Source: Draconibacterium orientale (GTDB taxonomy: Bacteria; Bacteroidota; Bacteroidia; Bacteroidales; Prolixibacteraceae). Taken from it: a stretch of 64,000 bases of DNA. The notes under the pieces are model-generated. The model was not told where the DNA came from and did no database searches. It worked only from the letters and a program-made list of their open reading frames with translations. Below, piece by piece: positions 1-64,000 of this stretch. Made by a program: the position numbers and the translations under genes. The stretch spans positions 4,632,501 to 4,696,500 of the forward strand of contig NZ_CP007451.1 in the NCBI RefSeq assembly GCF_000626635.1, given 5' to 3'. Position 1 is the stretch's first letter. Every line of letters starts with the position of its first letter.

Positions 1-331
1 GCTTTAGCTAGCCCCCTTTTTATGCTCACAAATTGGCTCCAATAGATTATTCAAAATATGTATCCGGCACTTGCATACCCCATAATCCTTCTACAGAGTA
101 TCAGTGCATAAAATATATTTCTAAAAGTTTTACTAATTCCTAAATCCATACACCCAAAGTATTATAGACATTGATGGTTTGATGGATTTGGGCTAGATGT
201 TGTGGGGCAGAAATATGGTTTAGAATGAAAATGATTTGTAGTAGCCCCTGTTACATCGCTCTAGATAATAAGCTATCAAAAATTGGAAGTACTACTTAAC
301 AATAAGATATATTTAACCCAAATTGAAAGAT
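1..331. other. Intergenic, no gene seen
   Basis: AT-rich sequence at the window edge. I see no convincing ORF, attC-like palindrome or RNA gene here. The short plus-strand ORF that begins at 323 runs antisense through the next gene and is judged a shadow. Confidence 0.5.
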
Positions 332-1363
332 TTAGTTGAAATAATAAACCTCTCGCTCTATCACATATTTTGGAATTGTATTTTCATACTTTATTTGTTT
401 TATCCAATTGCCAATTTTATCAAACTCATAGGAATATGTAATCTTTCGACGAATATCACCATTAACAATCTCACTATCTTCAATTATATTTCCATTTTCA
501 TATTTCGTTATTCCTAGAGGATGATCCTTGCTGTGTACATAGTTTTGTGATTCCGATAAATTACCTTTGTCATCGTATGAATAGATAAATCCATTGTAAA
601 TATTTCCACTAGAGGAAATCCAATTTTCTTCAGCTAATTTACCGTTATCAAAATACTTATATGTATATATTCCAGAAATTTCACCTTCTTTACTATAGTT
701 TATTTCTTCGATTAATTTATCGTTTTCATCGTAGGTGGATACTCTTTTAAGCTCTAAAGCACCATCTTCATAGTAAGAGTTGAGTTCAACTACTTTATCG
801 CTTTCATAATACTTATATTCTCGCTTTTTTTCTAAATTCCCATTTCCATCGTAGAAGTTGCTTTTCAATATCTTATTATGAGTATATTTATAATTGTATT
901 TTGAATTTATTCTACCATCAGCATTATAACGAATTTCATTGATTAAATCACCACTTTCACTATATGTTGAAATAGTCTTTTCTGTCAGATTACCTTTTGA
1001 ATTATATTCTAGTTTTTCAATCAAATTTCCTTTTAAATCATATCGATAGATTATTTTAGAACTTAGTTCACTTTTAGTGTATCCGTAACCGGTATTTCGG
1101 AAATAGCTTTCCTCAGTTTTCATTCCTTCAATATTAAATTTGATGTAAATATCTTTTTTAGGATATCCTAGAATTGTCATCTCTCTTTCTCTATTACCTC
1201 TTTCTATTGTCCCAAATTTATCCACGGCGGTATAAGAAACTTCATAGACTGATTCAACTTGACCTTTTAAGTTCATTAGGGTCAAATCCGTTTTCTTTGG
1301 AGTTGTATTACAACTACTCATGGCTAGAATCATTAGGAACATAATTATAAATCTATTTTTCAT
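332..1363 (-). CDS. YD/RHS-like repeat lipoprotein
   Basis: The protein has 343 residues and an N-terminal lipoprotein signal: a hydrophobic stretch followed by a lipobox ending SSC at about residue 18. The rest is a chain of about 12 short repeats of the type Y-x-x-x-G-N/K-L-x-E, usually with Y/F, D/N and G at fixed spacing, as in YD/RHS-type repeats and MORN-like Bacteroidota lipoproteins. It is probably attached to the outer membrane or periplasmic face. The substrate and function are unknown. A related repeat lipoprotein sits in an attC cassette at 21955-22804, so this copy may be former cassette cargo, but I see no attC site beside it. The start is well supported by the signal peptide. 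Confidence 0.75.
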   Translation of the reverse strand: MKNRFIIMFLMILAMSSCNTTPKKTDLTLMNLKGQVESVYEVSYTAVDKFGTIERGNREREMTILGYPKKDIYIKFNIEGMKTEESYFRNTGYGYTKSELSSKIIYRYDLKGNLIEKLEYNSKGNLTEKTISTYSESGDLINEIRYNADGRINSKYNYKYTHNKILKSNFYDGNGNLEKKREYKYYESDKVVELNSYYEDGALELKRVSTYDENDKLIEEINYSKEGEISGIYTYKYFDNGKLAEENWISSSGNIYNGFIYSYDDKGNLSESQNYVHSKDHPLGITKYENGNIIEDSEIVNGDIRRKITYSYEFDKIGNWIKQIKYENTIPKYVIEREVYYFN

Positions 1364-1462
1364 TTTTTATTGTTTTGTCATTATACGCTGCATATGAAGT
1401 ATTATTCCAAGATGAATTATGAAACCATAGTCAAATCGGGAAATCTAAAAGGCTATCACGAA

Positions 1463-1480
1463 GTTATCATATATGATAAC
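1463..1480. promoter_or_regulatory. Palindromic operator candidate of the XRE regulator
   Basis: A perfect 18-bp palindrome, GTTATCATATATGATAAC, lies about 50 bp upstream of the HTH gene that starts at 1529. A further half site, ATGATAAC, occupies 1519-1526, directly before the start codon. A perfect palindrome plus a half site overlapping the translation start is a common layout for autorepression by small XRE repressors. The binding itself is inferred. Confidence 0.55.
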
Positions 1481-1528
1481 CGCTTAATAAAGATAAAACA
1501 AAATCTTAGTTGTCAGAAATGATAACTA

Positions 1529-1744
1529 ATGAAAATTGACCTGCTTCAAATAAAAATTGGTAACAGAATCAGAGAATTGAGGGAATCCAAGGGGATTTCC
1601 CAACAAAATCTGGCTGCTATCTGCAATTTTGAAAAAGCTAATTTATCTCGCTTGGAAGCTGGTCGTACAAATCCAACAATATCCACCCTGTATAAGATCA
1701 GTGAAGCTTTGGAAGTAACATTATCGGATTTGGTTAATGTTTAA
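1529..1744 (+). CDS. XRE-family HTH transcriptional regulator
   Basis: This is a 71-residue, single-domain Cro/CI-type helix-turn-helix protein. Residues 10-65 fit the HTH_XRE pattern: IGNRIRELRESKGISQQNLA, then the recognition helix region KANLSRLEAGRTNPTIST, then LYKISEALEV. It has no extra effector domain, so it resembles small repressors of mobile elements and toxin-antitoxin or restriction modules. It is the only plus-strand gene among minus-strand neighbours. Upstream palindromes at 1463-1480 and 1519-1526 suggest autoregulation. The convergent gene at 1748 starts 3 nt beyond its stop codon region. Confidence 0.9.
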   Translation: MKIDLLQIKIGNRIRELRESKGISQQNLAAICNFEKANLSRLEAGRTNPTISTLYKISEALEVTLSDLVNV

Positions 1745-1747
1745 CCA

Positions 1748-2104
1748 TTAAGGAGGAAGTCCATTCTTTTCAATATCCTGTAGCTTGTTAAAAATAATCC
1801 CACACCATTTGGTCAGTTTTTCATCCATGTTGTAATATGAAGTATCTTCCACCGCCTTTTCAATAAGCTCAAAATAATGTTGATACAACCGATCCGGTTT
1901 TGCTTTAAACCCCAAAAGTGTAAGAATTTCCTCGCTGATATTTAGGGTATATTGTGTGCAGTCGAATCCTAGTTTTTCCAATGCTAATATTAGTATCTGA
2001 TTCCTTATCTGTTCTTGAATCAAATGATTTATTAGTTGTTGTTTCTTCATAATTCCGGGAATTAAAATTTGATAATTATTCTTCAATGAATAGATTTTAG
2101 CCAC
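1748..2104 (-). CDS. Hypothetical protein (118 aa)
   Basis: I do not recognise this family. The protein is mostly alpha-helical by composition, has no signal peptide and contains two cysteines and several aromatic residues near the C-terminus (WCGIIFN). An internal methionine at residue 19 (start 2050) is an alternative start. The gene is convergent with the XRE regulator. A perfect hairpin lies just upstream of the 2104 start (2113-2135). Confidence 0.55.
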   Translation of the reverse strand: MAKIYSLKNNYQILIPGIMKKQQLINHLIQEQIRNQILILALEKLGFDCTQYTLNISEEILTLLGFKAKPDRLYQHYFELIEKAVEDTSYYNMDEKLTKWCGIIFNKLQDIEKNGLPP

Positions 2105-2112
2105 TTTCTCTG

Positions 2113-2135
2113 CGATGGTATAAATCCTACCATCG
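2113..2135. promoter_or_regulatory. Inverted repeat upstream of the 118-aa gene
   Basis: CGATGGTA, a 7-nt spacer and TACCATCG form a perfect 8-bp inverted repeat. Further TTCTC/GAGAA arms lie outside it (about 2106-2144). It sits 9 nt upstream of the start codon at 2104. It could be an operator or an RNA hairpin in the leader; no T-run follows on either strand. Confidence 0.35.
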
Positions 2136-2221
2136 AATTGAGAAAATGGTTAATTTGTTGGTGTTGGGAACTAAATAGAGATGATGAGAGTCTGGGGTTG
2201 GACTAGCCTTTGCTCATTTGA

Positions 2222-2482
2222 TCAAACCTTCACGGCAAAATACCACACCAAATATGCCTTTCCATCAATGATGAATACATCTTGAAGATGGAGGGTCATT
2301 TTTACAGCATGAACAATGTATTCTTTACCTTCTACCAAAGGTGGAACATCCACTTTTGCAATCACTGTAAAAGGGCAATGCACCCTTTTTACATGGCCTG
2401 TATACAGAACCACTAAAACACTGTCTGTTCCAACGATTTTGAATAACCCGGTGATGTATGCTCTTGCTTTTTGATCTTTCAT
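2222..2482 (-). CDS. Hypothetical protein (86 aa)
   Basis: This is a short, beta-rich protein without signal peptide or obvious motif. Its alternating hydrophobic pattern (for example DSVLVVLYTGHVKRVHCPF) suggests a small beta barrel or OB-like fold, but that is only a guess. It starts 9 nt after a hairpin with a T-run on the same strand (2491-2523), which could act as a leader terminator or belong to an upstream transcript. Confidence 0.5.
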   Translation of the reverse strand: MKDQKARAYITGLFKIVGTDSVLVVLYTGHVKRVHCPFTVIAKVDVPPLVEGKEYIVHAVKMTLHLQDVFIIDGKAYLVWYFAVKV

Positions 2483-2490
2483 ATACAGGA

Positions 2491-2523
2491 AATAAAAAAG
2501 CCACCTCTTGAAAAGAAGTGGCT
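2491..2523 (-). terminator. Intrinsic terminator-like hairpin
   Basis: On the minus strand the stem AGCCAC(T)TCTT / AAGA(G)GTGGCT has a short loop and is followed by TTTTTT. No gene lies immediately upstream on this strand (2524-2877), and the 86-aa gene starts 9 nt beyond it. It is therefore either a leader attenuator or the end of an unseen transcript. Confidence 0.5.
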
Positions 2524-2812
2524 GAGTTAATATTAATGAAACTATTTATAAATTTAAGACATCCTCTCAGAGTGTTGAGGTGTTGGCGAAAAACACATTT
2601 TCTCTAGTAACTGGTGTATCATCCTATCCCTAGGAGAATGATGCAAAAATAAGGAGTATGTTAATGCTCAGAATGAAGATTTCAGCTCAAGCTCAAGCAA
2701 ATTGAAAATGTAGCATAAACCAATCATTCAAAAAACCGGGGTCCTTAGTGGAAGATTTAGATGGACGAAGCGATCTTAAATGGATGGTAATAGAATATGA
2801 TGTAAAGTTGAA
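2524..2812. other. Intergenic, left of the truncated array
   Basis: I see no ORF or RNA gene. The stretch ends at an abrupt junction near 2813, where the right half of an attC site begins with no matching left half. Confidence 0.4.
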
Positions 2813-2870
2813 AGAATCCGCAGTTGGCGTACCACCGAACCCCGCCCTGCAATATGTACCGTGTTATGCC
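2813..2870 (-). other. Right half of an attC-like site (truncated array edge)
   Basis: From AATCCGCAGTTGG onward this matches the right half of the complete site at 20962-21098 almost base for base and ends in the core GTTATGCC (2863-2870). The left half (inverse core and left stem) is absent. The core is an exact reverse complement of GGCATAAC at 3704-3711, so the following cassette is intact while its outer attC has been cut, presumably by a deletion or insertion. Confidence 0.75.
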
Positions 2871-2877
2871 CTGTGTT

Positions 2878-3378
2878 TTATTCATTTTTTATCCTATTGT
2901 TTTCCCAATTAGTAATGTCAACTTTCTCAATGTCCTGGATTCTTTTGTATTCGTAATATTGATAAGTTGCAACTCCAATTAAAATCCAGAAAATTGTCCC
3001 AGTAATTAGGAGAACCAGTCTTTGACGAAATTTTGTCTTATAATTTGATTCCGTTAATTCCGTTAATCCGCTGTCAAAGAATTTGAATAATTCATAAGGT
3101 CCGAAAAGGAAGATTTTAATTTTCTCAACGAGTGTATATTTTTCAAATTGATTTCTTTCCTCCTGTTTTTCCCATGCTTTTTTAAATGCGTTTAATTCGT
3201 CTTTTTCTGTTTTTATTTTTTTAAATCTTTCCTCAATTTTATTAGTGTCAAAACCATAGTTTACAAGTTTTTCGAATGATTCATTTTCCAGTTCTTCATC
3301 ATCTGATGTTTTGTAAACTGAAATTAGCCAGTCAACTTCGTCTTTATGTATCTTATTATTTTTCCCCGATAATCTCAT
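2878..3378 (-). CDS. Cassette protein, membrane-anchored hypothetical
   Basis: The protein has 166 residues: a charged, helical N-terminal two thirds (residues 10-95, rich in E and K) and one transmembrane helix at about 122-142 (VLLITGTIFWILIGVATYQY), followed by a short charged tail. No known family is recognised. It is the second gene of cassette 1 and overlaps the end of the upstream gene (3356-3679) by 23 nt, so the two are probably translated together. Its stop codon lies 8 nt from the attC core at 2863-2870. Confidence 0.65.
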   Translation of the reverse strand: MRLSGKNNKIHKDEVDWLISVYKTSDDEELENESFEKLVNYGFDTNKIEERFKKIKTEKDELNAFKKAWEKQEERNQFEKYTLVEKIKIFLFGPYELFKFFDSGLTELTESNYKTKFRQRLVLLITGTIFWILIGVATYQYYEYKRIQDIEKVDITNWENNRIKNE

Positions 3379-3679
3379 CTAATAATATCTCAGAATTTTT
3401 AGGTCTGCTTGGCTCATATTTTACTTTGAATCTATGATTTAGAAACTTTTTAGGATTTTCATAAATGACAATCTCGCCAATATATTTAATGGAGTCTACG
3501 CGATACTCATAATAAACTGCATTTCCTGAACGAGCTAATACTTCATAATCATAGACAAGTCCAGTTGTAATATCAAAGTTTTTCTCAAGGCGATTTTTGT
3601 CGATGAAGTATTTAATTGCAACACTTGCAATTATTAAGAAAAGCAGGGTTATTCCTATGTATTTAATTCTTTCTTTCAA
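3356..3679 (-). CDS. Cassette protein, DUF3592-like membrane protein
   Basis: This 107-residue protein has one N-terminal membrane helix (residues 6-24) and a beta-rich domain ending in a pattern of the type V-x-Y-x-P-x-x-P. That resembles the DUF3592/small membrane protein type often seen in Bacteroidota. Family assignment is tentative. It is the first gene of cassette 1 and starts 25 nt inside the cassette boundary formed by GGCATAAC at 3704-3711. Confidence 0.6.
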   Translation of the reverse strand: MKERIKYIGITLLFLIIASVAIKYFIDKNRLEKNFDITTGLVYDYEVLARSGNAVYYEYRVDSIKYIGEIVIYENPKKFLNHRFKVKYEPSRPKNSEILLDEIIGEK

Positions 3680-3703
3680 AGTTCTTCGGTCTTTTTAACA
3701 TTG

Positions 3704-3838
3704 GGCATAACGGTGGTGGTATGAGGTCGTGGCGGTCAGACGAGAGTCTGACCAGTCCGACCGAAACTGAGGTTGGGACGAGATTCGACTTGTCGAATCC
3801 GTACAAACCCAGCCATGCCTTATACCACGTGTTAGCAT
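3704..3838 (-). other. attC-like recombination site 1
   Basis: The inverse core GGCATAAC and core GTTAGCAT bound a 135-nt imperfect palindrome. Outer arms GTGGTAT/ATACCAC flank an inner stem CGGTCAGAC/GTCTGACC with a GAGA loop, and a second hairpin GATTCGAC/GTCGAATC lies beside it. The left core pairs with 2863-2870 and the right core with 5118-5125, that is with the far ends of the two neighbouring cassettes. Orientation is assigned from the cargo genes, since the cores alone are symmetric. Confidence 0.8.
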
Positions 3839-3846
3839 TAGTATTT

Positions 3847-4500
3847 TTATTTTTGGTCAAAGTGAAATAATATTATCTCTAGAAAAACTTCTTTATCTTC
3901 ATCATTCGGTAATCTGTATATATATCCAAAAGAAGATTCCCCTTTGTGATTATTAACTTTTCTGTAATAAGGATGTTTCTTTGCTTCCTCTTTAACTGTT
4001 TCTAAGACTTTTGAAAAGTCTTTATTTTGAACAAAAAACAATAAAGCAACCTTTGAATCGCGCCAAGTTAAATATCGGTCAAAAAGTTGATTTATTGCCT
4101 GGTGAAATTCAGTTGTACCTTTCCAAAATTTACATTCAGCAACGAATAGATTTGAGTTGTCAGCTGAGTATTTTAATATAATATCAGTTTTTCCATTTTT
4201 GTTAAACGTCTCACCAGTTGCGGTTACACCTTCATATCTTGTTTCAAGAATAAATAGGAATTGGTCTCTTAAACCTTCTTCGTCTTTGTTTTTATACAAA
4301 GCTGGTTTCTTTTCCATACTTTTCCCGGCATCATATACAACTTTAAGGATACCTGAATACATGTTTTGAGACATTGTTGGAACAGAGGCAAATTCTCTAT
4401 TCTTGTCAAGTTTTGGTTGTGGAATATCTACTTTTTTTGACTGTAGGTACAGAAAATATCGAATCTGTATTTTTGTTAGTTGAGATATTGATTGCAGCAA
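3847..4500 (-). CDS. PD-(D/E)xK nuclease-like domain (C-terminal part of frameshifted gene)
   Basis: This is the C-terminal half of a cassette gene interrupted by a frameshift. It contains a restriction-endonuclease-like core: an acidic residue in GKTDIILKY followed about 12 residues later by VAECKFWKG, the E-x-K signature of PD-(D/E)xK nucleases. Downstream segments are rich in aromatic residues. The ORF as drawn begins in the wrong frame; true homology with the upstream ORF (4406-5080) joins at an A7 run near 4429-4435, where one extra A shifts the frame. Restoring the frame gives one protein of about 400 residues. The activity and any role in phage or DNA defence are inference. Confidence 0.65.
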   Translation of the reverse strand: MLQSISQLTKIQIRYFLYLQSKKVDIPQPKLDKNREFASVPTMSQNMYSGILKVVYDAGKSMEKKPALYKNKDEEGLRDQFLFILETRYEGVTATGETFNKNGKTDIILKYSADNSNLFVAECKFWKGTTEFHQAINQLFDRYLTWRDSKVALLFFVQNKDFSKVLETVKEEAKKHPYYRKVNNHKGESSFGYIYRLPNDEDKEVFLEIILFHFDQK

Positions 4501-5080
4501 AAAAATCGTTCTCTTTTAAAAATCTTTCTTTTACTCTTTTGAATTCTACTCTTACTATTCCCTCAACACTGTTATTCCACTCTTTAGCGAAATTATTCAC
4601 ATTTACAACATTTGTAAAAGCCGCGCTAAAGGCTCTTGATTTCTCTGCTTTGAATTTCTCTGCGTCTTGGTCGTAAAGTTTAAATGAAAAAGAAACTGTA
4701 TTACTATGTTCGTTAACAGATATATCATAGCTTGTCCAAGCCCAAGTGCTAGGTCTTATTTTGAAAAGTACAATTGACCCTGAAAAGGTATATCGAACTG
4801 TAAAAATATAGACATCTTGTTCATACTCATAATCCCTAAAGCGACCAGTCATTGTTTCCTTTTTCGTTTTTGGCTGGTCAATTTGCTCGCTCTCTTCATA
4901 AATAACTAAAGGAGTAACCTTAAAGTCCTCAATGAGAAAATTAATATAATCCTCTTCCTCAACTCCAAGAATATACTCTTTAGTTTCGCTTTCAATTTTC
5001 TTCTTTATTTGCTCTTTCCACTGCTCAATTGCGCTAAAGCTTTCAACTTCACTAAAGGTTTTTATAGTTGAGTTATACAT
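4406..5080 (-). CDS. N-terminal part of frameshifted nuclease-like gene
   Basis: This ORF has 224 residues, of which the last dozen or so are read out of frame. The N-terminal domain is mixed alpha/beta and its family is not recognised. It contains no signal peptide, so the protein is cytoplasmic. At about 4435 the frame runs into a different reading at an A7 tract; the other frame continues with VDIPQPKLDKNR and the nuclease motifs at 3847-4500. It is the only gene of cassette 2 and starts 38 nt inside the boundary at 5118. Confidence 0.65.
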   Translation of the reverse strand: MYNSTIKTFSEVESFSAIEQWKEQIKKKIESETKEYILGVEEEDYINFLIEDFKVTPLVIYEESEQIDQPKTKKETMTGRFRDYEYEQDVYIFTVRYTFSGSIVLFKIRPSTWAWTSYDISVNEHSNTVSFSFKLYDQDAEKFKAEKSRAFSAAFTNVVNVNNFAKEWNNSVEGIVRVEFKRVKERFLKENDFFAAINISTNKNTDSIFSVPTVKKSRYSTTKT

Positions 5081-5117
5081 ATCAATTTATTATTTGCAGT
5101 TTGGTCTTTCAATATTA

Positions 5118-5252
5118 ATGCTAACGGTAAATTATATGTTGTCGTAGCGGATTGCGGGTGATTGTCTGTCCGTGAGGACGAGGACAATCAGGCGGGAATC
5201 CGAGCTACGCATACCAAAGAAACCGCTATGCAATATATAAAATGTTAACAGC
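5118..5252 (-). other. attC-like recombination site 2
   Basis: The inverse core ATGCTAAC (5118-5125) pairs with the core at 3831; the core GTTAACAGC (5244-5252) pairs with 6190-6198. Between them is a 135-nt palindrome with the inner stem ATTGTC-TGTCC / GGAC-GA-GGACAAT, which has unpaired bases on one arm, a hallmark of attC sites. The stop codon of the next gene (5245-5247) lies inside the core. Confidence 0.82.
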
Positions 5253-5685
5253 TGGGTTTAATATTTTTTAATTTATCATATATCTCCTTTAAGTTCAAAT
5301 TCTCTCTTGAATTGAATTTATAACTTTTCTCATCTCTGATTTTTATTCGTATTTCAAAACTTGGAAAATCAATAATATTTGGGCCATTGCCAGATTCTTT
5401 AATAACTGTATTTTTTGAAATACTATCTATATTTTGAATTAAATGTGTCTCAGTTTTAAACTTGAATAAATGTGTTATTATCAATTTGTGTTTATGAAGA
5501 TATAGTTCTTTTAGACCAAGTAATTTTGTGAAGTTGAAAATAAGTAAGATAAATAAGAGTGAGCATATACTTATTGTTTGCCAATTGAAATTGCGCTCTA
5601 ATAAAAAAGGCATCATAAAGATTGCAGCTATTACAATGAGCCCAAATCTCATAATTAGTATTGAATTTTTTATTTTACTCCTCAT
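5245..5685 (-). CDS. Cassette protein with two N-terminal membrane helices
   Basis: The protein has 146 residues, with membrane helices at about 9-28 and 35-53 followed by a roughly 90-residue beta-rich cytoplasmic domain. This is the layout of small PH-like (bacterial pleckstrin homology) membrane proteins, but the resemblance is only architectural. It is the second gene of cassette 3. The TAA stop is formed by the bases of the attC core GTTAACAGC, so cassette recombination would have to preserve the stop codon. Confidence 0.6.
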   Translation of the reverse strand: MRSKIKNSILIMRFGLIVIAAIFMMPFLLERNFNWQTISICSLLFILLIFNFTKLLGLKELYLHKHKLIITHLFKFKTETHLIQNIDSISKNTVIKESGNGPNIIDFPSFEIRIKIRDEKSYKFNSRENLNLKEIYDKLKNIKPSC

Positions 5686-5719
5686 TCGTTAAAGGTCTTT
5701 CCAATTTTATTTGCTATGA

Positions 5720-6163
5720 TTAATTCAAATTGAAGTCCTGTACATAACATTGTTCTTCTGTCAAGAAGATACCGTTTTCGTATGCAGCTCTGTGAAGTTT
5801 CGGTAATTCCTTAAAACGTTTTAATCTCAGTCGGTTCACTTTTCTAGAGGCCATAAAGTCATAAATTACATCGTACATCATTACAACTTCTATTATGTCA
5901 CAGTTCTGTTTTAAATTTATGATTGTCCACTCCATGCCAATAAAACTTAAAAGCAACTTATTTGTCTCTGGAGGGATTTCTATCTTGAAATAACCGTTTA
6001 AATCAGTTTTTCCTATCAATAAAGTATCACGGTTTTGAATCCAAACACCAGGAAGTTCTTCAAGGTCTTCTGTGATTATCCGTCCATGAATCATTCGATT
6101 TTGTCCATTCAGGTTTTGGTTGAAAATTAAAAGCAATAATGCGATGATTGTATATATTTTCAT
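5720..6163 (-). CDS. Secreted CarboxypepD-regulatory-like cassette protein
   Basis: This 147-residue protein has a signal peptide (residues 1-20, ending NLNGQ). A CarboxypepD_reg-like beta-sandwich follows at about 24-95: RMIHGRIITEDLEELPGVWI, then GKTDLNGYFKIEIP and LLLSFIGME. In Bacteroidota this domain usually precedes a TonB-dependent receptor; here it stands alone with a short basic tail. It is exported to the periplasm or the cell surface. It is the first gene of cassette 3, with 35 nt between it and 5245-5685. Confidence 0.75.
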   Translation of the reverse strand: MKIYTIIALLLLIFNQNLNGQNRMIHGRIITEDLEELPGVWIQNRDTLLIGKTDLNGYFKIEIPPETNKLLLSFIGMEWTIINLKQNCDIIEVVMMYDVIYDFMASRKVNRLRLKRFKELPKLHRAAYENGIFLTEEQCYVQDFNLN

Positions 6164-6189
6164 TTTCTTATGTGCACGAATTTTACCTT

Positions 6190-6324
6190 GCTGTTAACGT
6201 TCAATGTATGGTGTCGTAAGGGATTGCGTGCTTCAAACTTATCAAGTTACCACCCAAAATTGATGCGGGTGAAACCGCTCGAAAACCTCTAAAACCCTTA
6301 TGCACTATACATATTGTTGTGCTT
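6190..6324 (-). other. attC-like recombination site 3
   Basis: The inverse core GCTGTTAAC (6190-6198) is the exact complement of the core at 5244; the core GTTGTGCTT (6316-6324) is the complement of 7276-7284. The site is 135 nt long. Outer arms AATGTAT/ATACATAT and AAGGG/CCCTT pair well, but the inner part diverges from the other sites. Confidence 0.78.
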
Positions 6325-6335
6325 TCGTTATTATT

Positions 6336-6752
6336 TTACATGTATTTAGTATAATCAATTTTCTCGTTCAAAATTTGATTTTCATCTTTACTCAACAGTC
6401 TTGACAATTCACTTTTCGCCTTTTTCCCTTCTTCAACAATCCGTTGCCATTTTTTATCTGCCAGAATTGCTTCCACATCATGGTCTTCATTATTTGGAGA
6501 ATCATATTTATCTAGCAATCCATGCCATGATTGGATTATTTCAAATTCTCTTTTGGAAATCCATCCTTCATTCAATAAGTCTTTATAATTATTATCAATT
6601 ACTAAATCGTCAAAGTAGCTGCACATAAATTCTACGAATGACCAGTGAGGATTTGTATTGGATTTGTCAAGCCAAGATTTTCTTTGGAGTTCCAATGAAG
6701 TCAATTCATTAATACAGCTTAACCACCTATTTCTCCATAATTCTTTTTGCAT
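6336..6752 (-). CDS. Hypothetical cassette protein (138 aa)
   Basis: This is a soluble, helical protein rich in W, E and K (for example MQKELWRNRWLSCINEL). It has no signal peptide and no recognised family. It lies 9 nt after 6762-7259 in cassette 4, so the two are probably co-transcribed. Residues 80-125 look like a coiled coil. Confidence 0.6.
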   Translation of the reverse strand: MQKELWRNRWLSCINELTSLELQRKSWLDKSNTNPHWSFVEFMCSYFDDLVIDNNYKDLLNEGWISKREFEIIQSWHGLLDKYDSPNNEDHDVEAILADKKWQRIVEEGKKAKSELSRLLSKDENQILNEKIDYTKYM

Positions 6753-6761
6753 TTCGTTTTA

Positions 6762-7259
6762 CTATTTCTTAATTCTTAAAGGCCATTTTTCTGGGTCACT
6801 GTCAGTCCTTATTTCAATTGATTCACCGTTAACTTTCATCAGAACAATTTCAGGGCAATTTTCTGGTGTTACAGTCACTTCTTTTTCTAATCTTAGTGAG
6901 AGTTCTTTCAGATACTCAATTAGCTTGTTATGGTCTTCAATGTTTTTAAATTCTCTAGGGTCAATATCGTTTTCTAATTCTGTATCGTCAAAAAAGTGAG
7001 CATTAACCTGAATATTATCAATATATACTTTCGCAGTTGAAGTTAAATCATGATTGCCATCCCAAAATTCCCGAATCACGTTAATATCAATTTTGTTTTC
7101 ATCTTTTTCTGCTTTCCCATTATACCACTCAATTCTAAAATTTTGATTTACATACCTAACCCACGCTTCCCAGTCTTCTCGTGAAATATCATGAACATAA
7201 ATGTCCAACCAACCTCCGTCCCATAGATAAATCTTATTTTTTAATTGATTCCAGTTCAT
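6762..7259 (-). CDS. Hypothetical cassette protein (165 aa)
   Basis: The start is placed at 7259 (MNWNQLK) because the longer frame to 7283 would begin inside the attC core. The protein is acidic, soluble and mixed alpha/beta, with no signal peptide. Small acidic proteins of this sort in cassettes are often immunity or partner proteins, but no family is recognised. It is the first gene of cassette 4. Confidence 0.62.
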   Translation of the reverse strand: MNWNQLKNKIYLWDGGWLDIYVHDISREDWEAWVRYVNQNFRIEWYNGKAEKDENKIDINVIREFWDGNHDLTSTAKVYIDNIQVNAHFFDDTELENDIDPREFKNIEDHNKLIEYLKELSLRLEKEVTVTPENCPEIVLMKVNGESIEIRTDSDPEKWPLRIKK

Positions 7260-7275
7260 GGTCTCTTTTTTAATG

Positions 7276-7412
7276 AAGCACAACGGTCACTTGTAAGTTG
7301 TCGTTGCGGATTTCGGAGCTCGTTCCTGTCCGGCAGGACGGAACGATGTTGCGAGAATCCAGCGAACGACACCGCACGAACCCCGCAATGCAATTTACAA
7401 TTTGTTAGTAGC
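7276..7412 (-). other. attC-like recombination site 4
   Basis: The inverse core AAGCACAAC pairs with the core at 6316; the core GTTAGTAGC (7404-7412) pairs with 8119-8127. The inner stem CGTTCCTGTCC / GGACGGAACG has a GGCA loop and an unpaired T in one arm. The outer arms ACTTGTAA/TTACAATT and TGCGG/CCGCA complete the 137-nt palindrome. Confidence 0.83.
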
Positions 7413-7427
7413 TGGGTTTTATCTTTT

Positions 7428-8072
7428 CTATTTTCTCCACTCTTTTCTGCCATTATCATTCATTGAAATAATAATTAGAATATTTCGGTTATTTGCATAA
7501 TTGTTATAGACGTAGACTTTTTTAAAATCGTTGAACATTAAATTTTCAGGTGAAAAATCGTCATCCATAACATGTCCGTTAATAACAAATAGGAAGTCCT
7601 GATTTAATACCTTAAAATGATTATAATAGTCCAATGTGTGTTTTTCAAAATTGTCTGTGAAGCAGGCTAACAGTTTTTGAGAATATGTATCTCTGTTTTT
7701 CTCGTTTAGTTTAATTCTTTTGAATTTTGAAATTGACTCGTCACAATTGAAGTTCTCAGCTTTTAAGTCAAATTGAAAATTCAAATATATTGTGTCCCTT
7801 TCGGGAGCAATATCGTTCATGCTAATGTAATAAGGTTCAGAAATCATTGAAAAATTTATTACTCCTTCAATTGGTACTTTTATTTCAAATCTTCCACAAA
7901 CATCTGATACAGTTCCATTTTTTACTTTGGGAATACCAATTGATATTCCAGGCAAAGGATTTTTATCTTTTGAAGTCAATTGTCCGATGACAAGTATTGT
8001 GTCAGCGACTTGTGCATTCGTTGTCAATGTGATTAAAAGTCCAATTAATAATATTTGAATTCGCTTAGTCAT
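7428..8072 (-). CDS. Secreted CarboxypepD-like cassette protein
   Basis: The protein has 214 residues. A signal peptide (residues 1-20, ending TNAQ) is followed by a CarboxypepD_reg-like domain at about 26-95 (VIGQLTSKDKNPLPGISIGI, DVCGRFEIKVP, INFSMISEPYY). The C-terminal 110 residues are not recognised. It is probably periplasmic or surface located. It is the only gene of cassette 5 and resembles 5720-6163 in architecture. Confidence 0.72.
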   Translation of the reverse strand: MTKRIQILLIGLLITLTTNAQVADTILVIGQLTSKDKNPLPGISIGIPKVKNGTVSDVCGRFEIKVPIEGVINFSMISEPYYISMNDIAPERDTIYLNFQFDLKAENFNCDESISKFKRIKLNEKNRDTYSQKLLACFTDNFEKHTLDYYNHFKVLNQDFLFVINGHVMDDDFSPENLMFNDFKKVYVYNNYANNRNILIIISMNDNGRKEWRK

Positions 8073-8118
8073 AAATCATTTGACGAATATTTATTGTAAA
8101 ACGGTTTTTTTTAACCTT

Positions 8119-8313
8119 GCTACTAACGGTTAGTGCAAGTGTAGTGCGGAACTTTGAAAAGGTTTCCTGTCAAACCCGCACAGAGCCAAGCCGGCGTAGC
8201 ACTAAGTTTGGTTTTTACTACAATCCGTCAACGACGGATTGGCGGTGGTTAAACAGGGCGAAAATATTGGAGTACCCCGCCCGTCCGCATTACATTTGCA
8301 CTTTGTTAGCAAC
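8119..8313 (-). other. attC-like recombination site 5 (long class)
   Basis: The inverse core GCTACTAAC (8119-8127) pairs with 7404; the core GTTAGCAAC (8305-8313) finds its exact complement only at 20351-20359, across 12 kb of chromosomal genes. The site is 195 nt long with arms AGTGCAAGTGTAGTGCGG / CCGCATTACATTTGCACT and an internal hairpin CAATCCGTC/GACGGATTG. It is the last site of array 1. Confidence 0.8.
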
Positions 8314-8453
8314 TGGGTTTTAATTCTTCAACCCCAATTCCTGTTTTATTTTTGCTTTTAAATGTACTTCAAAACTATCCACGAGACACTAATTTATTTT
8401 GTTTTTGCGTGGGCAATCCTAAAACCGCCCATAAGGCGGTTAATTGGGCTGGG
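8314..8453 (+). repeat. Array-edge repeat, right end of array 1
   Basis: This stretch shares blocks with 23698-23861, the right edge of array 2. The shared blocks are CAACTGG directly after the core, AATTTATTTTGTTTTT, GCGTGGGCAATCC and a small hairpin AACCGCC/GGCGGTT (8423-8441). The AT-rich block reappears in reverse complement at the left edges of arrays 2 and 3 (20283-20300, 31748-31764). No gene is seen here. Confidence 0.65.
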
Positions 8454-8519
8454 TTTGCAGGCTCTTTGGCAAGCTTTGCTTAAGCGATGGCTTGTGCGGC
8501 TTGCCAATGTGCCTGCAAA
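8454..8519 (+). repeat. Array-edge hairpin element H, copy 1
   Basis: The outer stem TTTGCAGGC / GCCTGCAAA (9 bp) and inner stem TTGGCAAGC / GCTTGCCAA (9 bp) are separated by a TCT/TGT internal loop and closed by a 24-nt apical loop beginning TTTG. The same architecture with different but still paired stems occurs at 20173-20232, 23862-23920 and 31650-31710. Covariation supports selection on the fold, in DNA or RNA. Confidence 0.75.
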
Positions 8520-8532
8520 TAGGGGAGGCTTG

Positions 8533-9192
8533 CTAACTTCGAACAAACTTCCCTAACGATTCTAAGAGCTGAGGACTATCTTCCAATGCAATTTTTGCAA
8601 CGGCATAGAATTCGCTCATCCAATCGTCCATTTTTGCAAATGCAGCGTCTTTAGCCTTTGTGGCGTCTTGCGATTCTCCTTTTTCTCGTAAATATTCAGC
8701 ACGTGCAGTTTCCATTTCACCGATTAAGGTATTGGCGGCTGTTATATCTTCAGCTGTAATCTTTAATCTTAGCAGTTTAGTTTGAATCTGATTGTCTTTT
8801 TCGGCTACGGAGTAGAATTTTTTTACTGTTTCTAACCATTTAACGTAAGCTCTTGGCAGACTGCCTGAAACTCCCAGTTTGTCGAGTGTTTTTTGGTCGT
8901 TACGGAAGATAACTTTTGCCTTTTTGCGGGCGAGGGAGTAGGAATTCTCCAGGTTCGCCTTTAAAAGTTTAAAAGCGGCATACACTTCTGAGGTTTCATC
9001 GTCTTCGGTTACGTTTAAATCGAATGCCTGACGTGTTTCGCTTAGCAGCGCTTTTCCTTCGGTAATTAGCGCGGCATCGTAGCCAAACTCTGTCATGGCT
9101 GCGGCAATTTCGGGTTGTGTTTCAACATTTTCTAACGATACTCTGTACTGTTCGAGGGCTTCAGCTTCGGATAGCGTTTTCTTGGTTACCAT
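8533..9192 (-). CDS. Hypothetical helical protein
   Basis: This 219-residue protein is almost entirely alpha-helical and rich in A, E and K, with no signal peptide or membrane segment. It reads like a long helical bundle or coiled coil (residues 10-215). No family is recognised with confidence. The stop codon lies 13 nt from hairpin element H, so array 1 ends almost at the gene. A degenerate 21-nt repeat tract lies upstream of its start (about 9217-9437). Confidence 0.7.
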   Translation of the reverse strand: MVTKKTLSEAEALEQYRVSLENVETQPEIAAAMTEFGYDAALITEGKALLSETRQAFDLNVTEDDETSEVYAAFKLLKANLENSYSLARKKAKVIFRNDQKTLDKLGVSGSLPRAYVKWLETVKKFYSVAEKDNQIQTKLLRLKITAEDITAANTLIGEMETARAEYLREKGESQDATKAKDAAFAKMDDWMSEFYAVAKIALEDSPQLLESLGKFVRS

Positions 9193-9216
9193 AGTAATTA
9201 ATTTTAAGGTTTACAT

Positions 9217-9437
9217 TTTATTTTTTATTGCGTACTCCTTACGGATGTTTGCCTGTTTTTTAACGGTACTTTCGCATTCCTTAACGCTTCCCTTCAATTA
9301 TTTCTCGTTTCCCGTGCGTTCCTTAACGCTTCCCATGGTCTCCTTACAGCTTCCTTTCTAATCCTTATGGCTCTCCATGCTCTCCTTACGACTTCTCACG
9401 AATTCCTTATGGTTACCTGGGGTCTCCTTGTTGCTTT
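9217..9437 (-). repeat. Degenerate 21-nt tandem repeat tract
   Basis: On the minus strand TAAGGA recurs about every 21 nt, with spacings of 23, 21, 21, 21, 42, 21 and 21. The consensus resembles TAAGGAG-CAtGGgAAGCG. In one frame it reads as decayed heptads of the type K-E-x-M-x-S with two stops, so it may be a dead repeat-coding region or a structural repeat. It sits upstream of the gene at 8533-9192. Confidence 0.6.
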
Positions 9438-9645
9438 TGTTATTATTTTGTGTGAATCCCTGATTAAGGGTAACTTACTTATGGTTAAAATACCAATGGT
9501 GAATATAAGTATTTTTTTTGTAATAGAAATTCATTAACATTTAAAAAACAATGGATTAATTTAGGGAACTCATCTATAGCCATGGTTGACTCCTAAAATA
9601 TGTTTTTAAGTGGTAATGAATCTGGTATCTAAATTTTGTCTTCTT
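9438..9645. other. Intergenic, no gene seen
   Basis: This is an AT-rich spacer between the 21-nt repeat tract and the end of the outer-membrane protein gene. I see no ORF, RNA gene or clear terminator. Confidence 0.4.
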
Positions 9646-9984
9646 TCAAAATGTATAACCAACTGAAAATTGAATATTCCATTGCAAACCTGTATTTCCG
9701 TATGCACGAAAATCAAGTTCTCCATCGGGAATCTCTGGTGCTCCGGTGCTTAACTCGTCGCTGTTAATTCGCGAATAGAACAAGCCTCCGGTAAACGACT
9801 GGCTAATAAAAAACCGCTTTGTTGGATATAATCTTAAACCATAACCTATCGATAAATCAACAATTGTTTCGCCCAGTTTATATTTGTACTCCTGGTATTG
9901 TTGCAGCTCTTCGTTGTAGAGATTGGAGTTCCAGACAGATTTAAAATGCTGAATATTCAATTCGGATTTTAGCTCGAACGCCAC
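9646..9984 (-). CDS. Outer-membrane beta-barrel protein, C-terminal part (frameshifted)
   Basis: This is the C-terminal half of a PorT/OmpW-type barrel of about 205 residues. It has alternating hydrophobic strands and ends with an aromatic residue (FSVGYTF), as outer-membrane barrels do. The frame is open upstream to about 10033, reading AFGLWQNFANSKKW before the ATG, so it is a direct continuation of 9969-10277 after a single-base shift near 10020-10030. Either the gene is a pseudogene or the base is an error. Confidence 0.65.
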   Translation of the reverse strand: MAFELKSELNIQHFKSVWNSNLYNEELQQYQEYKYKLGETIVDLSIGYGLRLYPTKRFFISQSFTGGLFYSRINSDELSTGAPEIPDGELDFRAYGNTGLQWNIQFSVGYTF

Positions 9985-10277
9985 CCATTTTTTGCTGTTG
10001 GCAAAATTCTGCCATAGCCCAAATGCGCTCCGCTAATTTTTGCCGATTCGGATAAGGACTCGGCATTATCAGTGTAAAGTTGGGTAATAAGCCCAAGTTT
10101 ATAAATATTGTTGTTTTTTATTATGCCAAAATCGTTAACCCAGCCGATCCTAATTGTTTCGGGCATTTTATTCAACACTCCACCTGAACTAATAAAAAAG
10201 TTTTTCTCGTTTTGTGCAGTACTTGTTTGAGATAGCACAGCAAACAGTACCCAAACCAATAGAATTTTCTTCCCCAT
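9969..10277 (-). CDS. Outer-membrane beta-barrel protein, N-terminal part (frameshifted)
   Basis: The ORF has 102 residues with a signal peptide (1-21, ending TSTAQ), followed by beta strands typical of a small outer-membrane barrel. The last 18 residues or so are out of frame; the real continuation is 9646-9984. Its start lies 7 nt downstream of the stop of the alkaline-phosphatase-like gene (10284-11234), so the two probably form one transcript. Confidence 0.65.
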   Translation of the reverse strand: MGKKILLVWVLFAVLSQTSTAQNEKNFFISSGGVLNKMPETIRIGWVNDFGIIKNNNIYKLGLITQLYTDNAESLSESAKISGAHLGYGRILPTAKNGWRSS

Positions 10278-10283
10278 AATATT

Positions 10284-11234
10284 CTATTTAAACAGTTCCC
10301 ACATTACGTTTTTATTGTCGTCGATCTGAAATCCCATTAATTCGCCTACTGTTGGAAGAATATCTACCTGTTCGCGTTCGGTTGTACTAATTACATTCTT
10401 TTTAAAATCGGGACCAACCGCATAAAAGTTCAGGTGAGTGCATCCCGGGCAATTGTCGCCATGCCCAATAAATCCCGTTGCAATGTTATCCAGGTGCCTG
10501 CCATGGTCGTTGGTTACCATAATTGTAGTTTTATTTTTATAAAAATCGTGGTTCTCAATAAACTTATAAAGTTCGTAGGTAAGGCTGTCGGCTATAGCTA
10601 TGCTGTTAACATATTTATCCCAATCGCCAGCATGTCCATTGGCATCGGGTCCTCGAAAATGTAAAAGCACTAATTGTGGCTGATAGTTTGTAAGGATTTC
10701 TGTAGCTTTCTGATAGGTTTCTTCATCATCACGATTTGCTGTATCAAACGATGGATTAAACGAATTTCTCCATTCCACATTTCTGCAATCAGCCAACACA
10801 TTTAGTTTTTCTTTTGATGTAATAATCCAGGCTTTTTCTTTGGGGGCATTACTAATTTTTAACCACATCTGGAAGAACGATGGCTCAGTAGGCAATTGCT
10901 CGCCTTTATTTGATAGAGATTCGTAGTTGCCAGTGCATATTGCCACATGACCAGGTACAGTAAAAGTTACGCCATGGTTGTAAAACTCTGATATTATAAC
11001 GCCCTGAGGAGCCAGCAGATTTGCCATTCTCGGAATATATTTTCTGTCCACACTTTGCCAGGTTTCCGATTGTCGAGGTCCATCGATAACTACAACGATA
11101 ACATTTTCAGTCTTATAAGGCTTGCCTGCTACTTTGCTTAAATCGTCTTCTGTTTCTATTAAGCTTCCGTTGTTGTAACAACCCGTAAACAAGAAGAAAA
11201 ATAGAAATACAAATGCTATGTTTTTAAATCTCAT
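10284..11234 (-). CDS. Alkaline phosphatase superfamily lipoprotein
   Basis: This 316-residue protein has a lipobox ending TGC at about residue 19. The fold is that of the type I phosphodiesterase/alkaline phosphatase superfamily. It has the first metal site in NVIVVVIDGPR (D), the nucleophile Thr in GVTFTVPGHVAICTG, a second metal ligand set in FRGPDANGHAGDWD (D, H), and VTNDHGRH plus HGDN near the C-terminus. It probably cleaves a phosphomonoester or phosphodiester at the periplasmic face of a membrane. The substrate is unknown. Confidence 0.85.
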   Translation of the reverse strand: MRFKNIAFVFLFFFLFTGCYNNGSLIETEDDLSKVAGKPYKTENVIVVVIDGPRQSETWQSVDRKYIPRMANLLAPQGVIISEFYNHGVTFTVPGHVAICTGNYESLSNKGEQLPTEPSFFQMWLKISNAPKEKAWIITSKEKLNVLADCRNVEWRNSFNPSFDTANRDDEETYQKATEILTNYQPQLVLLHFRGPDANGHAGDWDKYVNSIAIADSLTYELYKFIENHDFYKNKTTIMVTNDHGRHLDNIATGFIGHGDNCPGCTHLNFYAVGPDFKKNVISTTEREQVDILPTVGELMGFQIDDNKNVMWELFK

Positions 11235-11396
11235 CTGTTTAAAATTGTTTATTTATTATTGTAACAGATGGAACTCGCATAATCACTATTCTGTGTATTT
11301 ATAAGACTTTTTATTGTGCACGTTTCATCTTATCATGCTATAATGTTCTCACCTGGCTCTTTTGTTTGAAACTTTTTGGGGATTAAACGGTGAGTT

Positions 11397-12101
11397 TTAG
11401 TTTTCAATAATTTCCACTAATTCTCCAATTTCGGTTAACACGTCATCTTCGTATAACTCTTCTTTTATCATGCCAATACCGGGAGCATAATACTTAAACT
11501 CGTATTCATCGGGTTCAGAGGGATTAATATCTTTGGTTTTTATACAATCTGTATAAGTTCCCATTCCAATTGTAACGGTTTCGTTAACAGCTACTACTTC
11601 GGCATAGTCTTCGGCTTCTCCGGCATACCATTCCTGGTAATAAAACTGCCCAACGGTAGGATTTCCCGGAAACCAATAACCCGGTAAAGCTCCATCAACA
11701 CCTGCTTCCCACGAACCATCGTTGTTTGCAAACTGACCATTATTTTTGTTATTAATCACAAATTCGCCTAAATACCAAAGGTTTCCATCATCATCCTGAG
11801 CTAACCAGTCGTCGGTGTCTTCAATTACAATTCCGTTTAAATAAACAATGTCCCGATGAATAATACATTCAATACCCATCACTACTTTGGTTGCTACTTT
11901 ACGGTTTATCCTGACTTCTTCTTCGGGGGCTTTCCCTACCTCACCTGCAACGTATATATATGTTTGGTTGGCTGCAGGACCGTAATAAGGAATAGTAATG
12001 TTAGTTGGTTCCGAAAAAGTTGCCGCATTTATATCGGGAAGCGCATCAGGAGGTGTTGTATTAACGTTTTCTTCTTTACTACACCCCACAACTGTTAGCA
12101 A
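11397..12101 (-). CDS. Bacteroidota lipoprotein, start region disturbed
   Basis: The mature part has 230 residues and is beta-rich, with many W, Y, G and acidic residues (for example DDWLAQDDDGNLWYLGE). A lipobox is visible (LLLTVVGCSKEEN), but the ORF opens at a TTG inside the signal peptide. The upstream frame contains CFISYV and then a stop, while an ATG (MEKNQIKQ, near 12150) sits in another frame. A one- or two-base indel around 12125-12135 would restore a normal 240-residue lipoprotein. The function is unknown. Confidence 0.68.
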   Translation of the reverse strand: MLTVVGCSKEENVNTTPPDALPDINAATFSEPTNITIPYYGPAANQTYIYVAGEVGKAPEEEVRINRKVATKVVMGIECIIHRDIVYLNGIVIEDTDDWLAQDDDGNLWYLGEFVINNKNNGQFANNDGSWEAGVDGALPGYWFPGNPTVGQFYYQEWYAGEAEDYAEVVAVNETVTIGMGTYTDCIKTKDINPSEPDEYEFKYYAPGIGMIKEELYEDDVLTEIGELVEIIEN

Positions 12102-12240
12102 TAAAACATAAGAAATAAAACAGGATTCTGTTTAATTTGATTCTTTTCCATGATTCTTTCTTTTTAGATTTTTGAACGATTAAAATCTTCATTTTTACAA
12201 AAGCAGAAACACAAAGTTTCCTTTAAGCACGAGGCAAGCA

Positions 12241-13878
12241 CTAATAGTAGATTTGCCATTTGTTGTAATCCTTTGAATGGCTGTAATAATCCAATAGCCA
12301 TTTTCTGTTATCCGGTATTCGGTTTTTGTAAAGAATTAATACCGTTTTCTTTTTCTCCATTATTTGTTTTAAGCGGTCGAGTTCTGTTTCGCTTTTTAGG
12401 TTAACCAGGTTTTGTTTCCACTGCCTGTTTTCTTCAAACTGCACCTCGCGGTTTAAATCATTATTGCCATCGTATATCGACACAATGGACTTTTGCAGAT
12501 GAAACGAAACAGAAGGGAGACGTTTGTTATAAACCAGAATTTCATTTTCGTTTAGTTTATTTTGTAAAATAAACTCAGCCAAAGGTTGAGTGCTGTTAAC
12601 TTCAATTTGATTCTTCGATAAGATAAATCCAGAGCTTAACAAAATGAACAGCGAAGCTGCAAAGACTGTATGGATTACTCGTGAACTGAAGTTAAGTATA
12701 AATTTGTTGATTAAATACAAAGCAAGTAGTGTAACAACAGAAAGAAATAAGACGACAAGTGGAATATTGAAATCGAGTGGCAGAACAGCACCTAACAGGC
12801 CTCCAAGTGCAATTAAAATGGTATAAGCCACAATAAGATAATATTGAGTTTTGCTTAATCCAAATTGCTCAATCAACTGTGCTAATACAAGTGCAAAAAG
12901 AGAAAATAGAGGTAATATATAGGGCACTAATTTAGATGATGCAACGGAAAAAAATAAGAATGGAATAACAATACCTACGCCTAAAAGCACATACAACTTA
13001 TCTTTTATAATCTTTTCCCAATTCTTATATACAAGGAAGGGAAGAATAAACAACCAGGGTATTCCCACAGCAGGAGCAATAGCCAGATAATACCAAAAAG
13101 GTTTTCCTCTGCCGAAATCATTAGTGGCAAATCGATCTATGGTATGGTGTTCGACAAAATACTTGAGAAAATCGGTATTCTGCCTGATAAGTAGATAAAA
13201 CCATGAACCTGCGATTAAAACAAATAAGAGTAGCGAGAAAATATGATGTAGGGTAAATTTTGCATTGGATGGTTGGATGTGATTGTATAAAATGGCAAAT
13301 ATCAAAGGGCCAATAAAAATTAATGGTCCTTTGGTTAAAAATCCCAAAGCAAGGCAAATTGCAAACAGGTAGAGGTAACCCGATATTGCTGATTTGCGAT
13401 ACCGTACCCAAAAATACATGCTTAAAATAACAAAGGTTGCCAGGTAAGGATCGGTGGTTAAATTACGCGATGAAATTAGAACAATTGGGAAACTAAAATA
13501 AATTACAGCCGCCCACACCGCACTTTTTCTACTGTTAAACAATTGCACCGACAGCAAGTAAATAAACACAAGCTGAACCAAAATCGTAAGCTGTACAAAA
13601 AAACGCGCAGCAAACGCAGTTATGCCAAAAAGGGAATAACCCAAAACTGTAATGTAGTAGGTAAGTGGTGGTTTGTGGTAATGTTTAATCCCCAACAAGG
13701 TCGGATTTAAATAATCACCCGATTCTAACATTTCTCTAGCTATTTCGGCATAACGGGCATCGCTGGTTTCAACCACACCAAACATCCCCACACTGGTAAA
13801 TAAACCAATTGCACAAATTGCCAATATAATAAGCAGTTTATGGTGGGCTTTATATTTCCTTTTCGTTAGCTTGTTCAT
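12241..13878 (-). CDS. ArnT/PMT-like glycosyltransferase, GT83 type
   Basis: The integral membrane protein has about 545 residues and some 12 membrane helices. The N-terminal periplasmic loop carries the family signature: ETSDARYAEIAREM, then NPTLLGIKHYHKPPLTYY, where the acidic residues after the first helix bind the lipid-phosphate sugar. Members transfer a sugar from undecaprenyl or dolichyl phosphate to lipid A or protein on the periplasmic side. The start at 13878 (MNKLTKRK) directly follows the upstream stop; 13899 is an alternative. It is the last gene of a five-gene operon of overlapping frames. Confidence 0.85.
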   Translation of the reverse strand: MNKLTKRKYKAHHKLLIILAICAIGLFTSVGMFGVVETSDARYAEIAREMLESGDYLNPTLLGIKHYHKPPLTYYITVLGYSLFGITAFAARFFVQLTILVQLVFIYLLSVQLFNSRKSAVWAAVIYFSFPIVLISSRNLTTDPYLATFVILSMYFWVRYRKSAISGYLYLFAICLALGFLTKGPLIFIGPLIFAILYNHIQPSNAKFTLHHIFSLLLFVLIAGSWFYLLIRQNTDFLKYFVEHHTIDRFATNDFGRGKPFWYYLAIAPAVGIPWLFILPFLVYKNWEKIIKDKLYVLLGVGIVIPFLFFSVASSKLVPYILPLFSLFALVLAQLIEQFGLSKTQYYLIVAYTILIALGGLLGAVLPLDFNIPLVVLFLSVVTLLALYLINKFILNFSSRVIHTVFAASLFILLSSGFILSKNQIEVNSTQPLAEFILQNKLNENEILVYNKRLPSVSFHLQKSIVSIYDGNNDLNREVQFEENRQWKQNLVNLKSETELDRLKQIMEKKKTVLILYKNRIPDNRKWLLDYYSHSKDYNKWQIYY

Positions 13879-13879
13879 T

Positions 13880-15508
13880 TTATTTTTTTGTAAAAACATA
13901 GTAGTTATTAACGTAGCGTGGTTTATGTTTCCGGGTGTTAAACTTCCCCAGATTTAAATCATATATTTCCTTTTTCTCAATCTCGTATTTTTGGTTAAAT
14001 TCCCCTGAGTTTATAAGAGTTGAATCGTTTACAAGTACTCCAAATTCACTAGCTTCGGGAAAAATATATCCTTTGGCTGTTTTCTGAATTTTGGGAATAA
14101 TTCCTCCGTATTCCCAAAGGTTTTCGGGAGTAATTGCATCTAAAAGATAAACTGTAACATTCTCTTTTTCTGCATCGGCTTTTAGTTGAGCGATTGAATT
14201 GTAGTTTATGTTTTGATTGGCAAAACCTGGATTAACAGGAATAACTGCAACAAAAAGAAGTATAACAATAAAAACCGATGTATAAAACGACGACCACATT
14301 ACTTTAAAATACAGAAAGAAAAGGAGAAAACTCCCGGAGATAAAAAGCCCCAGGCAATAAATTAAGAAGGTAGTGGAATTGGATAGCAGCACTTCTTGAA
14401 ACATAAAAAATGCGACCAGGGGGAAAAGCATAGCAACAAGTGCCAAAATGCCAAAGTGAAAGAAAACAGGCATTGCCTCTGCTTTTTTAATTTTTGAGGC
14501 GCATTTCTCTAAAATGTAATAAATGTAAAATCCTGTATTTATAGCTAAAGGTAAAAGAACCGGAACCAGATAGCGTGCTTTTTTTTCGGGAACAAGGGAC
14601 AAAAGTATCACCGAAAAGAGAGTCCAAAACAGGCTTAGTTTGTAGTGTATCACATTCTTTACTCGTTTAATCATGTATGGATATAGTAATCCCAGCACCG
14701 CCGGAATTGTCCAGATACCACTTTGGATGAAGAAATTCCAGTAATAATAAAAGGGTTTTACATTGTAGCTCGACCAGTTTGCAGTTTCAACTTCTGCAAT
14801 TTTCAAAAATGCTTCGGGGTCTGCCAAACGCACGTATACGAACCAACCGCTACCCAAAACCACACCCAGCCCCAAGGGAAAAAGGGTACGGGTAATAAAG
14901 TTGTTTTTTACTCCGTAAACCACTACAAAAGCCAATAAAAAAGGTAACAGCAGGGCATAAAGCGAAATTGGGCCTTTACTCATTACCGAGCAAGCAATAA
15001 ATACAACAGCAAGCAAGACCCTTTTTAAATGGTATTGCTGATAGTTTTTATACATGAAATAAATAGCAAGCATCATAAAACCATGGGTGTAAATATCCCA
15101 CGGAGCTTCAACTATTATCCCCACAATATAAAACGAGCTAACACATATAATTCCGTTTATAAAACTGTTGCGTTTATTTTGGGTGAGTTCTTTCGAAAAC
15201 AAGTAAACAAAAACCCCGGTAAGCCATACCATTATCACTCCTGGTAGTCTTAAAACATATACATTTTTAATTCCAAATACTAAACCGAATAGTGCAGTGA
15301 TCCAGGTGGGTAGCGGCGGCTTTTCGTAACGTTGCTCACCGTTTAACGTGGTTAAAATCCAGTTGTTTTCGCTGAGCATTTCACGCGCTGATATAAAATT
15401 GCGTGCTTCCATTATGGTTACTTTTAATTCGCCAAGACTTGGCAGCAACATTAGCAAAACCAACACAAGCATACTTAAAACAGGATATTTCTCAATAGTT
15501 TTAATCAT
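13880..15508 (-). CDS. ArnT/PMT-like glycosyltransferase, second copy
   Basis: This 542-residue membrane protein is paralogous to 12241-13878. The first periplasmic loop contains EARNFISAREML and later YEKPPLPTWITALFG, the same ExRx(7-8)REM and K-P-P-L arrangement, followed by about 11 further helices. The C-terminal periplasmic domain (about 440-540) is soluble. It overlaps the upstream LAB_N gene by 8 nt, indicating translational coupling. Two different ArnT-like enzymes in one operon suggest two sugar additions or two acceptors; that is inference. Confidence 0.83.
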   Translation of the reverse strand: MIKTIEKYPVLSMLVLVLLMLLPSLGELKVTIMEARNFISAREMLSENNWILTTLNGEQRYEKPPLPTWITALFGLVFGIKNVYVLRLPGVIMVWLTGVFVYLFSKELTQNKRNSFINGIICVSSFYIVGIIVEAPWDIYTHGFMMLAIYFMYKNYQQYHLKRVLLAVVFIACSVMSKGPISLYALLLPFLLAFVVVYGVKNNFITRTLFPLGLGVVLGSGWFVYVRLADPEAFLKIAEVETANWSSYNVKPFYYYWNFFIQSGIWTIPAVLGLLYPYMIKRVKNVIHYKLSLFWTLFSVILLSLVPEKKARYLVPVLLPLAINTGFYIYYILEKCASKIKKAEAMPVFFHFGILALVAMLFPLVAFFMFQEVLLSNSTTFLIYCLGLFISGSFLLFFLYFKVMWSSFYTSVFIVILLFVAVIPVNPGFANQNINYNSIAQLKADAEKENVTVYLLDAITPENLWEYGGIIPKIQKTAKGYIFPEASEFGVLVNDSTLINSGEFNQKYEIEKKEIYDLNLGKFNTRKHKPRYVNNYYVFTKK

Positions 15509-16130
15509 TTTGTTTAACCAATAAAATTATGTTGCGTGTATAAATGCTAATACCCATTAAATGCCCCACCAAAAGCACGGGATCTTTTCGAATAATGGCG
15601 TAGATTAGTATAAGCAGTGATCCCAAATTACTTAATAGCCAAAAGCCCATGGGCAAGGTCGATTCTTTGTGTTTTTCGGAATACAGCCACTGGTAAACAA
15701 AGCGAAATGTGAAAAGCACTTGCGATATAATACCCAAGGAAAGCAGCCAAGGCGGAATGGCTTCATTTTTTAGTAGCTTGTCAACATCAATAACATTATT
15801 GTTGAAGTAGTAAACTACCAGTAATACGGGAACCATGTAAATAGCAATCCTTAGGATAATATGAATTTTTTCCCATTTACCTTGTAGCTGTAAATTTCGA
15901 ATGTAAATAAAATAAGTAAGGCTTTGCCCAAGCATTATGGCGAAATCATCGCGCAAATAGCCATAAACAAATAAAAGGAAAGAAGCCAGAAGGCTTAATA
16001 CCCAGAACAAGGAGGGGGTAACCACTTTCTTTTGTTTTTCGGATAAAAACCACTGGATAATTAAACGCGAGGAAAAGAGCCCCTGCGCAATAAAACCGAT
16101 AATATATATGTACCAATTGTAATTATTCAC
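15501..16130 (-). CDS. Lipid-A-disaccharide synthase N-terminal domain-like membrane protein
   Basis: The protein has 209 residues and six predicted membrane helices arranged as a duplication. Each half contains the LAB_N signature: GLFSSRLIIQWFLSEKQKK...P..FW and LFTFRFVYQWLYSEKHKES...P.GFW, followed by LLVGHLMGISIYTRNIILL. Free-standing LAB_N proteins occur beside GT2 and ArnT genes in lipid-carrier glycosylation operons and may flip or present the lipid-linked sugar. It overlaps both neighbours by 8 nt. Confidence 0.85.
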   Translation of the reverse strand: MNNYNWYIYIIGFIAQGLFSSRLIIQWFLSEKQKKVVTPSLFWVLSLLASFLLFVYGYLRDDFAIMLGQSLTYFIYIRNLQLQGKWEKIHIILRIAIYMVPVLLVVYYFNNNVIDVDKLLKNEAIPPWLLSLGIISQVLFTFRFVYQWLYSEKHKESTLPMGFWLLSNLGSLLILIYAIIRKDPVLLVGHLMGISIYTRNIILLVKQND

Positions 16131-16884
16131 CTCTTCTGTTTATGGTGTAGTTAATGTATTTCTTTTTCATCCACAGGTAGGCAAAACAATCCATTAACGG
16201 CCCAAGCAAACGGTTCCATAGGCCATACTTTGCTTCACCGGCAATACGCGGAAAATGCTGAACAGGTATTTGTTTTATTTTCCCGTTTTGCAATAAAATC
16301 ATTGCAGGCAGGAAACGGTGCAAGCCTTTAAACATGGGCAGGTTTTTAGCATAACATGTTTTTATAATTTTTAAGGGACAGCCTGTATCGTCCATGCCAT
16401 CGTGAGTAAAGGCCCTACGTATTCCATTGGCAATTTTCGACGACATATTTTTTACAAACGAATCTTTCCGGTTGGCTCTGACACCTGTTACTAAATCGTT
16501 TTCTTCAATATGTTCCAGCAGTAGATTGAAATCATTTGGTGTGGTTTGTAAGTCTGCATCGATGTATCCTGTTAGTTCGGTATCTACAAAATCGAAACCT
16601 GCTTTAATTGCGGCACTTAATCCACAGTTTTTTTCAAAACTAATAAAAGAAAATTCAAGATTCCTGTAACAAACCTGCTCTAACAATTCCAGACTTTTAT
16701 CTGTAGAGCCATCGTTAATAAAAAGTACCTTGGCGGGCACACTTGCTATTTTTAAATATTCCAGAAGTTCTTTTTCTAATCGTTCAATATTATCTTCTTC
16801 GTTGTAAACCGGAACAAGGATGGTTAGTTTGTAGGGGCTTTCTTCAGCCTGAAACAGGCAATATGGAAATATGCTGGTTTTCAT
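16123..16884 (-). CDS. Family 2 glycosyltransferase, ArnC/DPM1-like
   Basis: The protein has 253 residues. The GT-A fold begins at about residue 19 with LTILVPVYNEEDNIERLEKE, the nucleotide-binding region contains VLFINDGSTDKS, and the metal-binding motif is GYIDADLQTTP (DAD). A FKGLHRFLPAMI segment is typical of polyprenyl-phosphate sugar transferases. It lacks the two C-terminal membrane helices of ArnC, like DPM1-type enzymes. It probably charges undecaprenyl phosphate with the sugar used by the two ArnT-like enzymes. Confidence 0.87.
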   Translation of the reverse strand: MKTSIFPYCLFQAEESPYKLTILVPVYNEEDNIERLEKELLEYLKIASVPAKVLFINDGSTDKSLELLEQVCYRNLEFSFISFEKNCGLSAAIKAGFDFVDTELTGYIDADLQTTPNDFNLLLEHIEENDLVTGVRANRKDSFVKNMSSKIANGIRRAFTHDGMDDTGCPLKIIKTCYAKNLPMFKGLHRFLPAMILLQNGKIKQIPVQHFPRIAGEAKYGLWNRLLGPLMDCFAYLWMKKKYINYTINRRGE

Positions 16885-16927
16885 TTTTACTATGTTGTTT
16901 TTTGTTTTTATTGATTATTCAAGTTTC

Positions 16928-17647
16928 TCAGAACCTGACATGTAAGCCAACTGAAGCAGGGCTTATCAATGGTGTAAATGCTATGTCCTTATTTTTCGTT
17001 TTAAAAGGTTGCCAGTTTTTTAATGGTTCGAAATGATAAACCAGGTTGGCAGAAATAATTCCTATGCCTGCTCCGACCAATACATCGGGCAACCAATGTT
17101 CGTTATTTGTAATGCGTAAAATGCCAGTGGTTGTTGCTACCATATAGCCGCTCCACGCCAATAGCGGTTCTGTATCTTTAAACTCGTGGTATAAAACCGT
17201 TGCCCCGGTAAAAGCATTTGCTGTATGACCTGATGGGAATGAATAATTATTGCTACCATCGGGACGTTTAACTTTTGTAATTCCTTTTAGTATTTGCACC
17301 GTAGGAGCAGAAATTAACTGGGAAATTAGCAAGTACTTGGTTTGGTCCCATACCGTGTTTTTATGTTTAAAGCCTAAAGCATCGTAAGCATACATTTGCA
17401 CCATAGGGGTGTACTCTAAAATATTATCGATACTGGTACTGGTACTCGGGAATTTAGGTTGTATGTTTTCTTTAATATCGCCAATGTAAAGTAATCCTCC
17501 GGTAGCCATAAGCGTTAGGGACAAAACCTGTTGCTTTAAAAAGCTTGTTTTTGCATCGGCAAAATTGACTGTTGTGTCTTTTTTCGATGCCAACAAAATT
17601 CCGGGGTTCAGGAATACAATTAAAATCAATAACCGACTCTTTTCCAT
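16928..17647 (-). CDS. PAP2-family phosphatase
   Basis: The protein has 239 residues with an N-terminal signal or anchor (1-20) and several membrane helices. All three acid phosphatase motifs are visible: K-x(6)-RP as GITKVKRPDGS, PSGH in YSFPSGHTANAF, and R-x(5)-H-x(3)-D in LRITNNEHWLPDVLVG. It dephosphorylates a lipid phosphate or pyrophosphate such as undecaprenyl pyrophosphate or lipid A. It is the first gene of the glycolipid operon, 43 nt ahead of the GT2 gene. Confidence 0.86.
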   Translation of the reverse strand: MEKSRLLILIVFLNPGILLASKKDTTVNFADAKTSFLKQQVLSLTLMATGGLLYIGDIKENIQPKFPSTSTSIDNILEYTPMVQMYAYDALGFKHKNTVWDQTKYLLISQLISAPTVQILKGITKVKRPDGSNNYSFPSGHTANAFTGATVLYHEFKDTEPLLAWSGYMVATTTGILRITNNEHWLPDVLVGAGIGIISANLVYHFEPLKNWQPFKTKNKDIAFTPLISPASVGLHVRF

Positions 17648-17862
17648 ACATATTTTTGGGGCTGCAATTTTTATGGTGAGAGCAGTCGATACAGAATAAT
17701 ATGGCTGTATAAAGCACCAGATAAATTACAACCCGATGCTTTATTAACCCTCTTCTCTATACCAGACTACAACACCACTGTGCCCATAATTTTTATTAAT
17801 CTCTCATGTTGTTTTTTTATAAGAGCATTGGGGAAAAGAAAGGTTGGGTGAAAAATGAAATT
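17648..17862. other. Intergenic, no gene seen
   Basis: This spacer lies between the PAP2-led operon and the sigma-factor pair. It holds no ORF or RNA that I can support. The PAP2 promoter should lie just right of 17647 but no clear TAnnTTTG box stands out. Confidence 0.35.
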
Positions 17863-19368
17863 TTATTTGGAATAGTATTTATCTAAACACATAACGGCTC
17901 TGAAACCTCCGAAAACGGGAATGCCGATAAGTTCTTCGTTGCTATAAAAATTATTGAGGTTGACCTTGATTTCGGGGCCAAATTCCATACGCATGCCCGA
18001 TTCGAACGTTTTCTTAAAACCAATTCCGGCGGTTAAACCAAAAGCATGTTTTCGAATGCCTCCGTTTCGTTCGAAAGTAAGGTCGGTTAGATTGTTCCTT
18101 TGTTTAATGTTCGAATAGTTGTCAATCATGTAGTTGTAGTGTACACCTGCATCAAAAAATACGTTGTTAACCTGGTAACGTGCAATTAACGGAATATCGA
18201 TGTACCTTATCCTTAATATAGCATCTACTTCAGCTGTGCCTGGCAAGTTCCCATTACCCGCATTGTTTACCAGGTAATTTCCAGCCAGCGTTTTTAACTT
18301 TTGGTCTTGCGGAAGAGGCGATGGTACATTATATGTATATTCTTCAAAGCTTTGTTTAAAGTAATAGGTTTTTAGTCCGGTGTAAACTGCCCAATTATCG
18401 TTAAGGGCGTATTCAAGCTCAAATCCCCCATTAAATGTAAAGCCCGGATTGTCTGTGTCAAGTTTTTGAAAATTGGGAATATCCGAATCTTCGTCGGTAA
18501 CAAAAAGTGCAGTTATTGTTGGTGTAAAGTTTACTTTTAAGGTAAAATCTTTAAGTATTTTTCCCGAACGGGTGTAGTTGGTGTAATTCTTATTAGGTCT
18601 ATGTTGTTTGTTGGAAAAAAGGCGTTTTGATGATGAACGTTTTTTATTATTCGATTTTACCTTAGAATCCTTGCTTTTCTTATTATCAACACTATTCGAT
18701 ATTTCAGCAATAGCTTTTTCTTCGGTGGTTTCCACAGGTGCTTCATGGTCTCTGTTATTATTTGCCAATGCCGATAAATCAGGGGTTTCTTCCACTTCTT
18801 CCTTTTTCAACTCTGCTACTGTCTCTTTTTCTTCGTTAACCAATTTTTCTTCGCTTATTCCTGTTTTTTCGGTTTTTAATGCTTGTGGTACTTTTTCAAA
18901 TTCATCCGATTTTTGTGTCTGGTTTTTAATAGCAGAAGTTTCGGATTTTGTATTATTCATTTCAACCGAAGCCAACTGATTTTCTTCTTCTTTAGTTAAT
19001 TCATCAGCCTCGTTAACAATATTAGTCTTGTATGTTTTTACAATAATTGGTTCTTCAATTTGCGCTATGTCCTCGGTTTGTTTAGCTTCCTCAGGTTGTG
19101 CGGTTTCCTTTTTTATTTCAATGGTAAGTGGTGCTTCGGGCTTAGCTTGCTTTTCAGGGAGCAGCATAAACAACACCAATCCGGCAATAATTGCAACACT
19201 TGCATATAAGGCAACCTTTAGTCGGACAAAACTTTGCATAGGAACCACTTTGGGCTGAAACCTACTTTCAATTTTATCCCATAGCTCTGGTGCTGGTTCA
19301 ATGGTATGCCCCTCAAAGCTCTCTTTAAGGAAATTATCAAGGTCGTTATGTTCTTTGCCTTTTTTCAT
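17863..19368 (-). CDS. Membrane-anchored outer-membrane-barrel protein linked to ECF sigma factor
   Basis: The protein has 501 residues. The N-terminal 40 residues are an anti-sigma-like cytoplasmic segment (DNFLKESFEGHTIEPAPELWDKIE, trimmed here by description only). A single membrane helix follows at about 47-66, then a long low-complexity linker rich in E, K, T and S (about 75-265), and a PorT-like beta-barrel domain (about 275-500). It overlaps the sigma-factor gene by 4 nt (ATGA). The layout suggests an anti-sigma factor fused to an envelope sensor, or a periplasm-spanning scaffold. Confidence 0.75.
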   Translation of the reverse strand: MKKGKEHNDLDNFLKESFEGHTIEPAPELWDKIESRFQPKVVPMQSFVRLKVALYASVAIIAGLVLFMLLPEKQAKPEAPLTIEIKKETAQPEEAKQTEDIAQIEEPIIVKTYKTNIVNEADELTKEEENQLASVEMNNTKSETSAIKNQTQKSDEFEKVPQALKTEKTGISEEKLVNEEKETVAELKKEEVEETPDLSALANNNRDHEAPVETTEEKAIAEISNSVDNKKSKDSKVKSNNKKRSSSKRLFSNKQHRPNKNYTNYTRSGKILKDFTLKVNFTPTITALFVTDEDSDIPNFQKLDTDNPGFTFNGGFELEYALNDNWAVYTGLKTYYFKQSFEEYTYNVPSPLPQDQKLKTLAGNYLVNNAGNGNLPGTAEVDAILRIRYIDIPLIARYQVNNVFFDAGVHYNYMIDNYSNIKQRNNLTDLTFERNGGIRKHAFGLTAGIGFKKTFESGMRMEFGPEIKVNLNNFYSNEELIGIPVFGGFRAVMCLDKYYSK

Positions 19369-19913
19369 CCAAGCCTACGCTTTTCTTGCTGAATGTGTTT
19401 TTTTAACCTTGCCCTGGCATCATGTAAATTCGACTTCGATGTTCCAACCGAAATGCCAAGCATATCTGCAATTTCGTCGTGTTTGTACCCCTCAATGGCA
19501 TACAGGTTAAGCACCATACGCATTTTTTCGGGCAACTGTTGTATTGTACTTAGTAATTCGTCAATATTAATTTTGTTGTATAACTCGCTATCTTCAACGT
19601 AAACATTTTCAGTGTTTAATGTGTCTTCTGTAAATGTAAGTTTTCTCTTCTTTTTGTAATTTTTTATCGCTTCGTGAATAACAATTTGTTTTGCCCATCC
19701 TCCAACCTTTTCTGCATCATTAAGCTGGTGCAGTTTTTCAAAAAAAAGTAACACACTTTCCTGAAAAATATCTTCTGCATCATTAGTGTTATTGGCATAC
19801 CTGTTCGAAACACTAAGCATCATTGGAGCAATTTGCTGGTACAGTGCTTTGCGTGCTTTGGTATTACCATTAACACTTTTACTTATCAGTTTATGTAACT
19901 TCGATTTTAACAA
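19365..19913 (-). CDS. ECF-type RNA polymerase sigma factor
   Basis: The protein has 182 residues. Region 2 contains NTNDAEDIFQESVLLFFEKL and GGWAKQIVIHEAIKNYKKKR. Region 4 contains LPEKMRMVLNLYAIEGYKH followed by the helix-turn-helix DEIADMLGISVGTSKSNLHD and ARARLKKHI. It is the first gene of a two-gene operon with its probable membrane-bound regulator (17863-19368). Confidence 0.92.
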   Translation of the reverse strand: MLKSKLHKLISKSVNGNTKARKALYQQIAPMMLSVSNRYANNTNDAEDIFQESVLLFFEKLHQLNDAEKVGGWAKQIVIHEAIKNYKKKRKLTFTEDTLNTENVYVEDSELYNKINIDELLSTIQQLPEKMRMVLNLYAIEGYKHDEIADMLGISVGTSKSNLHDARARLKKHIQQEKRRLG

Positions 19914-20172
19914 TCTTTAATATTTAGAGCATTAAATGCAAAAAAGGTTGGGTTTGCTTTTATGTAGGTTCATAAACATGGACCAATTCATAGTTAATTA
20001 TTAATTTATTTGGTATAAACAGTAAACGCGAAGTTATTATTGTTGGTATAATATTCTGCAATAAAATCATTGATTTTATCATTAGTGGTTTGTGTATTAT
20101 AGTTTTTCTTAAAATGGTTTTTTAAGTATTGTTGCACAAAGGCTTATTAAAAGTACATGTGGGGCGGCAAAG
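19914..20172. other. Intergenic upstream of sigma gene and left of array 2
   Basis: The right half should hold the promoter of the sigma operon. No ORF or RNA is seen. Near 20160 the sequence turns GC-richer and passes into hairpin element H. Confidence 0.35.
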
Positions 20173-20232
20173 AACAGCTCTTTTGCAAATTTTGGATATA
20201 GTAGGGCATGTGGGATTTGGAAATGTGCTGTT
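20173..20232 (+). repeat. Array-edge hairpin element H, copy 2
   Basis: The outer stem AACAGC / GCTGTT (6 bp) and inner stem TTTGCAAAT / ATTTGGAAA (8 of 9) are separated by the TCT/TGT internal loop, with a 24-nt apical loop starting TTTGGAT. It is followed by TGTGGGTGGGGTTT, which is also present beside the copy at 31650-31710. Confidence 0.72.
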
Positions 20233-20350
20233 TGTGGGTGGGGTTTCAATTTTGCACTAACCATTCATAGAACGGCGCGTGGGAAAAACAAAATAAATTC
20301 TTTCAATTAGGTAGTTCACTTATTAACGAGCGAATGTCTTTTTTAACCTT
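20233..20350 (+). repeat. Array-edge repeat, left end of array 2
   Basis: This stretch contains GCGTGGG followed by AAAAACAAAATAAATT (20283-20300 region), the reverse complement of the AT block at the right array edges. The left edge of array 3 (31711-31893) has the same order of blocks. No gene is seen. Confidence 0.6.
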
Positions 20351-20543
20351 GTTGCTAACGGCCGCGTGCATGTGGAGTGCGGCATTTGAAAAACTACACT
20401 TCCATTTTAGCCACTGAGCCAATTCGTTTATTCGTATTTATATTTTTCAGCCGATTCGTCAATGACGAATTGGCGTTGTTAAACAAAGCTTTTCTGTTCG
20501 CATACGTAGTCTGCCAGCATTACATATGCACGTTGTTATGGTG
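20351..20543 (-). other. attC-like recombination site 6 (long class)
   Basis: The inverse core GTTGCTAAC (20351-20359) and core GTTATGGTG (20535-20543) bound a 193-nt palindrome with the arms CGTGCATGTGGAGTGC / GCATTACATATGCACG. An almost identical copy is at 31894-32086, where the inverse core differs at one base (TTGCCAAC). Confidence 0.8.
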
Positions 20544-20970
20544 TCGGCAAAAGCCTCTGCGTGGCAGCCCGAAACTTACCTGGGTTTTCCTGAACCGAAG
20601 GAGGGCTGGCGGAATGTTTGCCCCTCCCAAGTGATGTGCCAATTTTGACATTCAGCCCAGGTAACCACGGACTAAAACTTCGGCAGTAAACAACTTCTTT
20701 CCAGCGATAATTTTCACCGGCTTTGTTAAACATGCCGACGTCAGCTAGCTTAACTTGACGGTTAAAATTGGCGCAGGAGTTGACAAACCGCAAACATTGT
20801 GACCGCCCGAACAGGCTTTTGTACGGGCTCTTATGAGCTTAACGCAGCCCCACCAAACAACAAAGCACAGTCAGCCCGCTTAAAAAGAGTGGGGCGTAAA
20901 ACCCACCATACCAATATTTTAAAGAACAAGTTCGCATACTAACGATAACCCCCAAACGCTGCACCATAAC
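20535..20970 (-). other. Cassette 6, short cassette with doubtful ORF
   Basis: The cassette is bounded by GTTATGGTG and CACCATAAC, exact complements. The only sizeable ORF is 85 codons on the minus strand (20536-20793), whose stop TAA lies in the core. The same cassette at 32078-32514 encodes a variant of it with one block of about 18 differing residues. The remaining 170 bp upstream have no ORF. Whether it codes for protein, carries a structured RNA or is a promoter cassette is open. Confidence 0.55.
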
Positions 20971-21098
20971 GGTTGGTACATGTTGTCGGGGCGGATTTCG
21001 GAGAGCGTTCCTGTCCGAAGGACACGGAACTGCGATGCGAGAATCCGCAGTTGGCGTACCACCAAACCCCGCCCTGCAATATGTACTTTGTTAGGCAC
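20962..21098 (-). other. attC-like recombination site 7
   Basis: The inverse core CACCATAAC pairs with 20535; the core GTTAGGCAC (21090-21098) pairs with 21801. This is the clearest member of the family. The outer arms are GGTACAT/ATGTAC and GGGGCGG/CCCGCCC, then CGGATTTC/GAGAATCCG, and the innermost stem is GTTCCTGTCC / GGACACGGAAC with a GAA loop and an unpaired C. Confidence 0.87.
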
Positions 21099-21104
21099 TG
21101 GCTT

Positions 21105-21782
21105 TTATTTTTTGTCATTTAAAATCACTGATATTCCCATTCCGTTAATCGAAAATGAAGGATAATCATTTAAGTCTACACCTGGAATATACGTGTCATA
21201 GTAGTCTTTGTCGAGAAGATGAAATTTCTCAATTGAGTATCTTTTGGTACTCTTGTTAATTTGTCTCAAAAATTCATTAATTTTTTCTTCCAACCACGAA
21301 TTCATAAGAAACTCATCCAGTTTCTGATAACTAATATTTTTATCTCCAAAATGATTCTCGTAACTTTTTGAAAGTTCAGTTGTCATGTCTTTATAATATA
21401 TCGGTGGCTCAAAATAAAATGAATTGAGCCGGTCAATATTAAAGTCTTGCTTAATTTCTGGTAAACAGTCGTTTAATTTGCCAATTGCACTTGAAAATAG
21501 AATTGGTCTGTCGTGATAGAATCTAATTTGCACAGAACTATCTCTCGCATATTCTGTCAAACCAATTTTAAAATCAAGGGTATCTTTATTTGCAACCCAA
21601 CAATATGTGTATGATTTTGCATAGAAATCAATTAATGGCTTATCTATTTTATTCTCAATTTTTACCAATACAGTGTCAATTGAATTTTCTGTCACCTCTG
21701 ATTGGTCTGTATCAGTTTTCTTAGTCGAGTGATTGCAAGACACTAAGGTCAAAATGATTAAAATAGGTAATATCGTTTTCAT
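21105..21782 (-). CDS. Cassette lipoprotein, hypothetical
   Basis: The start at 21782 is chosen because a lipoprotein signal follows (MKTILPILIILTLVSC, Cys at residue 16); the longer frame runs back through the attC site. The mature protein of about 210 residues has a threonine- and aspartate-rich linker and then a mixed alpha/beta domain rich in Y and D. No family is recognised. It is the only gene of cassette 7, with its stop 7 nt from the core. Confidence 0.7.
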   Translation of the reverse strand: MKTILPILIILTLVSCNHSTKKTDTDQSEVTENSIDTVLVKIENKIDKPLIDFYAKSYTYCWVANKDTLDFKIGLTEYARDSSVQIRFYHDRPILFSSAIGKLNDCLPEIKQDFNIDRLNSFYFEPPIYYKDMTTELSKSYENHFGDKNISYQKLDEFLMNSWLEEKINEFLRQINKSTKRYSIEKFHLLDKDYYDTYIPGVDLNDYPSFSINGMGISVILNDKK

Positions 21783-21800
21783 TGGTCTCTTTTTAAGCTT

Positions 21801-21939
21801 GTGCCTAACGGTTGGTACATGTTGTCGGGGCGGATTTCGGAGAGCGTTCCTGTCCGGTAGGACACGGAACTGCGATGCGAGAATCCGCAGTTGGCGTACC
21901 ACCAAACCCCGCCCTGCAATATGTACCGTGTTACCACAC
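21801..21939 (-). other. attC-like recombination site 8
   Basis: This site is nearly identical to site 7 in its body, but its cores differ: GTGCCTAAC pairs with 21090 and GTTACCACAC (21930-21939) pairs with 23562. The combination of near-identical stems and cassette-specific cores is what a history of recombination at the core would give. Confidence 0.87.
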
Positions 21940-21954
21940 GTTTTTTTATTTCAA

Positions 21955-22440
21955 TCAATAATAGTTGTATTCGTATTTGATTATTCCTTTCTGCTCAAAG
22001 ATTCCGTCCTGTCCATTTGTCGATTCATAAACATTTATCTCTGAGATTTTTCCATCGTCCAAATATTGATAAATGTACTTCTGAAAATATAAAGTGTACC
22101 AAGATGAAAAAATATATTCCTGAATTTTACCATTTGAATCATAATTATAGCTTCGAATGTCCTGAATAGTTGTTTTATCATCATCGGCTGAATAGTATGA
22201 TTCTTCAATCATATTATTGTGAGAATCATATTTCCACATTAAAATTCCGTACGGAATCGTAGAATAATCAATACTATCCTCAGTCATATTTCCATTGTTA
22301 TCATATGTGTAGGTGTGAGTTGTTGGGTCATGGTCAAAGAACATCCACCAGCTAAGCATTTGTTTTGGTTTCTTGTCACCATTTTGATATTTATATTCAT
22401 ATTTTTCAACAAGACCATTTTCATTAAAAAACGTCTTCAT
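21955..22440 (-). CDS. YD-repeat lipoprotein, C-terminal part (frameshifted)
   Basis: The ORF has 161 residues of YD-like repeats (YEYKYQNG, YTYDNNGNM, YDSHNNMIEE, YNYDSNGKIQE, YQYLDDGKISE). It is the continuation of 22424-22804: at a T6 run (22427-22432) one base is gained or lost, and the joined reading NEDVFNENGLVEKYEYKY restores a single lipoprotein of about 285 residues, similar to the gene at 332-1363. Confidence 0.68.
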   Translation of the reverse strand: MKTFFNENGLVEKYEYKYQNGDKKPKQMLSWWMFFDHDPTTHTYTYDNNGNMTEDSIDYSTIPYGILMWKYDSHNNMIEESYYSADDDKTTIQDIRSYNYDSNGKIQEYIFSSWYTLYFQKYIYQYLDDGKISEINVYESTNGQDGIFEQKGIIKYEYNYY

Positions 22441-22804
22441 TTGTTAGGTTTCCGTTTGTGTAAGTGAAAACATGGCGATACCTTGAAATTAAGTTATCCT
22501 CTATTTTTTCTGTAAGAACTCCATTTTCGTATGTATATTCCTCAGAGTTTAACCAATTATTTTCGGTGTCAAAATTTTTATTGCTCCGGTACTCCCAAAG
22601 TGTTAAATTCCCATCTTTATCATATTCTTTTGTTTCCCATTTAAATTTACTTGATTCACTTGGCTGTCCATATTTAAATGGTACCATATAAGCAGTAAAA
22701 CTTTTTAAGTTTTTATCAGTCGGATTTGGTTCTTCAAAATCATCTTTACTACACGAAAAAAAGATTAAATAGAAGAGGACTTGAATTAGTAAGATTTTTT
22801 TCAT
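22424..22804 (-). CDS. YD-repeat lipoprotein, N-terminal part (frameshifted)
   Basis: The ORF has 126 residues with a lipobox ending FSC at about residue 18 and the first YD-type repeats (KEYDKDGNLTLWEY, YTYENGVLTEKIE, FTYTNGNLTNE). The frame is lost at a T6 run. It follows 22801-23484 with a 4-nt overlap in cassette 8. Homopolymer location leaves decay, phase variation and sequencing error all possible. Confidence 0.68.
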   Translation of the reverse strand: MKKILLIQVLFYLIFFSCSKDDFEEPNPTDKNLKSFTAYMVPFKYGQPSESSKFKWETKEYDKDGNLTLWEYRSNKNFDTENNWLNSEEYTYENGVLTEKIEDNLISRYRHVFTYTNGNLTNEDVF

Positions 22805-23484
22805 GTTTCGCGGTTTTTAATTTTTTTAGTTAACGGATTATCTTGTTTGCTTAAGTTTTCATTTATTTTTTCTAATTGTGATACTATCTTTTTCCCTTGC
22901 GAATAAAATTCTTGTTTGCTAGTTTCAAAGTCAATTCTAAGTTTTTTATGCCCCAATGAGATACAGAAATCACAGGAGTCAATTTTTTTAGTTTTTCGGC
23001 TTCGTTTGAACTTAATAACTCCGCAGAATTCATCATTGTTTTCTCCAAACTCCTTTGCATTTTTCCAAAGATTCGGTTGCGAATTAACGACTGTTTTGAT
23101 TTTCTGGTTTTTTGACAAGCAAGGAATTTTGCCAAATGTAATTGGCTTGTCAATTGCATTTTTTAATTCTTTTTCCCATTCAATTGAAATCTCATACGCT
23201 GAACCACCACCTATATTTTCCAATACAAGATTTACAATCGGAGAACTTTCAAAGTCCCATTTAACAATTAATTCTGGTTCTGCGTCATCTTCTGATTTCC
23301 ATGTGATTTTGAATGAAATATAGATTGTTATTAGAGCTGTATAAACGGCTAATGATGCTGCAATTGTATTCCATTCTTTTAAGTCATAGGCTTGTTTTGC
23401 TACAAACAGAACAATAAATCCTGATAGCAAAAGGAAAAACATTGATAGACTTCTCCTTATTTTTTTTATGGTTTCGTAGGTCAT
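22801..23484 (-). CDS. Cassette protein with two N-terminal membrane helices
   Basis: The protein has 227 residues, with membrane helices at about 13-30 and 41-58 and a cytoplasmic domain with an immunoglobulin-like beta pattern (PIVNLVLENIGGGSAYEIS, a motif seen in many proteins with this two-helix layout). The C-terminus is basic and helical. The function is unknown. It is the first gene of cassette 8. Confidence 0.65.
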   Translation of the reverse strand: MTYETIKKIRRSLSMFFLLLSGFIVLFVAKQAYDLKEWNTIAASLAVYTALITIYISFKITWKSEDDAEPELIVKWDFESSPIVNLVLENIGGGSAYEISIEWEKELKNAIDKPITFGKIPCLSKNQKIKTVVNSQPNLWKNAKEFGENNDEFCGVIKFKRSRKTKKIDSCDFCISLGHKKLRIDFETSKQEFYSQGKKIVSQLEKINENLSKQDNPLTKKIKNRET

Positions 23485-23561
23485 GTTTGAGTTTTATTCG
23501 CTGGTCGTATTAATGTTATAAAATCATTTAATATTTTGCTCATATGTCTGTCATTTAAAAT

Positions 23562-23697
23562 GTGTGGTAACGGATGGCGGTATGGTTAGTTGCCGATTTC
23601 GAAGTACTTCCCTGTCAAGTTACAACTACTTTTGATACGAGCTGTGCCGCTCGAATACCCACTGCACCGGCAATTAACTATACCGCGTGTTGGCAAC
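23562..23697 (-). other. attC-like recombination site 9
   Basis: The inverse core GTGTGGTAAC pairs over 10 bases with 21930-21939. The core GTTGGCAAC (23689-23697) finds its exact complement at 31894-31902, 8.2 kb away across ordinary genes. The arms GCGGTATGGTTAGTTGCCG / CGGCAATTAACTATACCGC pair almost perfectly. Confidence 0.82.
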
Positions 23698-23861
23698 TGG
23701 TGTTCATTCATATCTGTCTGTTTGTCATTTATTTAGCTTTATTTTCTTGTCATTATCAATCTGCACGAACCTATCTACAAAGTACAAATTTATTTTGTTT
23801 TTTTGAGCGTGGGCAATCCCAAAACCGTCCTGAAAGGCGGTTACTCGGGCAGGAGAGGCGG
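23698..23861 (+). repeat. Array-edge repeat, right end of array 2
   Basis: CTGG after the core, AAATTTATTTTGTTTTTTT, GCGTGGGCAATCC and the hairpin AACCGTC/GGCGGTT match the right edge of array 1 (8314-8453) in order and spacing. No ORF of interest is seen. Confidence 0.65.
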
Positions 23862-23920
23862 AAGCTCTTCCCGCAAACTTTGGATTTGGTTTGGCTTTGA
23901 GCGGTTTGCGGGATGTGCTT
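23862..23920 (+). repeat. Array-edge hairpin element H, copy 3
   Basis: The outer stem AAGC / GCTT and the perfect inner stem TCCCGCAAAC / GTTTGCGGGA (10 bp) are separated by the TCT/TGT internal loop. The apical loop is 25 nt and starts TTTGGATTTGG. The element ends 16 nt before the stop codon of the TolC-like gene. Confidence 0.74.
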
Positions 23921-23935
23921 ACGACTGTGGGATGG

Positions 23936-25351
23936 CTAATTAGTCAAGTTAATTACAGCAAAATACTCACCACATACATAGTCTAAATCTCTGATTAAGT
24001 CTAAATAATTATTTTCCAGTTGTAACAATGTTTCATGCGTTGATACCAGTGACCTGAATGCCTGGATATAATTATCAACACTTTCCTCTTTTAGCAAATA
24101 CGATTCTTTCTTTGTTGCATAAATCCGTTTCCACGATTGCAAACTGGTCGTTGTACTAATCATTTGCTCTTTTTTCTTGGTAAGTGCATCTTTAAGCTGA
24201 AGGATATCTGACTTAATTAGTTTTCTGCGGTCGGCTATAGTGTAATCAATAGCATTAATATCGGCCTGAGCTTTTGCAATGGTGTGCCTGAGTATTTTTG
24301 GGTCATTTATCTTGATTTTAATACCTGCATCAGCCGTAAGAAAATTGCCCTGTTGCATGTTACCAGTGAATTCATAAAAATTATACCTGCCCCCTGTGGT
24401 TGCATAGATATCCCACTTTCCCTTTTCTGCCAGCCTCTTTTTTTCTTCGGCATTTTTTTTAATAATACCCAATACTTTAAATTCGGTGTCATTATTTAAG
24501 GCTTTGTTAAAAATGCTATCAGTAATTTCGTCGATGTAGTATTTACCAACATATCCGGGTTCGTTAAAATCTATTTCTATTTTTGTTAGCTGGACTAACT
24601 GAATTTGTTCAACATTCATATAACGTTGCATTTGGAGCTGCAACGAATATAGTGTAATCTCCCAACCGGTAATTTTTGAATTCAGATTTGTTATTTCGCC
24701 ACTAATTTGCTCCCTGTCTGAATTTGTTGTGGTAATACTATCATCCTCTAATAGGTTAATTAATTCTTTGCGATATTCAATCAGCATTTCATAAATTTTT
24801 ATTCTGGGAACCAGGTCATAATATTGTTCCAGGGCGTTGAGGATATTTTCCCGAACAGCATCAACATAATCAAGGTTTTTTGTGTAAAGCTCATTTTCCT
24901 CAAATGTCCTTTTTATAATTCTTTCCAATGTTCTGGAAGAAGAAAAAAGCGGAAAGCCAATTTCTGTTTCGATGAAATTTATCGTGCCATGCCCCGTGTT
25001 TTGCTCCCAGTCGTTAAATGTACCTAACGCCACACCAATTGACGAACCATCAAAAAACTCTTTTTTCATCCCGGCAGTCATATCAGAAGCATAGTCACCA
25101 TCTGAGTTTGCACTAAATTTTGGAGCAACTATTAACGGGTTAAACTGAGTGTATTCACTTTCAAATAACTTAAAATTGCTCTTTGCCGATTCCAATTCGT
25201 AGTAGGCTGCTTTAATTCTGTCGTTTTGATTGTAAGTTAACCTGATAATATTTTCAGGATACAACATCATGTCAGTTTCAATGCTGATTTGCGAGAATGA
25301 TACCCGGGCAATCAAAAAACAGGTGGCAAAAAGTGCAGTACGCTTATTCAT
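23936..25351 (-). CDS. TolC-family outer-membrane channel protein
   Basis: The protein has 471 residues with a signal peptide (1-20, ending VSFSQ). It shows long heptad-rich helices at about 45-75, 160-235 and 335-465, as in TolC/OEP proteins, with short beta strands between them. It would form the outer-membrane exit duct of an efflux or secretion system, but no inner-membrane pump is in this operon. It is the last gene of a minus-strand block that starts with a two-component system. Confidence 0.78.
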   Translation of the reverse strand: MNKRTALFATCFLIARVSFSQISIETDMMLYPENIIRLTYNQNDRIKAAYYELESAKSNFKLFESEYTQFNPLIVAPKFSANSDGDYASDMTAGMKKEFFDGSSIGVALGTFNDWEQNTGHGTINFIETEIGFPLFSSSRTLERIIKRTFEENELYTKNLDYVDAVRENILNALEQYYDLVPRIKIYEMLIEYRKELINLLEDDSITTTNSDREQISGEITNLNSKITGWEITLYSLQLQMQRYMNVEQIQLVQLTKIEIDFNEPGYVGKYYIDEITDSIFNKALNNDTEFKVLGIIKKNAEEKKRLAEKGKWDIYATTGGRYNFYEFTGNMQQGNFLTADAGIKIKINDPKILRHTIAKAQADINAIDYTIADRRKLIKSDILQLKDALTKKKEQMISTTTSLQSWKRIYATKKESYLLKEESVDNYIQAFRSLVSTHETLLQLENNYLDLIRDLDYVCGEYFAVINLTN

Positions 25352-25424
25352 TTTTTAAACTTTCAGTTTATCAATAATTTAGGATGATTAATTTAGTTTT
25401 TCCTGATGAACAAAAATTTAACAA

Positions 25425-26102
25425 TTATTCAATTTTAATTTTCAAGTCGTCAAAATAGGTAACCGCGTCTGCTTTTGTCCAAAAGCCGATTAGTCCGGCT
25501 GATATGAACGTATCGTCTGTTGATTCAATCATTGTTTTTCCGTTCATCAAACAGGTGATTTTATTTCCCTTCATCACAATATTCAAGGTAAACCATTCTC
25601 CTTGTTTTATATCGCTATCGGTACTTTCCAATTCTTTACGGCTACCGTTTACGACCCTATAAAAACGTAAATTGTTTTCAAGTGGATTGTACCTTGCTAT
25701 GTAGTAATTGTTTTTATCGATGTACCGCCAAACGAGTCCGCCCCCCTGGTCTTCTTCGCCCGAAATGGCTTTTATTTTAACCGAGGCGGTAAAATTCTCA
25801 CAGGCAATTTTTTCTAAAACAAGCAAATTATAGCAACTGCCCGAGTTTACGGCTTGTTGTTCAACCACCTTGTTGCCATTGTCATTTACAATATTCCATT
25901 TGATGCTTTTGGCTTTATTGGTAGCGTCCGCAACAAAACCTGAAGGCAATTGCCCTTCTGTTTCGTTATCAAAATCAAAAATGGTATCATTCCCTGTTTG
26001 GGAATAAGAATCTTCAACCACAACCTGACTGTTTTTCGATGATACATTGCTGCAAAATGCAACACTTATCATAACTGAAATTGAGATTATTAGTGTTTTC
26101 AT
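25425..26102 (-). CDS. Secreted LamG/DUF1080-like protein
   Basis: The protein has 225 residues with a signal peptide (1-22). The rest resembles a concanavalin-like beta-sandwich of the DUF1080/LamG type: FDFDNETEGQLPSGF near the start, GGGLVWRYIDKNNYYIARY in the middle, then WFTLNIVMKGNKITCLMNG and AGLIGFWTKADAVTYFDDLKI (quoted in parts). Such domains bind or cleave glycans or polymers. It lies directly downstream of the TonB-dependent receptor (12 nt). Confidence 0.72.
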   Translation of the reverse strand: MKTLIISISVMISVAFCSNVSSKNSQVVVEDSYSQTGNDTIFDFDNETEGQLPSGFVADATNKAKSIKWNIVNDNGNKVVEQQAVNSGSCYNLLVLEKIACENFTASVKIKAISGEEDQGGGLVWRYIDKNNYYIARYNPLENNLRFYRVVNGSRKELESTDSDIKQGEWFTLNIVMKGNKITCLMNGKTMIESTDDTFISAGLIGFWTKADAVTYFDDLKIKIE

Positions 26103-26113
26103 TGTGTTTATAT

Positions 26114-28528
26114 TTAATCATTTTTAAATTTATTTTCTAAGAGTTTTTCTTTAAATTCCGACCGGAATGTATATGCGAAAATCAACATAACTGCCCTTGT
26201 ATCTACTTTCCGATAGTGTGTATATTCAAAATTGCTACCGGAAACAGCAGACTCACTGCGCTGTGTATCAAATATATCGGTTACTGTCAAAGCCAAACGC
26301 CCCTGACCTTTTAAGATTTTTTGCTGAAAACCAAGGTCAATAAAATAAACTTCCTTTATAGTGCCTTGTGGAATGACAATGGGCGATGTATAGTTAGCGG
26401 TGATTTGAAACCTGCCGTTTTTCCAAACATCAAAATTGTTGATGAATTTAGCGTATCCTGACAACAAATTTTCCGGGGCATTTTGCAATTTGGCACTTGG
26501 TTCAATTCTTTGTTCGTATATTGATGCATCAAGATTTATTTTCCAAAAATTAAACGGGTTATAAGTAAAAAAAGCTTCTACCCCGTAAGTGGAAGAATTG
26601 CCAAAATTTTCAGGTCGTGTTGTGCTTACTCCGCTATTGTCGATAGAGGTATAAGGGAAAATACTGTTGCTCGTCAGGCGGTAAAACAAGGAAGTCGTAA
26701 GGCTTGCCTTTTTAAAGGTTTGATTTTGTGTTAATTCAAATGAGTGTGAAATTTCAGGCTGAATATCGGGATTGCCCGACCAAACGTTCAACGAATCAGT
26801 AATATCAATGAAGGGACTGTAATCGCCAATTGATGGTCTGTTAATTCGTTTGCTGTAAGCAAGTTTAAATGAATTTCTTTTTGCAGTGTAGTAAATGAGC
26901 GATGCTGAAGGGAAGATATGGAAGTATTCGTTTGAAAAACTATATGGAGAGTGAACATTATCACCAGTATTAGAAACCGGTTCAGCCCTCAACCCCAACT
27001 GATATTTCCATGTTGGTTCCTGCTGTGTACCGGTCCAACCTGTGTATTGCAGATACAGGGCATGTATTTGTTCGTTGAATTTAAAGATGTCTGTATGTGC
27101 TGAATCGGTTATATAAATTTCGTTCTCCTCGTTAGAGCGGAGATAATCATCATTGATAAACCTAAGCGTGGTTTTATAACCGGTTTCAAATAATCCTGAT
27201 TCTTTTATCGGATGCAAATAGTTTATCGAGAAATTAGTCAGGTTGGCATCTTCGTAAAAATGTGTTTTCTGTAAAAACGGGTTGCCTATCTCAGCGTTTT
27301 CCTCCGATAAGTTTTGAGTAGAGATGTCGGTGTTTTCCCTGTTGTATTCAATTGCAGAGTTTGCATCAATGATAAGCGCTCTGTTTTGATTGAAATTTCT
27401 CGTATAATTGAACAAGAGTTCGCCTGTATGGAAACGTCTGATTTCATTTGAGTATCGGCTGTTACGGCTTGTGAAGTCATGCAATGATGTTTCTGTGGTG
27501 CTAACAATGGTTTCATAATTATCTTGTCCTTCAAAAAGCCAGATACCTTCCAATCTAAAACTGTTTTTTGAATTTGGGGTATAGCCCACATTAAAGCGTG
27601 CCGTTTGGGTTTGTATGGTACGTTCGTCTTGCCGCGGCTGTGATAGATAATATTTATCGTCAGAATCGTATTGAACACGCTGTTTGTTTACTGTGCGTGT
27701 TCTGGTAGTAAACCAATTGTCGTAAGCCAGACCTAAATCCCATTTCTGGGTATTATGGTTAATAAGGAAGGAGCCGTTTAAGCGATAGCGTGCCCCCAAA
27801 CCGCCTCCCAAAGCTGCCGCTCCGTTTGTGCCAAGGGTTGTATTACTTTTAAGAACAATGTTTATAATTCCGCTTTCGGCATCGGCATCGTATTTTGCAG
27901 AAGGGTTTGTAATAATTTCGATACGCTCGATGGTGCTTGCAGGGATTTGTTCCAGATTTGTTACTCTGTCCACTCCGCCAATACCGGAAATCCTGCCATT
28001 TATCATTATCAAAGGGTTTTTCCCCCTCATGGTTAAATTTCCTTCCATATCTACCTGCACCCCGGGCATATTTTTCATTAAGTCGGCTGCTGTACCGCCA
28101 ATTTGTGTCAAATTTTCCGATGCGTTCACCACAATTCCTTCATCGGTTTTCTGAATTAGGTTGCGAAAAGCAGTAATCTCAACAGAGTTCAATGCGATGG
28201 CATCCTGCTTCAATATTATTGTTCCTAATTCTATATTTTTATTTGCATCGTTTAGTAATACAGTTTGTTGATGATTAACGAATCCTACAAACCGAAACTG
28301 AATAAAATACTTACCAAGAGGGACATCTGTCAATACAAAACTGCCCTTATTATCTGTAACCGTACCATTGACAATGCGAGTTGAATCGTTAACGGAAGTA
28401 AGAAAAACATTGACAAATTCGACAATATTGTTTTCGCTGTCTAATACTTTGCCTGATATACTTCCTGATTTTTGCCCAAAAGCCAATACCTGTATTAACA
28501 GCATTAGTGAAAATAATCCGTATCTCAT
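26114..28528 (-). CDS. TonB-dependent receptor, outer-membrane beta-barrel family
   Basis: The protein has 804 residues. It has a signal peptide (1-18), a CarboxypepD_reg-like domain (about 22-110), a plug domain (about 120-225; TAADLMKNMPGVQVDMEGN, PASTIERIEIITNPSAKYDA) and an OMP_b-brl_3-type barrel to the C-terminus. It imports a siderophore, metal complex, vitamin or glycan using TonB energy. The adjacent YVTN protein and two-component system suggest regulated uptake. The ligand is not evident. Confidence 0.88.
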   Translation of the reverse strand: MRYGLFSLMLLIQVLAFGQKSGSISGKVLDSENNIVEFVNVFLTSVNDSTRIVNGTVTDNKGSFVLTDVPLGKYFIQFRFVGFVNHQQTVLLNDANKNIELGTIILKQDAIALNSVEITAFRNLIQKTDEGIVVNASENLTQIGGTAADLMKNMPGVQVDMEGNLTMRGKNPLIMINGRISGIGGVDRVTNLEQIPASTIERIEIITNPSAKYDADAESGIINIVLKSNTTLGTNGAAALGGGLGARYRLNGSFLINHNTQKWDLGLAYDNWFTTRTRTVNKQRVQYDSDDKYYLSQPRQDERTIQTQTARFNVGYTPNSKNSFRLEGIWLFEGQDNYETIVSTTETSLHDFTSRNSRYSNEIRRFHTGELLFNYTRNFNQNRALIIDANSAIEYNRENTDISTQNLSEENAEIGNPFLQKTHFYEDANLTNFSINYLHPIKESGLFETGYKTTLRFINDDYLRSNEENEIYITDSAHTDIFKFNEQIHALYLQYTGWTGTQQEPTWKYQLGLRAEPVSNTGDNVHSPYSFSNEYFHIFPSASLIYYTAKRNSFKLAYSKRINRPSIGDYSPFIDITDSLNVWSGNPDIQPEISHSFELTQNQTFKKASLTTSLFYRLTSNSIFPYTSIDNSGVSTTRPENFGNSSTYGVEAFFTYNPFNFWKINLDASIYEQRIEPSAKLQNAPENLLSGYAKFINNFDVWKNGRFQITANYTSPIVIPQGTIKEVYFIDLGFQQKILKGQGRLALTVTDIFDTQRSESAVSGSNFEYTHYRKVDTRAVMLIFAYTFRSEFKEKLLENKFKND

Positions 28529-28538
28529 AAATCAACAA

Positions 28539-29516
28539 TTATTTTGTATTTGCCACCCACAAACGTTTTGGGTTTTTCCCAACCGGAATAGTTGCCACCA
28601 CTTTCCAATTTGCAACATCAATAATACTTGCATCATTGGATGAAGTGTTACTGACCACAGCAAATTTTCCGTCAGATGAAAATTCAATCCAGTTCGGGTT
28701 TTTCCCGGCTGTAATATTTTTCATGATTTTATCCGATGCTACATCAATAGCCGTTACATCATTGGTAAACTGGCTTGTTAGGTAAACAGTTTTGCCATCA
28801 GGTGCAACGCAAAGTCCGTGGGCAGCTTTCCCTTCGTTATCAAATTTATCAGATTGAGGTAAAAGCACTTGAGCAATAATTTTGTTTTGCTCCGCATCAA
28901 TCTTTACCAAACCGTGAAACCAGCGAATGGTTAGGTAAATATATTTGCCGTCGGGTGTTGCTGTCATTACTCTTGGAAAACCGAAAGTGGGAATTTCTGA
29001 TACAACCTTCATACTGTCCAGATTCAATTTCACAATTTTGTTGTCGCCTTCGGAAGTAACCCAAACGTTTTTTCCGTCGGGCATTGGCAACACAATGTGA
29101 GGGTTTTTGCCAACGGGAATTGAATTTACAAGTTTCCAATCTGCGGTTGAAATCACATCTACCTTATGTTCCCCATTGATTGCGGTTAAAACATACTTTC
29201 CGTCAATACTGAAACTTAACTGGTGGGGTGTCTTACCAACAGAAATGGTCTGTTTTACTTTATTGTCTGCCGCACTAATGATAGAAACTGTATTATCGCC
29301 TTCATTACTAACAGCAATCCAGCTTCCGTCTGGTGAAACTGCTACTCCGTGCGGCTTGCTTCCGGTGATAACTTCAGAAAACTTTTGATTTTTCTGAATG
29401 TCAATGACTGATATAAAGTCGCTGCCGTAGTTGGTAATGTACGCTTTTGGCGTCTGCGCAAAAAGCACTGTGCTAATTAGTGCTATTGCTGTTGTCAAGA
29501 TTATTTTGCTCTTCAT
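28539..29516 (-). CDS. YVTN-repeat (YncE-like) periplasmic beta-propeller
   Basis: The protein has 325 residues with a signal peptide (1-20). Seven or so propeller blades of about 42 residues follow, each with the pattern P-D-G-K-x-x-x-V/L-T/S...V-x-V-I-D (SPDGSWIAVSNEGDNTVSII, MPDGKNVWVTSEGDN, TPDGKYIYLTIRW, APDGKTVYLTSQ). It is probably a periplasmic binding scaffold. It is encoded 10 nt upstream of the TonB-dependent receptor, an arrangement seen in metal and metallophore uptake loci. Confidence 0.86.
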   Translation of the reverse strand: MKSKIILTTAIALISTVLFAQTPKAYITNYGSDFISVIDIQKNQKFSEVITGSKPHGVAVSPDGSWIAVSNEGDNTVSIISAADNKVKQTISVGKTPHQLSFSIDGKYVLTAINGEHKVDVISTADWKLVNSIPVGKNPHIVLPMPDGKNVWVTSEGDNKIVKLNLDSMKVVSEIPTFGFPRVMTATPDGKYIYLTIRWFHGLVKIDAEQNKIIAQVLLPQSDKFDNEGKAAHGLCVAPDGKTVYLTSQFTNDVTAIDVASDKIMKNITAGKNPNWIEFSSDGKFAVVSNTSSNDASIIDVANWKVVATIPVGKNPKRLWVANTK

Positions 29517-29590
29517 TTTCTAATAGTTTTAAATGATTTATCTTACAAAGGAAACCATTGAATCTGTAGAAAAATGGGAATCGAAACTGT

Positions 29591-30874
29591 TTATTGAAAA
29601 TTCACTTCGAAGATATGCAAGGCTCCATCACTTCGGTAACAAAGTTCCCAACCGCTGGTATCTGCAATTTTTTTAGCTATGGACAATCCGAGACCCCACG
29701 AATCAGGATTTCCCGATTGCTTATAAAAACGGTTAAACAATTTTTCTTTATCCAACATTGAGCCTTCTTCATCTTTTTTGTGGCCTGAATTGGAAATAGT
29801 AAGCTGCTTTTCTCCTACATAAATGGTTAGTATGCCATTTTCTGTATTATGCAAAAAAGCATTTTTAAGCAGGTTCTGAATAAGAATTTCCGTGAGCATG
29901 ATATTGCCCTGTACTGTCAGTTGGGTTTCTGATTTAATCGTTACTGAAATATTAAGTTTTGATTTCTGTTCTTCATAATATTCCATTGACTGCCGTATAA
30001 TCTGATTTACATCAACCTGGTCAGTTAACAGGAACTGACGATTTTCAATTTTCGATAGTAAAAGAAGGGTTTTATTTAGTTTTTTTAAACGTTGGGTGGA
30101 GCTTATAAGTCCTTCCACAATCTCTGCCTGCTCTTTTGTCAACTCTGCCCGCCCTATTAGGGCTTCCAGTCGTGACTGCATTACGGCAAGTGGTGTTTGC
30201 ATTTCATGGGAGGCATTTTCAATAAATTGTTTTTGACTGGTAAATACTTCCATATTTTTCAAAACCAATTCATTAATGGACTCATTAAGCATCTTAAATT
30301 CTTCAATCTGAGAAGATGATAACTCTGGAAGCTGCTGCTTGTCGAGGCGAAAACCACGAAGTTTTTCCAACATATCGTAGAATGGTTTCCAAATTTTTCG
30401 TGAAATTATTCGCTGTGATAAATAAAAAGAGAGTGATAGCCCGGTAAGCAAAATTCCAAGAAAAAAGGCAATTGTGCCTAACATTTCATCGGCTTCAAGA
30501 TGCGGTGCTAAAATCTCCAATTTGTAATATTGGTTATGGATTTCTACAAAAGTGTTTAATTTCCTGTATTCATCGAGTTCATCATCTACAGGTTCATAAA
30601 TTAGCGTATCTGTATAGTTTTCTTTGCTTTTTTGGAAAGTTGCAGCATCTATGGCATAAAAAGTAAAATCGTCCAGCGGGTTATCACCTTGAAATGGAGC
30701 TTCAGGATTGGTTTTGAGGTATGCAAGCAGGTTAATTTTTCTATTATGCAACACCTCGTCCACATTCCGAAGTACATTCCAGTTAAGCACTACGTAAAAC
30801 AGAATGGAAAAAATTCCAAACAGAATCATGAAATAACGCAACTGAATCCGTGAGGTGTAGGTAAGTAGCTTCAT
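29591..30874 (-). CDS. Sensor histidine kinase
   Basis: The protein has 427 residues. There are two membrane helices (about 13-32 and 131-152) with a periplasmic sensor region between them. The DHp helix carries the phospho-acceptor in ENASHEMQTPLAVMQ (about residue 218). The ATPase domain has the N box LLKNAFLHN and G box GLGLSIAKKI. It is paired with the response regulator by a 4-nt overlap. The signal is unknown; the neighbouring genes point to an envelope or nutrient cue. Confidence 0.92.
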   Translation of the reverse strand: MKLLTYTSRIQLRYFMILFGIFSILFYVVLNWNVLRNVDEVLHNRKINLLAYLKTNPEAPFQGDNPLDDFTFYAIDAATFQKSKENYTDTLIYEPVDDELDEYRKLNTFVEIHNQYYKLEILAPHLEADEMLGTIAFFLGILLTGLSLSFYLSQRIISRKIWKPFYDMLEKLRGFRLDKQQLPELSSSQIEEFKMLNESINELVLKNMEVFTSQKQFIENASHEMQTPLAVMQSRLEALIGRAELTKEQAEIVEGLISSTQRLKKLNKTLLLLSKIENRQFLLTDQVDVNQIIRQSMEYYEEQKSKLNISVTIKSETQLTVQGNIMLTEILIQNLLKNAFLHNTENGILTIYVGEKQLTISNSGHKKDEEGSMLDKEKLFNRFYKQSGNPDSWGLGLSIAKKIADTSGWELCYRSDGALHIFEVNFQ

Positions 30875-31554
30875 CGTGCTTTTATTTGATAACCTATTCC
30901 ATAAACATTGTTAATTTCTACGTCTGCCCCGGCTTCTTTCAGCTTACGTTTTAAGTTCCTTATCTGTGAGAAAAGGAAATCGAAACTTTGGGCTTCATCC
31001 ACATAATCTCCCCAGATATATTCTGCCAGTGATACCTTGGAAAGAACCCGTTTATGATTATTAATGAGATAGCTAAGTAAAGCGAATTCTTTTTTAGTAA
31101 ATGAAATGGGGTTATCAAGGTTGCTTACACCAATGAGGTGTTGGTCTGGTTCAATAATCAGGTTAGAAAAGTGTACGATTTTGTTTGTCTTAAATTGCTT
31201 TCTACGGATAATGGCTTTAATTCTGGCATTTAGCTCAGAGAAATAGAATGGTTTGGTAAGGTAATCGTCGGCACCCAGTCCAAGCCCTTTTAGTTTATCA
31301 TCTAATGAATCACGTGCTGAAAGTATTATGACCCCATTTGTCTTGCCTTCTTTATGCAGGGCTTCAAGTATATCGAAACCATTTCCGTCAGGAAGGTTAA
31401 TATCAAGTACAATGCAATCGTAGTCGTAAAGAGCGATGCGTTCAGCAGCAGAACAAAATCCTTGGGAAGAATCATACAGGTATCCCTCTTTGGATGCAAA
31501 ATCTTCCAAACTTTTTAATAATTGCGGTTCGTCTTCTACGATAAGTAATTTCAT
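30871..31554 (-). CDS. OmpR-family response regulator
   Basis: The protein has 227 residues. The receiver domain has the acidic pocket in LLIVEDEPQ, the phosphorylated Asp in CIVLDINLPDGNGFD (about residue 51), and Lys in ADDYLTKPFYF. The C-terminal winged helix (about 130-225) contains FTKKEFALLSYLINN and VDVHI-type packing. It is the first gene of the block and probably activates the downstream outer-membrane genes. Confidence 0.93.
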   Translation of the reverse strand: MKLLIVEDEPQLLKSLEDFASKEGYLYDSSQGFCSAAERIALYDYDCIVLDINLPDGNGFDILEALHKEGKTNGVIILSARDSLDDKLKGLGLGADDYLTKPFYFSELNARIKAIIRRKQFKTNKIVHFSNLIIEPDQHLIGVSNLDNPISFTKKEFALLSYLINNHKRVLSKVSLAEYIWGDYVDEAQSFDFLFSQIRNLKRKLKEAGADVEINNVYGIGYQIKAR

Positions 31555-31649
31555 AAATACAAATTAAGGGATAAATTCTGTAGAAACATTGGAGATATTT
31601 TATGCCTGATAATATTCTCTAAAATGTCCGAGGGTTCCTGGTGGTAGGC

Positions 31650-31710
31650 TGCACTCTTTGACAAAGCTTTGGTTTCAGCGTTGGCTCGTGGGGCTTTGGC
31701 AATGTGTGCA
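31650..31710 (+). repeat. Array-edge hairpin element H, copy 4
   Basis: The outer stem TGCAC / GTGCA is perfect. After the TCT/TGT internal loop comes the inner stem TTGACAAAGC / GCTTTGGCAA (9 of 10), with a 25-nt apical loop that starts TTTGGTTTCAGCG. It is followed by TGTGGGTGGGGTTT, as next to copy 2. Confidence 0.73.
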
Positions 31711-31893
31711 ATGTGGGTGGGGTTTTATTCTTTTTTGCGGGTGGGAAGAAAAAACAAAATAAATTTGGCTCCGCCGAGCTCCACTTCGTTCCGGTTCCAT
31801 CAAATTTGCACTGTCCTGTCAAAAAGCTAAATCTTTTCTTTCGTTATTATTTGTCACTATTGTATCTGTCTGGTCGTCTGTCTTTTTACACTT
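31711..31893 (+). repeat. Array-edge repeat, left end of array 3
   Basis: This stretch contains GTGGGAAG followed by AAAAAACAAAATAAATTTG, the reverse complement of the AT block at the right edges. It is GC-poor otherwise and has no gene I can support. Confidence 0.6.
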
Positions 31894-32086
31894 GTTGCCA
31901 ACGGCCGCGTGCATGTGGAGTGCGGCATTTGAAAAACTACACTTCCATTTTAGCCACTGAGCCAATTCGTTTATTCGTATTTATATTTTTTAGCCGATTC
32001 GTCAATGACGAATTGGCGTTGTTAAACAAAGCTTTTCTGTTCGCATACGTAGTCTGCCAGCATTACATATGCACGTTGTTATGGTG
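31894..32086 (-). other. attC-like recombination site 10 (long class)
   Basis: This is a near-identical copy of site 6. The inverse core GTTGCCAAC (31894-31902) complements the core at 23689; the core GTTATGGTG (32078-32086) complements 32506-32514. It is the only complete site of array 3. Confidence 0.8.
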
Positions 32087-32514
32087 TCGGCAAAAGCCTC
32101 TGCGTGGCAGCCCGAAGCTTACCTGGGTTTTCCTGAACCGAAGGAGGGCTGGCGGAATGTTTGCCCCTCCCAAGTGATGTGCCAATTTTGACATCCAGCC
32201 CAGGTAACCACCTGCCCAATTGTCGGCAGTGAACAACCACTGTGTGGCCATAATTTTCACCGGCTTTGTTAAACACGCCGACGTCAGCTAGCTTAACTTG
32301 ACGGTTAAAATTGGCGCAGGAGTTGACAAACCGCAAACATTGTGACCGCCCGAACAGGCTTTTGTACGGGCTCTTATGAGCTTAACGCAGCCCCACCAAA
32401 CAACAAAGCATAGTCAGCCCGCTTAAAAAGAGTGGGGCGTGAAAACCCACCATACCAATATTTTAAAGAACAAGTTCGCATACTAACGATAACCCCCAAA
32501 CGCTGCACCATAAC
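32078..32514 (-). other. Cassette 9, duplicate of cassette 6
   Basis: The sequence is almost the same as 20535-20970 except for a block of about 50 bp (about 32211-32255), where the two differ at most positions. The right boundary core CACCATAAC (32506-32514) is intact, but the attC body that should follow is missing: after CACCATAACG the sequence changes to TACATGGAACCC. Array 3 is therefore truncated at about 32516. Confidence 0.65.
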
Positions 32515-32522
32515 GTACATGG

Positions 32523-32599
32523 AACCCAACAAGTTGGGTTATATTTCTTTTAGTGGGTTGGGTTATATTGCCAATCTGGGTGTGTAACCCAACCTTTTT
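32523..32599 (+). repeat. Palindromic repeats at the array/mobile-element junction
   Basis: AACCCAAC-AA-GTTGGGTT (32523-32540) is a perfect palindrome. GGTTGGGTTA (32556-32565) and TAACCCAACC (32585-32594) form a perfect 10-bp stem followed by TTTTT, a plus-strand terminator shape. The 13-mer GTTGGGTTATATT occurs twice, 25 bp apart. These lie just beyond the 3' end of the recombinase remnant and could be recombinase binding sites. Confidence 0.5.
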
Positions 32600-32600
32600 G

Positions 32601-32846
32601 CTAAAGTAGTTCATCTAATGGATTTTTATAGTTTTTAAAATTATGCTCCGAAACATGCGTGTAGCGTTGTGTGGTTTTAACGCTTTCGAGGCCTAACCAG
32701 GCTTGTATAAAGTGAATATCCACGCCTTGTTTCAAGTGGTTTGTCGCAAAGCTATAGTTAAACTTATATGCGTATACCCGTTTACTAGAAATCCTTCGGT
32801 TATTGTGAGTATAGTTTGAAGGCAATATTTGAAGCTTGTCAGTCAC
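32601..32846 (-). pseudogene. Tyrosine recombinase remnant, IntI/Xer-like C-terminus
   Basis: The 81 codons align with the end of tyrosine recombinases: YSFATNHLKQGVDIHFIQAW, then LGLESVKTTQRYTHVSE and KNPLDELL. The nucleophile Tyr is present, but the HxxR motif reads KFNY and the later H (LGH) reads LGL, so it would be inactive. A tail of the form YTHV...PLD-L is found in integron integrases and in related Bacteroidota recombinases. It is the only integrase-like sequence seen in the window and abuts array 3. Confidence 0.72.
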
Positions 32847-32929
32847 ATCAGTAAAGTTTTGTTAAAAATAATTATACTGTTAATAGTATCAAACTTTTGT
32901 GCCAATTTTCTTCGATACTTGATTGTAAA

Positions 32930-32971
32930 ACTGTCCATCCGTCCATTTCTATTAGGATTACGGATGGATGG
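32930..32971 (-). terminator. Terminator-like hairpin after the DUF3871 gene
   Basis: The minus strand reads GTCCATCC..CCGT, a loop, then ACGGATGGAC followed by AGTTTT. It lies directly after the stop codon of 32979-33992. The T-run is short, so strength is uncertain. Confidence 0.4.
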
Positions 32972-32978
32972 ACAAGGT

Positions 32979-33992
32979 TTAACTCACAAACCAATGATGC
33001 TTATTCAATTCAATAGCCTCATTTAGTCCACCAACAAAACTTTGACATCTAACATTCCTGTCAAGGAAATTATCAATATAGCTCATTTTATTGGCTCCTG
33101 TAAACAGGTTGTAAAGTTTCCAGAGGTTGATGTTCCCAAGATCATTTCTACAGAATGATTCATCAGAATAGTAATCCTTAACCACAAGATTCACCTGCCC
33201 ATCAGAAAGTGGGAACTGAGGTAGTTCCTTCTTATTCTTGTAAGGCATATTTTGGTACATTCTAGCCCTGCCAATAATTTGTGCAAATTGCTGTTCTGTT
33301 ATCATTGTCTGTGGAAGAGAGTTAAACTTCTCAATTTCCTTGTACACATTGAAATTCCCCATCAGGTTAAATGCAGCATTTGCCAGTTCTGCAACAGTTC
33401 TCACTTTTACATCTGTTTTAAAGCCATCTGTTGAAATACACAAGTTTGTGCATACACTGTTTTTAAAGCCAATAAAGAGTTTAAAACGTTCTTCAGACTT
33501 CTTGGAATATAAGTTCTCAAGGTTGTAGGCACGTACTCCTCCTATAGTGAGATTTAAGCTATTTTCAGCCACTCTATCATTGATTGATGGTATTTCAATA
33601 GCAAATGCCATGCGCTCAAAATACAGCGTTTTTTCGTGCTCTAAAAGCTCTTTAGCAGGTTTCCCTACAGCTGTTGGAATCCTGCCTTTGATAGGATGTG
33701 AAACTCTTACAGCAGGCTTTAAAATCTGTTCACCACCAAATATTTTTTCAGTAACTATTGATACTGTTTCAATAAATTCCTGATGGCTGATGGTGCTTTC
33801 GTTGTCTTTTGCAAATACCGGTATGGTGTGCTTGCTAGCAATATCTTCCAAACTCATTGGTTTGGTATTTGCAGCCATAAAATGTACATCACTTGTTTCC
33901 TGTGTTGATTCTTTTATAGGTTCAACATCTTCTACAATAGGATTGACCATTCGCTGATCTGTTTCATTAACTTTTTTCAATTCCATTTCCAC
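32979..33992 (-). CDS. DUF3871-family protein
   Basis: The protein has 337 residues, soluble, with the features I associate with DUF3871: NMPYKNKKELPQFPLSDGQ, then NLWKLYNLFTGANKMSYIDN and FLDRNV, ending near HWFVS. The family is found on mobile elements and plasmids of Bacteroidota; its biochemical role is not established. It overlaps the upstream ATPase gene by 26 nt, so the two are translated as a pair. Confidence 0.78.
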   Translation of the reverse strand: MEMELKKVNETDQRMVNPIVEDVEPIKESTQETSDVHFMAANTKPMSLEDIASKHTIPVFAKDNESTISHQEFIETVSIVTEKIFGGEQILKPAVRVSHPIKGRIPTAVGKPAKELLEHEKTLYFERMAFAIEIPSINDRVAENSLNLTIGGVRAYNLENLYSKKSEERFKLFIGFKNSVCTNLCISTDGFKTDVKVRTVAELANAAFNLMGNFNVYKEIEKFNSLPQTMITEQQFAQIIGRARMYQNMPYKNKKELPQFPLSDGQVNLVVKDYYSDESFCRNDLGNINLWKLYNLFTGANKMSYIDNFLDRNVRCQSFVGGLNEAIELNKHHWFVS

Positions 33993-34827
33993 TAATTTTT
34001 GATGTGCTTAAAGTTTGTTTTTCAATGTGTTCCTTTCGCTGAATAGCAAGCGGTTCAATTTGTGTTCTGAAATCTGGATATTGGCGAATGATGTCACGTA
34101 ATTGATCGATGGAGGTAGCCTCATTAACCAATTTTATCACTTGCTCTACAGAAACACCGGCATTACACCATTTCAAAATCCGTTTACCGTAACCTGGCGT
34201 AATAACATTCTCCGGTTTATCCATGAATAACCCGGTTCTATCCTTTGTTGCTTTTGCATGATGTGAAATATCAAGATCAAATACCACCGTAAACTCGTAA
34301 TCCATACCTTCTCTTGTTACTCCTTTTAACCCGACTTTTTCAGGCACCATCTTCCCATTCTTTTCTGTAAGGGTGTAATCCTGCTTACTTCTAATGGTGG
34401 CAATAATGTGACAAGATGATTCAAGCATTTTTTGTACAAAAGCATTGTGACGTGGTGTAATCTTAGACCAGTTTGTAAAACTGTTACCAGCCATTTTTCC
34501 ATGTTGATCCAAAATACCACCATTTCCTTCCCATTCATGTGAAACGGAATCAATAATAATCACTTCCATACCTGCTTCTTCACAAGTTTCAACGGCAGTG
34601 ATATACCTCTCAGGAGTAAATGGTTTTGAGAGTTGCAGAACATTAAATTCACCTAAGTGAGCATATAAATCTGCACTGTGATTTTCAGTGTCAATAACTG
34701 CAATTTTTGACCAGTCTGTTATACCAGATGCCATTAATAATGCAGAGGTCGATTTTCCAGAGCCAGAAGGTCCCTGTAAGGCAAGCTTTATTTTTGCTTC
34801 CCTACGTTGAGCTTTTCTAATTTCCAT
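33967..34827 (-). CDS. RecA-like AAA ATPase of a mobile element
   Basis: The start at 34827 (MEIRKAQRREAKIK) is preferred because the Walker A motif LQGPSGSGKSTSALLMA then follows at residue 20, as in phage-type nucleotide-binding proteins of this family. Walker B is VIIIDSVSH; a sensor-like segment HIIATIRSKQDY follows. The protein has about 286 residues. Similar proteins (Sak4/phage AAA) assist single-strand annealing or replication. It is the first gene of a pair with DUF3871. Confidence 0.82.
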   Translation of the reverse strand: MEIRKAQRREAKIKLALQGPSGSGKSTSALLMASGITDWSKIAVIDTENHSADLYAHLGEFNVLQLSKPFTPERYITAVETCEEAGMEVIIIDSVSHEWEGNGGILDQHGKMAGNSFTNWSKITPRHNAFVQKMLESSCHIIATIRSKQDYTLTEKNGKMVPEKVGLKGVTREGMDYEFTVVFDLDISHHAKATKDRTGLFMDKPENVITPGYGKRILKWCNAGVSVEQVIKLVNEATSIDQLRDIIRQYPDFRTQIEPLAIQRKEHIEKQTLSTSKISGNGIEKS

Positions 34828-34953
34828 ATTAAAAAATTTAAAGTGATAGATTTTATGAATGATTACTTTGTTGGAATTGAGGGTGCTATTCCATATATTT
34901 AAAATGCATTTGGGATTCATCCCATATTGTGTGTTTGGGGGTTAACATTTAGG

Positions 34954-34982
34954 AAGGAGACTATTGAGTCTCCTTCTTTTTT
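34954..34982 (+). terminator. Strong terminator-like hairpin without an upstream gene
   Basis: AAGGAGAC, a 6-nt loop, GTCTCCTT, then CTTTTTT form a perfect 8-bp stem with a T-run on the plus strand. No plus-strand gene precedes it (the ATPase gene is on the minus strand), so it may end an antisense or small RNA. A weaker GGGG...CCCCTTTTT hairpin follows at about 35033-35061. Confidence 0.55.
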
Positions 34983-35203
34983 AGACAGGCACTATTCTTT
35001 TTACTCTTATTAACGGGTAATAAAGATAATTCAGGGGGAGCTAATGAGTTACCCCTTTTTCACTGTAAAGCATTGCAAAATAATCCTCTGAAAATTTAAG
35101 GTGACCTGGCACTATTAACTTAACAATTATTAAAAAGACGAATTTGGATTTATCTTAATAACATCGTAACTTACTGTATATCAAAACATAAAATTGCCAA
35201 GTT

Positions 35204-35578
35204 ATGAAGATTAAAAAAGAAGACATTACTGTAACCATGGAAGCACCAGGTACAATTATGCGTGCAATGGAAGGATTGGGTGGATTCACTGTATCTTATC
35301 ATGAGCTACCTGAAGGAACAGATTTTACTCCACTTTTAAAAGGTTTAGCTAATGATAGCTGTCATAGTCCACATTGGGGCTATCTTTTTGAAGGGGCTAT
35401 ACGTGCCATTTATGATGATGGGAAAGAAGAACTCATTGAGGCTGGTGATGCTTTCTATATGCCCCCAGGACATACAGCTATTGTTGAAAAAGATGCAAAG
35501 CTATTTGATTTTAGCCCTACCAAGGAACTGAATGAAGTATTTGAAAATATAAATAAACGCATCGCTGAACTTAGCTAG
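35204..35578 (+). CDS. Cupin-like protein
   Basis: The protein has 124 residues with a small beta-barrel pattern of the cupin type: HSPHWGYLFEGAIRAIYDDG (metal-binding H...H and E) and EAGDAFYMPPGHTAIVEKD (second motif with PPGH). There is no signal peptide. It is the only plus-strand gene in the 32.6-38.1 kb block and stands between terminator-like hairpins, so it is probably a separate transcription unit and perhaps passenger cargo. Function unknown. Confidence 0.75.
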   Translation: MKIKKEDITVTMEAPGTIMRAMEGLGGFTVSYHELPEGTDFTPLLKGLANDSCHSPHWGYLFEGAIRAIYDDGKEELIEAGDAFYMPPGHTAIVEKDAKLFDFSPTKELNEVFENINKRIAELS

Positions 35579-35616
35579 ATTCTGCGAATTCAGTGATCTA
35601 AGCATAGAAAATATAA

Positions 35617-35892
35617 GCCTCCATTTCATTTTTTCAGTGGATTTTAATTTCTCATGCATCACGGGAAATATCTTCTCAAAAAAACCTTTAAAAATACAGC
35701 AGAAAACCTGTATAAGTTATTTGTATAGATTGCAATTTCTTAAAACAAAAAAGAGAGCAATTCAGCCCTCCTTTTCATTCGCCAATTTTTTCAGTGATTC
35801 TTTATTCTTTCATCACATCTACAGGGAAAAAATCTTCTCAAAAAATAAGCATAAAAAATTCAACATAAAAACCTGTTTTATAGATGTATGAT
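35617..35892. repeat. Diverged tandem duplication in an intergenic region
   Basis: Two related blocks of about 115-125 bp (35617-35731 and 35766-35892) share TTTTTTCAGTG, a run ending TCTTCTCAAAAAA, and ACCTGT...ATAGAT towards the end. A weak 84-codon plus-strand ORF runs through them but is not convincing. They lie left of the polymerase-like locus and could be origin-type repeats of the mobile element. Confidence 0.45.
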
Positions 35893-35975
35893 TGCGCAAT
35901 ATTGTCCTGTATATGCAATGATCTTTATATACATGAAAACGAAAAGACCAACATTTCTGCCAGTCCTTTCAGTTC

Positions 35976-36365
35976 CTAGTCAAGTGAAGGCACTGCCTGA
36001 TTGTTAACATGGCTGGCCATTGTTACTTCAGGATCACCTTCGAAAATAGCTTCTTCAAGCGTTGCACCTTCTGGTAAATAAACCCAGCGATGTGCTAAGT
36101 TCAACACTTCACCAGTTTCACGGTTGGTCCACTCGTAAGGCTCACATTGTTTCTTTACAACTGATCCCGGTACCTCTTCACCAATCAATGCTTTGGCTGT
36201 ACTTTCATCAAATGTACTTGGAATGCTACACTGTTTCACCGTTGCGTAATAGTTACCGGTGTTTTGTGATTTAACCAACGATAAACCACCTTGAAGGATG
36301 AGAACAAAAAATTCTGAACCATCCTTTTTCCTTTGCCTTTTGGCATAATCAATTACTGTTACCAT
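35976..36365 (-). CDS. Hypothetical mobile-element protein (129 aa)
   Basis: This soluble protein has 129 residues, with a basic N-terminus (DYAKRQRKKDGSEFFVLILQ) and beta-rich remainder with VYLPEGATLEEAIFEGD near the C-terminus. The pattern suggests an OB-type or small single-strand-binding protein, but I cannot assign a family. It lies between the ATPase pair and the polymerase-like gene on the same strand. Confidence 0.62.
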   Translation of the reverse strand: MVTVIDYAKRQRKKDGSEFFVLILQGGLSLVKSQNTGNYYATVKQCSIPSTFDESTAKALIGEEVPGSVVKKQCEPYEWTNRETGEVLNLAHRWVYLPEGATLEEAIFEGDPEVTMASHVNNQAVPSLD

Positions 36366-36563
36366 AATTTTAAATTTTGAATTAATAATGATTTCAGCAA
36401 ACCGGGGGTGACCCGATTGCTTGGTTTAGAGGTGGGGTGATGGTTGGAAGTACCTTTACCTCTCGTACACAAAGAGAATTTTCAAGAAGGAAATTTTAGC
36501 TCTGTGGAAGGGCATCAATTGATTACAATTTTTAGTTATTTGCTTATGGAATGTGCAGGTAGA

Positions 36564-36643
36564 AATAACTTTTTAGTTGTGATCCGGCAGAAAAATAACC
36601 TGAAAAGTTATTTCAGAATCAATGGTTAATCTAAAAAGTTATT
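36564..36643. repeat. Nested inverted repeats, AATAAC/GTTATT
   Basis: AATAACTTTTTAG (36564-36576) and CTAAAAAGTTATT (36631-36643) are perfect 13-bp inverted repeats. Between them AAATAAC (36593-36599) and GTTATTT (36607-36613) form a second one. Four copies of one motif in 80 bp, in a 412-bp stretch without a convincing gene (36366-36778), suggest a binding site or an origin region of the element. Confidence 0.5.
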
Positions 36644-36778
36644 AAGTTGGAATTTTTGAGAATCAGATGAGCTGTATGGTTATTGCTATAAGTAATAATT
36701 GAATCTGACGAAAATTTATAATCAAGAAATTGCTATATTGTAGGGAAGGAACATAGGGCTATACACATACAAACAAAA

Positions 36779-36982
36779 TTAATCCCAATACTCAAGCCCA
36801 AATTTCGCATTAAGCTTTGTAAAACTCTTTATTTCCTCTTTCATTACATTCTTTACGTATTTTTCATCACCTACAGTTGTTGCCACGCTGTCGTGTATTG
36901 TAAATATGGGGAGATTAGGCTTTTCAGATGCTATTCGTGAGACTACTTTCCGTAGAATAACTTCGCTTTCGATTCTTTGCAA
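36779..36982 (-). CDS. Polymerase-like protein, C-terminal part after frameshift
   Basis: This ORF has 67 residues and contains the motif C-type sequence IFTIHDSVATT, preceded by LQRIESEVILRKVV. The frame is open further upstream (DKKKFAESFPDVYQIFKLI and onward), so it is a direct continuation of 37018-38133. The pair HDS resembles motif C of family A DNA polymerases and T7-type RNA polymerases. Confidence 0.68.
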   Translation of the reverse strand: MQRIESEVILRKVVSRIASEKPNLPIFTIHDSVATTVGDEKYVKNVMKEEIKSFTKLNAKFGLEYWD

Positions 36983-37017
36983 TATATGGGCAAGGGCAGT
37001 ATGATTTTTCCGCTTAA

Positions 37018-38133
37018 TCAGCTTGAATATTTGATAAACATCAGGGAATGATTCAGCAAATTTTTTTTGTCCTTAGCACTAGGTTGCCCCAATACATAAT
37101 TGCTTGAAAAGAGAACTTTGAAAAACATCATTTTAACTTTCTTCTTTTCAAATGCTTGATTAGGGAATAAAAGGTCACTCATCTGGTTGTAAAATTGTCC
37201 TGAGTTAACCATAGACACATATTTACCAATATCCTCATTATTAAGTTTTTGCAGCATTTTTACTACCATAATGGTAAAGGATGGTGAATTAGAGGAGGGA
37301 GAAATTAATTTGAAGGAGTGAGGAAAGTTAAAAATAGATGGTTCGCTTTCATTTTCATAAAAGTTTTTTGATAATAAGAGTTGGCTGAATAATGGTTGTG
37401 AATTTTTAATGTCCACATTTACCAGTCTTTGTCCATCAAACGTTATATAATGCCTAAGTTCCTTCTTAATGTTGGTAAGATTAGAATGAAACCTTCCAAC
37501 ATTATCATCTACGCTATAGTAGAAATCACCCTTTGCAAATTTTTCAATGGAATAAATTGCTTTATACCTTTTATTCCAATCACTAGGCCTTCCTTTTAAT
37601 TTTCCACGGATTGGTCCACTTGGTTCTGGAAATACTTCTTCGATCTTCGCTTTAGCTCCTGTCTCATCGATTTGAAGCTTATCATTAAACCATTTGGTCA
37701 AATGTCCATAACCTTTTACCGTCTTATTGTTCTCTGCCACTAGGTCTTCTTGTTCCTTTCTTTTCTTCTTTTGCATTGGCCATGAGGTGATAGGAATTCT
37801 TTGAACACTGACTTTGTGTTCCTTATTACTGTTGATTCGGTAACCTTTAGATTTTTTACCGACAATATAGATCATGTCTGTACTTATTATTCCCCTCTTC
37901 AGCAGATAATCCAGATAGTCCTTATAATCATGTACGGCTTCCTGAAGCCTTTTTGCATTAAGGTTAATAAATCCTTCATTATTGTCCAGATCTTCCACAT
38001 CCATACCTCTCGCGAGATAATCAAGGATGTAATAAAACTTATCAATCTTGTATTTGAATTCCGGAGGACGTTTTTTTAAAATGTCTTCTAAGTTGAGTGA
38101 ACTAGGAATTTCCCAAAACAAATCGTTTTTCAC
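37018..38133 (-). CDS. Family A/single-subunit polymerase-like protein, N-terminal part
   Basis: The ORF has 371 residues. The N-terminal half (about 1-180) is helical. Residues 240-300 carry VNVDIKNSQPLFSQLLL, which resembles motif A (D-x(4)-Q-P), and KKKVKMMFFKVLFSSNYVLG, which resembles motif B (K-x(6)-F/Y...Y). At an A8 run (about 37062-37069) the frame shifts by -1 into 36779-36982, where motif C follows. The joined protein has about 450 residues, small for a polymerase. Fold assignment is by motif only. Confidence 0.66.
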   Translation of the reverse strand: MKNDLFWEIPSSLNLEDILKKRPPEFKYKIDKFYYILDYLARGMDVEDLDNNEGFINLNAKRLQEAVHDYKDYLDYLLKRGIISTDMIYIVGKKSKGYRINSNKEHKVSVQRIPITSWPMQKKKRKEQEDLVAENNKTVKGYGHLTKWFNDKLQIDETGAKAKIEEVFPEPSGPIRGKLKGRPSDWNKRYKAIYSIEKFAKGDFYYSVDDNVGRFHSNLTNIKKELRHYITFDGQRLVNVDIKNSQPLFSQLLLSKNFYENESEPSIFNFPHSFKLISPSSNSPSFTIMVVKMLQKLNNEDIGKYVSMVNSGQFYNQMSDLLFPNQAFEKKKVKMMFFKVLFSSNYVLGQPSAKDKKNLLNHSLMFIKYSS

Positions 38134-38358
38134 AGATAAAGATGTAGTTTCTTCAAATGTAAGAAATGTTTAATTAAATTTTAATCAGCAGTCTGATCGT
38201 TAAAGAATGAAAATTATTTGTTAGTAGCAACTGCGAGAAAATAATCATCTGTCCGTACATAGGAACATTTTAGCTGTATGAATCAACTCAAATGTTTCAC
38301 ATATGTTTCACTTAAAAATAAAAAAGGATTAGATTTTCATCTAATCCCCTACTCTATT
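38134..38358. other. Intergenic between polymerase-like gene and tRNA
   Basis: No ORF or RNA is seen besides the tRNA that follows. The expected promoter of the minus-strand element genes would lie here. The right end of the mobile element is likely within this stretch or in the tRNA. Confidence 0.35.
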
Positions 38359-38435
<77 letters not shown>

Positions 38436-38468
38436 GTACCATATGTTATTTTCTTTATTTCAATCTCA

Positions 38469-38573
38469 GGCAGTTGCTCTATCCAATGCCGAAAATCTCT
38501 TTCGATTTTCGTGCATCCTCGAAAAACAATGAAATTACAAATTTCTGGTTTTTCGGGACTGAGCCACCGGAGC
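38469..38573 (-). pseudogene. tRNA-Arg fragment interrupted by two hairpins
   Basis: The 5' half of the neighbouring tRNA is repeated (acceptor and D-arm start at 38559-38573; D-arm end and anticodon-stem start at 38469-38486), but 72 nt are inserted in the D loop (38487-38558). The insert folds into CGAAAATC/GATTTTCG and CGAAAAAC-GAAATT/AATTTC-GTTTTTCG hairpins. The 3' half of the tRNA is absent. This could be an integration scar or a small palindromic element that targets tRNA genes. Confidence 0.7.
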
Positions 38574-38685
38574 AGCCTTATTTTGCGCTGCAAAAGTATA
38601 AATCTAATCGCAAATAACAAATACCAACTCTGAAATAATTCAAATTACCCAATTTTTCAGAAATCGGTACTGTTATTTTATGCTG

Positions 38686-39720
38686 TTAAAGCAGATCAAT
38701 TCCTGCAGCTTTACACTGTTCTATCATGGCATCGGGCCAAATGCTCGATTGAATTTCGCCAATGTGCGCTTTACGTAAAAAGTACATGCACAAACGCGAT
38801 TGCCCTATACCACCACCAATAGTAAGCGGCAGTTCACCGTTCAGCAATTTTTTATGCCACAACATTTCTTTACGGTCTTCTGCATTGCGTATTTTAAGTT
38901 GCTCGAGCAATGCTGCTTTATCCACACGAATTCCCATCGACGAAATTTCGAAAGCCCTGTCTAACACATTATTCCAAAGTATAATATCGCCGTTCAATCC
39001 TTTAAAACCATTTACGGTTTCCGTATTCCAATCGTCGTAATCGGGTGCTCTTCCGTCATGAATCTCGCCGTTAGGCATTTCGCCACCAATACCTATAACG
39101 AAAATAGCTCCGTGTTTTTTGGCTTCTGTGGTTTCGCGCTCAAAAGGCGTTAAATTCGGATATTTTGCCGCCAACTCCTCGGTATGGATAAAAGTAATCT
39201 CTTCGGGCAATTCTGCTTTAATTACAGGAAAAGCTTCGCTTAGTAAAAACTCGGTTCGAACAAGGGCCGAATAAATTTTTCGCACGATAGCTTTTAAGAA
39301 ATCAAGGTTTCGCTGTTCGCGCGAAATAACACGTTCCCAGTCCCACTGATCGACATACAGGGAGTGAATATTTGTCAGTTCTTCATCGGGGCGAATGGCG
39401 TTCATATCGGTATAAAGCCCGAATCCTTCTTCTATTCTCAGGTCGGCCAAAGCCATTCGTTTCCACTTGGCAAGCGACTGTACTATTTCTGCCTTTTCTT
39501 CATTCAGGTCTTTCATCGGAAACGACACCGGACGCTCGATACCGTTCAAATCGTCGTTTATTCCGGTTCCCTGCTTTACAAATAACGGCGCGGTTACCCT
39601 GCGCAAACGTAGTTCGGCAGCCAGGTTCTCCTGAAAAAAATCTTTAATTAATTTAATCGCCTGCTCGGTTTGTTGTACATTTAAAACCGACTGGTAGCCT
39701 TCTGGAATTGTAAGTTTCAT
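38686..39720 (-). CDS. asnA: Aspartate-ammonia ligase
   Basis: The 344-residue protein makes asparagine from aspartate, ammonia and ATP. It belongs to the class II aminoacyl-tRNA-synthetase-like fold: ELRLRRVTAPLFVKQGTGIN, then DDLNGIERPVSFPMKD, then SLAKWKRMALADLR, HSLYVDQWDWE and GGGIGQSRLCMYFLRKAHIG close to the end. The start at 39720 (MKLTIPEG) matches the usual family length; 39744 is an upstream alternative. Confidence 0.95.
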   Translation of the reverse strand: MKLTIPEGYQSVLNVQQTEQAIKLIKDFFQENLAAELRLRRVTAPLFVKQGTGINDDLNGIERPVSFPMKDLNEEKAEIVQSLAKWKRMALADLRIEEGFGLYTDMNAIRPDEELTNIHSLYVDQWDWERVISREQRNLDFLKAIVRKIYSALVRTEFLLSEAFPVIKAELPEEITFIHTEELAAKYPNLTPFERETTEAKKHGAIFVIGIGGEMPNGEIHDGRAPDYDDWNTETVNGFKGLNGDIILWNNVLDRAFEISSMGIRVDKAALLEQLKIRNAEDRKEMLWHKKLLNGELPLTIGGGIGQSRLCMYFLRKAHIGEIQSSIWPDAMIEQCKAAGIDLL

Positions 39721-39953
39721 CTTATAATTTTTTCGAAAAACCATGCATACAGCTCTTAATTTGTGTTTTTTGCACCGTTTCTCCTACACAATTTCTTGTG
39801 TTGTTAATACTTTTAAATCATTTTGTCTGTGAAAGCAAAAATATAAATCTGCTAACAATCTAAAAGCTTTTTTATCTTTAATCTTAAAATTCATAACATT
39901 TCAATCCAAAAAGCCGGAATAAAAATGTAAACATTATTTTTGCGCCTGAAAAA
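39721..39953. other. Divergent promoter region asnA / MFS
   Basis: The two genes are divergent. A TATTTTTG box (39935-39942) that fits the Bacteroidota -7 consensus lies 11 nt before the MFS start, without a clear -33 TTTG. Confidence 0.35.
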
Positions 39954-41123
39954 ATGGCAAATTTCAGTAAAAATATTCCGCGCCTTTACCTCATAAAAAT
40001 CTCGAAATGGTTTAATATGGTAATGCCCATAATGTTGCTTTTTTATAAAAGTAACGGACTGGGATCGTACGAATTATTTGTGCTAAAAGCCATTTACTCG
40101 GTTGCTGTGGTTATTATGGAAATCCCATCGGGGTGGATGGCCGATGTTTGGGGACGCAAAAAAACGCTTATTCTTGGAAGCATTTTAGGAAGCCTTGGTT
40201 TTCTGATTTACAGTTTTTCCTATGAATTTTGGGCTTTCGCTGCTGCCGAAATCGTACTGGGCATAGGGCTTTCGTTTATTTCGGGAGCCGATTCGGCCTT
40301 ACTTTACGATAGCTTAAAAGCCGATAACAAAACGGATAAATACACACGCGAAGAGGGACGAATAACTTCTGCCGGAAATTTTGCCGAGGCCATAGCCGGC
40401 GTGGTGAGTGGCCTGTTGGTTTATTTTAGTTTGCGAACACCGTTCTATTTTCAGTTTGGAGTAGCAACGCTGGCAATTCCTGCGGCATTTACACTTATCG
40501 AGCCCAAAGTACATGCTGTGGAGCATGTGCATTCCATCAGGAAATTAATTAAGAATATCAAAAACTCGCTGGTTTCGAACACAAACCTTCGGGTTGCCAT
40601 TTTGCTTTCGGCGCTTACCGGAACCGCCACCCTCACCTTTGCCTGGTTGGTTCAACCCTTTTTTGTGGCTATCGGTTTACCCGAAGAGTTATTCGGAATA
40701 TTTTGGACAGCCCTTAATTTAAGCGTTGGCATTTCTTCGGTTTTTGCCTATAAAGTTGAATTATTTCTGGGAAAACGCCGGTCGGTTTTAGCTGTTATTG
40801 TTTTGCTGTCGCTGGGCTATTTCTTTGCAGGAATCTCCATCTCTTACTATGGATTTGTATTCCTGTTCCTCTTTTATCTGGTGCGTGGTTTGGCTACTCC
40901 TATCTTTAAGAATTACATTAACCTATACACCGACAGCGAGGTGCGGGCAACCATGCTTTCGGTCAGAAATTTTATTATTCGTATGGCTTTTGCCGGCATT
41001 GGGCCACTGCTGGGATGGATTACCGACAATGTGAGTTTAAATAAGGCATTTTTACTGGCAGGAATCATTTATATTGTTGCAGCAACAGCGGTTTCGCTAC
41101 CGTGGTTACGAACAAAAAGATAA
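39954..41123 (+). CDS. MFS transporter
   Basis: The protein has 389 residues and 12 membrane helices. The loop between helices 2 and 3 has the MFS signature as GWMADVWGRKKTLILG (G-x-x-x-D-x-x-G-R-K). Substrate unknown; similar proteins move drugs or small metabolites. It is followed closely by the HAD hydrolase gene (5 nt), so both form one transcript. Confidence 0.88.
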   Translation: MANFSKNIPRLYLIKISKWFNMVMPIMLLFYKSNGLGSYELFVLKAIYSVAVVIMEIPSGWMADVWGRKKTLILGSILGSLGFLIYSFSYEFWAFAAAEIVLGIGLSFISGADSALLYDSLKADNKTDKYTREEGRITSAGNFAEAIAGVVSGLLVYFSLRTPFYFQFGVATLAIPAAFTLIEPKVHAVEHVHSIRKLIKNIKNSLVSNTNLRVAILLSALTGTATLTFAWLVQPFFVAIGLPEELFGIFWTALNLSVGISSVFAYKVELFLGKRRSVLAVIVLLSLGYFFAGISISYYGFVFLFLFYLVRGLATPIFKNYINLYTDSEVRATMLSVRNFIIRMAFAGIGPLLGWITDNVSLNKAFLLAGIIYIVAATAVSLPWLRTKR

Positions 41124-41128
41124 GAAAA

Positions 41129-41749
41129 ATGAGCAAATCGGTACTGATATTCGATCTTGATAATACGATTTATCCGGTAAGTTCGATAGCTGAAAAGTTA
41201 TTTGAAAAGCTTTTTGCTGTTATCGAAAAAAGTGGTGAATATGATGGAGACTTTGAAGCCGTGAAACTGGAAATACAACGCACACCATTTCAGAAAGTAG
41301 CCGGCGCATTTTCGTTTAGCGAGCAATTGCTGAAAGATTGTATGGAAGTACACATCAACCTGACTTACAAAGATCCGATGCAGTATTTCCCTGATTATGA
41401 ATTGGTGCAAAAACTGCCACAAACAAAGTTTTTGGTTACTTCGGGTTTCAGCAAACTGCAACACAGCAAGATCGATAACCTCGGCATTCGCAACGATTTT
41501 GAAGAAATAGTAATTCTCGATCTGCAAGAAACTAACGACACGAAGAAGGATATTTTCAGACGGCTTCTTGATAAATACCAACTACCAAAAGAACAAGTTT
41601 TGATTGTTGGCGATGATATTAATTCAGAAATTCAGGCCGGAAAAGAACTTGGAATCGATACGGTCATTTATGATCGCCTGGAAAAATATACCGACTTAAA
41701 TTTCGCTAACAAAATCGACAATTTTGCCGGGCTCACGAAGTTTCTTTAA
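41129..41749 (+). CDS. HAD-superfamily hydrolase
   Basis: The start at 41129 (MSKSVLIFDLDN) puts motif I (FDLDNTIYPVSS) at the N-terminus as usual. Motif II is VTSGF, motif III is around K (QLPKEQ), and motif IV is VGDDINSEIQAGKELG. The cap domain lies between residues 18 and 90. It is a small phosphatase of the pyrimidine 5'-nucleotidase/phosphoglycolate type. Substrate not assigned. Confidence 0.88.
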   Translation: MSKSVLIFDLDNTIYPVSSIAEKLFEKLFAVIEKSGEYDGDFEAVKLEIQRTPFQKVAGAFSFSEQLLKDCMEVHINLTYKDPMQYFPDYELVQKLPQTKFLVTSGFSKLQHSKIDNLGIRNDFEEIVILDLQETNDTKKDIFRRLLDKYQLPKEQVLIVGDDINSEIQAGKELGIDTVIYDRLEKYTDLNFANKIDNFAGLTKFL

Positions 41750-42528
41750 AGCTCCAGTTTTAATCCGTCATAGGCCAGAAAAACATTTTCCGGCAGCTCT
41801 TTCATCACATCGTCGTGCTTTCCAAAAGCATGACTAATGTGCGTAAGATAGGTTTGTTCCGGTTTAATCCGATCAACAATTTCCAGCACTTCTGCCAGGT
41901 TAAAATGCGACAGGTGCTTTTCTTTTCGCAGGCAATTTATAATCAGAATTTTTGTTCCCTCCATCTTTGCCAACTCACTATCTTCTATAAAATTAGTATC
42001 GGTTATGTAGGTTAAATCGCCCACGCGGTAACCATAAACCGGCAATTTATGATGCCAGCAGCGAATTGGCACAAACTCAACGCCATCAATAGCGAACGGC
42101 TCATTGTCAACCTTTCGCAATTCCATCTTCGGGATACCCGGATATTTAAACGAAGCAAATACATAATTAAAAATGCGCTTGATCGCTTTTTGCACCCGCT
42201 CTTCCGCATAAATTTCCATGTGGTTTTTCTGCACCCAGTTGTACGACCGGATATCATCCAATCCAAAAATATGATCAACATGCTCGTGTGTCAACAAAAT
42301 CGCCCGAAGCGTTTTTACCATTTCACGCAACATCTGCTGACGGAAATCAGGCCCCGCATCAATCACAAAATTCTTATCGTTTATCGTTAACAGTAGTGAG
42401 GATCGTAGCCGTTTATCTTTCGGGTTTGTTGAGGCACAAACGTCGCAGTCGCATGCAACAACCGGTACTCCCTGCGAAGTGCCCGTTCCGAGTAAAGTTG
42501 CTTTTATTTTTATTGAAGGATTTGCCAT
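41746..42528 (-). CDS. MBL-fold metallo-hydrolase, PhnP/RNase Z-like
   Basis: The start at 42528 (MANPSIKIKAT) is preferred over 42573. Features: LLGTGTSQGVPVVACDCDVC, a PhnP-like Cys cluster, then HEHVDHIFGLDDI (H-x-H-x-D-H), DTNFIEDSE and HISHAFGKHD. It probably hydrolyses a cyclic or phosphodiester substrate in the cytoplasm. The gene is convergent with the HAD gene and overlaps it by 4 nt. Confidence 0.9.
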   Translation of the reverse strand: MANPSIKIKATLLGTGTSQGVPVVACDCDVCASTNPKDKRLRSSLLLTINDKNFVIDAGPDFRQQMLREMVKTLRAILLTHEHVDHIFGLDDIRSYNWVQKNHMEIYAEERVQKAIKRIFNYVFASFKYPGIPKMELRKVDNEPFAIDGVEFVPIRCWHHKLPVYGYRVGDLTYITDTNFIEDSELAKMEGTKILIINCLRKEKHLSHFNLAEVLEIVDRIKPEQTYLTHISHAFGKHDDVMKELPENVFLAYDGLKLEL

Positions 42529-42552
42529 TTCGGGTAAAATTAACAAAAGCAG

Positions 42553-42581
42553 TTGTGAAATAACAAGAATCACTACTTTTG
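42553..42581 (+). promoter_or_regulatory. Bacteroidota-type promoter candidate
   Basis: TTG at 42553-42555 (-33 region) and TACTTTTG at 42574-42581 (-7, consensus TAnnTTTG), 18 bp apart, lie 17 nt before the methylase start at 42599. It is the best-fitting sigma-ABfr-type promoter I noticed in the window. Confidence 0.55.
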
Positions 42582-42598
42582 CAAAAATCTTTTAACGA

Positions 42599-43300
42599 AT
42601 GGCAACACTTTATCTCGTACCGAATGTTCTGGCCGATGGCGACTGGCAAACCGTTTTACCTGCCCGGGTAGAACCGATTTTAAGCAATACCAAATATTTT
42701 ATTGTAGAAAATATACGCACGGCACGGCGATTTATGAAACAGGTAAACCGCGAGATAAATATTGACGAGTGCACGTTTTACGAAATTAACAAACGTACCA
42801 ATGCTGCTGATTTGCCGCGCTTTTTAATGCCGGTTAACGATGGACATGATGTGGCGGTACTTTCCGAAGCCGGCTGCCCGGGTGTTGCCGATCCTGGTGC
42901 CGATGTGGTAAAAATAGCCCATCAAAAAGGTATAAAAGTAGTACCGATTGTTGGGCCTTCGTCAATTCTTTTGGCGCTGATGGCCTCGGGAATGAACGGG
43001 CAGAATTTTGCTTTTAAAGGGTATTTGCCCGTAAAACCACAGGAGCGGATAAAAGAACTTCAAAACCTGGAAAAAACAATCAGAAACAAGCGGCAAACGC
43101 AGATTTTTATCGAAACACCATACCGCAACAATCAACTGGTAAGCGATATTTTAAAATCATGCTCGCCTTCCACCTTATTTTGTATTGCGGCCAATATTAC
43201 CGGTGAAAATGAATTCATCCAAACCAAATCTGTTCAGGAGTGGAAAAAGGCCGGCGTACCTGATTTGCATAAACAACCAGTAATCTTCTTGCTGGGGTAA
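42599..43300 (+). CDS. SAM-dependent methyltransferase, RsmI-like tetrapyrrole-methylase family
   Basis: The protein has 233 residues and the tetrapyrrole methylase fold, with VAVLSEAGCPGVADPGAD (RsmI: SDAGTPGISDPG), VVPIVGPSSILLALMASG and QTQIFIETPYRNNQLV. RsmI methylates the 2'-O of C1402 in 16S rRNA. This short paralog may do so or act on another substrate. It sits alone, ahead of a REP/RAYT cluster. Confidence 0.85.
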   Translation: MATLYLVPNVLADGDWQTVLPARVEPILSNTKYFIVENIRTARRFMKQVNREINIDECTFYEINKRTNAADLPRFLMPVNDGHDVAVLSEAGCPGVADPGADVVKIAHQKGIKVVPIVGPSSILLALMASGMNGQNFAFKGYLPVKPQERIKELQNLEKTIRNKRQTQIFIETPYRNNQLVSDILKSCSPSTLFCIAANITGENEFIQTKSVQEWKKAGVPDLHKQPVIFLLG

Positions 43301-43317
43301 ACTTCGGTTCGGGAATA

Positions 43318-43479
43318 GCGGTTTTTAACCGCCGGGACGGGAAATTTTCAACTTCCAAATAGTCGCGGCATCGGGATCGGAAGTTTGGAACTTCCACAAG
43401 AAAATCACGGTTATAAACCGCGAATCCCGGGATAGGAAGTTTATAACTTCCGTTCGAATTCCAGCGGTTGGAAACCGCT
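43318..43479. repeat. REP-like palindromes upstream of RAYT
   Basis: Palindromes: GCGGTTTTTAACCGC (43318-43332), GGAAGTTTGGAACTTCC (43379-43395), CGGTTATAAACCG (43408-43421), GGAAGTTTATAACTTCC (43435-43451) and AGCGGTTGGAAACCGCT (43463-43479). Two alternating families (GGAAGTT/AACTTCC and GCGGTT/AACCGC) form a BIME-like cluster ahead of the transposase. Confidence 0.85.
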
Positions 43480-43508
43480 GTTCCCAATTTTTCTTTGTAA
43501 TTTGCTTT

Positions 43509-44267
43509 ATGCAAAAGAAAGAATTCTACAAACATATTCTGCCTCATTTTCAACAGCCTGGTCAGGCTTACTTCGTTACCTGGTGTTTAAAAGATGCTGT
43601 TCCTGTAAAAGCAGTGGCGAAATATTCGGAAAAGCTCGAATTACTAAAACATCAGATTGATTTTCATCGGGATCGGAAGTTTGGAACTTCCTGTAGAAAA
43701 TCGCGGATACAAACCGCGAATCCCCAAAGCCGGGAACGGAGGTTTTTAGCTTCAGAATATCAGTGGTTGGAAACCGCTGGTTCATTGAAGGAACTCAAAA
43801 AAGAATATTATTCACTACGCCAAAAACACTTTAAGGCATTTGATAAATACCTTGATGTTCAGCAGAACGCAAAAATTGATTTATGTAAAAAACAAAATCT
43901 GGAAATAATGATGGAAGCCTTAAACTTCTGGCAGGGAAAAAGGCTGGAAAATGAAGCCTTTTGTATCATGTCTAATCATGTTCACTGGGTGTTCCAGTTG
44001 TTTGAAAAGGACGATAATGACAAGCCGGTTTATTTGCAGGATATTATGCATTCGGTAAAACGTTTTTCAGCGAATAGGATAAACAAAAACGAAAAAAGAA
44101 CTGGGGCTTTATGGCAAAAAGAAAGTTTTGATACTACGATCAGGAATGAAAAACACATGTACAATGTTATTGAATACACTCTGAATAATCCGGTAAATGC
44201 AGGGCTGGTAAATAACAGAGAAGATTGGCCTGGAATAGGGATTAGAGGTTTTCAACCTCCGGTATAA
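43509..44267 (+). CDS. REP-associated tyrosine transposase (RAYT), Y1/IS200-like
   Basis: The protein has 252 residues. It belongs to the Y1_Tnp superfamily: CIMSNHVHWVFQLF holds the HUH-type H-x-H (HVH), then the catalytic Tyr in KHMYNVIEYTLNNPVNAGL. RAYTs cut and join single-stranded REP palindromes. The gene lies inside a cluster of such palindromes, and residues 57-90 are themselves encoded by three REP-like palindromes (43675-43691, 43702-43718, 43762-43778) read in frame. Confidence 0.85.
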   Translation: MQKKEFYKHILPHFQQPGQAYFVTWCLKDAVPVKAVAKYSEKLELLKHQIDFHRDRKFGTSCRKSRIQTANPQSRERRFLASEYQWLETAGSLKELKKEYYSLRQKHFKAFDKYLDVQQNAKIDLCKKQNLEIMMEALNFWQGKRLENEAFCIMSNHVHWVFQLFEKDDNDKPVYLQDIMHSVKRFSANRINKNEKRTGALWQKESFDTTIRNEKHMYNVIEYTLNNPVNAGLVNNREDWPGIGIRGFQPPV

Positions 44268-44407
44268 ACGCGGTTGTAAACCGCGAATCCCAGGGCCGGT
44301 ATCGGGATTGGAAGTTTACAACTTCCGAAGATAATCGTTGATACTATTCACTGATTCCGACACAGGAAGTTTATAACTTCTGTTCGAAATTCAGCGGTTA
44401 TAAACCA
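44245..44407. repeat. REP-like palindromes downstream of RAYT
   Basis: GAGGTTTTCAACCTC (44245-44259), CGCGGTTGTAAACCGCG (44269-44285), GGAAGTTTACAACTTCC (44310-44326), GGAAGTTTATAACTTC (44365-44380) and GCGGTTATAAACC (44394-44406). The first overlaps the RAYT 3' end and the last supplies the stop codon of the gene on the other strand (44398). Confidence 0.85.
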
Positions 44408-45471
44408 CCTATACCTAACTCACATAGCATTCGGAATTCCACCTCGAAATTGGGAGTAAAAACAGCCTTTGCCAAATTTTTCTCTACCTGTTTTTTTGTC
44501 CAGAAACGAAGTTCTTCCACTTCGTTCGACTGGATGCCAAACCCCTTATAATCGTAAGTCGTAAACAGGTAAATCAGTTCGGCTTCCACCTCCGATTCCC
44601 ATTTATATACTTTTTGCAATTTTGCCGAAAACTCTTTTAATCCGATTTCCTCAAAAACTTCTTTCTTCAGTGCTTGCTCCAGGGTCTCTCCTGCCGAAAT
44701 ATGACCGCCAACAGCCGTATCCCATTTTCCGGGCTGGATGAGCTTATCGACCGGTCGTTTTTGAAGAAGTATTGCCCCTTTATTATTCAGCACATGCAAA
44801 TGCACCACCGGATGCAACAGCTTGCTTCCGTTATGCACCTGGCTGCGTGGTGCCTCACCGGTCAGTTTTCCCTGCTCATCAACCAACGGGACCCACTCTT
44901 CGTTGGTAAGCACCTTTTGTTTCTTTTTCTGACGGAGAATCTCGAACAAAAAATAAACGCCAAAAATGATGTAAAACAAGCCGCCACTGATAAAAGCCCA
45001 GGCTTCTTTGCTCATAAAAAAGGCCGAATAAAATACCAGAACAGTATGTGCCAGAAAGATAAAGAACAGGCTCTTCATACTTTGTCGCATTTGCTGCAGT
45101 TGAGCGGTATTAAACGCTACATCTTTCATGTAGCGCTGCCCCATCATTCCAACTATATTTATGTTTGAGAATGCTGAAATGGCCAGCACAGCAACCAGTA
45201 TCAATTCGATCAGTCCGGGTTTCAGCTTGAAGAAAATATCGTTGTCGAGCAAAATGGAAACGCCGCCAAGAACCACCAGCAACAAGGTATCGAAAAGCAC
45301 AAATTTTTCGAATCGTTTTTCTTTAATGGCAATCCAGGCCATTTCGGCCAAGCCTACGCCTATGGCAACAAAAAGCCCGATTTTAGTCCCCCATATTTCA
45401 TCGGCAGCGATGAAAACAAACAAAGGAATAAAACCAGGCAGTAATTTCTTAAATAATTGTGCTCTGTTCAT
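44398..45471 (-). CDS. IspZ/YciB-like membrane domain fused to Nudix hydrolase
   Basis: The protein has about 357 residues. The N-terminal 185 residues carry six membrane helices like the septation-protein (IspZ/YciB) or VC0807 family. The C-terminal part holds a Nudix box: GGHISAGETLEQALKKEV, then FEEIG (G-x(5)-E-x(7)-R/K-E-x-x-E-E). Nudix enzymes cleave nucleoside diphosphates linked to X. The fusion puts such an enzyme at the inner membrane. The start at 45471 (MNRAQLF) is preferred. Confidence 0.83.
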   Translation of the reverse strand: MNRAQLFKKLLPGFIPLFVFIAADEIWGTKIGLFVAIGVGLAEMAWIAIKEKRFEKFVLFDTLLLVVLGGVSILLDNDIFFKLKPGLIELILVAVLAISAFSNINIVGMMGQRYMKDVAFNTAQLQQMRQSMKSLFFIFLAHTVLVFYSAFFMSKEAWAFISGGLFYIIFGVYFLFEILRQKKKQKVLTNEEWVPLVDEQGKLTGEAPRSQVHNGSKLLHPVVHLHVLNNKGAILLQKRPVDKLIQPGKWDTAVGGHISAGETLEQALKKEVFEEIGLKEFSAKLQKVYKWESEVEAELIYLFTTYDYKGFGIQSNEVEELRFWTKKQVEKNLAKAVFTPNFEVEFRMLCELGIGGL

Positions 45472-45491
45472 CGTAAACAATGAGCAATAAA

Positions 45492-46031
45492 TTATTCTTC
45501 GTCGTCGGTAGCAGTTTCAAAAGGAATAACCTTGTAAACTTCAACCTCCATTAAAACCGTTTGGAAAGCACCGACAGAATACCCTGAACCACTTTGCCCA
45601 TAGGCCAATTCAGAGTTAATTACTAAGCGCGATCGTGTTCCGGGCTGCATATAAAGCAAACCTTCTTCCAGTCCTTGTATCGATCCTCCGGCACCAATCG
45701 TAACCTTGTAGGGTTCATAGCGGTGTCCATCAAGATAACCACTTGTTTCGTCAACCAATAAACTGTCGGGGCCATCAATTAACGTCCAGGTTGCATAATA
45801 TAGCTGAACCTGGTCGCCGGCTTTTATGGTGTCGCCTTCGCCGGTACCTGGTTCGTTAAAATAATAAAGACCAGATGCAGTTGCTTCTGCTCCCGGGTGA
45901 GCGATTGCCATGTATTCATCCAACAGTGCAAGTTCTTCATTCCTCATTTTTTGGTAATCAACTCCATTGTCGCAGGCAAAAAAGGCAACAGCTCCTAACA
46001 TCAATAAAGCATATGATATTGTTTTCTTCAT
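45492..46031 (-). CDS. FKBP-type peptidyl-prolyl isomerase lipoprotein
   Basis: The protein has 179 residues with a lipobox ending FAC (about residue 20) and a C-terminal FKBP domain (about 75-170), including GDQVQLYYATWTLIDG, IQGLEEGLLYMQPGTRSRLV and SELAYGQSGSG. It would assist folding in the periplasm or at the outer membrane. It is paired with a second FKBP (46096-46590), 64 nt away. Confidence 0.88.
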   Translation of the reverse strand: MKKTISYALLMLGAVAFFACDNGVDYQKMRNEELALLDEYMAIAHPGAEATASGLYYFNEPGTGEGDTIKAGDQVQLYYATWTLIDGPDSLLVDETSGYLDGHRYEPYKVTIGAGGSIQGLEEGLLYMQPGTRSRLVINSELAYGQSGSGYSVGAFQTVLMEVEVYKVIPFETATDDEE

Positions 46032-46095
46032 CTGATCTTTAATTATTTTCTGTTGTTTAAAAACAGTGTCGTTTAATTTAAATTATTCTGCAAAT

Positions 46096-46590
46096 TTAAT
46101 TATGTGGTTTTATTTCTACCATTTCTATCCAAAAAACTGTTGTTGTATTTGGTGGAATTTGGCCGGCACCATCTTCTCCATACCCCAGTTCTGAGGGAAT
46201 AATTAAAAATGCAGAACCTTCTTCATCAATAAAGCGTGTTGCGTCATTCCATCCGTCAATCAAATTTTCGGAACCTAATACATACTCCCAGGTTGTCTCT
46301 CCGGTTGTTTCAAAAATGCTACCATCGATAAACCTACCGGTATATTTTACCACACAGGTATCGCCATCCTGAGGGAAAGTGCCGTTTCCGATTGAGTCGG
46401 TAATGTAATAAACACCCAGTGCTGTTGTGTCAATATCCAACCCTCTGTTGTCCAGAGTATCAAGATACGTTTTTAACAGAGCATCCTCTTCAGCTTTTGT
46501 TGGCGGAATATAAGGTTCCGGATCATCAATACACGATGCAACTGTTACTCCGATAATAATCGCCAATAATAATTTTGTAACTAATTTCAT
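46096..46590 (-). CDS. FKBP-type peptidyl-prolyl isomerase lipoprotein, second copy
   Basis: The protein has 164 residues with a lipobox ending ASC (residue 20) and an FKBP domain with DTCVVKYTGRFIDGSIFETT, LIDGWNDATRFIDEEGSAFL and SELGYGEDGAGQIPPNTT. It lacks some of the aromatic pocket residues of active FKBPs, so chaperone function without isomerase activity is possible. It lies 12 nt after the DHH phosphoesterase gene. Confidence 0.88.
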   Translation of the reverse strand: MKLVTKLLLAIIIGVTVASCIDDPEPYIPPTKAEEDALLKTYLDTLDNRGLDIDTTALGVYYITDSIGNGTFPQDGDTCVVKYTGRFIDGSIFETTGETTWEYVLGSENLIDGWNDATRFIDEEGSAFLIIPSELGYGEDGAGQIPPNTTTVFWIEMVEIKPHN

Positions 46591-46602
46591 TTTTTACATT
46601 TT

Positions 46603-47643
46603 TTAAATAGTTGTTTCCAACAACTGATGCTTATACGCAGGTAAAAGTTGCGTGAACTTTAACAAAGTTTTTTCAAAATTCAGTTCCGATTCGCCTCCGG
46701 CTGCGTTTAAATGCCCGCCACCATTGAAATGGCTCGATGAAAATTCGTTGGCCGGAAAATTTCCTTTTGAGCGGAAAGAGGCTTTTACATATCCATCTTT
46801 TTCGATGAACAGGGCGCTGAAAACTATATTTTTTATCGATAACGGGTAATTTACAAATCCTTCGGTATCGCCGGGTTGAAAATTAAACCGTTTTAGCTCT
46901 TCTTTACTAATGCTTATTACCGCAGCCCGATACTCGGGAAAAACCTGCATTTTTTCGTTCAGGCAATAGCCAAGTAATTTCATTCGGTCGGCCGAATAAT
47001 TATGAAATACCGACGATTGGATTTTATCGGTGTTTATTTCGTAATTCAGCAACCCGGAAACCACTTTAAAAGTGTTTTTCGAAATGTTGTGACTAAAACC
47101 TCCTGTATCAGTCAGAATCCCGGTATATAAGGCTTCAGCAGCCTTTTGCGACAGGTTTTCGATTAATCCCGTAGCTTCAAGCACATCAAAAACCAATTCG
47201 GCGGTTGAACTGTACGATGTTTCGGAAACCATAAAATCGCAAAACTCTGTGGGGTACGGATGATGATCGATCAATACCTTTTTATGCTCAAACTCCAGAA
47301 TTTTCTTTTCCAGTTTCCCGGCACGCGAGGCTTCGTTAAAATCCACACAGATCATTGCATCGGCCTGTTTCAGCCAGCTTTTAGCTTGCTTTTTGTCTTT
47401 ATTGTAAATAATTACCGGAACTTCTGAAGAAAACCATTTTAAAAACACGGGATAATCGTTTGCCGACAGTACTTTAACTTCGTGCCCAAAATCGGCAAGT
47501 ACCTGCCCAAGTCCCAGTGCCGAGCCAATAGCATCGCCATCCGGATTTTCATGCGGAATAATTACCAGTTTCTTTTTTGAAGTGGCCAGCAATGCCTTAA
47601 TTGATGTAATAATCTCTATGTCAGTATTTTTCAAAATTCGCAA
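46603..47643 (-). CDS. DHH-family phosphoesterase, NrnA-like
   Basis: The protein has 346 residues. The DHH domain has NPDGDAIGSALGLG (D-x-D), CVDFNEASR, VLIDHHPYP (DHH) and ILTDTGGF; the DHHA1 domain has HFNGGGHLNAAGG (GGGH). NrnA degrades nanoRNA and pAp. It is the first gene of a unit with two FKBP lipoproteins. Confidence 0.92.
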   Translation of the reverse strand: MRILKNTDIEIITSIKALLATSKKKLVIIPHENPDGDAIGSALGLGQVLADFGHEVKVLSANDYPVFLKWFSSEVPVIIYNKDKKQAKSWLKQADAMICVDFNEASRAGKLEKKILEFEHKKVLIDHHPYPTEFCDFMVSETSYSSTAELVFDVLEATGLIENLSQKAAEALYTGILTDTGGFSHNISKNTFKVVSGLLNYEINTDKIQSSVFHNYSADRMKLLGYCLNEKMQVFPEYRAAVISISKEELKRFNFQPGDTEGFVNYPLSIKNIVFSALFIEKDGYVKASFRSKGNFPANEFSSSHFNGGGHLNAAGGESELNFEKTLLKFTQLLPAYKHQLLETTI

Positions 47644-47781
47644 AAATTAGAATGCGCAAAGATAAAAAATCTTACCTCGCCTGAAAACGCTAATAACCCA
47701 AATTTTGTTAATATTGTAAATGACAAGCTTTTATTAAGGGCTTGAACCAATAAACAGACAATAACTACTAAAACTTTTGAA

Positions 47782-48213
47782 ATGGCTGGTAACAGAACCT
47801 TTACAATGATTAAGCCCGGTGCGGTGAGAAAGAACTACGAGGGCGCAATTTTAAAAATGATAAACGATGCCGGTTTTAAAATTCGCGCAATGAAACTCAC
47901 GCGCATGTCAACAACTCAGGCCGGTGCTTTTTACGAAGTTCACAAAGGAAAACCCTTTTACGATAACCTGGTTAAGTTTATGAGCTCGGGGCCAATTGTT
48001 GCCGCTATTTTAGAAAAAGATAATGCCATTGAAGATTTCCGCAAGCTGATTGGAGCTACCAATCCGGAAAATGCCGCTGAAGGTACCGTTCGTAAATTGT
48101 TTGCCTGCAGTGTTACCGAAAATGCGGTTCATGGTGCCGACAGCGACGAAAACGCCACGCGCGAAGCCGACTTTTTCTTTTCTACTTTCGAGCGCTTTTA
48201 CGATTACGAATAA
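47782..48213 (+). CDS. ndk: Nucleoside diphosphate kinase
   Basis: The 143-residue protein transfers phosphate among nucleoside di- and triphosphates through phospho-histidine. It has [27 protein letters not shown], and the catalytic His in [20 protein letters not shown] (quoted to 20). The length is normal for bacterial Ndk. Confidence 0.95.
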
Positions 48214-48266
48214 ATTTTGCGCCGCCTATCAAGGCGGTGATGACTGATAGTACGAATCACAATAAT

Positions 48267-48310
48267 TTTTCAGGAATTTTGTAAATTAAAATCTACAAAA
48301 TTCCTGAAAA
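48267..48310. terminator. Bidirectional terminator-like palindrome
   Basis: TTTTCAGGAATTTTGTA, a 10-nt loop, TACAAAATTCCTGAAAA: 17 perfectly paired bases with T/A-rich ends, between the convergent ndk and mutarotase genes. Related arms extend outward (GCGGTG.../...CACCGC at about 48233 and 48341), so it may instead be a small palindromic element. Confidence 0.6.
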
Positions 48311-48374
48311 TCATTGCCAGTCACTCTCTATCTTGACACCGCTCTAAAGAACGGTGCAAAAAATGCTCGCAATT

Positions 48375-49277
48375 TTATTCAACACTAATTACCGCTGTTG
48401 TTTCGTGCGATTCCCCCGGAGCCAGATCGATCTGATCATTGATCTTGTTCACCGTTTCGAGGCAAACAAACGTTTCATATCCGTCGTTGGGCATATCACT
48501 CATTTGCTCGCAGGCTTCAGCACCCGGATTCCACACCGTTGAACACTTACTGCCATCTTTGGCAATTCGGATGTCGCGTTTAAAATACGGATCGTGAATG
48601 ATACAATCGGCTTCCGTATCGAAATAATGCCTTGTTGTAGCTTCCGAAATTTCCAGCAATTCTTCTTCCTGAACGTAGCGATTGCCATCCAACTGGTTTT
48701 CGTAATGGGTATTGGCCAGTCCCGCAATTTTTATGTTTTCAATAGCCGAAAGGTTAAAATAAGTGTGCAATGCCGATGTGTAAGAAATTGCCGAGTCGGA
48801 AGGATTGGAAACTTTTAGGGTAAGCGACAACGAATCGCCAACAACAAAAATCAATTCAGCAATAAAATCATAGGGCCAGTATGCTTTTGTTTCATCCGAC
48901 GATTTTAGCTGCATGGAAACGTATGTCTCCCCTTTTTCCAGGGTATCAACTTCGGTAACTTCCCACATCGATGTACGGGCAAAACCGTGCTGTGGCATAG
49001 CCGAATCGTTTGCATGCGGGCCAAACCAAGGAAAACAAACCGGAATACCACCACGAATTGCTTTGCCTTTTTCGAAAACACTGTACGGACTCATCCACAA
49101 AACATCGGTGGTTCGCATTGGCCTGAAACTGGTTATTTGTGCGCCATACAGGCAAATATCGGCTTCGGCATATTTATTGGTTATGGTTATAAAAGGCAGT
49201 TCGCCGTCGAGTTCCATAAAACCCACTTCGCCTTCAACACCAAATTTTTCGTTTAATTCGTCAATATTCATTTCCAT
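48375..49277 (-). CDS. D-hexose-6-phosphate mutarotase (aldose 1-epimerase family)
   Basis: The protein has 300 residues. It shows the YeaD-type pattern: KAIRGGIPVCFPWFGPHAND near residue 75, HGFARTSMWEV, SYTSALHTYFNLS and GYETFVCLETVN (catalytic E near the C-terminus). It interconverts alpha and beta anomers of hexose 6-phosphates. An internal ATG 6 nt downstream (49271) is an alternative start. Confidence 0.9.
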   Translation of the reverse strand: MEMNIDELNEKFGVEGEVGFMELDGELPFITITNKYAEADICLYGAQITSFRPMRTTDVLWMSPYSVFEKGKAIRGGIPVCFPWFGPHANDSAMPQHGFARTSMWEVTEVDTLEKGETYVSMQLKSSDETKAYWPYDFIAELIFVVGDSLSLTLKVSNPSDSAISYTSALHTYFNLSAIENIKIAGLANTHYENQLDGNRYVQEEELLEISEATTRHYFDTEADCIIHDPYFKRDIRIAKDGSKCSTVWNPGAEACEQMSDMPNDGYETFVCLETVNKINDQIDLAPGESHETTAVISVE

Positions 49278-49289
49278 TTAGTTTTAGAT

Positions 49290-49354
49290 TTTGAAGATCC
49301 AGAATCCAGTATCGAGTATCAAGTATCCAGAATCAAGTATCCAGAATCAAGCTC
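49290..49354. repeat. Short direct repeats between genes
   Basis: CCAGAATC and AGTATC recur several times (AAGTATCCAGAATC is repeated twice in tandem). Similar CGAGTATCAAGTATC strings occur near 51725. This is a dispersed low-complexity repeat, not a structured array. Confidence 0.5.
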
Positions 49355-49645
49355 TTACTTAAAAACAATTCGTGTAATCATCTCATCTCCGGCATTCTCG
49401 TTTATACGCCGGCAAATTTCTTCACGCATTAAAAACAATTCGTTTTTTACTACTGCCGAAGTTATTTCAACATACAAAATCCGGTTGCGGATATAAATAT
49501 TGCGGGTGTAACGTGCGATGGTTTTCCCGAGCAGGTTTTCCCAGCCCTGAACAATATCCACTTCTTTTAATTTCCGCTCCATGCGGTTTTCTTCGATATA
49601 CTGTTTTAAAACCTCGCTTAACGATTGTGTATTACTTCGTCTCAT
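49355..49645 (-). CDS. DUF721 (DciA-like) protein
   Basis: The protein has 96 residues and the usual DUF721 pattern: L-S-E-V-L-K-Q-Y, then VQGWENLLGKTIARYTR and a C-terminal beta strand LYVEITSAVVKNELFLMR. DUF721 proteins beside recF/dnaA genes are related to the helicase loader DciA. It overlaps recF by 4 nt. Confidence 0.85.
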   Translation of the reverse strand: MRRSNTQSLSEVLKQYIEENRMERKLKEVDIVQGWENLLGKTIARYTRNIYIRNRILYVEITSAVVKNELFLMREEICRRINENAGDEMITRIVFK

Positions 49646-50748
49646 TGTGCCAATTCTACTTTTCCGTTTTCTACTTTAAAAATACGATAATCGGCATCCA
49701 TTCTTTTAATTATGGTGTCGAGATGCTCGCGATTGGTATCGGTTAAAAATATCTGTCCAAACTGTTCGCCCGCCACAGCCGTAACAATTTGCTCCACCCG
49801 GTGCTGATCCAGTTTATCAAAAATATCATCCAGCAAAAGGATGGGATTTATACCCGAAATTTCTTTAATAAACTCGAATTGCGCCAGTTTCAGCGCTACC
49901 AGGTAAGTTTTTTTCTGTCCCTGCGAGCCCAGCTTTTTTATCAGGTAATCACCAATTTTCAGTTGCAAATCGTCTTTATGAATTCCAACAGTTGTGTACT
50001 GCACTACCCGATCTTTTTGCAACGAAGCTTTTAGCAGCGATTCCAAGCCCGAATCATACAAATCCGATTGATGCACCAATTCCACTACTTCGTTGCCTCC
50101 CGATATATAATTATAGTAGCGCTGAAAAACCGGAATCAGCTTTTCTACAAAACGTGTCCGCTCTTCGTGAATCCGTGTTCCGTATTCTACCAACTGATCG
50201 TCCCAAATGCCCAGCAGTTCTTCGTCGAAATAACGATCGCTGGCAAATTGTTTCAGCAGATTATTGCGCTGCATCAGTGCCCTGTTGTATTTCAAAAGAT
50301 CGTCGAGATAAGTTTGGTTGTATTGCGAAATTACTCCGTCCATAAATTTGCGGCGTTCGTCGCTTCCACCTAAAATCAGGTTTACATCCGACGGCGTGAT
50401 CATTACCAAAGGCAGCAGTCCAATATGTTCCTGCAGTTTTTTATAAACCTTTGTGTTGCGTTTAAACTGCTTTTTCTGCCCTTTTTGCAAACCACAATTA
50501 ATGGTTTCTTTCGATTCCATTCGGCTGTAGTTCCCGTTCAGCATAAAAAAATTCTCTTCATGATTGATATTCAGCTGATCGGTGGCATTAAAAAAACTTT
50601 TGCAAAACGACAGGTAATAAATAGCGTCGAGCATGTTGGTTTTTCCGGCACCGTTCTTACCAATAAAACAATTCAGTTTAGGCGAAAACTCGGCCTTCAC
50701 CTCCAGAATATTTTTAAAATTTACAATTGAAATCTCTTCAATATGCAT
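49642..50748 (-). CDS. recF: DNA replication and repair protein RecF
   Basis: The protein has 368 residues. The start at 50748 (MHIEEISIVNFKNI) gives the standard SMC-like opening. Walker A is FIGKNGAGKTNMLDAIYYLS, the signature motif region is KLGSQGQKKTYLVALKLAQ, and Walker B is ILLLDDIFDKLDQHRVEQI. RecF loads RecA at single-strand gaps. It is followed by the DUF721 gene. Confidence 0.95.
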   Translation of the reverse strand: MHIEEISIVNFKNILEVKAEFSPKLNCFIGKNGAGKTNMLDAIYYLSFCKSFFNATDQLNINHEENFFMLNGNYSRMESKETINCGLQKGQKKQFKRNTKVYKKLQEHIGLLPLVMITPSDVNLILGGSDERRKFMDGVISQYNQTYLDDLLKYNRALMQRNNLLKQFASDRYFDEELLGIWDDQLVEYGTRIHEERTRFVEKLIPVFQRYYNYISGGNEVVELVHQSDLYDSGLESLLKASLQKDRVVQYTTVGIHKDDLQLKIGDYLIKKLGSQGQKKTYLVALKLAQFEFIKEISGINPILLLDDIFDKLDQHRVEQIVTAVAGEQFGQIFLTDTNREHLDTIIKRMDADYRIFKVENGKVELAQ

Positions 50749-50896
50749 TATCAGTTTCTTTGTTTTCGTTCGTACAAAACTAAATAAAAAGCCTGCACAT
50801 TTCTGAAATGTTGACAAAAAGCACTTAATAACAATGTTATGTTGATTATTCTGGAAAATAATAGATGCATTGGTTTAGCTGTTTTGAAAAAAAAGC

Positions 50897-50904
50897 TATT
50901 TTTG
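50897..50904 (+). promoter_or_regulatory. -7 box candidate upstream of TPR gene
   Basis: TATTTTTG fits TAnnTTTG and lies 25 nt ahead of the ATG at 50930. No good -33 TTTG stands at the right distance. Confidence 0.35.
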
Positions 50905-50929
50905 CGGCACAATTTTGAAAAAGAGACAA

Positions 50930-51616
50930 ATGGCAAAGAAGAATGTAGAACAAGCCGATAATTTACAGGAACTTGAAAGTGCGTTAACAAAAACGGAACA
51001 ATTTGTTGAAGATAATTCGAAGATCATCAGTTTTGTAGTTGGTGGAATTATTATTGTTGTTGCCGCTTACCTTGGGTTTAACAAGTTTTATGTACAACCA
51101 AAGGAGGACGAAGCCATATCGCAAATGTTTATGGCCGAGAATTATTTCGAAAAAGATTCGTTTAACCTGGCTATCAACGGCGACGGTAACTACCTTGGGT
51201 TCCTTGATATTATTGATGATTACGGCATTACAAAATCAGCTAACCGTGCAAAATACTACACCGGTATTTCTTACCTGTACCTGGGTGAGTACGAAACTGC
51301 ATTGGATTATTTAAATGATTTTAAAACCGATGATTTATTGCTGGCTCCGGTTGCCGAAGGTGCAAAAGGCGATGCTTACCTTGAATTGGGTGAGACCGAT
51401 AATGCATTGAAACAATACAAAAAAGCTTACGCAGCAAGCGATAACGAATTAACCACTCCGGTTTATATGATGAAAGCAGCTAACCTGTTGGAATCGATGG
51501 ACGAGCTGGAAGATGCACTGGCTTTATACGAAGCTATTAAAACTGAATATCCGCAATCGTCGGAAGGTACAAATGCCGACCGCTATATTGCCCGCATCAA
51601 AACAAAATTGAATTAA
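50930..51616 (+). CDS. TPR-repeat membrane protein, YfgM-like
   Basis: The start at 50930 (MAKKNVEQADN) follows a GAGACAA leader. The protein has 228 residues, one membrane helix at about 35-56 and four or five TPR units in the C-terminal half (AKYYTGISYLYLGEYETALD, AKGDAYLELGETDNALKQYKK, AANLLESMDELEDALALYEA). It is likely an inner-membrane protein facing the periplasm that assists protein assembly. Confidence 0.82.
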   Translation: MAKKNVEQADNLQELESALTKTEQFVEDNSKIISFVVGGIIIVVAAYLGFNKFYVQPKEDEAISQMFMAENYFEKDSFNLAINGDGNYLGFLDIIDDYGITKSANRAKYYTGISYLYLGEYETALDYLNDFKTDDLLLAPVAEGAKGDAYLELGETDNALKQYKKAYAASDNELTTPVYMMKAANLLESMDELEDALALYEAIKTEYPQSSEGTNADRYIARIKTKLN

Positions 51617-51638
51617 AAAAGAATTCAAACGATAATTA

Positions 51639-51666
51639 AACCCCTCTTCGGAGGGGTTTTTTGTTT
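51639..51666 (+). terminator. Intrinsic terminator after TPR gene
   Basis: CCCCTC, TTCG loop, GAGGGG, then TTTTTT. The UUCG tetraloop and T-run make this the clearest terminator in the window. Confidence 0.85.
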
Positions 51667-51799
51667 GTATTAGTATATTAGAGGTGAGTACAGAGTAATC
51701 GGTACTGAGATTTGAGAATAAAGATCGAGTATCAAGTATCAATTACGATCATTTCTCACTACTAAATACTAATCTCTCATTACTAAAAAAGAAAAAATT

Positions 51800-52285
51800 A
51801 TGGCAACAAAAGATTTATCAGCATACGATATTAACTCGGTACCATCGGCAGAAAACATGCGTTTTGGCGTGGTAGTAGCCGAATGGAACTGGGAAATTAC
51901 ATCGGCACTGGCAAACGGCGCTGTTGACACCTTAAAAAAACACGGTGCTACCGAGGAAAACATTTCAGTAAAATATGTTCCCGGAACTTTTGAACTTCCA
52001 TTGGGCGGACAATATTTTGCAGAATTAGACAATGTTGATGCTGTTATTTTGCTGGGCTGTGTTATTCAGGGCGACACCCGCCACTTCGATTATATTTGCG
52101 AAGGCGTAACGCAAGGCACAAAAGATTTGAACCTGAAATACAACAAACCGTTTATTTTTGGTGTTTTAACTACCAACAACGAACAACAGGCGCTCGACCG
52201 TGCCGGAGGTAAATTGGGCAACAAAGGCGACGAAGCTGCTGTAACAGCCATTAAAATGGTTGCACTGCAACAGTCGTTCAAATAG
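51800..52285 (+). CDS. ribH: 6,7-dimethyl-8-ribityllumazine synthase
   Basis: The 161-residue enzyme makes the riboflavin precursor from 5-amino-6-ribitylaminouracil and dihydroxybutanone phosphate. Visible motifs: [29 protein letters not shown], and [17 protein letters not shown], with [18 protein letters not shown] near the end. The length is usual. It stands alone between the terminator at 51639 and the metal island. Confidence 0.96.
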
Positions 52286-52334
52286 TTGCTGCTAACTCCT
52301 TCCCCCTTCGCCTTGAGCGCATAAATACAACTTT

Positions 52335-52904
52335 ATGAAACAAGTTCTGCACATAAAAAATATGGTTTGTAACCGCTGTATAAAAGTGGTGAAAGAAGAA
52401 CTTGAAAAGCTCGACATCAATATTGAAACGATCGAACTGGGAAAGGTTGGGATCAAGGAAAGTTTGGATTCAGACCAAACCGAAGAAGTGCGCGCTGTTT
52501 TGCACAACAATGGTTTTGAATTGATCGATGACAAAAAAAGCCAGCTCATCGACCGGATAAAAACCATTATCATTGAAAAAACGCATTATTCAAATGATGA
52601 AAAGGAACCGGTTAACTTCTCGGAGGTGATTGCAGGAGAAGTTGGTCATGATTATTCGTATTTGAGTAAATTGTTTTCATCGGTTGAAGGAATAACCATC
52701 GAGAAATACATCATCAATCAAAAAATCGAAAAAGTGAAAGAATTGCTGGTGTACGGCGAACTCACCTTAAACGAAATATCTTACCAGTTGGGCTACAGCA
52801 GTGTGCAGCACCTGTCGAACCAGTTTAAAAAAGTTACCGGGTTAACACCTTCGCACTTTAAAAAACTAAAGGGAAACAAGCGAAAACCGCTTGACGAGGT
52901 TTAA
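52335..52904 (+). CDS. HMA-like domain fused to AraC-type DNA-binding domain
   Basis: The protein has 189 residues. The N-terminal 65 residues fold like a heavy-metal-associated domain with HIKNMVCNRCIKVVKEEL, having MxCxxC as MVCNRC. The C-terminal half (about 85-180) is an AraC-type double helix-turn-helix: NEISYQLGYSSVQHLSNQF and KKVTGLTPSHF. It lies directly upstream of a copper/silver island, so it is probably a metal-responsive regulator. Confidence 0.85.
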   Translation: MKQVLHIKNMVCNRCIKVVKEELEKLDINIETIELGKVGIKESLDSDQTEEVRAVLHNNGFELIDDKKSQLIDRIKTIIIEKTHYSNDEKEPVNFSEVIAGEVGHDYSYLSKLFSSVEGITIEKYIINQKIEKVKELLVYGELTLNEISYQLGYSSVQHLSNQFKKVTGLTPSHFKKLKGNKRKPLDEV

Positions 52905-52988
52905 CAAAACTCAAAACTTCTTTTTCCTCTCTTTTTCTCGAAGCCAATTACAGCCTCACCCAAATTACGCAGATTTACGCAGAAAAAA

Positions 52989-53009
52989 CTTTCACCCATC
53001 GGGTGAAAG
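52989..53009. repeat. Palindrome inside a dispersed intergenic repeat
   Basis: CTTTCACCC-ATC-GGGTGAAAG is perfect over 9 bp. It stands between the AraC-type gene and the permease gene in a stretch (52905-53129) that contains ATTACGCAGATTTACGCAGA and TCAGCGGCAATCAGCGATA, typical short dispersed repeats. No gene here. Confidence 0.5.
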
Positions 53010-53129
53010 AAAATCAGCGGCAATCAGCGATATCTGCGAGAAACCCCAAAATAGTATAAATCATTTCCAAAATCGTGTAAACAAAATCTCCTGTATCCTG
53101 CTTTACTTTGTATTATAATATTTATCAGA

Positions 53130-54389
53130 ATGCAAGCAGTACAATACATAGTAAAGTTTTTAGGCGATTTCGCTACAATTTTAGGAGAAATGGCTCCCTA
53201 TCTTTTATTGGGATTTTTCTTTGCAGGACTATTATATGCGTTTATTCCCCGCGAAAAAATAGACAAGTATTTTAATGGTTCGCCATTTCGCTCCTCTGTT
53301 TATTCATCCTTACTGGGAATTCCGCTGCCCTTATGTTCTTGCGGAGTAATTCCTACTGGGGCAGCTTTGTATAAAAACGGAGCTTCGAAAGGAGGAACAG
53401 TTTCGTTTCTGATTTCCACGCCGCAAACCGGAGTCGATTCCATTTTGGCAACGTTTTCGTTGATGGGATTACCTTTCGCCATTATTCGTCCGATTGCCGC
53501 TTTAATTACCGGAATCACAGGAGGTTTAATTACAAGCGTAATAACAAAGAACGAATCAGTGCCACAGCAAACTTCGGATACGGTTTCAAAACCTAAAACA
53601 CCGGGGCAAAAAATAAAAGACGTTTTTCGTTATGGTTTTGTGGAATTCATCCAGGATATCTCAAAATGGCTGATCATCGGCTTGGTTTTAGCGGCCATTA
53701 TTTCGGCTCTAATACCCAACGATTTCTTTGAACTTTTAAACCTGTCGCCCATATTGCAAATGCTGCTGATTTTAGTTGTATCTGTTCCTTTGTACATTTG
53801 TGCAACCGGCTCTATTCCACTGGCCGCCATCCTTATTTTAAAAGGAGTCAGCCCCGGAGCAGCTTTTGTGTTACTTATGGCGGGACCTGCTACCAACGCA
53901 GCTACAATTACCATGATCGGTAAAGTTTTAGGAAAAAAAAGCCTTTTCACTTATCTCGGAATAATTATTATTGGCGCCCTGGGATCCGGATTGATCATTG
54001 ATTACCTGCTGCCCGTACAGTGGTTTACTGAAATTACTCAACAACATTTGGGTCACGACCACGGAACTCATCTGAATTGGTGGCAAATTACTTCCGGAAT
54101 TGTACTTCTGGGATTAATCGTAAACGGCTACATTCAAAAATACAGGGCTTCCAAACAACAAGCAAAAACACAATTAACGTATAATATGATGCAAACAAAA
54201 ACCATTAAAGTTGAAGGAATGACTTGCAACCATTGCAAAGCGAACGTAGAAAATAACCTGCAAAAACTGGCATTTGTAGATAGTGCAGTGGTAAACCTGG
54301 CCGAAAAAACGGTTACTCTGGAAGGCGACGACATCGACCTGGAGAAAGTAAAAGAAACTGTTGAATCCATTGGCTACAAAGCGGTTTAG
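53130..54389 (+). CDS. SO_0444-family Cu/Zn permease with C-terminal HMA domain
   Basis: The protein has 419 residues and eight or more membrane helices of the DUF318 permease fold. Characteristic LCSCGVIPTGAALYKNG carries the metal-binding Cys pair, repeated in symmetric form as ICATGSIPLAAILILKG; AGPATNAATITMIG follows. Residues 350-419 are a HMA domain (EGMTCNHCKANVENNLQKL). It exports Cu(I) or Zn(II), with the HMA tail delivering the ion. Confidence 0.87.
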   Translation: MQAVQYIVKFLGDFATILGEMAPYLLLGFFFAGLLYAFIPREKIDKYFNGSPFRSSVYSSLLGIPLPLCSCGVIPTGAALYKNGASKGGTVSFLISTPQTGVDSILATFSLMGLPFAIIRPIAALITGITGGLITSVITKNESVPQQTSDTVSKPKTPGQKIKDVFRYGFVEFIQDISKWLIIGLVLAAIISALIPNDFFELLNLSPILQMLLILVVSVPLYICATGSIPLAAILILKGVSPGAAFVLLMAGPATNAATITMIGKVLGKKSLFTYLGIIIIGALGSGLIIDYLLPVQWFTEITQQHLGHDHGTHLNWWQITSGIVLLGLIVNGYIQKYRASKQQAKTQLTYNMMQTKTIKVEGMTCNHCKANVENNLQKLAFVDSAVVNLAEKTVTLEGDDIDLEKVKETVESIGYKAV

Positions 54390-54483
54390 CCCGAAAGTAT
54401 GTTAAAGCTTTGTTAAACGGTTGGCAAATTCGTTTAAACCTTTAGTTTTGTTGAACGTTTATTTAGTGAAGTTTAAATAATAA

Positions 54484-54855
54484 ATGATTAAAAAACTCAA
54501 CCATATTATTTTAGCATCTCTGTTGTTGATTTCAACAATGGGATTGGCTGTGAGCAAACATTATTGCCACAGTTCGCTGGTTGATGTTTCTATTTTTGCT
54601 GAAGCCGATTCGTGCTGCGGCGATGGCGGATGCTGTACCAACGAAAATCATTTTTACCAGGTGAAAGAAGATTTTTCGGCACCCGTAATTTCTACAATTC
54701 CGCTACTCGCCGAAATTGATGTCTTACATCAGACGCTGCTTGATCCTTTTATATTATTTCCAAACGAATTAACCGAAGAATTTGAATTGACAAATGATCC
54801 TCCTCCGCCTACGGTGATGGAGTTCCTTGCTGAAGAGCAATTATACCTTTTATGA
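54484..54855 (+). CDS. HYC_CC_PP-type small protein
   Basis: The 123-residue protein has a signal peptide or N-terminal helix (7-26) followed by SKHYCHSSLVDVSIFAEADS (HYC), CCGDGGCC, and the C-terminal NDPPPPT, as in the NCBI HYC_CC_PP family, which stands beside metal efflux genes in Bacteroidota. The Cys and His residues suggest periplasmic metal binding. Confidence 0.83.
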   Translation: MIKKLNHIILASLLLISTMGLAVSKHYCHSSLVDVSIFAEADSCCGDGGCCTNENHFYQVKEDFSAPVISTIPLLAEIDVLHQTLLDPFILFPNELTEEFELTNDPPPPTVMEFLAEEQLYLL

Positions 54856-54934
54856 TTTTATTATGATAAACTATCTGATCATGACTATTCATGATCGCGA
54901 TTTTCTATTGTAATAATCTCATAGCAAAAAAGGT

Positions 54935-57900
54935 ATGCTAAATAAAATCATAAAATTTTTCCTTGAAAATAAGCTGGTTACAATACTGGTATTGATTCTC
55001 CTTGTAAGTTGGGGAATTATAACTTCACCGTTTGGCTGGGACACGGGAGTTCTGCCAAAGGATCCGGTGCCGGTTGACGCTATTCCCGATATTGGAGAGA
55101 ACCAGCAAATTGTATTTACCGAATGGATGGGACGTTCTCCACAGGATATTGAGGACCAGATTTCTTATCCATTAACCACCTATTTATTGGGTATTCCCGG
55201 AGTTAAATCCATTCGTAGTTCATCCATTTTCGGATTCTCCAGTATTTACATCATTTTTGATGAAGATGTAGAATTTTACTGGTCGCGCTCGCGGATACTC
55301 GAAAAGCTGAATTCGTTGCCGTCGGGACTGTTACCCGATGGAGTTCAACCTGCTCTTGGTCCTGATGCTACAGCACTCGGACAGGTTTACTGGTACACTA
55401 TTGAAGGGCGCGATAAAGACGGGAATCCGACCGGTGGTTGGGATTTACACGAAATACGTACAGTGCAGGATTTTTTCGTCAAGTATTCACTGAACGCTGC
55501 TGAAGGTGTTTCTGAAGTGGCTTCTATTGGTGGCTTTGTACAGGAATACCAGATAGATGTGAATCCCGATGCACTAAAAGCCTACAACATCCCGCTGCAT
55601 AAAGTAATGCAGGCCGTTCAGAAATCGAACCGCGATGTTGGTGCGAAAACTATCGAAATCAACCAGGCAGAGTATTTGGTTCGCGGATTGGGTTACATAA
55701 AAAGTGTTGACGACATTGAAAAAGCCGTGGTTGCGGTTGAAGACAATGTGCCGATCCGTGTAAAAGATATTGCAGTTGTTAGTCTTGGACCTTCAACTCG
55801 TCGTGGTGCGCTCGATAAAGACGGCGCCGAAGTGGTTGGAGGTGTTGTGGTTGCCCGTTACGGAGCAAATCCACTGCAAGTAATCAATAATGTAAAAGCA
55901 AAAATTGCCGATATAGCACCGGGCTTACCTTCAAAGGTTTTGCCCAACGGAGTAGAAAGTCAGCTTACCATAGTTCCTTTTTACGATCGCTCAGGACTGA
56001 TCTACGAAACTCTCGGTACGCTCGAAGAAGCACTCTCTCTGGAAGTGCTGATCGTTATCCTTGTGGTTATCATCATGGTTTATAACCTGCGCGCCTCGCT
56101 GTTAATATCAAGCCTACTGCCAATCTCAGTTTTAATGGTGTTTATTGCCATGCGTTACTTTGGCGTGGATGCGAATATTGTGGCACTTTCGGGTATTGCA
56201 ATTGCTATTGGAACCATGGTCGATCTGGGGGTAATTCTTTCGGAGAATATTATAAAACATACGAAGGAAGCCCCGCCCGGACAAAAACTGATTACTACAA
56301 TCTATAACGGTTCGGCAGAAGTTAGTTCGGCTATTTTAACTGCAGTTTCAACAACCATTGTGAGTTTTATACCGGTATTTACCATGCAGGCTGCAGAAGG
56401 GAAGCTATTTATACCGCTTGCCTTTACCAAAACCTTTGCACTGATTGCAGCACTGATTGTTTCGCTGTTTATATTACCCGCGCTTGCTCACTGGTTTTTC
56501 GGCGTACGAATTAACAGTAAAGCCATCCGAAAATGGGTAAATATCGCCTTAATTCCGCTTGGAATAATTCTACTGGTCTTCGGACAAATCTGGGGAGGAA
56601 TGATGATCCTTGCATTTGGCTTGGCAGGTACAGCCAAAGAATTCAAAAGGCAAAAAGCAAAAGGCGAAAGGCAAAATATTAAAAGCAACAGCATTGCTGG
56701 CCGCTTCCGATATGCCGGAAACTGGTTGCTGGAATACATTGAAGTCGTTATTGTACTGATTGGCGTTACCTGGTTATTGGCAAAATATTGGCTTCCGCTG
56801 GGGCCAACAAAAAGCCTGATAATGAATGTGGTTTTTGTAGGCATTCTGCTTATCATTATCCTGGGCGCATTTGCGTTACTTGAATATTTCTACAAAAAAA
56901 TATTAACCTGGTGTCTTGATCACAAAGTAGCATTTCTTTCTATTCCAACCTTTTTGATTATAGTGGGAATAACAGCCTGGATGGGCTTCAACAATATTTT
57001 CGGATTTGTAGCCCGCGGATTCGACAAGGTTGGATGGAACATTCGTACAACCGAAGTTTGGTCAGGACTGGCGCACTCTTTCCCCGGAATTGGCAAAGAA
57101 TTTATGCCGTCGCTGGATGAAGGAAGTTTCCTGCTGATGCCCACTTCAATGCCACATTCGGGTGTTGCATATAACCGTGAGGTGTTGGGCCAACTCGATA
57201 TGCTGATTTCCAATATTCCTGAAGTTGAATTGACTGTAGGAAAACTCGGACGTGTGGAATCGGCACTCGATCCGGCACCAATTTCGATGTACGAAAATGT
57301 GATTAACTATAAACCGGAATATATTCTGAACGAAAAAGGGCATCGCATGCGGTTTCAGGTGGATAAAGATGATCTTTTTGTTTTGACAAGCGGAGAAAAA
57401 CTTAGCAATGAAGATGCTTTGCAACAAGGAATTACACGGGAAGATCTCATTCCTGATAACAACGGAGATTATTTCCGTAACTGGAGGGAGAAAATCAAAT
57501 CGCCTGACGATATTTGGGATGAAATTGTAAATGTTTCCAAAATTCCGGGCGTTACTTCGGCACCAAAACTGCAACCCATTGAAACACGATTGGTGATGTT
57601 ACAAACGGGTATGCGTGCCCCAATGGGAATTAAAGTGTACGGACCCGATTTAACAACCATCGAAGAATTTGGGCTGAAACTGGAAGACGTGTTGAAAACA
57701 GTTCCTTCGGTAAAAGCTCAGGCTGTTTTTGCCGACCGTATCGTAGGTAAACCTTATTTATTATTCGATATCGACCGGGATAAAATTTCACGTTACGGAT
57801 TGAATGTGGAAGATGTGCAACAGACTATTGAAACAGCTGTTGGCGGAATGAAAATCACTTCTACGGTGGAAGGTCGCGAACGGTTCCCGGTAAGGGTGCG

Positions 57901-58798
57901 TTACCCACGCGAATTGCGTGACGATCCGGAATCGCTGGGAAAAATCCTGATGCAAACACCAACCGGTGCACAAATTCCACTGAGCCAGTTGGTACATATC
58001 AAATACCAGCGTGGTCCGCAGGCCATAAAAAGCGAAGAAACCTTTTTGGTGGGTTATGTTCTGTTCGACAAAAACGACGGATTCTCGGAAGTTACCGTAG
58101 TTGAAGACGCACGATTGGCTATTCAGGAACGCATTGATGCGGGAGATTTGCAAGTTCCCGCAGGTGTAAGCTACAAATTTTCGGGAAGTTACGAAAACCA
58201 GGTGCGAGCCGAAAAACGGCTTTCAATTGTAGTTCCGTTGGTGTTGGCGATTGTATTTCTGATTCTCTATTTCCAGTTTAAATCGGTAAGCACATCGCTG
58301 ATGGTATTCACCGGAATTGCCATGGCTTTTAGTGGTGGATTTATGATGCTCTGGCTATACGGCCAAAACTGGTTTGTCGATTTTTCAGTTTTTGGAACCA
58401 ATATTCGGGAACTTTTCCAAATGGGAACCATTAACCTTAGTGTGGCAGTTTGGGTAGGATTTATTGCGCTGTTTGGTATTGCAACCGACGATGGAGTGCT
58501 AATGGCAACCTATCTGGATCAGAGTTTTGCCAAAAACAAAACTGACAATATGAAAGGAATTCGTGCTGCAGTGGTGGAAGCCGGACAACGGAGAATTAAG
58601 CCGGCAGTAATGACATCGGCAACAACGATTATCGCTTTACTGCCTATTCTTACTTCAACCGGCCGCGGTGCCGACATTATGATTCCTATGGCCATTCCGG
58701 CATTTGGAGGGATGATTTTTGCCGCCGTTACCTATTTCATTGTTCCGGTATTGTATAGCTACCGCGAGGAACGTAAACTTAAAAAGAGTCAGTCATGA
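54935..58798 (+). CDS. CusA/CzcA-family heavy-metal RND efflux pump
   Basis: The protein has 1287 residues, about 240 longer than standard pumps. The start is usual (KFFLENKLVTILVL). PGVKSIRSSSIFGFSSIYI and GPDATALGQVYWYTIEGRD are conserved porter segments. The proton-relay helix IAIAIGTMVDLGVILSEN has one D and one E as in CusA (monovalent Cu/Ag). An extra block with several helices (about 525-690, including RQKAKGERQNIK) interrupts the usual layout. It is followed by TolC-like and adaptor genes. Confidence 0.9.
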   Translation: MLNKIIKFFLENKLVTILVLILLVSWGIITSPFGWDTGVLPKDPVPVDAIPDIGENQQIVFTEWMGRSPQDIEDQISYPLTTYLLGIPGVKSIRSSSIFGFSSIYIIFDEDVEFYWSRSRILEKLNSLPSGLLPDGVQPALGPDATALGQVYWYTIEGRDKDGNPTGGWDLHEIRTVQDFFVKYSLNAAEGVSEVASIGGFVQEYQIDVNPDALKAYNIPLHKVMQAVQKSNRDVGAKTIEINQAEYLVRGLGYIKSVDDIEKAVVAVEDNVPIRVKDIAVVSLGPSTRRGALDKDGAEVVGGVVVARYGANPLQVINNVKAKIADIAPGLPSKVLPNGVESQLTIVPFYDRSGLIYETLGTLEEALSLEVLIVILVVIIMVYNLRASLLISSLLPISVLMVFIAMRYFGVDANIVALSGIAIAIGTMVDLGVILSENIIKHTKEAPPGQKLITTIYNGSAEVSSAILTAVSTTIVSFIPVFTMQAAEGKLFIPLAFTKTFALIAALIVSLFILPALAHWFFGVRINSKAIRKWVNIALIPLGIILLVFGQIWGGMMILAFGLAGTAKEFKRQKAKGERQNIKSNSIAGRFRYAGNWLLEYIEVVIVLIGVTWLLAKYWLPLGPTKSLIMNVVFVGILLIIILGAFALLEYFYKKILTWCLDHKVAFLSIPTFLIIVGITAWMGFNNIFGFVARGFDKVGWNIRTTEVWSGLAHSFPGIGKEFMPSLDEGSFLLMPTSMPHSGVAYNREVLGQLDMLISNIPEVELTVGKLGRVESALDPAPISMYENVINYKPEYILNEKGHRMRFQVDKDDLFVLTSGEKLSNEDALQQGITREDLIPDNNGDYFRNWREKIKSPDDIWDEIVNVSKIPGVTSAPKLQPIETRLVMLQTGMRAPMGIKVYGPDLTTIEEFGLKLEDVLKTVPSVKAQAVFADRIVGKPYLLFDIDRDKISRYGLNVEDVQQTIETAVGGMKITSTVEGRERFPVRVRYPRELRDDPESLGKILMQTPTGAQIPLSQLVHIKYQRGPQAIKSEETFLVGYVLFDKNDGFSEVTVVEDARLAIQERIDAGDLQVPAGVSYKFSGSYENQVRAEKRLSIVVPLVLAIVFLILYFQFKSVSTSLMVFTGIAMAFSGGFMMLWLYGQNWFVDFSVFGTNIRELFQMGTINLSVAVWVGFIALFGIATDDGVLMATYLDQSFAKNKTDNMKGIRAAVVEAGQRRIKPAVMTSATTIIALLPILTSTGRGADIMIPMAIPAFGGMIFAAVTYFIVPVLYSYREERKLKKSQS

Positions 58799-60027
58799 AA
58801 AAGATAATAACAAGTATAATCATATTCATTTCGGTAATAGGCGCAACACAGGCGCAAACACTTGAGAGTTACTTTGAAATGGCTGCCGAAAATAATCCGG
58901 GTTTGCAAGCCAAATACAAGGATTTTGAGGCTGCGCTGCAGAAAGTACCGCAGGTAAGCTCATTGCCCGATCCAACGTTTTCTTTCGGTTATTTTATTTC
59001 GCCGGTAGAAACTCGTGTGGGGCCTCAACGGGCAAAATTCTCATTGAGCCAGATGTTCCCGTGGTTTGGAACGTTGGAGGCCCAGGCTGATGCCGCTTCG
59101 TTGATGGCCGATGCTAAATACCAGGCATTTCTCGATGCGCGCAACCGGCTTTACTACAGCGTTTCGGAAGCGTATTATCCGCTGATCGAGTTGAACCGCT
59201 TAAAAGCCATTGAACAGGAAAATATCGAAATCCTACAGTCGTATAAGACCATTGCCAACTCAAAATTTAAAAACGGAGTTTCGCCAATGACCGATGTTTT
59301 ACGGGTAGATATTATGCTGAAAGAGGCACAGACCAATCTCGGAATTCTGAATAAAAAGGAAAAACCGCTACTGGTAACATTTAACAACCTGCTCAACAGA
59401 GACGAGAACGAAGCAGTAGTTGTTCAGGATTCGCTGACGATTGAATCGTTACCTGAAAATTTCAGGAGAGATTCGTTACTGACGAACAACCCGATGCTCG
59501 ATGCAATCGACCTACAACAGCAGGCCAGCGAAAAGAGTGAACTGGCTGCGCAAAAACAAGGTCTGCCGAAAGTAGGTGTTGGGCTGGATTATGCAGCTGT
59601 TGGAAAACGCACCGACATGGAAGTGGAAGACAACGGCAAAAACATTTTCATGCCTATGGTTTCTGTTAGCATTCCAATTTTCAGAAAAAAGTACAAAGCA
59701 GCTGAAAAAGAAGCGCAACTGATGCAGGAAAAATACTCCTATCAAAAGGAAGAAACCATCAACTCGCTAACCTCAGGATATGAGTCTGTTTGGTTTCAAA
59801 TTCAGCAACAAAAAGATTTAATCGATTTGTATGAGGCGCAAATCCTTGAATCCAATCAAACACTGAACCTGTTGTTTAGCGCTTACGGAAATTCGGGGAA
59901 AGACTTTGAGGAAGTTTTACGCATGCAGCAACAACTGCTGAAATACGAAAAAATGAAAGCCACGGCAGAAACGCAATACCAAACCGCTTTGGCAAAACTA
60001 AATTACATAACCGCAAAAACATATTAA
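58795..60027 (+). CDS. TolC-family outer-membrane channel, CusC-like
   Basis: The protein has 410 residues with a signal peptide (1-21, ending TQAQ) and two pairs of long helices (SDADAAS-type A/E/Q-rich segments, about 60-200 and 240-400). VSSLPDPTFSFGYFISPVET is a typical N-terminal segment of Bacteroidota CusC-like proteins. It overlaps the pump gene by 4 nt (ATGA). Confidence 0.88.
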   Translation: MKKIITSIIIFISVIGATQAQTLESYFEMAAENNPGLQAKYKDFEAALQKVPQVSSLPDPTFSFGYFISPVETRVGPQRAKFSLSQMFPWFGTLEAQADAASLMADAKYQAFLDARNRLYYSVSEAYYPLIELNRLKAIEQENIEILQSYKTIANSKFKNGVSPMTDVLRVDIMLKEAQTNLGILNKKEKPLLVTFNNLLNRDENEAVVVQDSLTIESLPENFRRDSLLTNNPMLDAIDLQQQASEKSELAAQKQGLPKVGVGLDYAAVGKRTDMEVEDNGKNIFMPMVSVSIPIFRKKYKAAEKEAQLMQEKYSYQKEETINSLTSGYESVWFQIQQQKDLIDLYEAQILESNQTLNLLFSAYGNSGKDFEEVLRMQQQLLKYEKMKATAETQYQTALAKLNYITAKTY

Positions 60028-60029
60028 CA

Positions 60030-61811
60030 ATGCATACAAATAGAAAAACAATAATCATAGTGCTGTCAACACTGGCAATTGGTTTATTGCTTGGTTGGTT
60101 GATATTTGGTGGTTCAGAGGCAAAAGTTACCGAAGAACATCAGCATGAACACCCTGCAGAAGAGGTAGCCGGCGAAACAACCTGGACCTGCTCGATGCAC
60201 CCGCAAATTCGTCAGCCTGAACCGGGCGACTGCCCTATTTGCGGAATGGATTTAATTCCGCTGGAGGAAGAGCAAAATGGCGAAGTTGATCCGAACGCAG
60301 TAAGCATGTCGGCCACTGCCATGCAACTGGCCAATATTAAAACCACCATTGTAGGAGCTGTAGAACCGCTTAAAGTTGTACGACTTAACGGGAAAGTTCA
60401 GGAAGATGAACGGCTTATTTTTTCGCAATCGTCGCATATTCCCGGCCGAATTGAAGATTTAAAGGTGAATTTTACGGGCGACTATGTTCAAAAGGGACAG
60501 GTAATCGCTTCTGTTTATTCGCCCGATTTAGTAACGGCACAGGAAGAGTTATTTGAAGCACAAAAAATTAAAGATTCGCAACCGCAACTTTTTGAGGCTG
60601 CCAAAGAAAAACTAAAAAACTGGAAGCTGACCGACGAGCAGATCAGTCAAATTTTATCTTCAGGAACAGCGCAGCAAACATTCGATGTTCGGGCTGAAGT
60701 TTCGGGTTATGTAACGCAGAAAAAAGTGAATACCGGCGATTATGTGCGCAGGGGGCAAGCGATATACGAGATTGCCGATCTTTCAAAAGTATGGATTCTT
60801 TTTGATGTATATGAATCGGACTTGACCTGGATTAACAAAGGCGATAAAGTAAGTTATACGATCGAATCGCTACCGGGCGAAACATTTGAAGGAACGATTG
60901 ATTACCTCGATCCGGTTATCAATCCGAAAACAAGAGTGGCTAAAGCGCGTGTTGTTCAATCGAACAAAGGTTTAAAGCTAAAACCTGAAATGTTTGTATC
61001 GGGAAAAGTGGAGGCAAAATTGCCACAAACCGATGCGCTTGTAGTACCGAAAACAGCTGTTATGTGGACGGGAGAACGTTCGGTTGTTTACGTAAAATCG
61101 GAAAACAATCAGGGTGTATATTTTAACATGCGCGAGGTGGATCTGGGTCCGGCTCTTGGCGAAAGTTACGTGGTTGAAAACGGTGTTCAGCAAGGCGAAG
61201 AAATTGCTGTTAACGGCACATTCAGTATTGATGCGGCAGCACAGCTGGCCGGCAAACCAAGCATGATGAGCCCCGAAGGAGGCGCTGCCCCAACCGGCCA
61301 CAATCACGATGGAATGAACATGGAGAATGATGAGCAAAGTGCTCCTGTTGAAGCTCTAGAAGTTGATCCGGAATTCGTAAAGCAACTCACCACATTTTAT
61401 AAAGCTTATTTAAATATGAATGAGGCTTTTATAGAATCGGATGCAGCCAAAGTAAGTGCAGAGGCAAAGAACACCTCAAAAGCTCTTGCTGCCATAAAAA
61501 TGGAATTATTGAAAGGCGACACGCATATGGCGTGGATGGATCAGCTAAATATTCTTAAACCATCGTTACAAAAAATTGGTAACAGTACAATCATCGACGA
61601 GCAAAGATTAGAATACGCCACATTTAACCTCGCATTCTACAAGAGCCTGAAAATGTTCGGGCTTGATAACGAAACTACCTACTACCAATATTGCCCGATG
61701 GCGAACAGCGACCAGGGTGCCTATTGGTTTAGCGCTGAAAAAGAGATCCGGAATCCTTATTTCGGAGATATGATGCTGAGTTGCGGGGAAACCCGGGAAA
61801 CCATAAAATAG
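60030..61811 (+). CDS. CusB-like RND periplasmic adaptor with heavy-metal-binding domain and DUF3347
   Basis: The protein has 593 residues: a membrane anchor (about 8-28), a His-rich linker, a heavy-metal-binding domain (TWTCSMHPQIRQPEPGDCPI, CGMDLIPLE), the barrel-sandwich and hairpin region (about 100-330; VKKGQVIASVYSPDLVTAQE-like) and a C-terminal DUF3347 domain (about 450-590) with a His-rich link before it. The CSMHP...CPICGM motif is typical of CusB-type Cu/Ag adaptors. Confidence 0.9.
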   Translation: MHTNRKTIIIVLSTLAIGLLLGWLIFGGSEAKVTEEHQHEHPAEEVAGETTWTCSMHPQIRQPEPGDCPICGMDLIPLEEEQNGEVDPNAVSMSATAMQLANIKTTIVGAVEPLKVVRLNGKVQEDERLIFSQSSHIPGRIEDLKVNFTGDYVQKGQVIASVYSPDLVTAQEELFEAQKIKDSQPQLFEAAKEKLKNWKLTDEQISQILSSGTAQQTFDVRAEVSGYVTQKKVNTGDYVRRGQAIYEIADLSKVWILFDVYESDLTWINKGDKVSYTIESLPGETFEGTIDYLDPVINPKTRVAKARVVQSNKGLKLKPEMFVSGKVEAKLPQTDALVVPKTAVMWTGERSVVYVKSENNQGVYFNMREVDLGPALGESYVVENGVQQGEEIAVNGTFSIDAAAQLAGKPSMMSPEGGAAPTGHNHDGMNMENDEQSAPVEALEVDPEFVKQLTTFYKAYLNMNEAFIESDAAKVSAEAKNTSKALAAIKMELLKGDTHMAWMDQLNILKPSLQKIGNSTIIDEQRLEYATFNLAFYKSLKMFGLDNETTYYQYCPMANSDQGAYWFSAEKEIRNPYFGDMMLSCGETRETIK

Positions 61812-61846
61812 AAATTCAATTTATTAACCATTAAAATTTTAATACG

Positions 61847-62221
61847 ATGAAAACAAAAGTTTTAAGTTTAGTAACCCTTTTTGTAATGGGAGCATTTACC
61901 GTTTTTGCAGGAAATAAGACGGAGAAAATTAAAGTTTACGGAAACTGCGGAATGTGCGAAAACCGCATCGAAAAAGCTGTTAAAGCGGTTGATGGCGTTT
62001 CAAAAGCAGACTGGGATAAGGAAACCAAAATGCTGGAAGTTACTTTCGATGATACAAAAACCAACATCCACAAAGTACACATGGCCGTTGCAGCTGTTGG
62101 CCACGATACCGATATGCACAAAGCAAAAGACGAAGTTTACGATAAACTTCCGAGCTGCTGTAAATACGACCGTACGGCAGAAGCCAAAACCGAAGAAGGA
62201 CACGAGGGACATATGCATTAA
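61847..62221 (+). CDS. Secreted heavy-metal-associated (HMA) protein
   Basis: The protein has 124 residues with a signal peptide (1-21) and one HMA domain with the metal ligands in VYGNCGMCENRIEKAVKAVD (CxxC). A second pair of cysteines occurs in KLPSCCKYD and a His-rich tail ends EEGHEGHMH. It is likely a periplasmic Cu(I) chaperone or sponge delivering to the adjacent efflux system. Confidence 0.87.
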   Translation: MKTKVLSLVTLFVMGAFTVFAGNKTEKIKVYGNCGMCENRIEKAVKAVDGVSKADWDKETKMLEVTFDDTKTNIHKVHMAVAAVGHDTDMHKAKDEVYDKLPSCCKYDRTAEAKTEEGHEGHMH

Positions 62222-62244
62222 TTTTTTATTGAACTGAACAGAGA

Positions 62245-62274
62245 GGGTTTCATTCGTTTGTGAAACCCTTTTTT
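62245..62274 (+). terminator. Intrinsic terminator after HMA gene
   Basis: GGGTTTCA, an 8-nt loop, TGAAACCC and TTTTTT. This ends the transcript running from 54484 or further upstream. Confidence 0.8.
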
Positions 62275-62424
62275 GTGGCCGGAATTCGCAGGTTGTCGAA
62301 AATTTTCTACAAACAAATGTCAACTATTTCTCGGTACGCCTCGTAAACAATACGCTAGCTAATCCTGTTAGCAATGGCATGATTTTACCAGTGTTTAAGA
62401 CAACACACTTTAAAACGTTTTATT

Positions 62425-62814
62425 ATGAAGTATTATATTGAAACAACCATTGAAACTGACTTTGATTCAGCAGTAGAAAAAGTAAAAGAAGAACTTAAAA
62501 AGGAAGGATTTGGAGTGTTAACGGAGATTGATATTCACAACACCCTAAAAGCGAAACTGGATGTGGATTTCAGACCATACAAAATTCTTGGTGCCTGTAA
62601 TCCACCCAATGCATTTGAAGCACTGAAAGCAGAAGAACATATCGGATTAATGCTGCCTTGTAACGTAGTTGTTCAGGAGTCATCGGAACCGGACAAAATT
62701 AAAGTTTCGGCAATCGATCCGGTTGCATCAATGATGGCAGTTGACAATTCCGCTATCGAACCAATCGCTCACCTTATTAAAGATAAGCTGGCACGTGCAA
62801 TCGAACAGCTGTAA
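62425..62814 (+). CDS. DUF302-domain protein
   Basis: The protein has 129 residues. It contains the DUF302 core: FDSAVEKVKEELKKEGFGVL, DIHNTLKAKLDVDFRPYKIL, GACNPPNAFEALKAEEHIGL and LLPCNVVV. DUF302 proteins are small cytoplasmic proteins often found near metal or redox genes. It is preceded by a terminator, so it is a separate unit. Confidence 0.87.
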   Translation: MKYYIETTIETDFDSAVEKVKEELKKEGFGVLTEIDIHNTLKAKLDVDFRPYKILGACNPPNAFEALKAEEHIGLMLPCNVVVQESSEPDKIKVSAIDPVASMMAVDNSAIEPIAHLIKDKLARAIEQL

Positions 62815-62860
62815 TTGTTGTTAAATAGAAACAAAAAGCCCCCGTTCTGCAACTTTTTAT

Positions 62861-62868
62861 TATTTTTG
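62861..62868 (+). promoter_or_regulatory. -7 box candidate before the His-rich gene
   Basis: TATTTTTG fits the TAnnTTTG consensus and lies 33 nt before the TTG start at 62901. Confidence 0.4.
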
Positions 62869-62900
62869 CTTTATTCGGAATTGAACTGAACAAATAGAGC

Positions 62901-63338
62901 TTGATAAAGACGATTAAACATATCGGAAGTTTTTTACTTATTCTTGCTGGTGCAATTATACTGTCGCATGCTTTTATCCCCCATCATTTGCACAACGGAG
63001 AGGCAGTTATCGAAACATCCGAATGTCATTGTATTTATCATCATCATGAAACATCAGCTCAGACAGCAAGTTGTACACACGACCATTCCGAAAGTGAATC
63101 GACCGACTGTGTACTTCATAACCTGCTGGTACTTCCCGGAAAGCAAATCAGGGCTGATCAGCCGCTAATTGCAACTATCCTTCAAAATACCTACTGCTCG
63201 TTGCTGATTACCGGCCTGTTTAATGCCGATTTGAATATTATCCAAAGCAACTGGCACTATCACATTGAAGGGACAATTCCCCTACCCACCAATATCCACA
63301 CTTTCACACGAGGGCTTCGCGCGCCTCCATCAGTTTAA
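62901..63338 (+). CDS. His/Cys-rich exported protein
   Basis: The protein has 145 residues. The start is a TTG (MIKTIKHIGSFLLILAG), followed by a hydrophobic helix. The region 25-75 is rich in His and Cys (PHHLHNGE, CHCIYHHHE, CTHDHSESE, DCVLHN), a metal-binding composition. No family is assigned with confidence, though similar short proteins stand near CusB/TolC genes in Bacteroidota. Confidence 0.72.
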   Translation: MIKTIKHIGSFLLILAGAIILSHAFIPHHLHNGEAVIETSECHCIYHHHETSAQTASCTHDHSESESTDCVLHNLLVLPGKQIRADQPLIATILQNTYCSLLITGLFNADLNIIQSNWHYHIEGTIPLPTNIHTFTRGLRAPPSV

Positions 63339-63361
63339 TTTTCCCACCTCAACACCTTTAA

Positions 63362-63380
63362 GGTTCCGCTAAAAGGAACC
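63362..63380 (+). terminator. Small hairpin between His-rich gene and next adaptor
   Basis: GGTTCC-GCTAAAA-GGAACC, followed by an AT-rich stretch without a proper T-run. Weak terminator or a leader hairpin of the next gene. Confidence 0.3.
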
Positions 63381-63416
63381 AACATTATTTATTTGGAAAA
63401 TTAAATAGCATATAAA

Positions 63417-64000
63417 ATGAAATTGAAATATTTATGGGTGGCAACAATCGCCTTTCTTTTATTTTCATGTCACCAAAATTCTTCCCACGATCATAACAAC
63501 GCAGACGAACACGATCACGATCATGAAATGCACGCGGAAGAAGCGGATCACGACCACGAAGCGGGGGAAGCAGAAAGCGAACACGAACACGAGAAAATTC
63601 AGTACACCGTTTACAGCAACGATTTTGAGTTGTTTGCCGAAGCCGACGCAATGGTAAGCGGCGAACATGCTGATGTACTGGCACATTTTACTTCGCTCGC
63701 GGATTTTAAACCGCTTGAAGAACCGGCGAAAATTACTGCCAGACTTATTGTAAACGGCAAAACAATAACTGAAACTTTAAATGAACCGCTTCAAAAAGGC
63801 ATTTACAGTTTTGAACTGAAACCAACAACCACAGGTGAAGGGAAATTGTATTTCGATATCGAAACCAAAGGTCAACAATTTGAACTTGTTATTCCCGATG
63901 TTGACGTTTTTGCCAACGACGAAGAACTACACAGTCATCACGATCACGGTGATGAGCCATCGGCAATAAATGCAACCGTTTTTACAAAAGAACAATCGTG
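63417..64000 (+). CDS. RND efflux adaptor-like lipoprotein, N-terminal part (cut by window end)
   Basis: The frame is open from ATG at 63417 to the window end (about 194 residues). It has a lipobox ending LFSC (residue 18), a long His/Asp/Glu-rich stretch (DHDHEMHAEEADHDHEAG) and a domain with FELFAEADAMVSGEHADVLA and FSVLKPTT-like strands. This matches N-termini of Bacteroidota CusB/CzcB-type adaptors with extra metal-binding domain. The remainder, including the hairpin, lies outside the window. Confidence 0.8.
   Translation, partial: MKLKYLWVATIAFLLFSCHQNSSHDHNNADEHDHDHEMHAEEADHDHEAGEAESEHEHEKIQYTVYSNDFELFAEADAMVSGEHADVLAHFTSLADFKPLEEPAKITARLIVNGKTITETLNEPLQKGIYSFELKPTTTGEGKLYFDIETKGQQFELVIPDVDVFANDEELHSHHDHGDEPSAINATVFTKEQS

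Follow-up and report, generated by a model that had tools for sequence, protein, structure and literature searches.

A 64,000-nucleotide stretch of the Draconibacterium orientale chromosome (referred to here as the window) very probably carries a degraded second copy of an integron-like chromosomal platform that has a Xer-like tyrosine recombinase without the additional domain of IntI. Judged from its sequence, the system would be integron-like in its working, yet its recombinase appears to fail the test by which an integrase is defined.

Read on the minus strand, the window runs from a recombinase stump through attI to 11 cassettes, each with an attC-like site at its end (Table 1). Ten of the palindromic sites are complete, measuring 123 to 126 nt from AAC to GTT at seven and 181 to 183 nt at three, and the site of the last cassette is halved (A0). 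The complete sites lie at, or a few bases from, the places where a sequence-only reading had put ten sites starting with AAC and ending with GTT. Of the two half sites that it listed, A0 is truly half, and the right-hand one at 32514 is attI rather than half an attC. Its division into three arrays was dropped because both long gaps carry end cores that pair by 9 bases; the array is continuous, and the gaps are cassettes of 12.2 kb and approximately 8.3 kb. These two core pairs (8307/20357 and 23691/31900, 9 bases each) were missing from its list, in which all nine pairs are exact. Sites were scored with a covariance model (R1) trained on 23 sites of this genome, and R1 scores inside this genome are circular because the model was built from its sites. 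An RNA element was considered and rejected: Rfam gave no match at its cut-offs in positions 1 to 35000 of the window, and the fold lies on the strand opposite cargo transcription.

Table 1. Features of the window array, listed along the minus strand; "core" gives the number of paired core bases, and P0001 is the intact recombinase encoded elsewhere in the chromosome
Feature	Position	Strand	Observations
Recombinase stump	32601..32846	-	81-aa ORF, C-terminal end only; 60 aa 73% identical to P0001 residues 314-373; Pfam PF00589 at 31.3 bits; catalytic His319, Arg322 and His345 replaced, Tyr354 retained
attI	32512..32600	-	Direct repeats ATAACCCAAC, inverted repeat adjoining core, then TAC^GTTATGGTG; sequence and distance from recombinase stop nearly as in attI of intact element; core 9 with C1
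attC-like site C1, 181 nt	31900..32080	+ (folding strand)	Core 9 to attI, 9 to B4; no R1 match at E<=0.1; genome has four further copies of C1 cassette
Large cassette, ~8.3 kb including site	23692..31899	-	End cores pair by 9; long ORFs on -; Pfam: OEP, 3-keto-disaccharide hydrolase-like, TonB receptor, beta-propeller, histidine kinase, response regulator
attC-like site B4	23569..23691	+	R1 101 bits (training site); core 10 to B3
attC-like site B3	21807..21932	+	R1 113.1 bits (training site); core 9 to B2
attC-like site B2	20968..21092	+	R1 117.6 bits (training site); core 9 to B1
attC-like site B1, 181 nt	20357..20537	+	Core 9 to A5 and B2; no R1 match at E<=0.1
Large cassette, 12.2 kb including site	8308..20356	-	End cores pair by 9; long ORFs on -; no R1 match inside; Pfam: sulfatase/phosphodiesterase, two PMT-like, LAB_N, GT2, PAP2, outer-membrane barrel, ECF sigma factor
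attC-like site A5, 183 nt	8125..8307	+	R1 58.8 bits (non-training site); core 9 to A4
attC-like site A4	7282..7406	+	R1 125 bits (training site)
attC-like site A3	6196..6318	+	R1 92.5 bits (training site); core 9 to A2
attC-like site A2	5123..5246	+	R1 100.6 bits (training site); core 10 to A1
attC-like site A1	3709..3833	+	R1 86.1 bits (training site); core 9 to A0
A0, right half of truncated attC-like site	2813..2865	+	Far array end; 98% identical over 54 bases to B3 right half; core GTTATGCCC, 9-base pairing with A1

The cores pair across each cassette. In the window, 11 of 11 neighbour junctions pair by 9 to 10 bases; only 4 of 110 non-neighbour pairings reach 7 bases, and two of these reach 9, the B1 and C1 cassettes being copies. 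Within one site, the left and right cores match by only 3 to 5 bases. The rule was then counted in 41 sources chosen around recombinases, sites, and the window, where R1 gave 143 matches, of which 132 could be read at both end cores. Of 95 pairs of neighbouring R1 sites separated by less than 3 kb, 87 matched by at least 7 bases, a count independent of the core rule; with no limit on distance it was 96 of 108. Random pairings reached this match in 4.4% of cases, and the two cores of a single site did so in 2 of 132. Eight of the 95 close pairs broke the rule, and three of these flank a site that R1 missed. Chaining of sites admits weak sites by way of the core rule, so that its 104 of 115 is a non-independent test. 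The 104 cassettes produced by this chaining were used for hairpin stability (below) and ORF strand, and the longest ORF lay on the cargo strand in 100 of them. At the classical IntI locus L135, taken as a yardstick under the same core test, paired 9-base cores were absent. The analysis supports the earlier description of attC-like cassettes of single polarity with cassette-specific paired cores.

Copies of cassettes mark their borders. Three cassette families with 10 copies gave 14 pairwise comparisons, each 93 to 100% identical end to end, and identity continued past the predicted cut for only 2 to 6 bases on the left and 2 to 11 bases on the right. An array at 904 kb of the same chromosome has a copy of the B1 cassette (20359-20969) at 100% identity and a copy of the A4 cassette (7284-8126) that is identical over 843 nt. 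A fixed cassette order, named in advance as an outcome that would count against the sequence-only reading, was not seen: copies of one cassette sit between different neighbours, with identity stopping a few bases from AAC, at the predicted point. Copies with edges at AA^C point to site-precise cassette mobility, a property expected of integrons. No strain-level gain or loss of a cassette was seen, and a search for the empty site of the solitary cassette at 2315346 found nothing among the other 36 genomes of the genus. Of 30 cassettes compared, with 150-base flanks, to 75 kb of Draconibacterium halophilum, 5 had a match of at least 180 nt and none was matched over a whole cassette; because cassette sharing was too low, this genome was unusable for a gain/loss map.

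The array at 904 kb belongs to a complete element (903.7-939.0 kb) with an intact 373-aa tyrosine recombinase (P0001), attI, and 19 chained sites, and related loci show the same order. The window does lack an intact integrase, and its host does belong to the Bacteroidota, as had been proposed; "integrase-less" fails as a full description, since the window has a recombinase stump and attI, and the chromosome encodes elsewhere an intact recombinase accompanied by this attI type. The recombinase stop is followed after 40 to 165 bp, most often 86 to 93, by attI with the first attC's core. Among loci taken around recombinases, and counting the window, 21 have a co-directional recombinase, and attI was present at 20 of them (the miss is G024/L131); one further attI, in G051, has a divergent recombinase. 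Among eligible named loci, the attI test was positive at 32 of 56 and failed at 24, compared to 2, 3, and 4 positives in three letter controls, and the upstream control was not clean (8 of 53 positive). The two locus sets overlap, and several genomes (e.g., G004/L147) are in both.

The sites are conserved as hairpins. In the alignment, 98.0% of cells were paired (97.2% in a second measurement), and covariation was far over the shuffled and slid controls (0.687 versus 0.172 shuffled; double changes, 540 versus 150). On the strand opposite the cargo, 63 sites collected strand-blind and without the covariance model contained 239 G-T and 24 A-C pairs; 61 sites had more G-T, 1 had more A-C, and 1 was a tie. 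The G-T wobbles are nearly invariant. In 104 of the 104 chained cassettes, the hairpin formed from the cassette's own two ends was more stable than the one in the array. The attC-like sites are conserved as a folded bottom strand, as integron sites are. As for the extrahelical bases that integron attC sites have at fixed places, a left-arm bulge at position 16-17 occurs in some of the 104 distinct sites (gap counts of 25 and 17), and the others have a mismatch or none. Palindromes might instead represent paired binding sites if the recombinase used double-stranded sites in an ordinary two-strand exchange, as a Xer-like enzyme without a single-strand domain and the conventional repeat layout at attI would allow. 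This is improbable, since the bases flanking GTT vary freely between sites and attI and so leave little spacer homology, the palindromes are broken mostly one way (G-T on one strand), and strand polarity is fixed relative to the cargo.

The recombinase has the catalytic residues R-K-H-R-H-Y. Among 21 enzymes with a linked array or attI, the Lys-His spacing is 64 to 65 residues, compared to 107 in IntI4 and 11 further IntI rows. This difference implies, by alignment, that the additional domain (I2) is missing, and the recombinase is not IntI. P0001 scored 198.3 bits on the integron-integrase model (curated cut-off, 265), whose profile matched it in two stretches with positions 180-239 missing. 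In a tree (omitting P0122 and L108, with row names Xer and IntI assigned from similarity and family matches), the recombinase forms its own clade and IntI forms a separate clade at 100/100. The recombinase clade takes in gut Bacteroides/Prevotella-type relatives with attI at 0 of 12 and no model match, so the recombinase can exist without cassettes. This genome has no IntI over the curated cut-off; one was found in 1 of 61 genomes searched, and sites were found in 34 of 41.

Given these data, it is very unlikely that the window is an ordinary integron or CALIN of a classical IntI whose recombinase only looks unusual. The layout is shared (attI, cassettes, the R-box rule, and bottom-strand hairpins), IntI4 is the best match among solved structures, a true IntI occurs in the same taxonomic order (G043), and Bacteroidales bins carry IntI proteins. 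Classical IntI was nevertheless rejected as the recombinase on its spacing, clade, and sub-cut-off score, and the rarity of over-cut-off IntI relative to sites also argues against it. The ordinary CALIN implied by the sequence-only reading fails for this reason: the cognate recombinase is not IntI.

Sites of this type extend beyond the genome on which R1 was trained. The 23-site model reached other genera with E values down to ~1e-22, and the background scores that would have told against the sequence-only reading were not seen. Of 80 named loci, 28 had model matches, all 84 of which lay downstream and on the strand opposite the recombinase; the 52 loci without a match include many with little downstream sequence. 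At E<=1e-5, 68 of the 148 genomes sampled from the phylum had sites. Solitary sites also exist away from arrays, and many of the listed matches are scattered in other genomes. Such solitary and scattered sites would suit self-spreading palindromic repeats (REP/MITE-like) lying between genes without cassette function, an explanation rejected as scarcely credible because it predicts neither core pairing across a gene, nor an attI adjoining the recombinase, nor gene-plus-site units copied with exact edges.

For the integron-like platform, whose anatomy, covariation, strand bias, attI linkage, and site-precise cassette copies are described above, we infer single-strand chemistry, a role for the wobbles, and action in trans. 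The strand opposite the cargo would become single-stranded and the site of a cassette would fold into a hairpin, whose outer 9 to 10 bp (the R box) would form only when both ends come from a single cassette, so that pairing would check cassette identity. A recombinase presumably supplied in trans from the intact 904-kb element would cut at AA^C, which reads G^TT on the cargo strand, and the folded strand would be joined to double-stranded attI or to another site. The near-invariant G-T wobbles, which become A-C mismatches on the other strand, would be the likely strand mark. A broader proposal is evenly poised: that this is a second independent integron lineage, common across the Bacteroidota, in which single-stranded hairpins are captured by an enzyme in which the I2 helix was never present, and the strand is chosen by invariant G-T wobbles instead of by I2 docking extrahelical bases.

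The platform resembles chromosomal (sedentary) integrons with IntI in (i) a recombinase, an attI with repeats, and one-way cassettes ending in attC; (ii) the inferred G^TT cut, R-box pairing across the cassette, and a folding strand opposite the cargo; and (iii) cassette duplication and turnover. It differs in that its recombinase lacks the additional domain, falls in a separate clade, and at most of the loci is read in the same direction as the cassettes (G051 has a divergent one); its R box is 9 to 10 bp and cassette-specific, with fixed G-T wobbles; and its cassettes reach 12 kb with several genes. XerC/XerD and archaeal XerA share the catalytic residues and short Lys-His spacing, but the recombinase here forms a separate clade, has ~100 extra N-terminal residues in most members, and is linked to attI and cassette arrays. 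In Xer-dif gene modules, Xer-type recombinases move genes between short sites, whereas the sites here are 120- to 190-nt hairpins with cassette-specific cores, together with attI. Like CALIN and In0 in the IntegronFinder sense (PMC9024848), the window has its sites in clusters and lacks a working integrase, but it keeps attI and a recombinase stump.

According to PMC7790495, cassette capture requires the I2 helix, which is credited with the single-strand activity of integrases and is said to be absent from every other protein. The IntegronFinder 2.0 paper (PMC9024848) considers IntI easily told apart by the extra domain; for Bacteroidetes proper, it names one complete integron, that of Salinibacter. 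The open literature yielded no description of a system such as this one (preprints and most subscription journals lay outside the scope). With detection based on IntI and sites in 68 of 148 genomes, a large cassette pool may escape standard tools. If a widespread platform does work with an I2-less enzyme, cassette capture either arose twice or predates I2, and that question would become testable.

The arrangement of the window's sites was assessed from their cores, the outer 9 to 10 bases of each attC-like palindrome, which starts with AAC and ends with GTT. Between positions 2813 and 32080 lie 10 complete palindromes plus the right half of another, and pairing of 9 to 10 bases was found at all 11 junctions between neighbors. 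Among non-neighbor pairings, 4 of 110 reached 7 bases; the two arms of the same site paired by 3 to 5 bases, and about 1.4% of random pairings in a wider site pool reached at least 9. The sequence-only reading had divided these sites among three arrays; because the cores at 8307/20357 and at 23691/31900 also pair by 9 bases each, the window contains one array instead. Long ORFs run on the minus strand in both large cassettes, of which the first (8308 to 20356) carries lipid A/glycan-type genes and an ECF sigma factor and the second (23692 to 31899) an efflux/TonB group and a two-component system; the cargo of both looks like envelope functions. Two overlapping frames at 3847 to 5080 match the two halves of the candidate defence protein PDC-S54, so this gene looks split, and positions 6762 to 7283 weakly resemble a type II restriction enzyme.

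Features of the D. orientale arrays and the gut-branch recombinase loci
Feature	Coordinates	Reference or members
Window	4632501-4696500	5.13-Mb single-contig chromosome
attI of the window array	about 32512-32600	window
P0001, intact 373-aa tyrosine recombinase	903703-904824	D. orientale chromosome
Gut-branch loci (Bacteroides, Parabacteroides, Prevotella-type)		L194, L196-L198, L200, L205, L206, L208, L209, L211, L212, L214

The window array shares its attI type (attI being the attachment site beside the recombinase gene) with an element at 904 kb in which the recombinase, P0001, and the cargo lie on the same strand. There, attI lies 86 bp from the P0001 stop and is followed by 19 chained sites to 939.0 kb; the closest named proteins to P0001 come from Draconibacterium (88%) and Maribellus (81%). 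The window attI is adjoined by an 81-aa stump, 60 residues of which align at 73% identity with the P0001 C-terminal end; three catalytic residues are replaced in it. From the common attI type and this inactive-looking stump, we infer that the window carries a decayed sister of the 904-kb element, one that could be served only in trans. A third array, at 2.02 Mb, has five sites and an attI-like sequence, and no P0001 match was found at it. Elsewhere on the chromosome, eight tyrosine recombinase matches occupy both strands of about 10.6 kb (3817302 to 3827890).

Cassette mobility was assessed from repeated cassettes. Three cassettes are multicopy in D. orientale (5 copies of 611 to 612 nt, 3 of 842 to 843 nt, and 2 of 1840 nt), with 93 to 100% identity end to end and differing neighbors, and one copy lies at attI. 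Past the AA^C point, identity continued for only 2 to 6 bases on the left and 2 to 11 on the right, a span that includes the AA or CGG common to every site. D. halophilum, whose recombinase is 88% identical to P0001, carries its own array, in which 25 of 29 steps pair among the 30 of 40 candidate sites that were retained on the criterion that they chain; no whole cassette was common to the two genomes in the 75 kb compared. A solitary 680-nt cassette in D. orientale (about 2314790 to 2315469), outside any array found, has end cores that pair by 10 bases and flanks ...GACTT|C and ACAA|CTAAAA. It is possibly a non-attI integration; no empty counterpart was found in other genomes of the genus.

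Covariation between the hairpin arms is strong. In the site alignment, 98.0% of 2204 arm cells were paired, double changes numbered 540 versus 150 in shuffles, and 33 to 54% of cells paired when the arms were slid; the named-loci set gave 97.2%, both alignments having been fitted to the structure of R1, a covariance model built from 23 D. orientale sites, and hence being biased towards it. Folding is strand specific: on the strand opposite the cargo genes, G-T pairs outnumbered A-C pairs 415 to 37 in 104 distinct model-found sites and 239 to 24 in 63 sites found strand-blind without a model, which came from 17 of the 42 loci tried. Two wobbles are nearly fixed (134/138 and 138/138 rows; 78/82 and 79/82 in the named-loci set). 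Among the 63 strand-blind sites, one of them stands 10 bases before GTT in 49 and the other 15 bases before it in 54, and a third wobble adjoins GTT in 57. With DNA parameters, minimum free energy favored the same strand at 117 of 125 sites; with RNA parameters, it did so at 118. The outer helix is longer once a cassette's own ends are joined, and the joined-end hairpin was more stable than the in-array site in 104/104 cassettes, all selected by the core-pairing rule.

P0001 has all six catalytic residues; of the 21 rows associated with an array or an attI, 2 carry Gln in place of the first His. The spacing from the catalytic Lys to His is 64 to 65 in these 21 rows and 65 in six gut-type rows, whereas it is 107 in 12 rows of IntI, the classical integron integrase; archaeal XerA has 66 to 68, and Xer-like rows have 72 (four rows) or 69 (a fifth). 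Tree support was 97/93 for array-linked plus gut enzymes, with the gut branch nested within the array-linked rows, 100/100 for IntI, and 96/95 for Xer; the branches of several other rows are very long, and their placement is unsure. About 100 residues at the P0001 N terminus have no Pfam match. The recombinases of loci L199 and L201 lack this region, yet sites are present at both.

R1 matched 34 of 41 genomes (D. orientale and relatives; E ≤ 0.01) and 68 of 148 sampled across the phylum (E ≤ 1e-5), where many of the listed matches are scattered candidate sites. Among 80 named loci chosen by recombinase alone (Prolixibacteraceae, Marinilabiliaceae, Marinifilaceae, Flavobacteriaceae, and a few metagenome bins from other phyla), 28 had R1 matches, and all 84 matches lay downstream of the recombinase on the opposite strand. 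Of 21 loci that were taken around recombinases and have a co-directional recombinase, 20 showed an attI together with the core of the first cassette, the exception being L131. A simple attI test was positive in 32 of 56 named loci with enough sequence, compared with 2, 3, and 4 in letter controls and 8/53 in the upstream control. Upstream of its GTT, attI contains direct repeats as well as an inverted repeat, the sequence of which differs from one recombinase to another. The 12 gut-branch loci, which carry a close branch of the recombinase, had neither an attI by the simple test nor an R1 match. At one place (L132 and L136; G051:C5, recombinase at 22807 to 23826), recombinase and cassettes are divergent and attI lies in the space that separates them, which is the usual layout of classical integrons. 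In D. halophilum (308 to 312 kb) and at about 7861 of L131, a recurrent unit whose ends are GGCAGTCTGTCTAAAAA / TTTTTAGACAGTCTGA abuts site starts; this unit has no GTT and is perhaps another site class. The recombinase also occurs in metagenome bins labelled Neomarinimicrobiota, Syntrophaceae, Sabulitectum, and Spirochaetaceae (L192, L199, L201, and L217), with R1 matches at L199 and L201; transfer and mis-binning are both compatible with this.

The I2 domain of IntI is described as necessary for cassette capture and absent from other proteins (PMC7790495) and as retained in archaeal integrons (PMC9668308). For its integron-like subgroup, a recombinase survey describes the insertion as "not fully conserved", and relatives without I2 may therefore already have been seen there (PMC8138268). 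No description of this system was found by full-text searches of open-access papers, PMC8352920 among them, judged mainly by titles and the starts of abstracts, with preprints and most subscription papers outside that scope. Integrons as such are reported from Bacteroidota (PMC8618304, PMC9668308), and true IntI proteins occur in Bacteroidales. Thus, what is new here comprises the recombinase with its attI, together with the site grammar.
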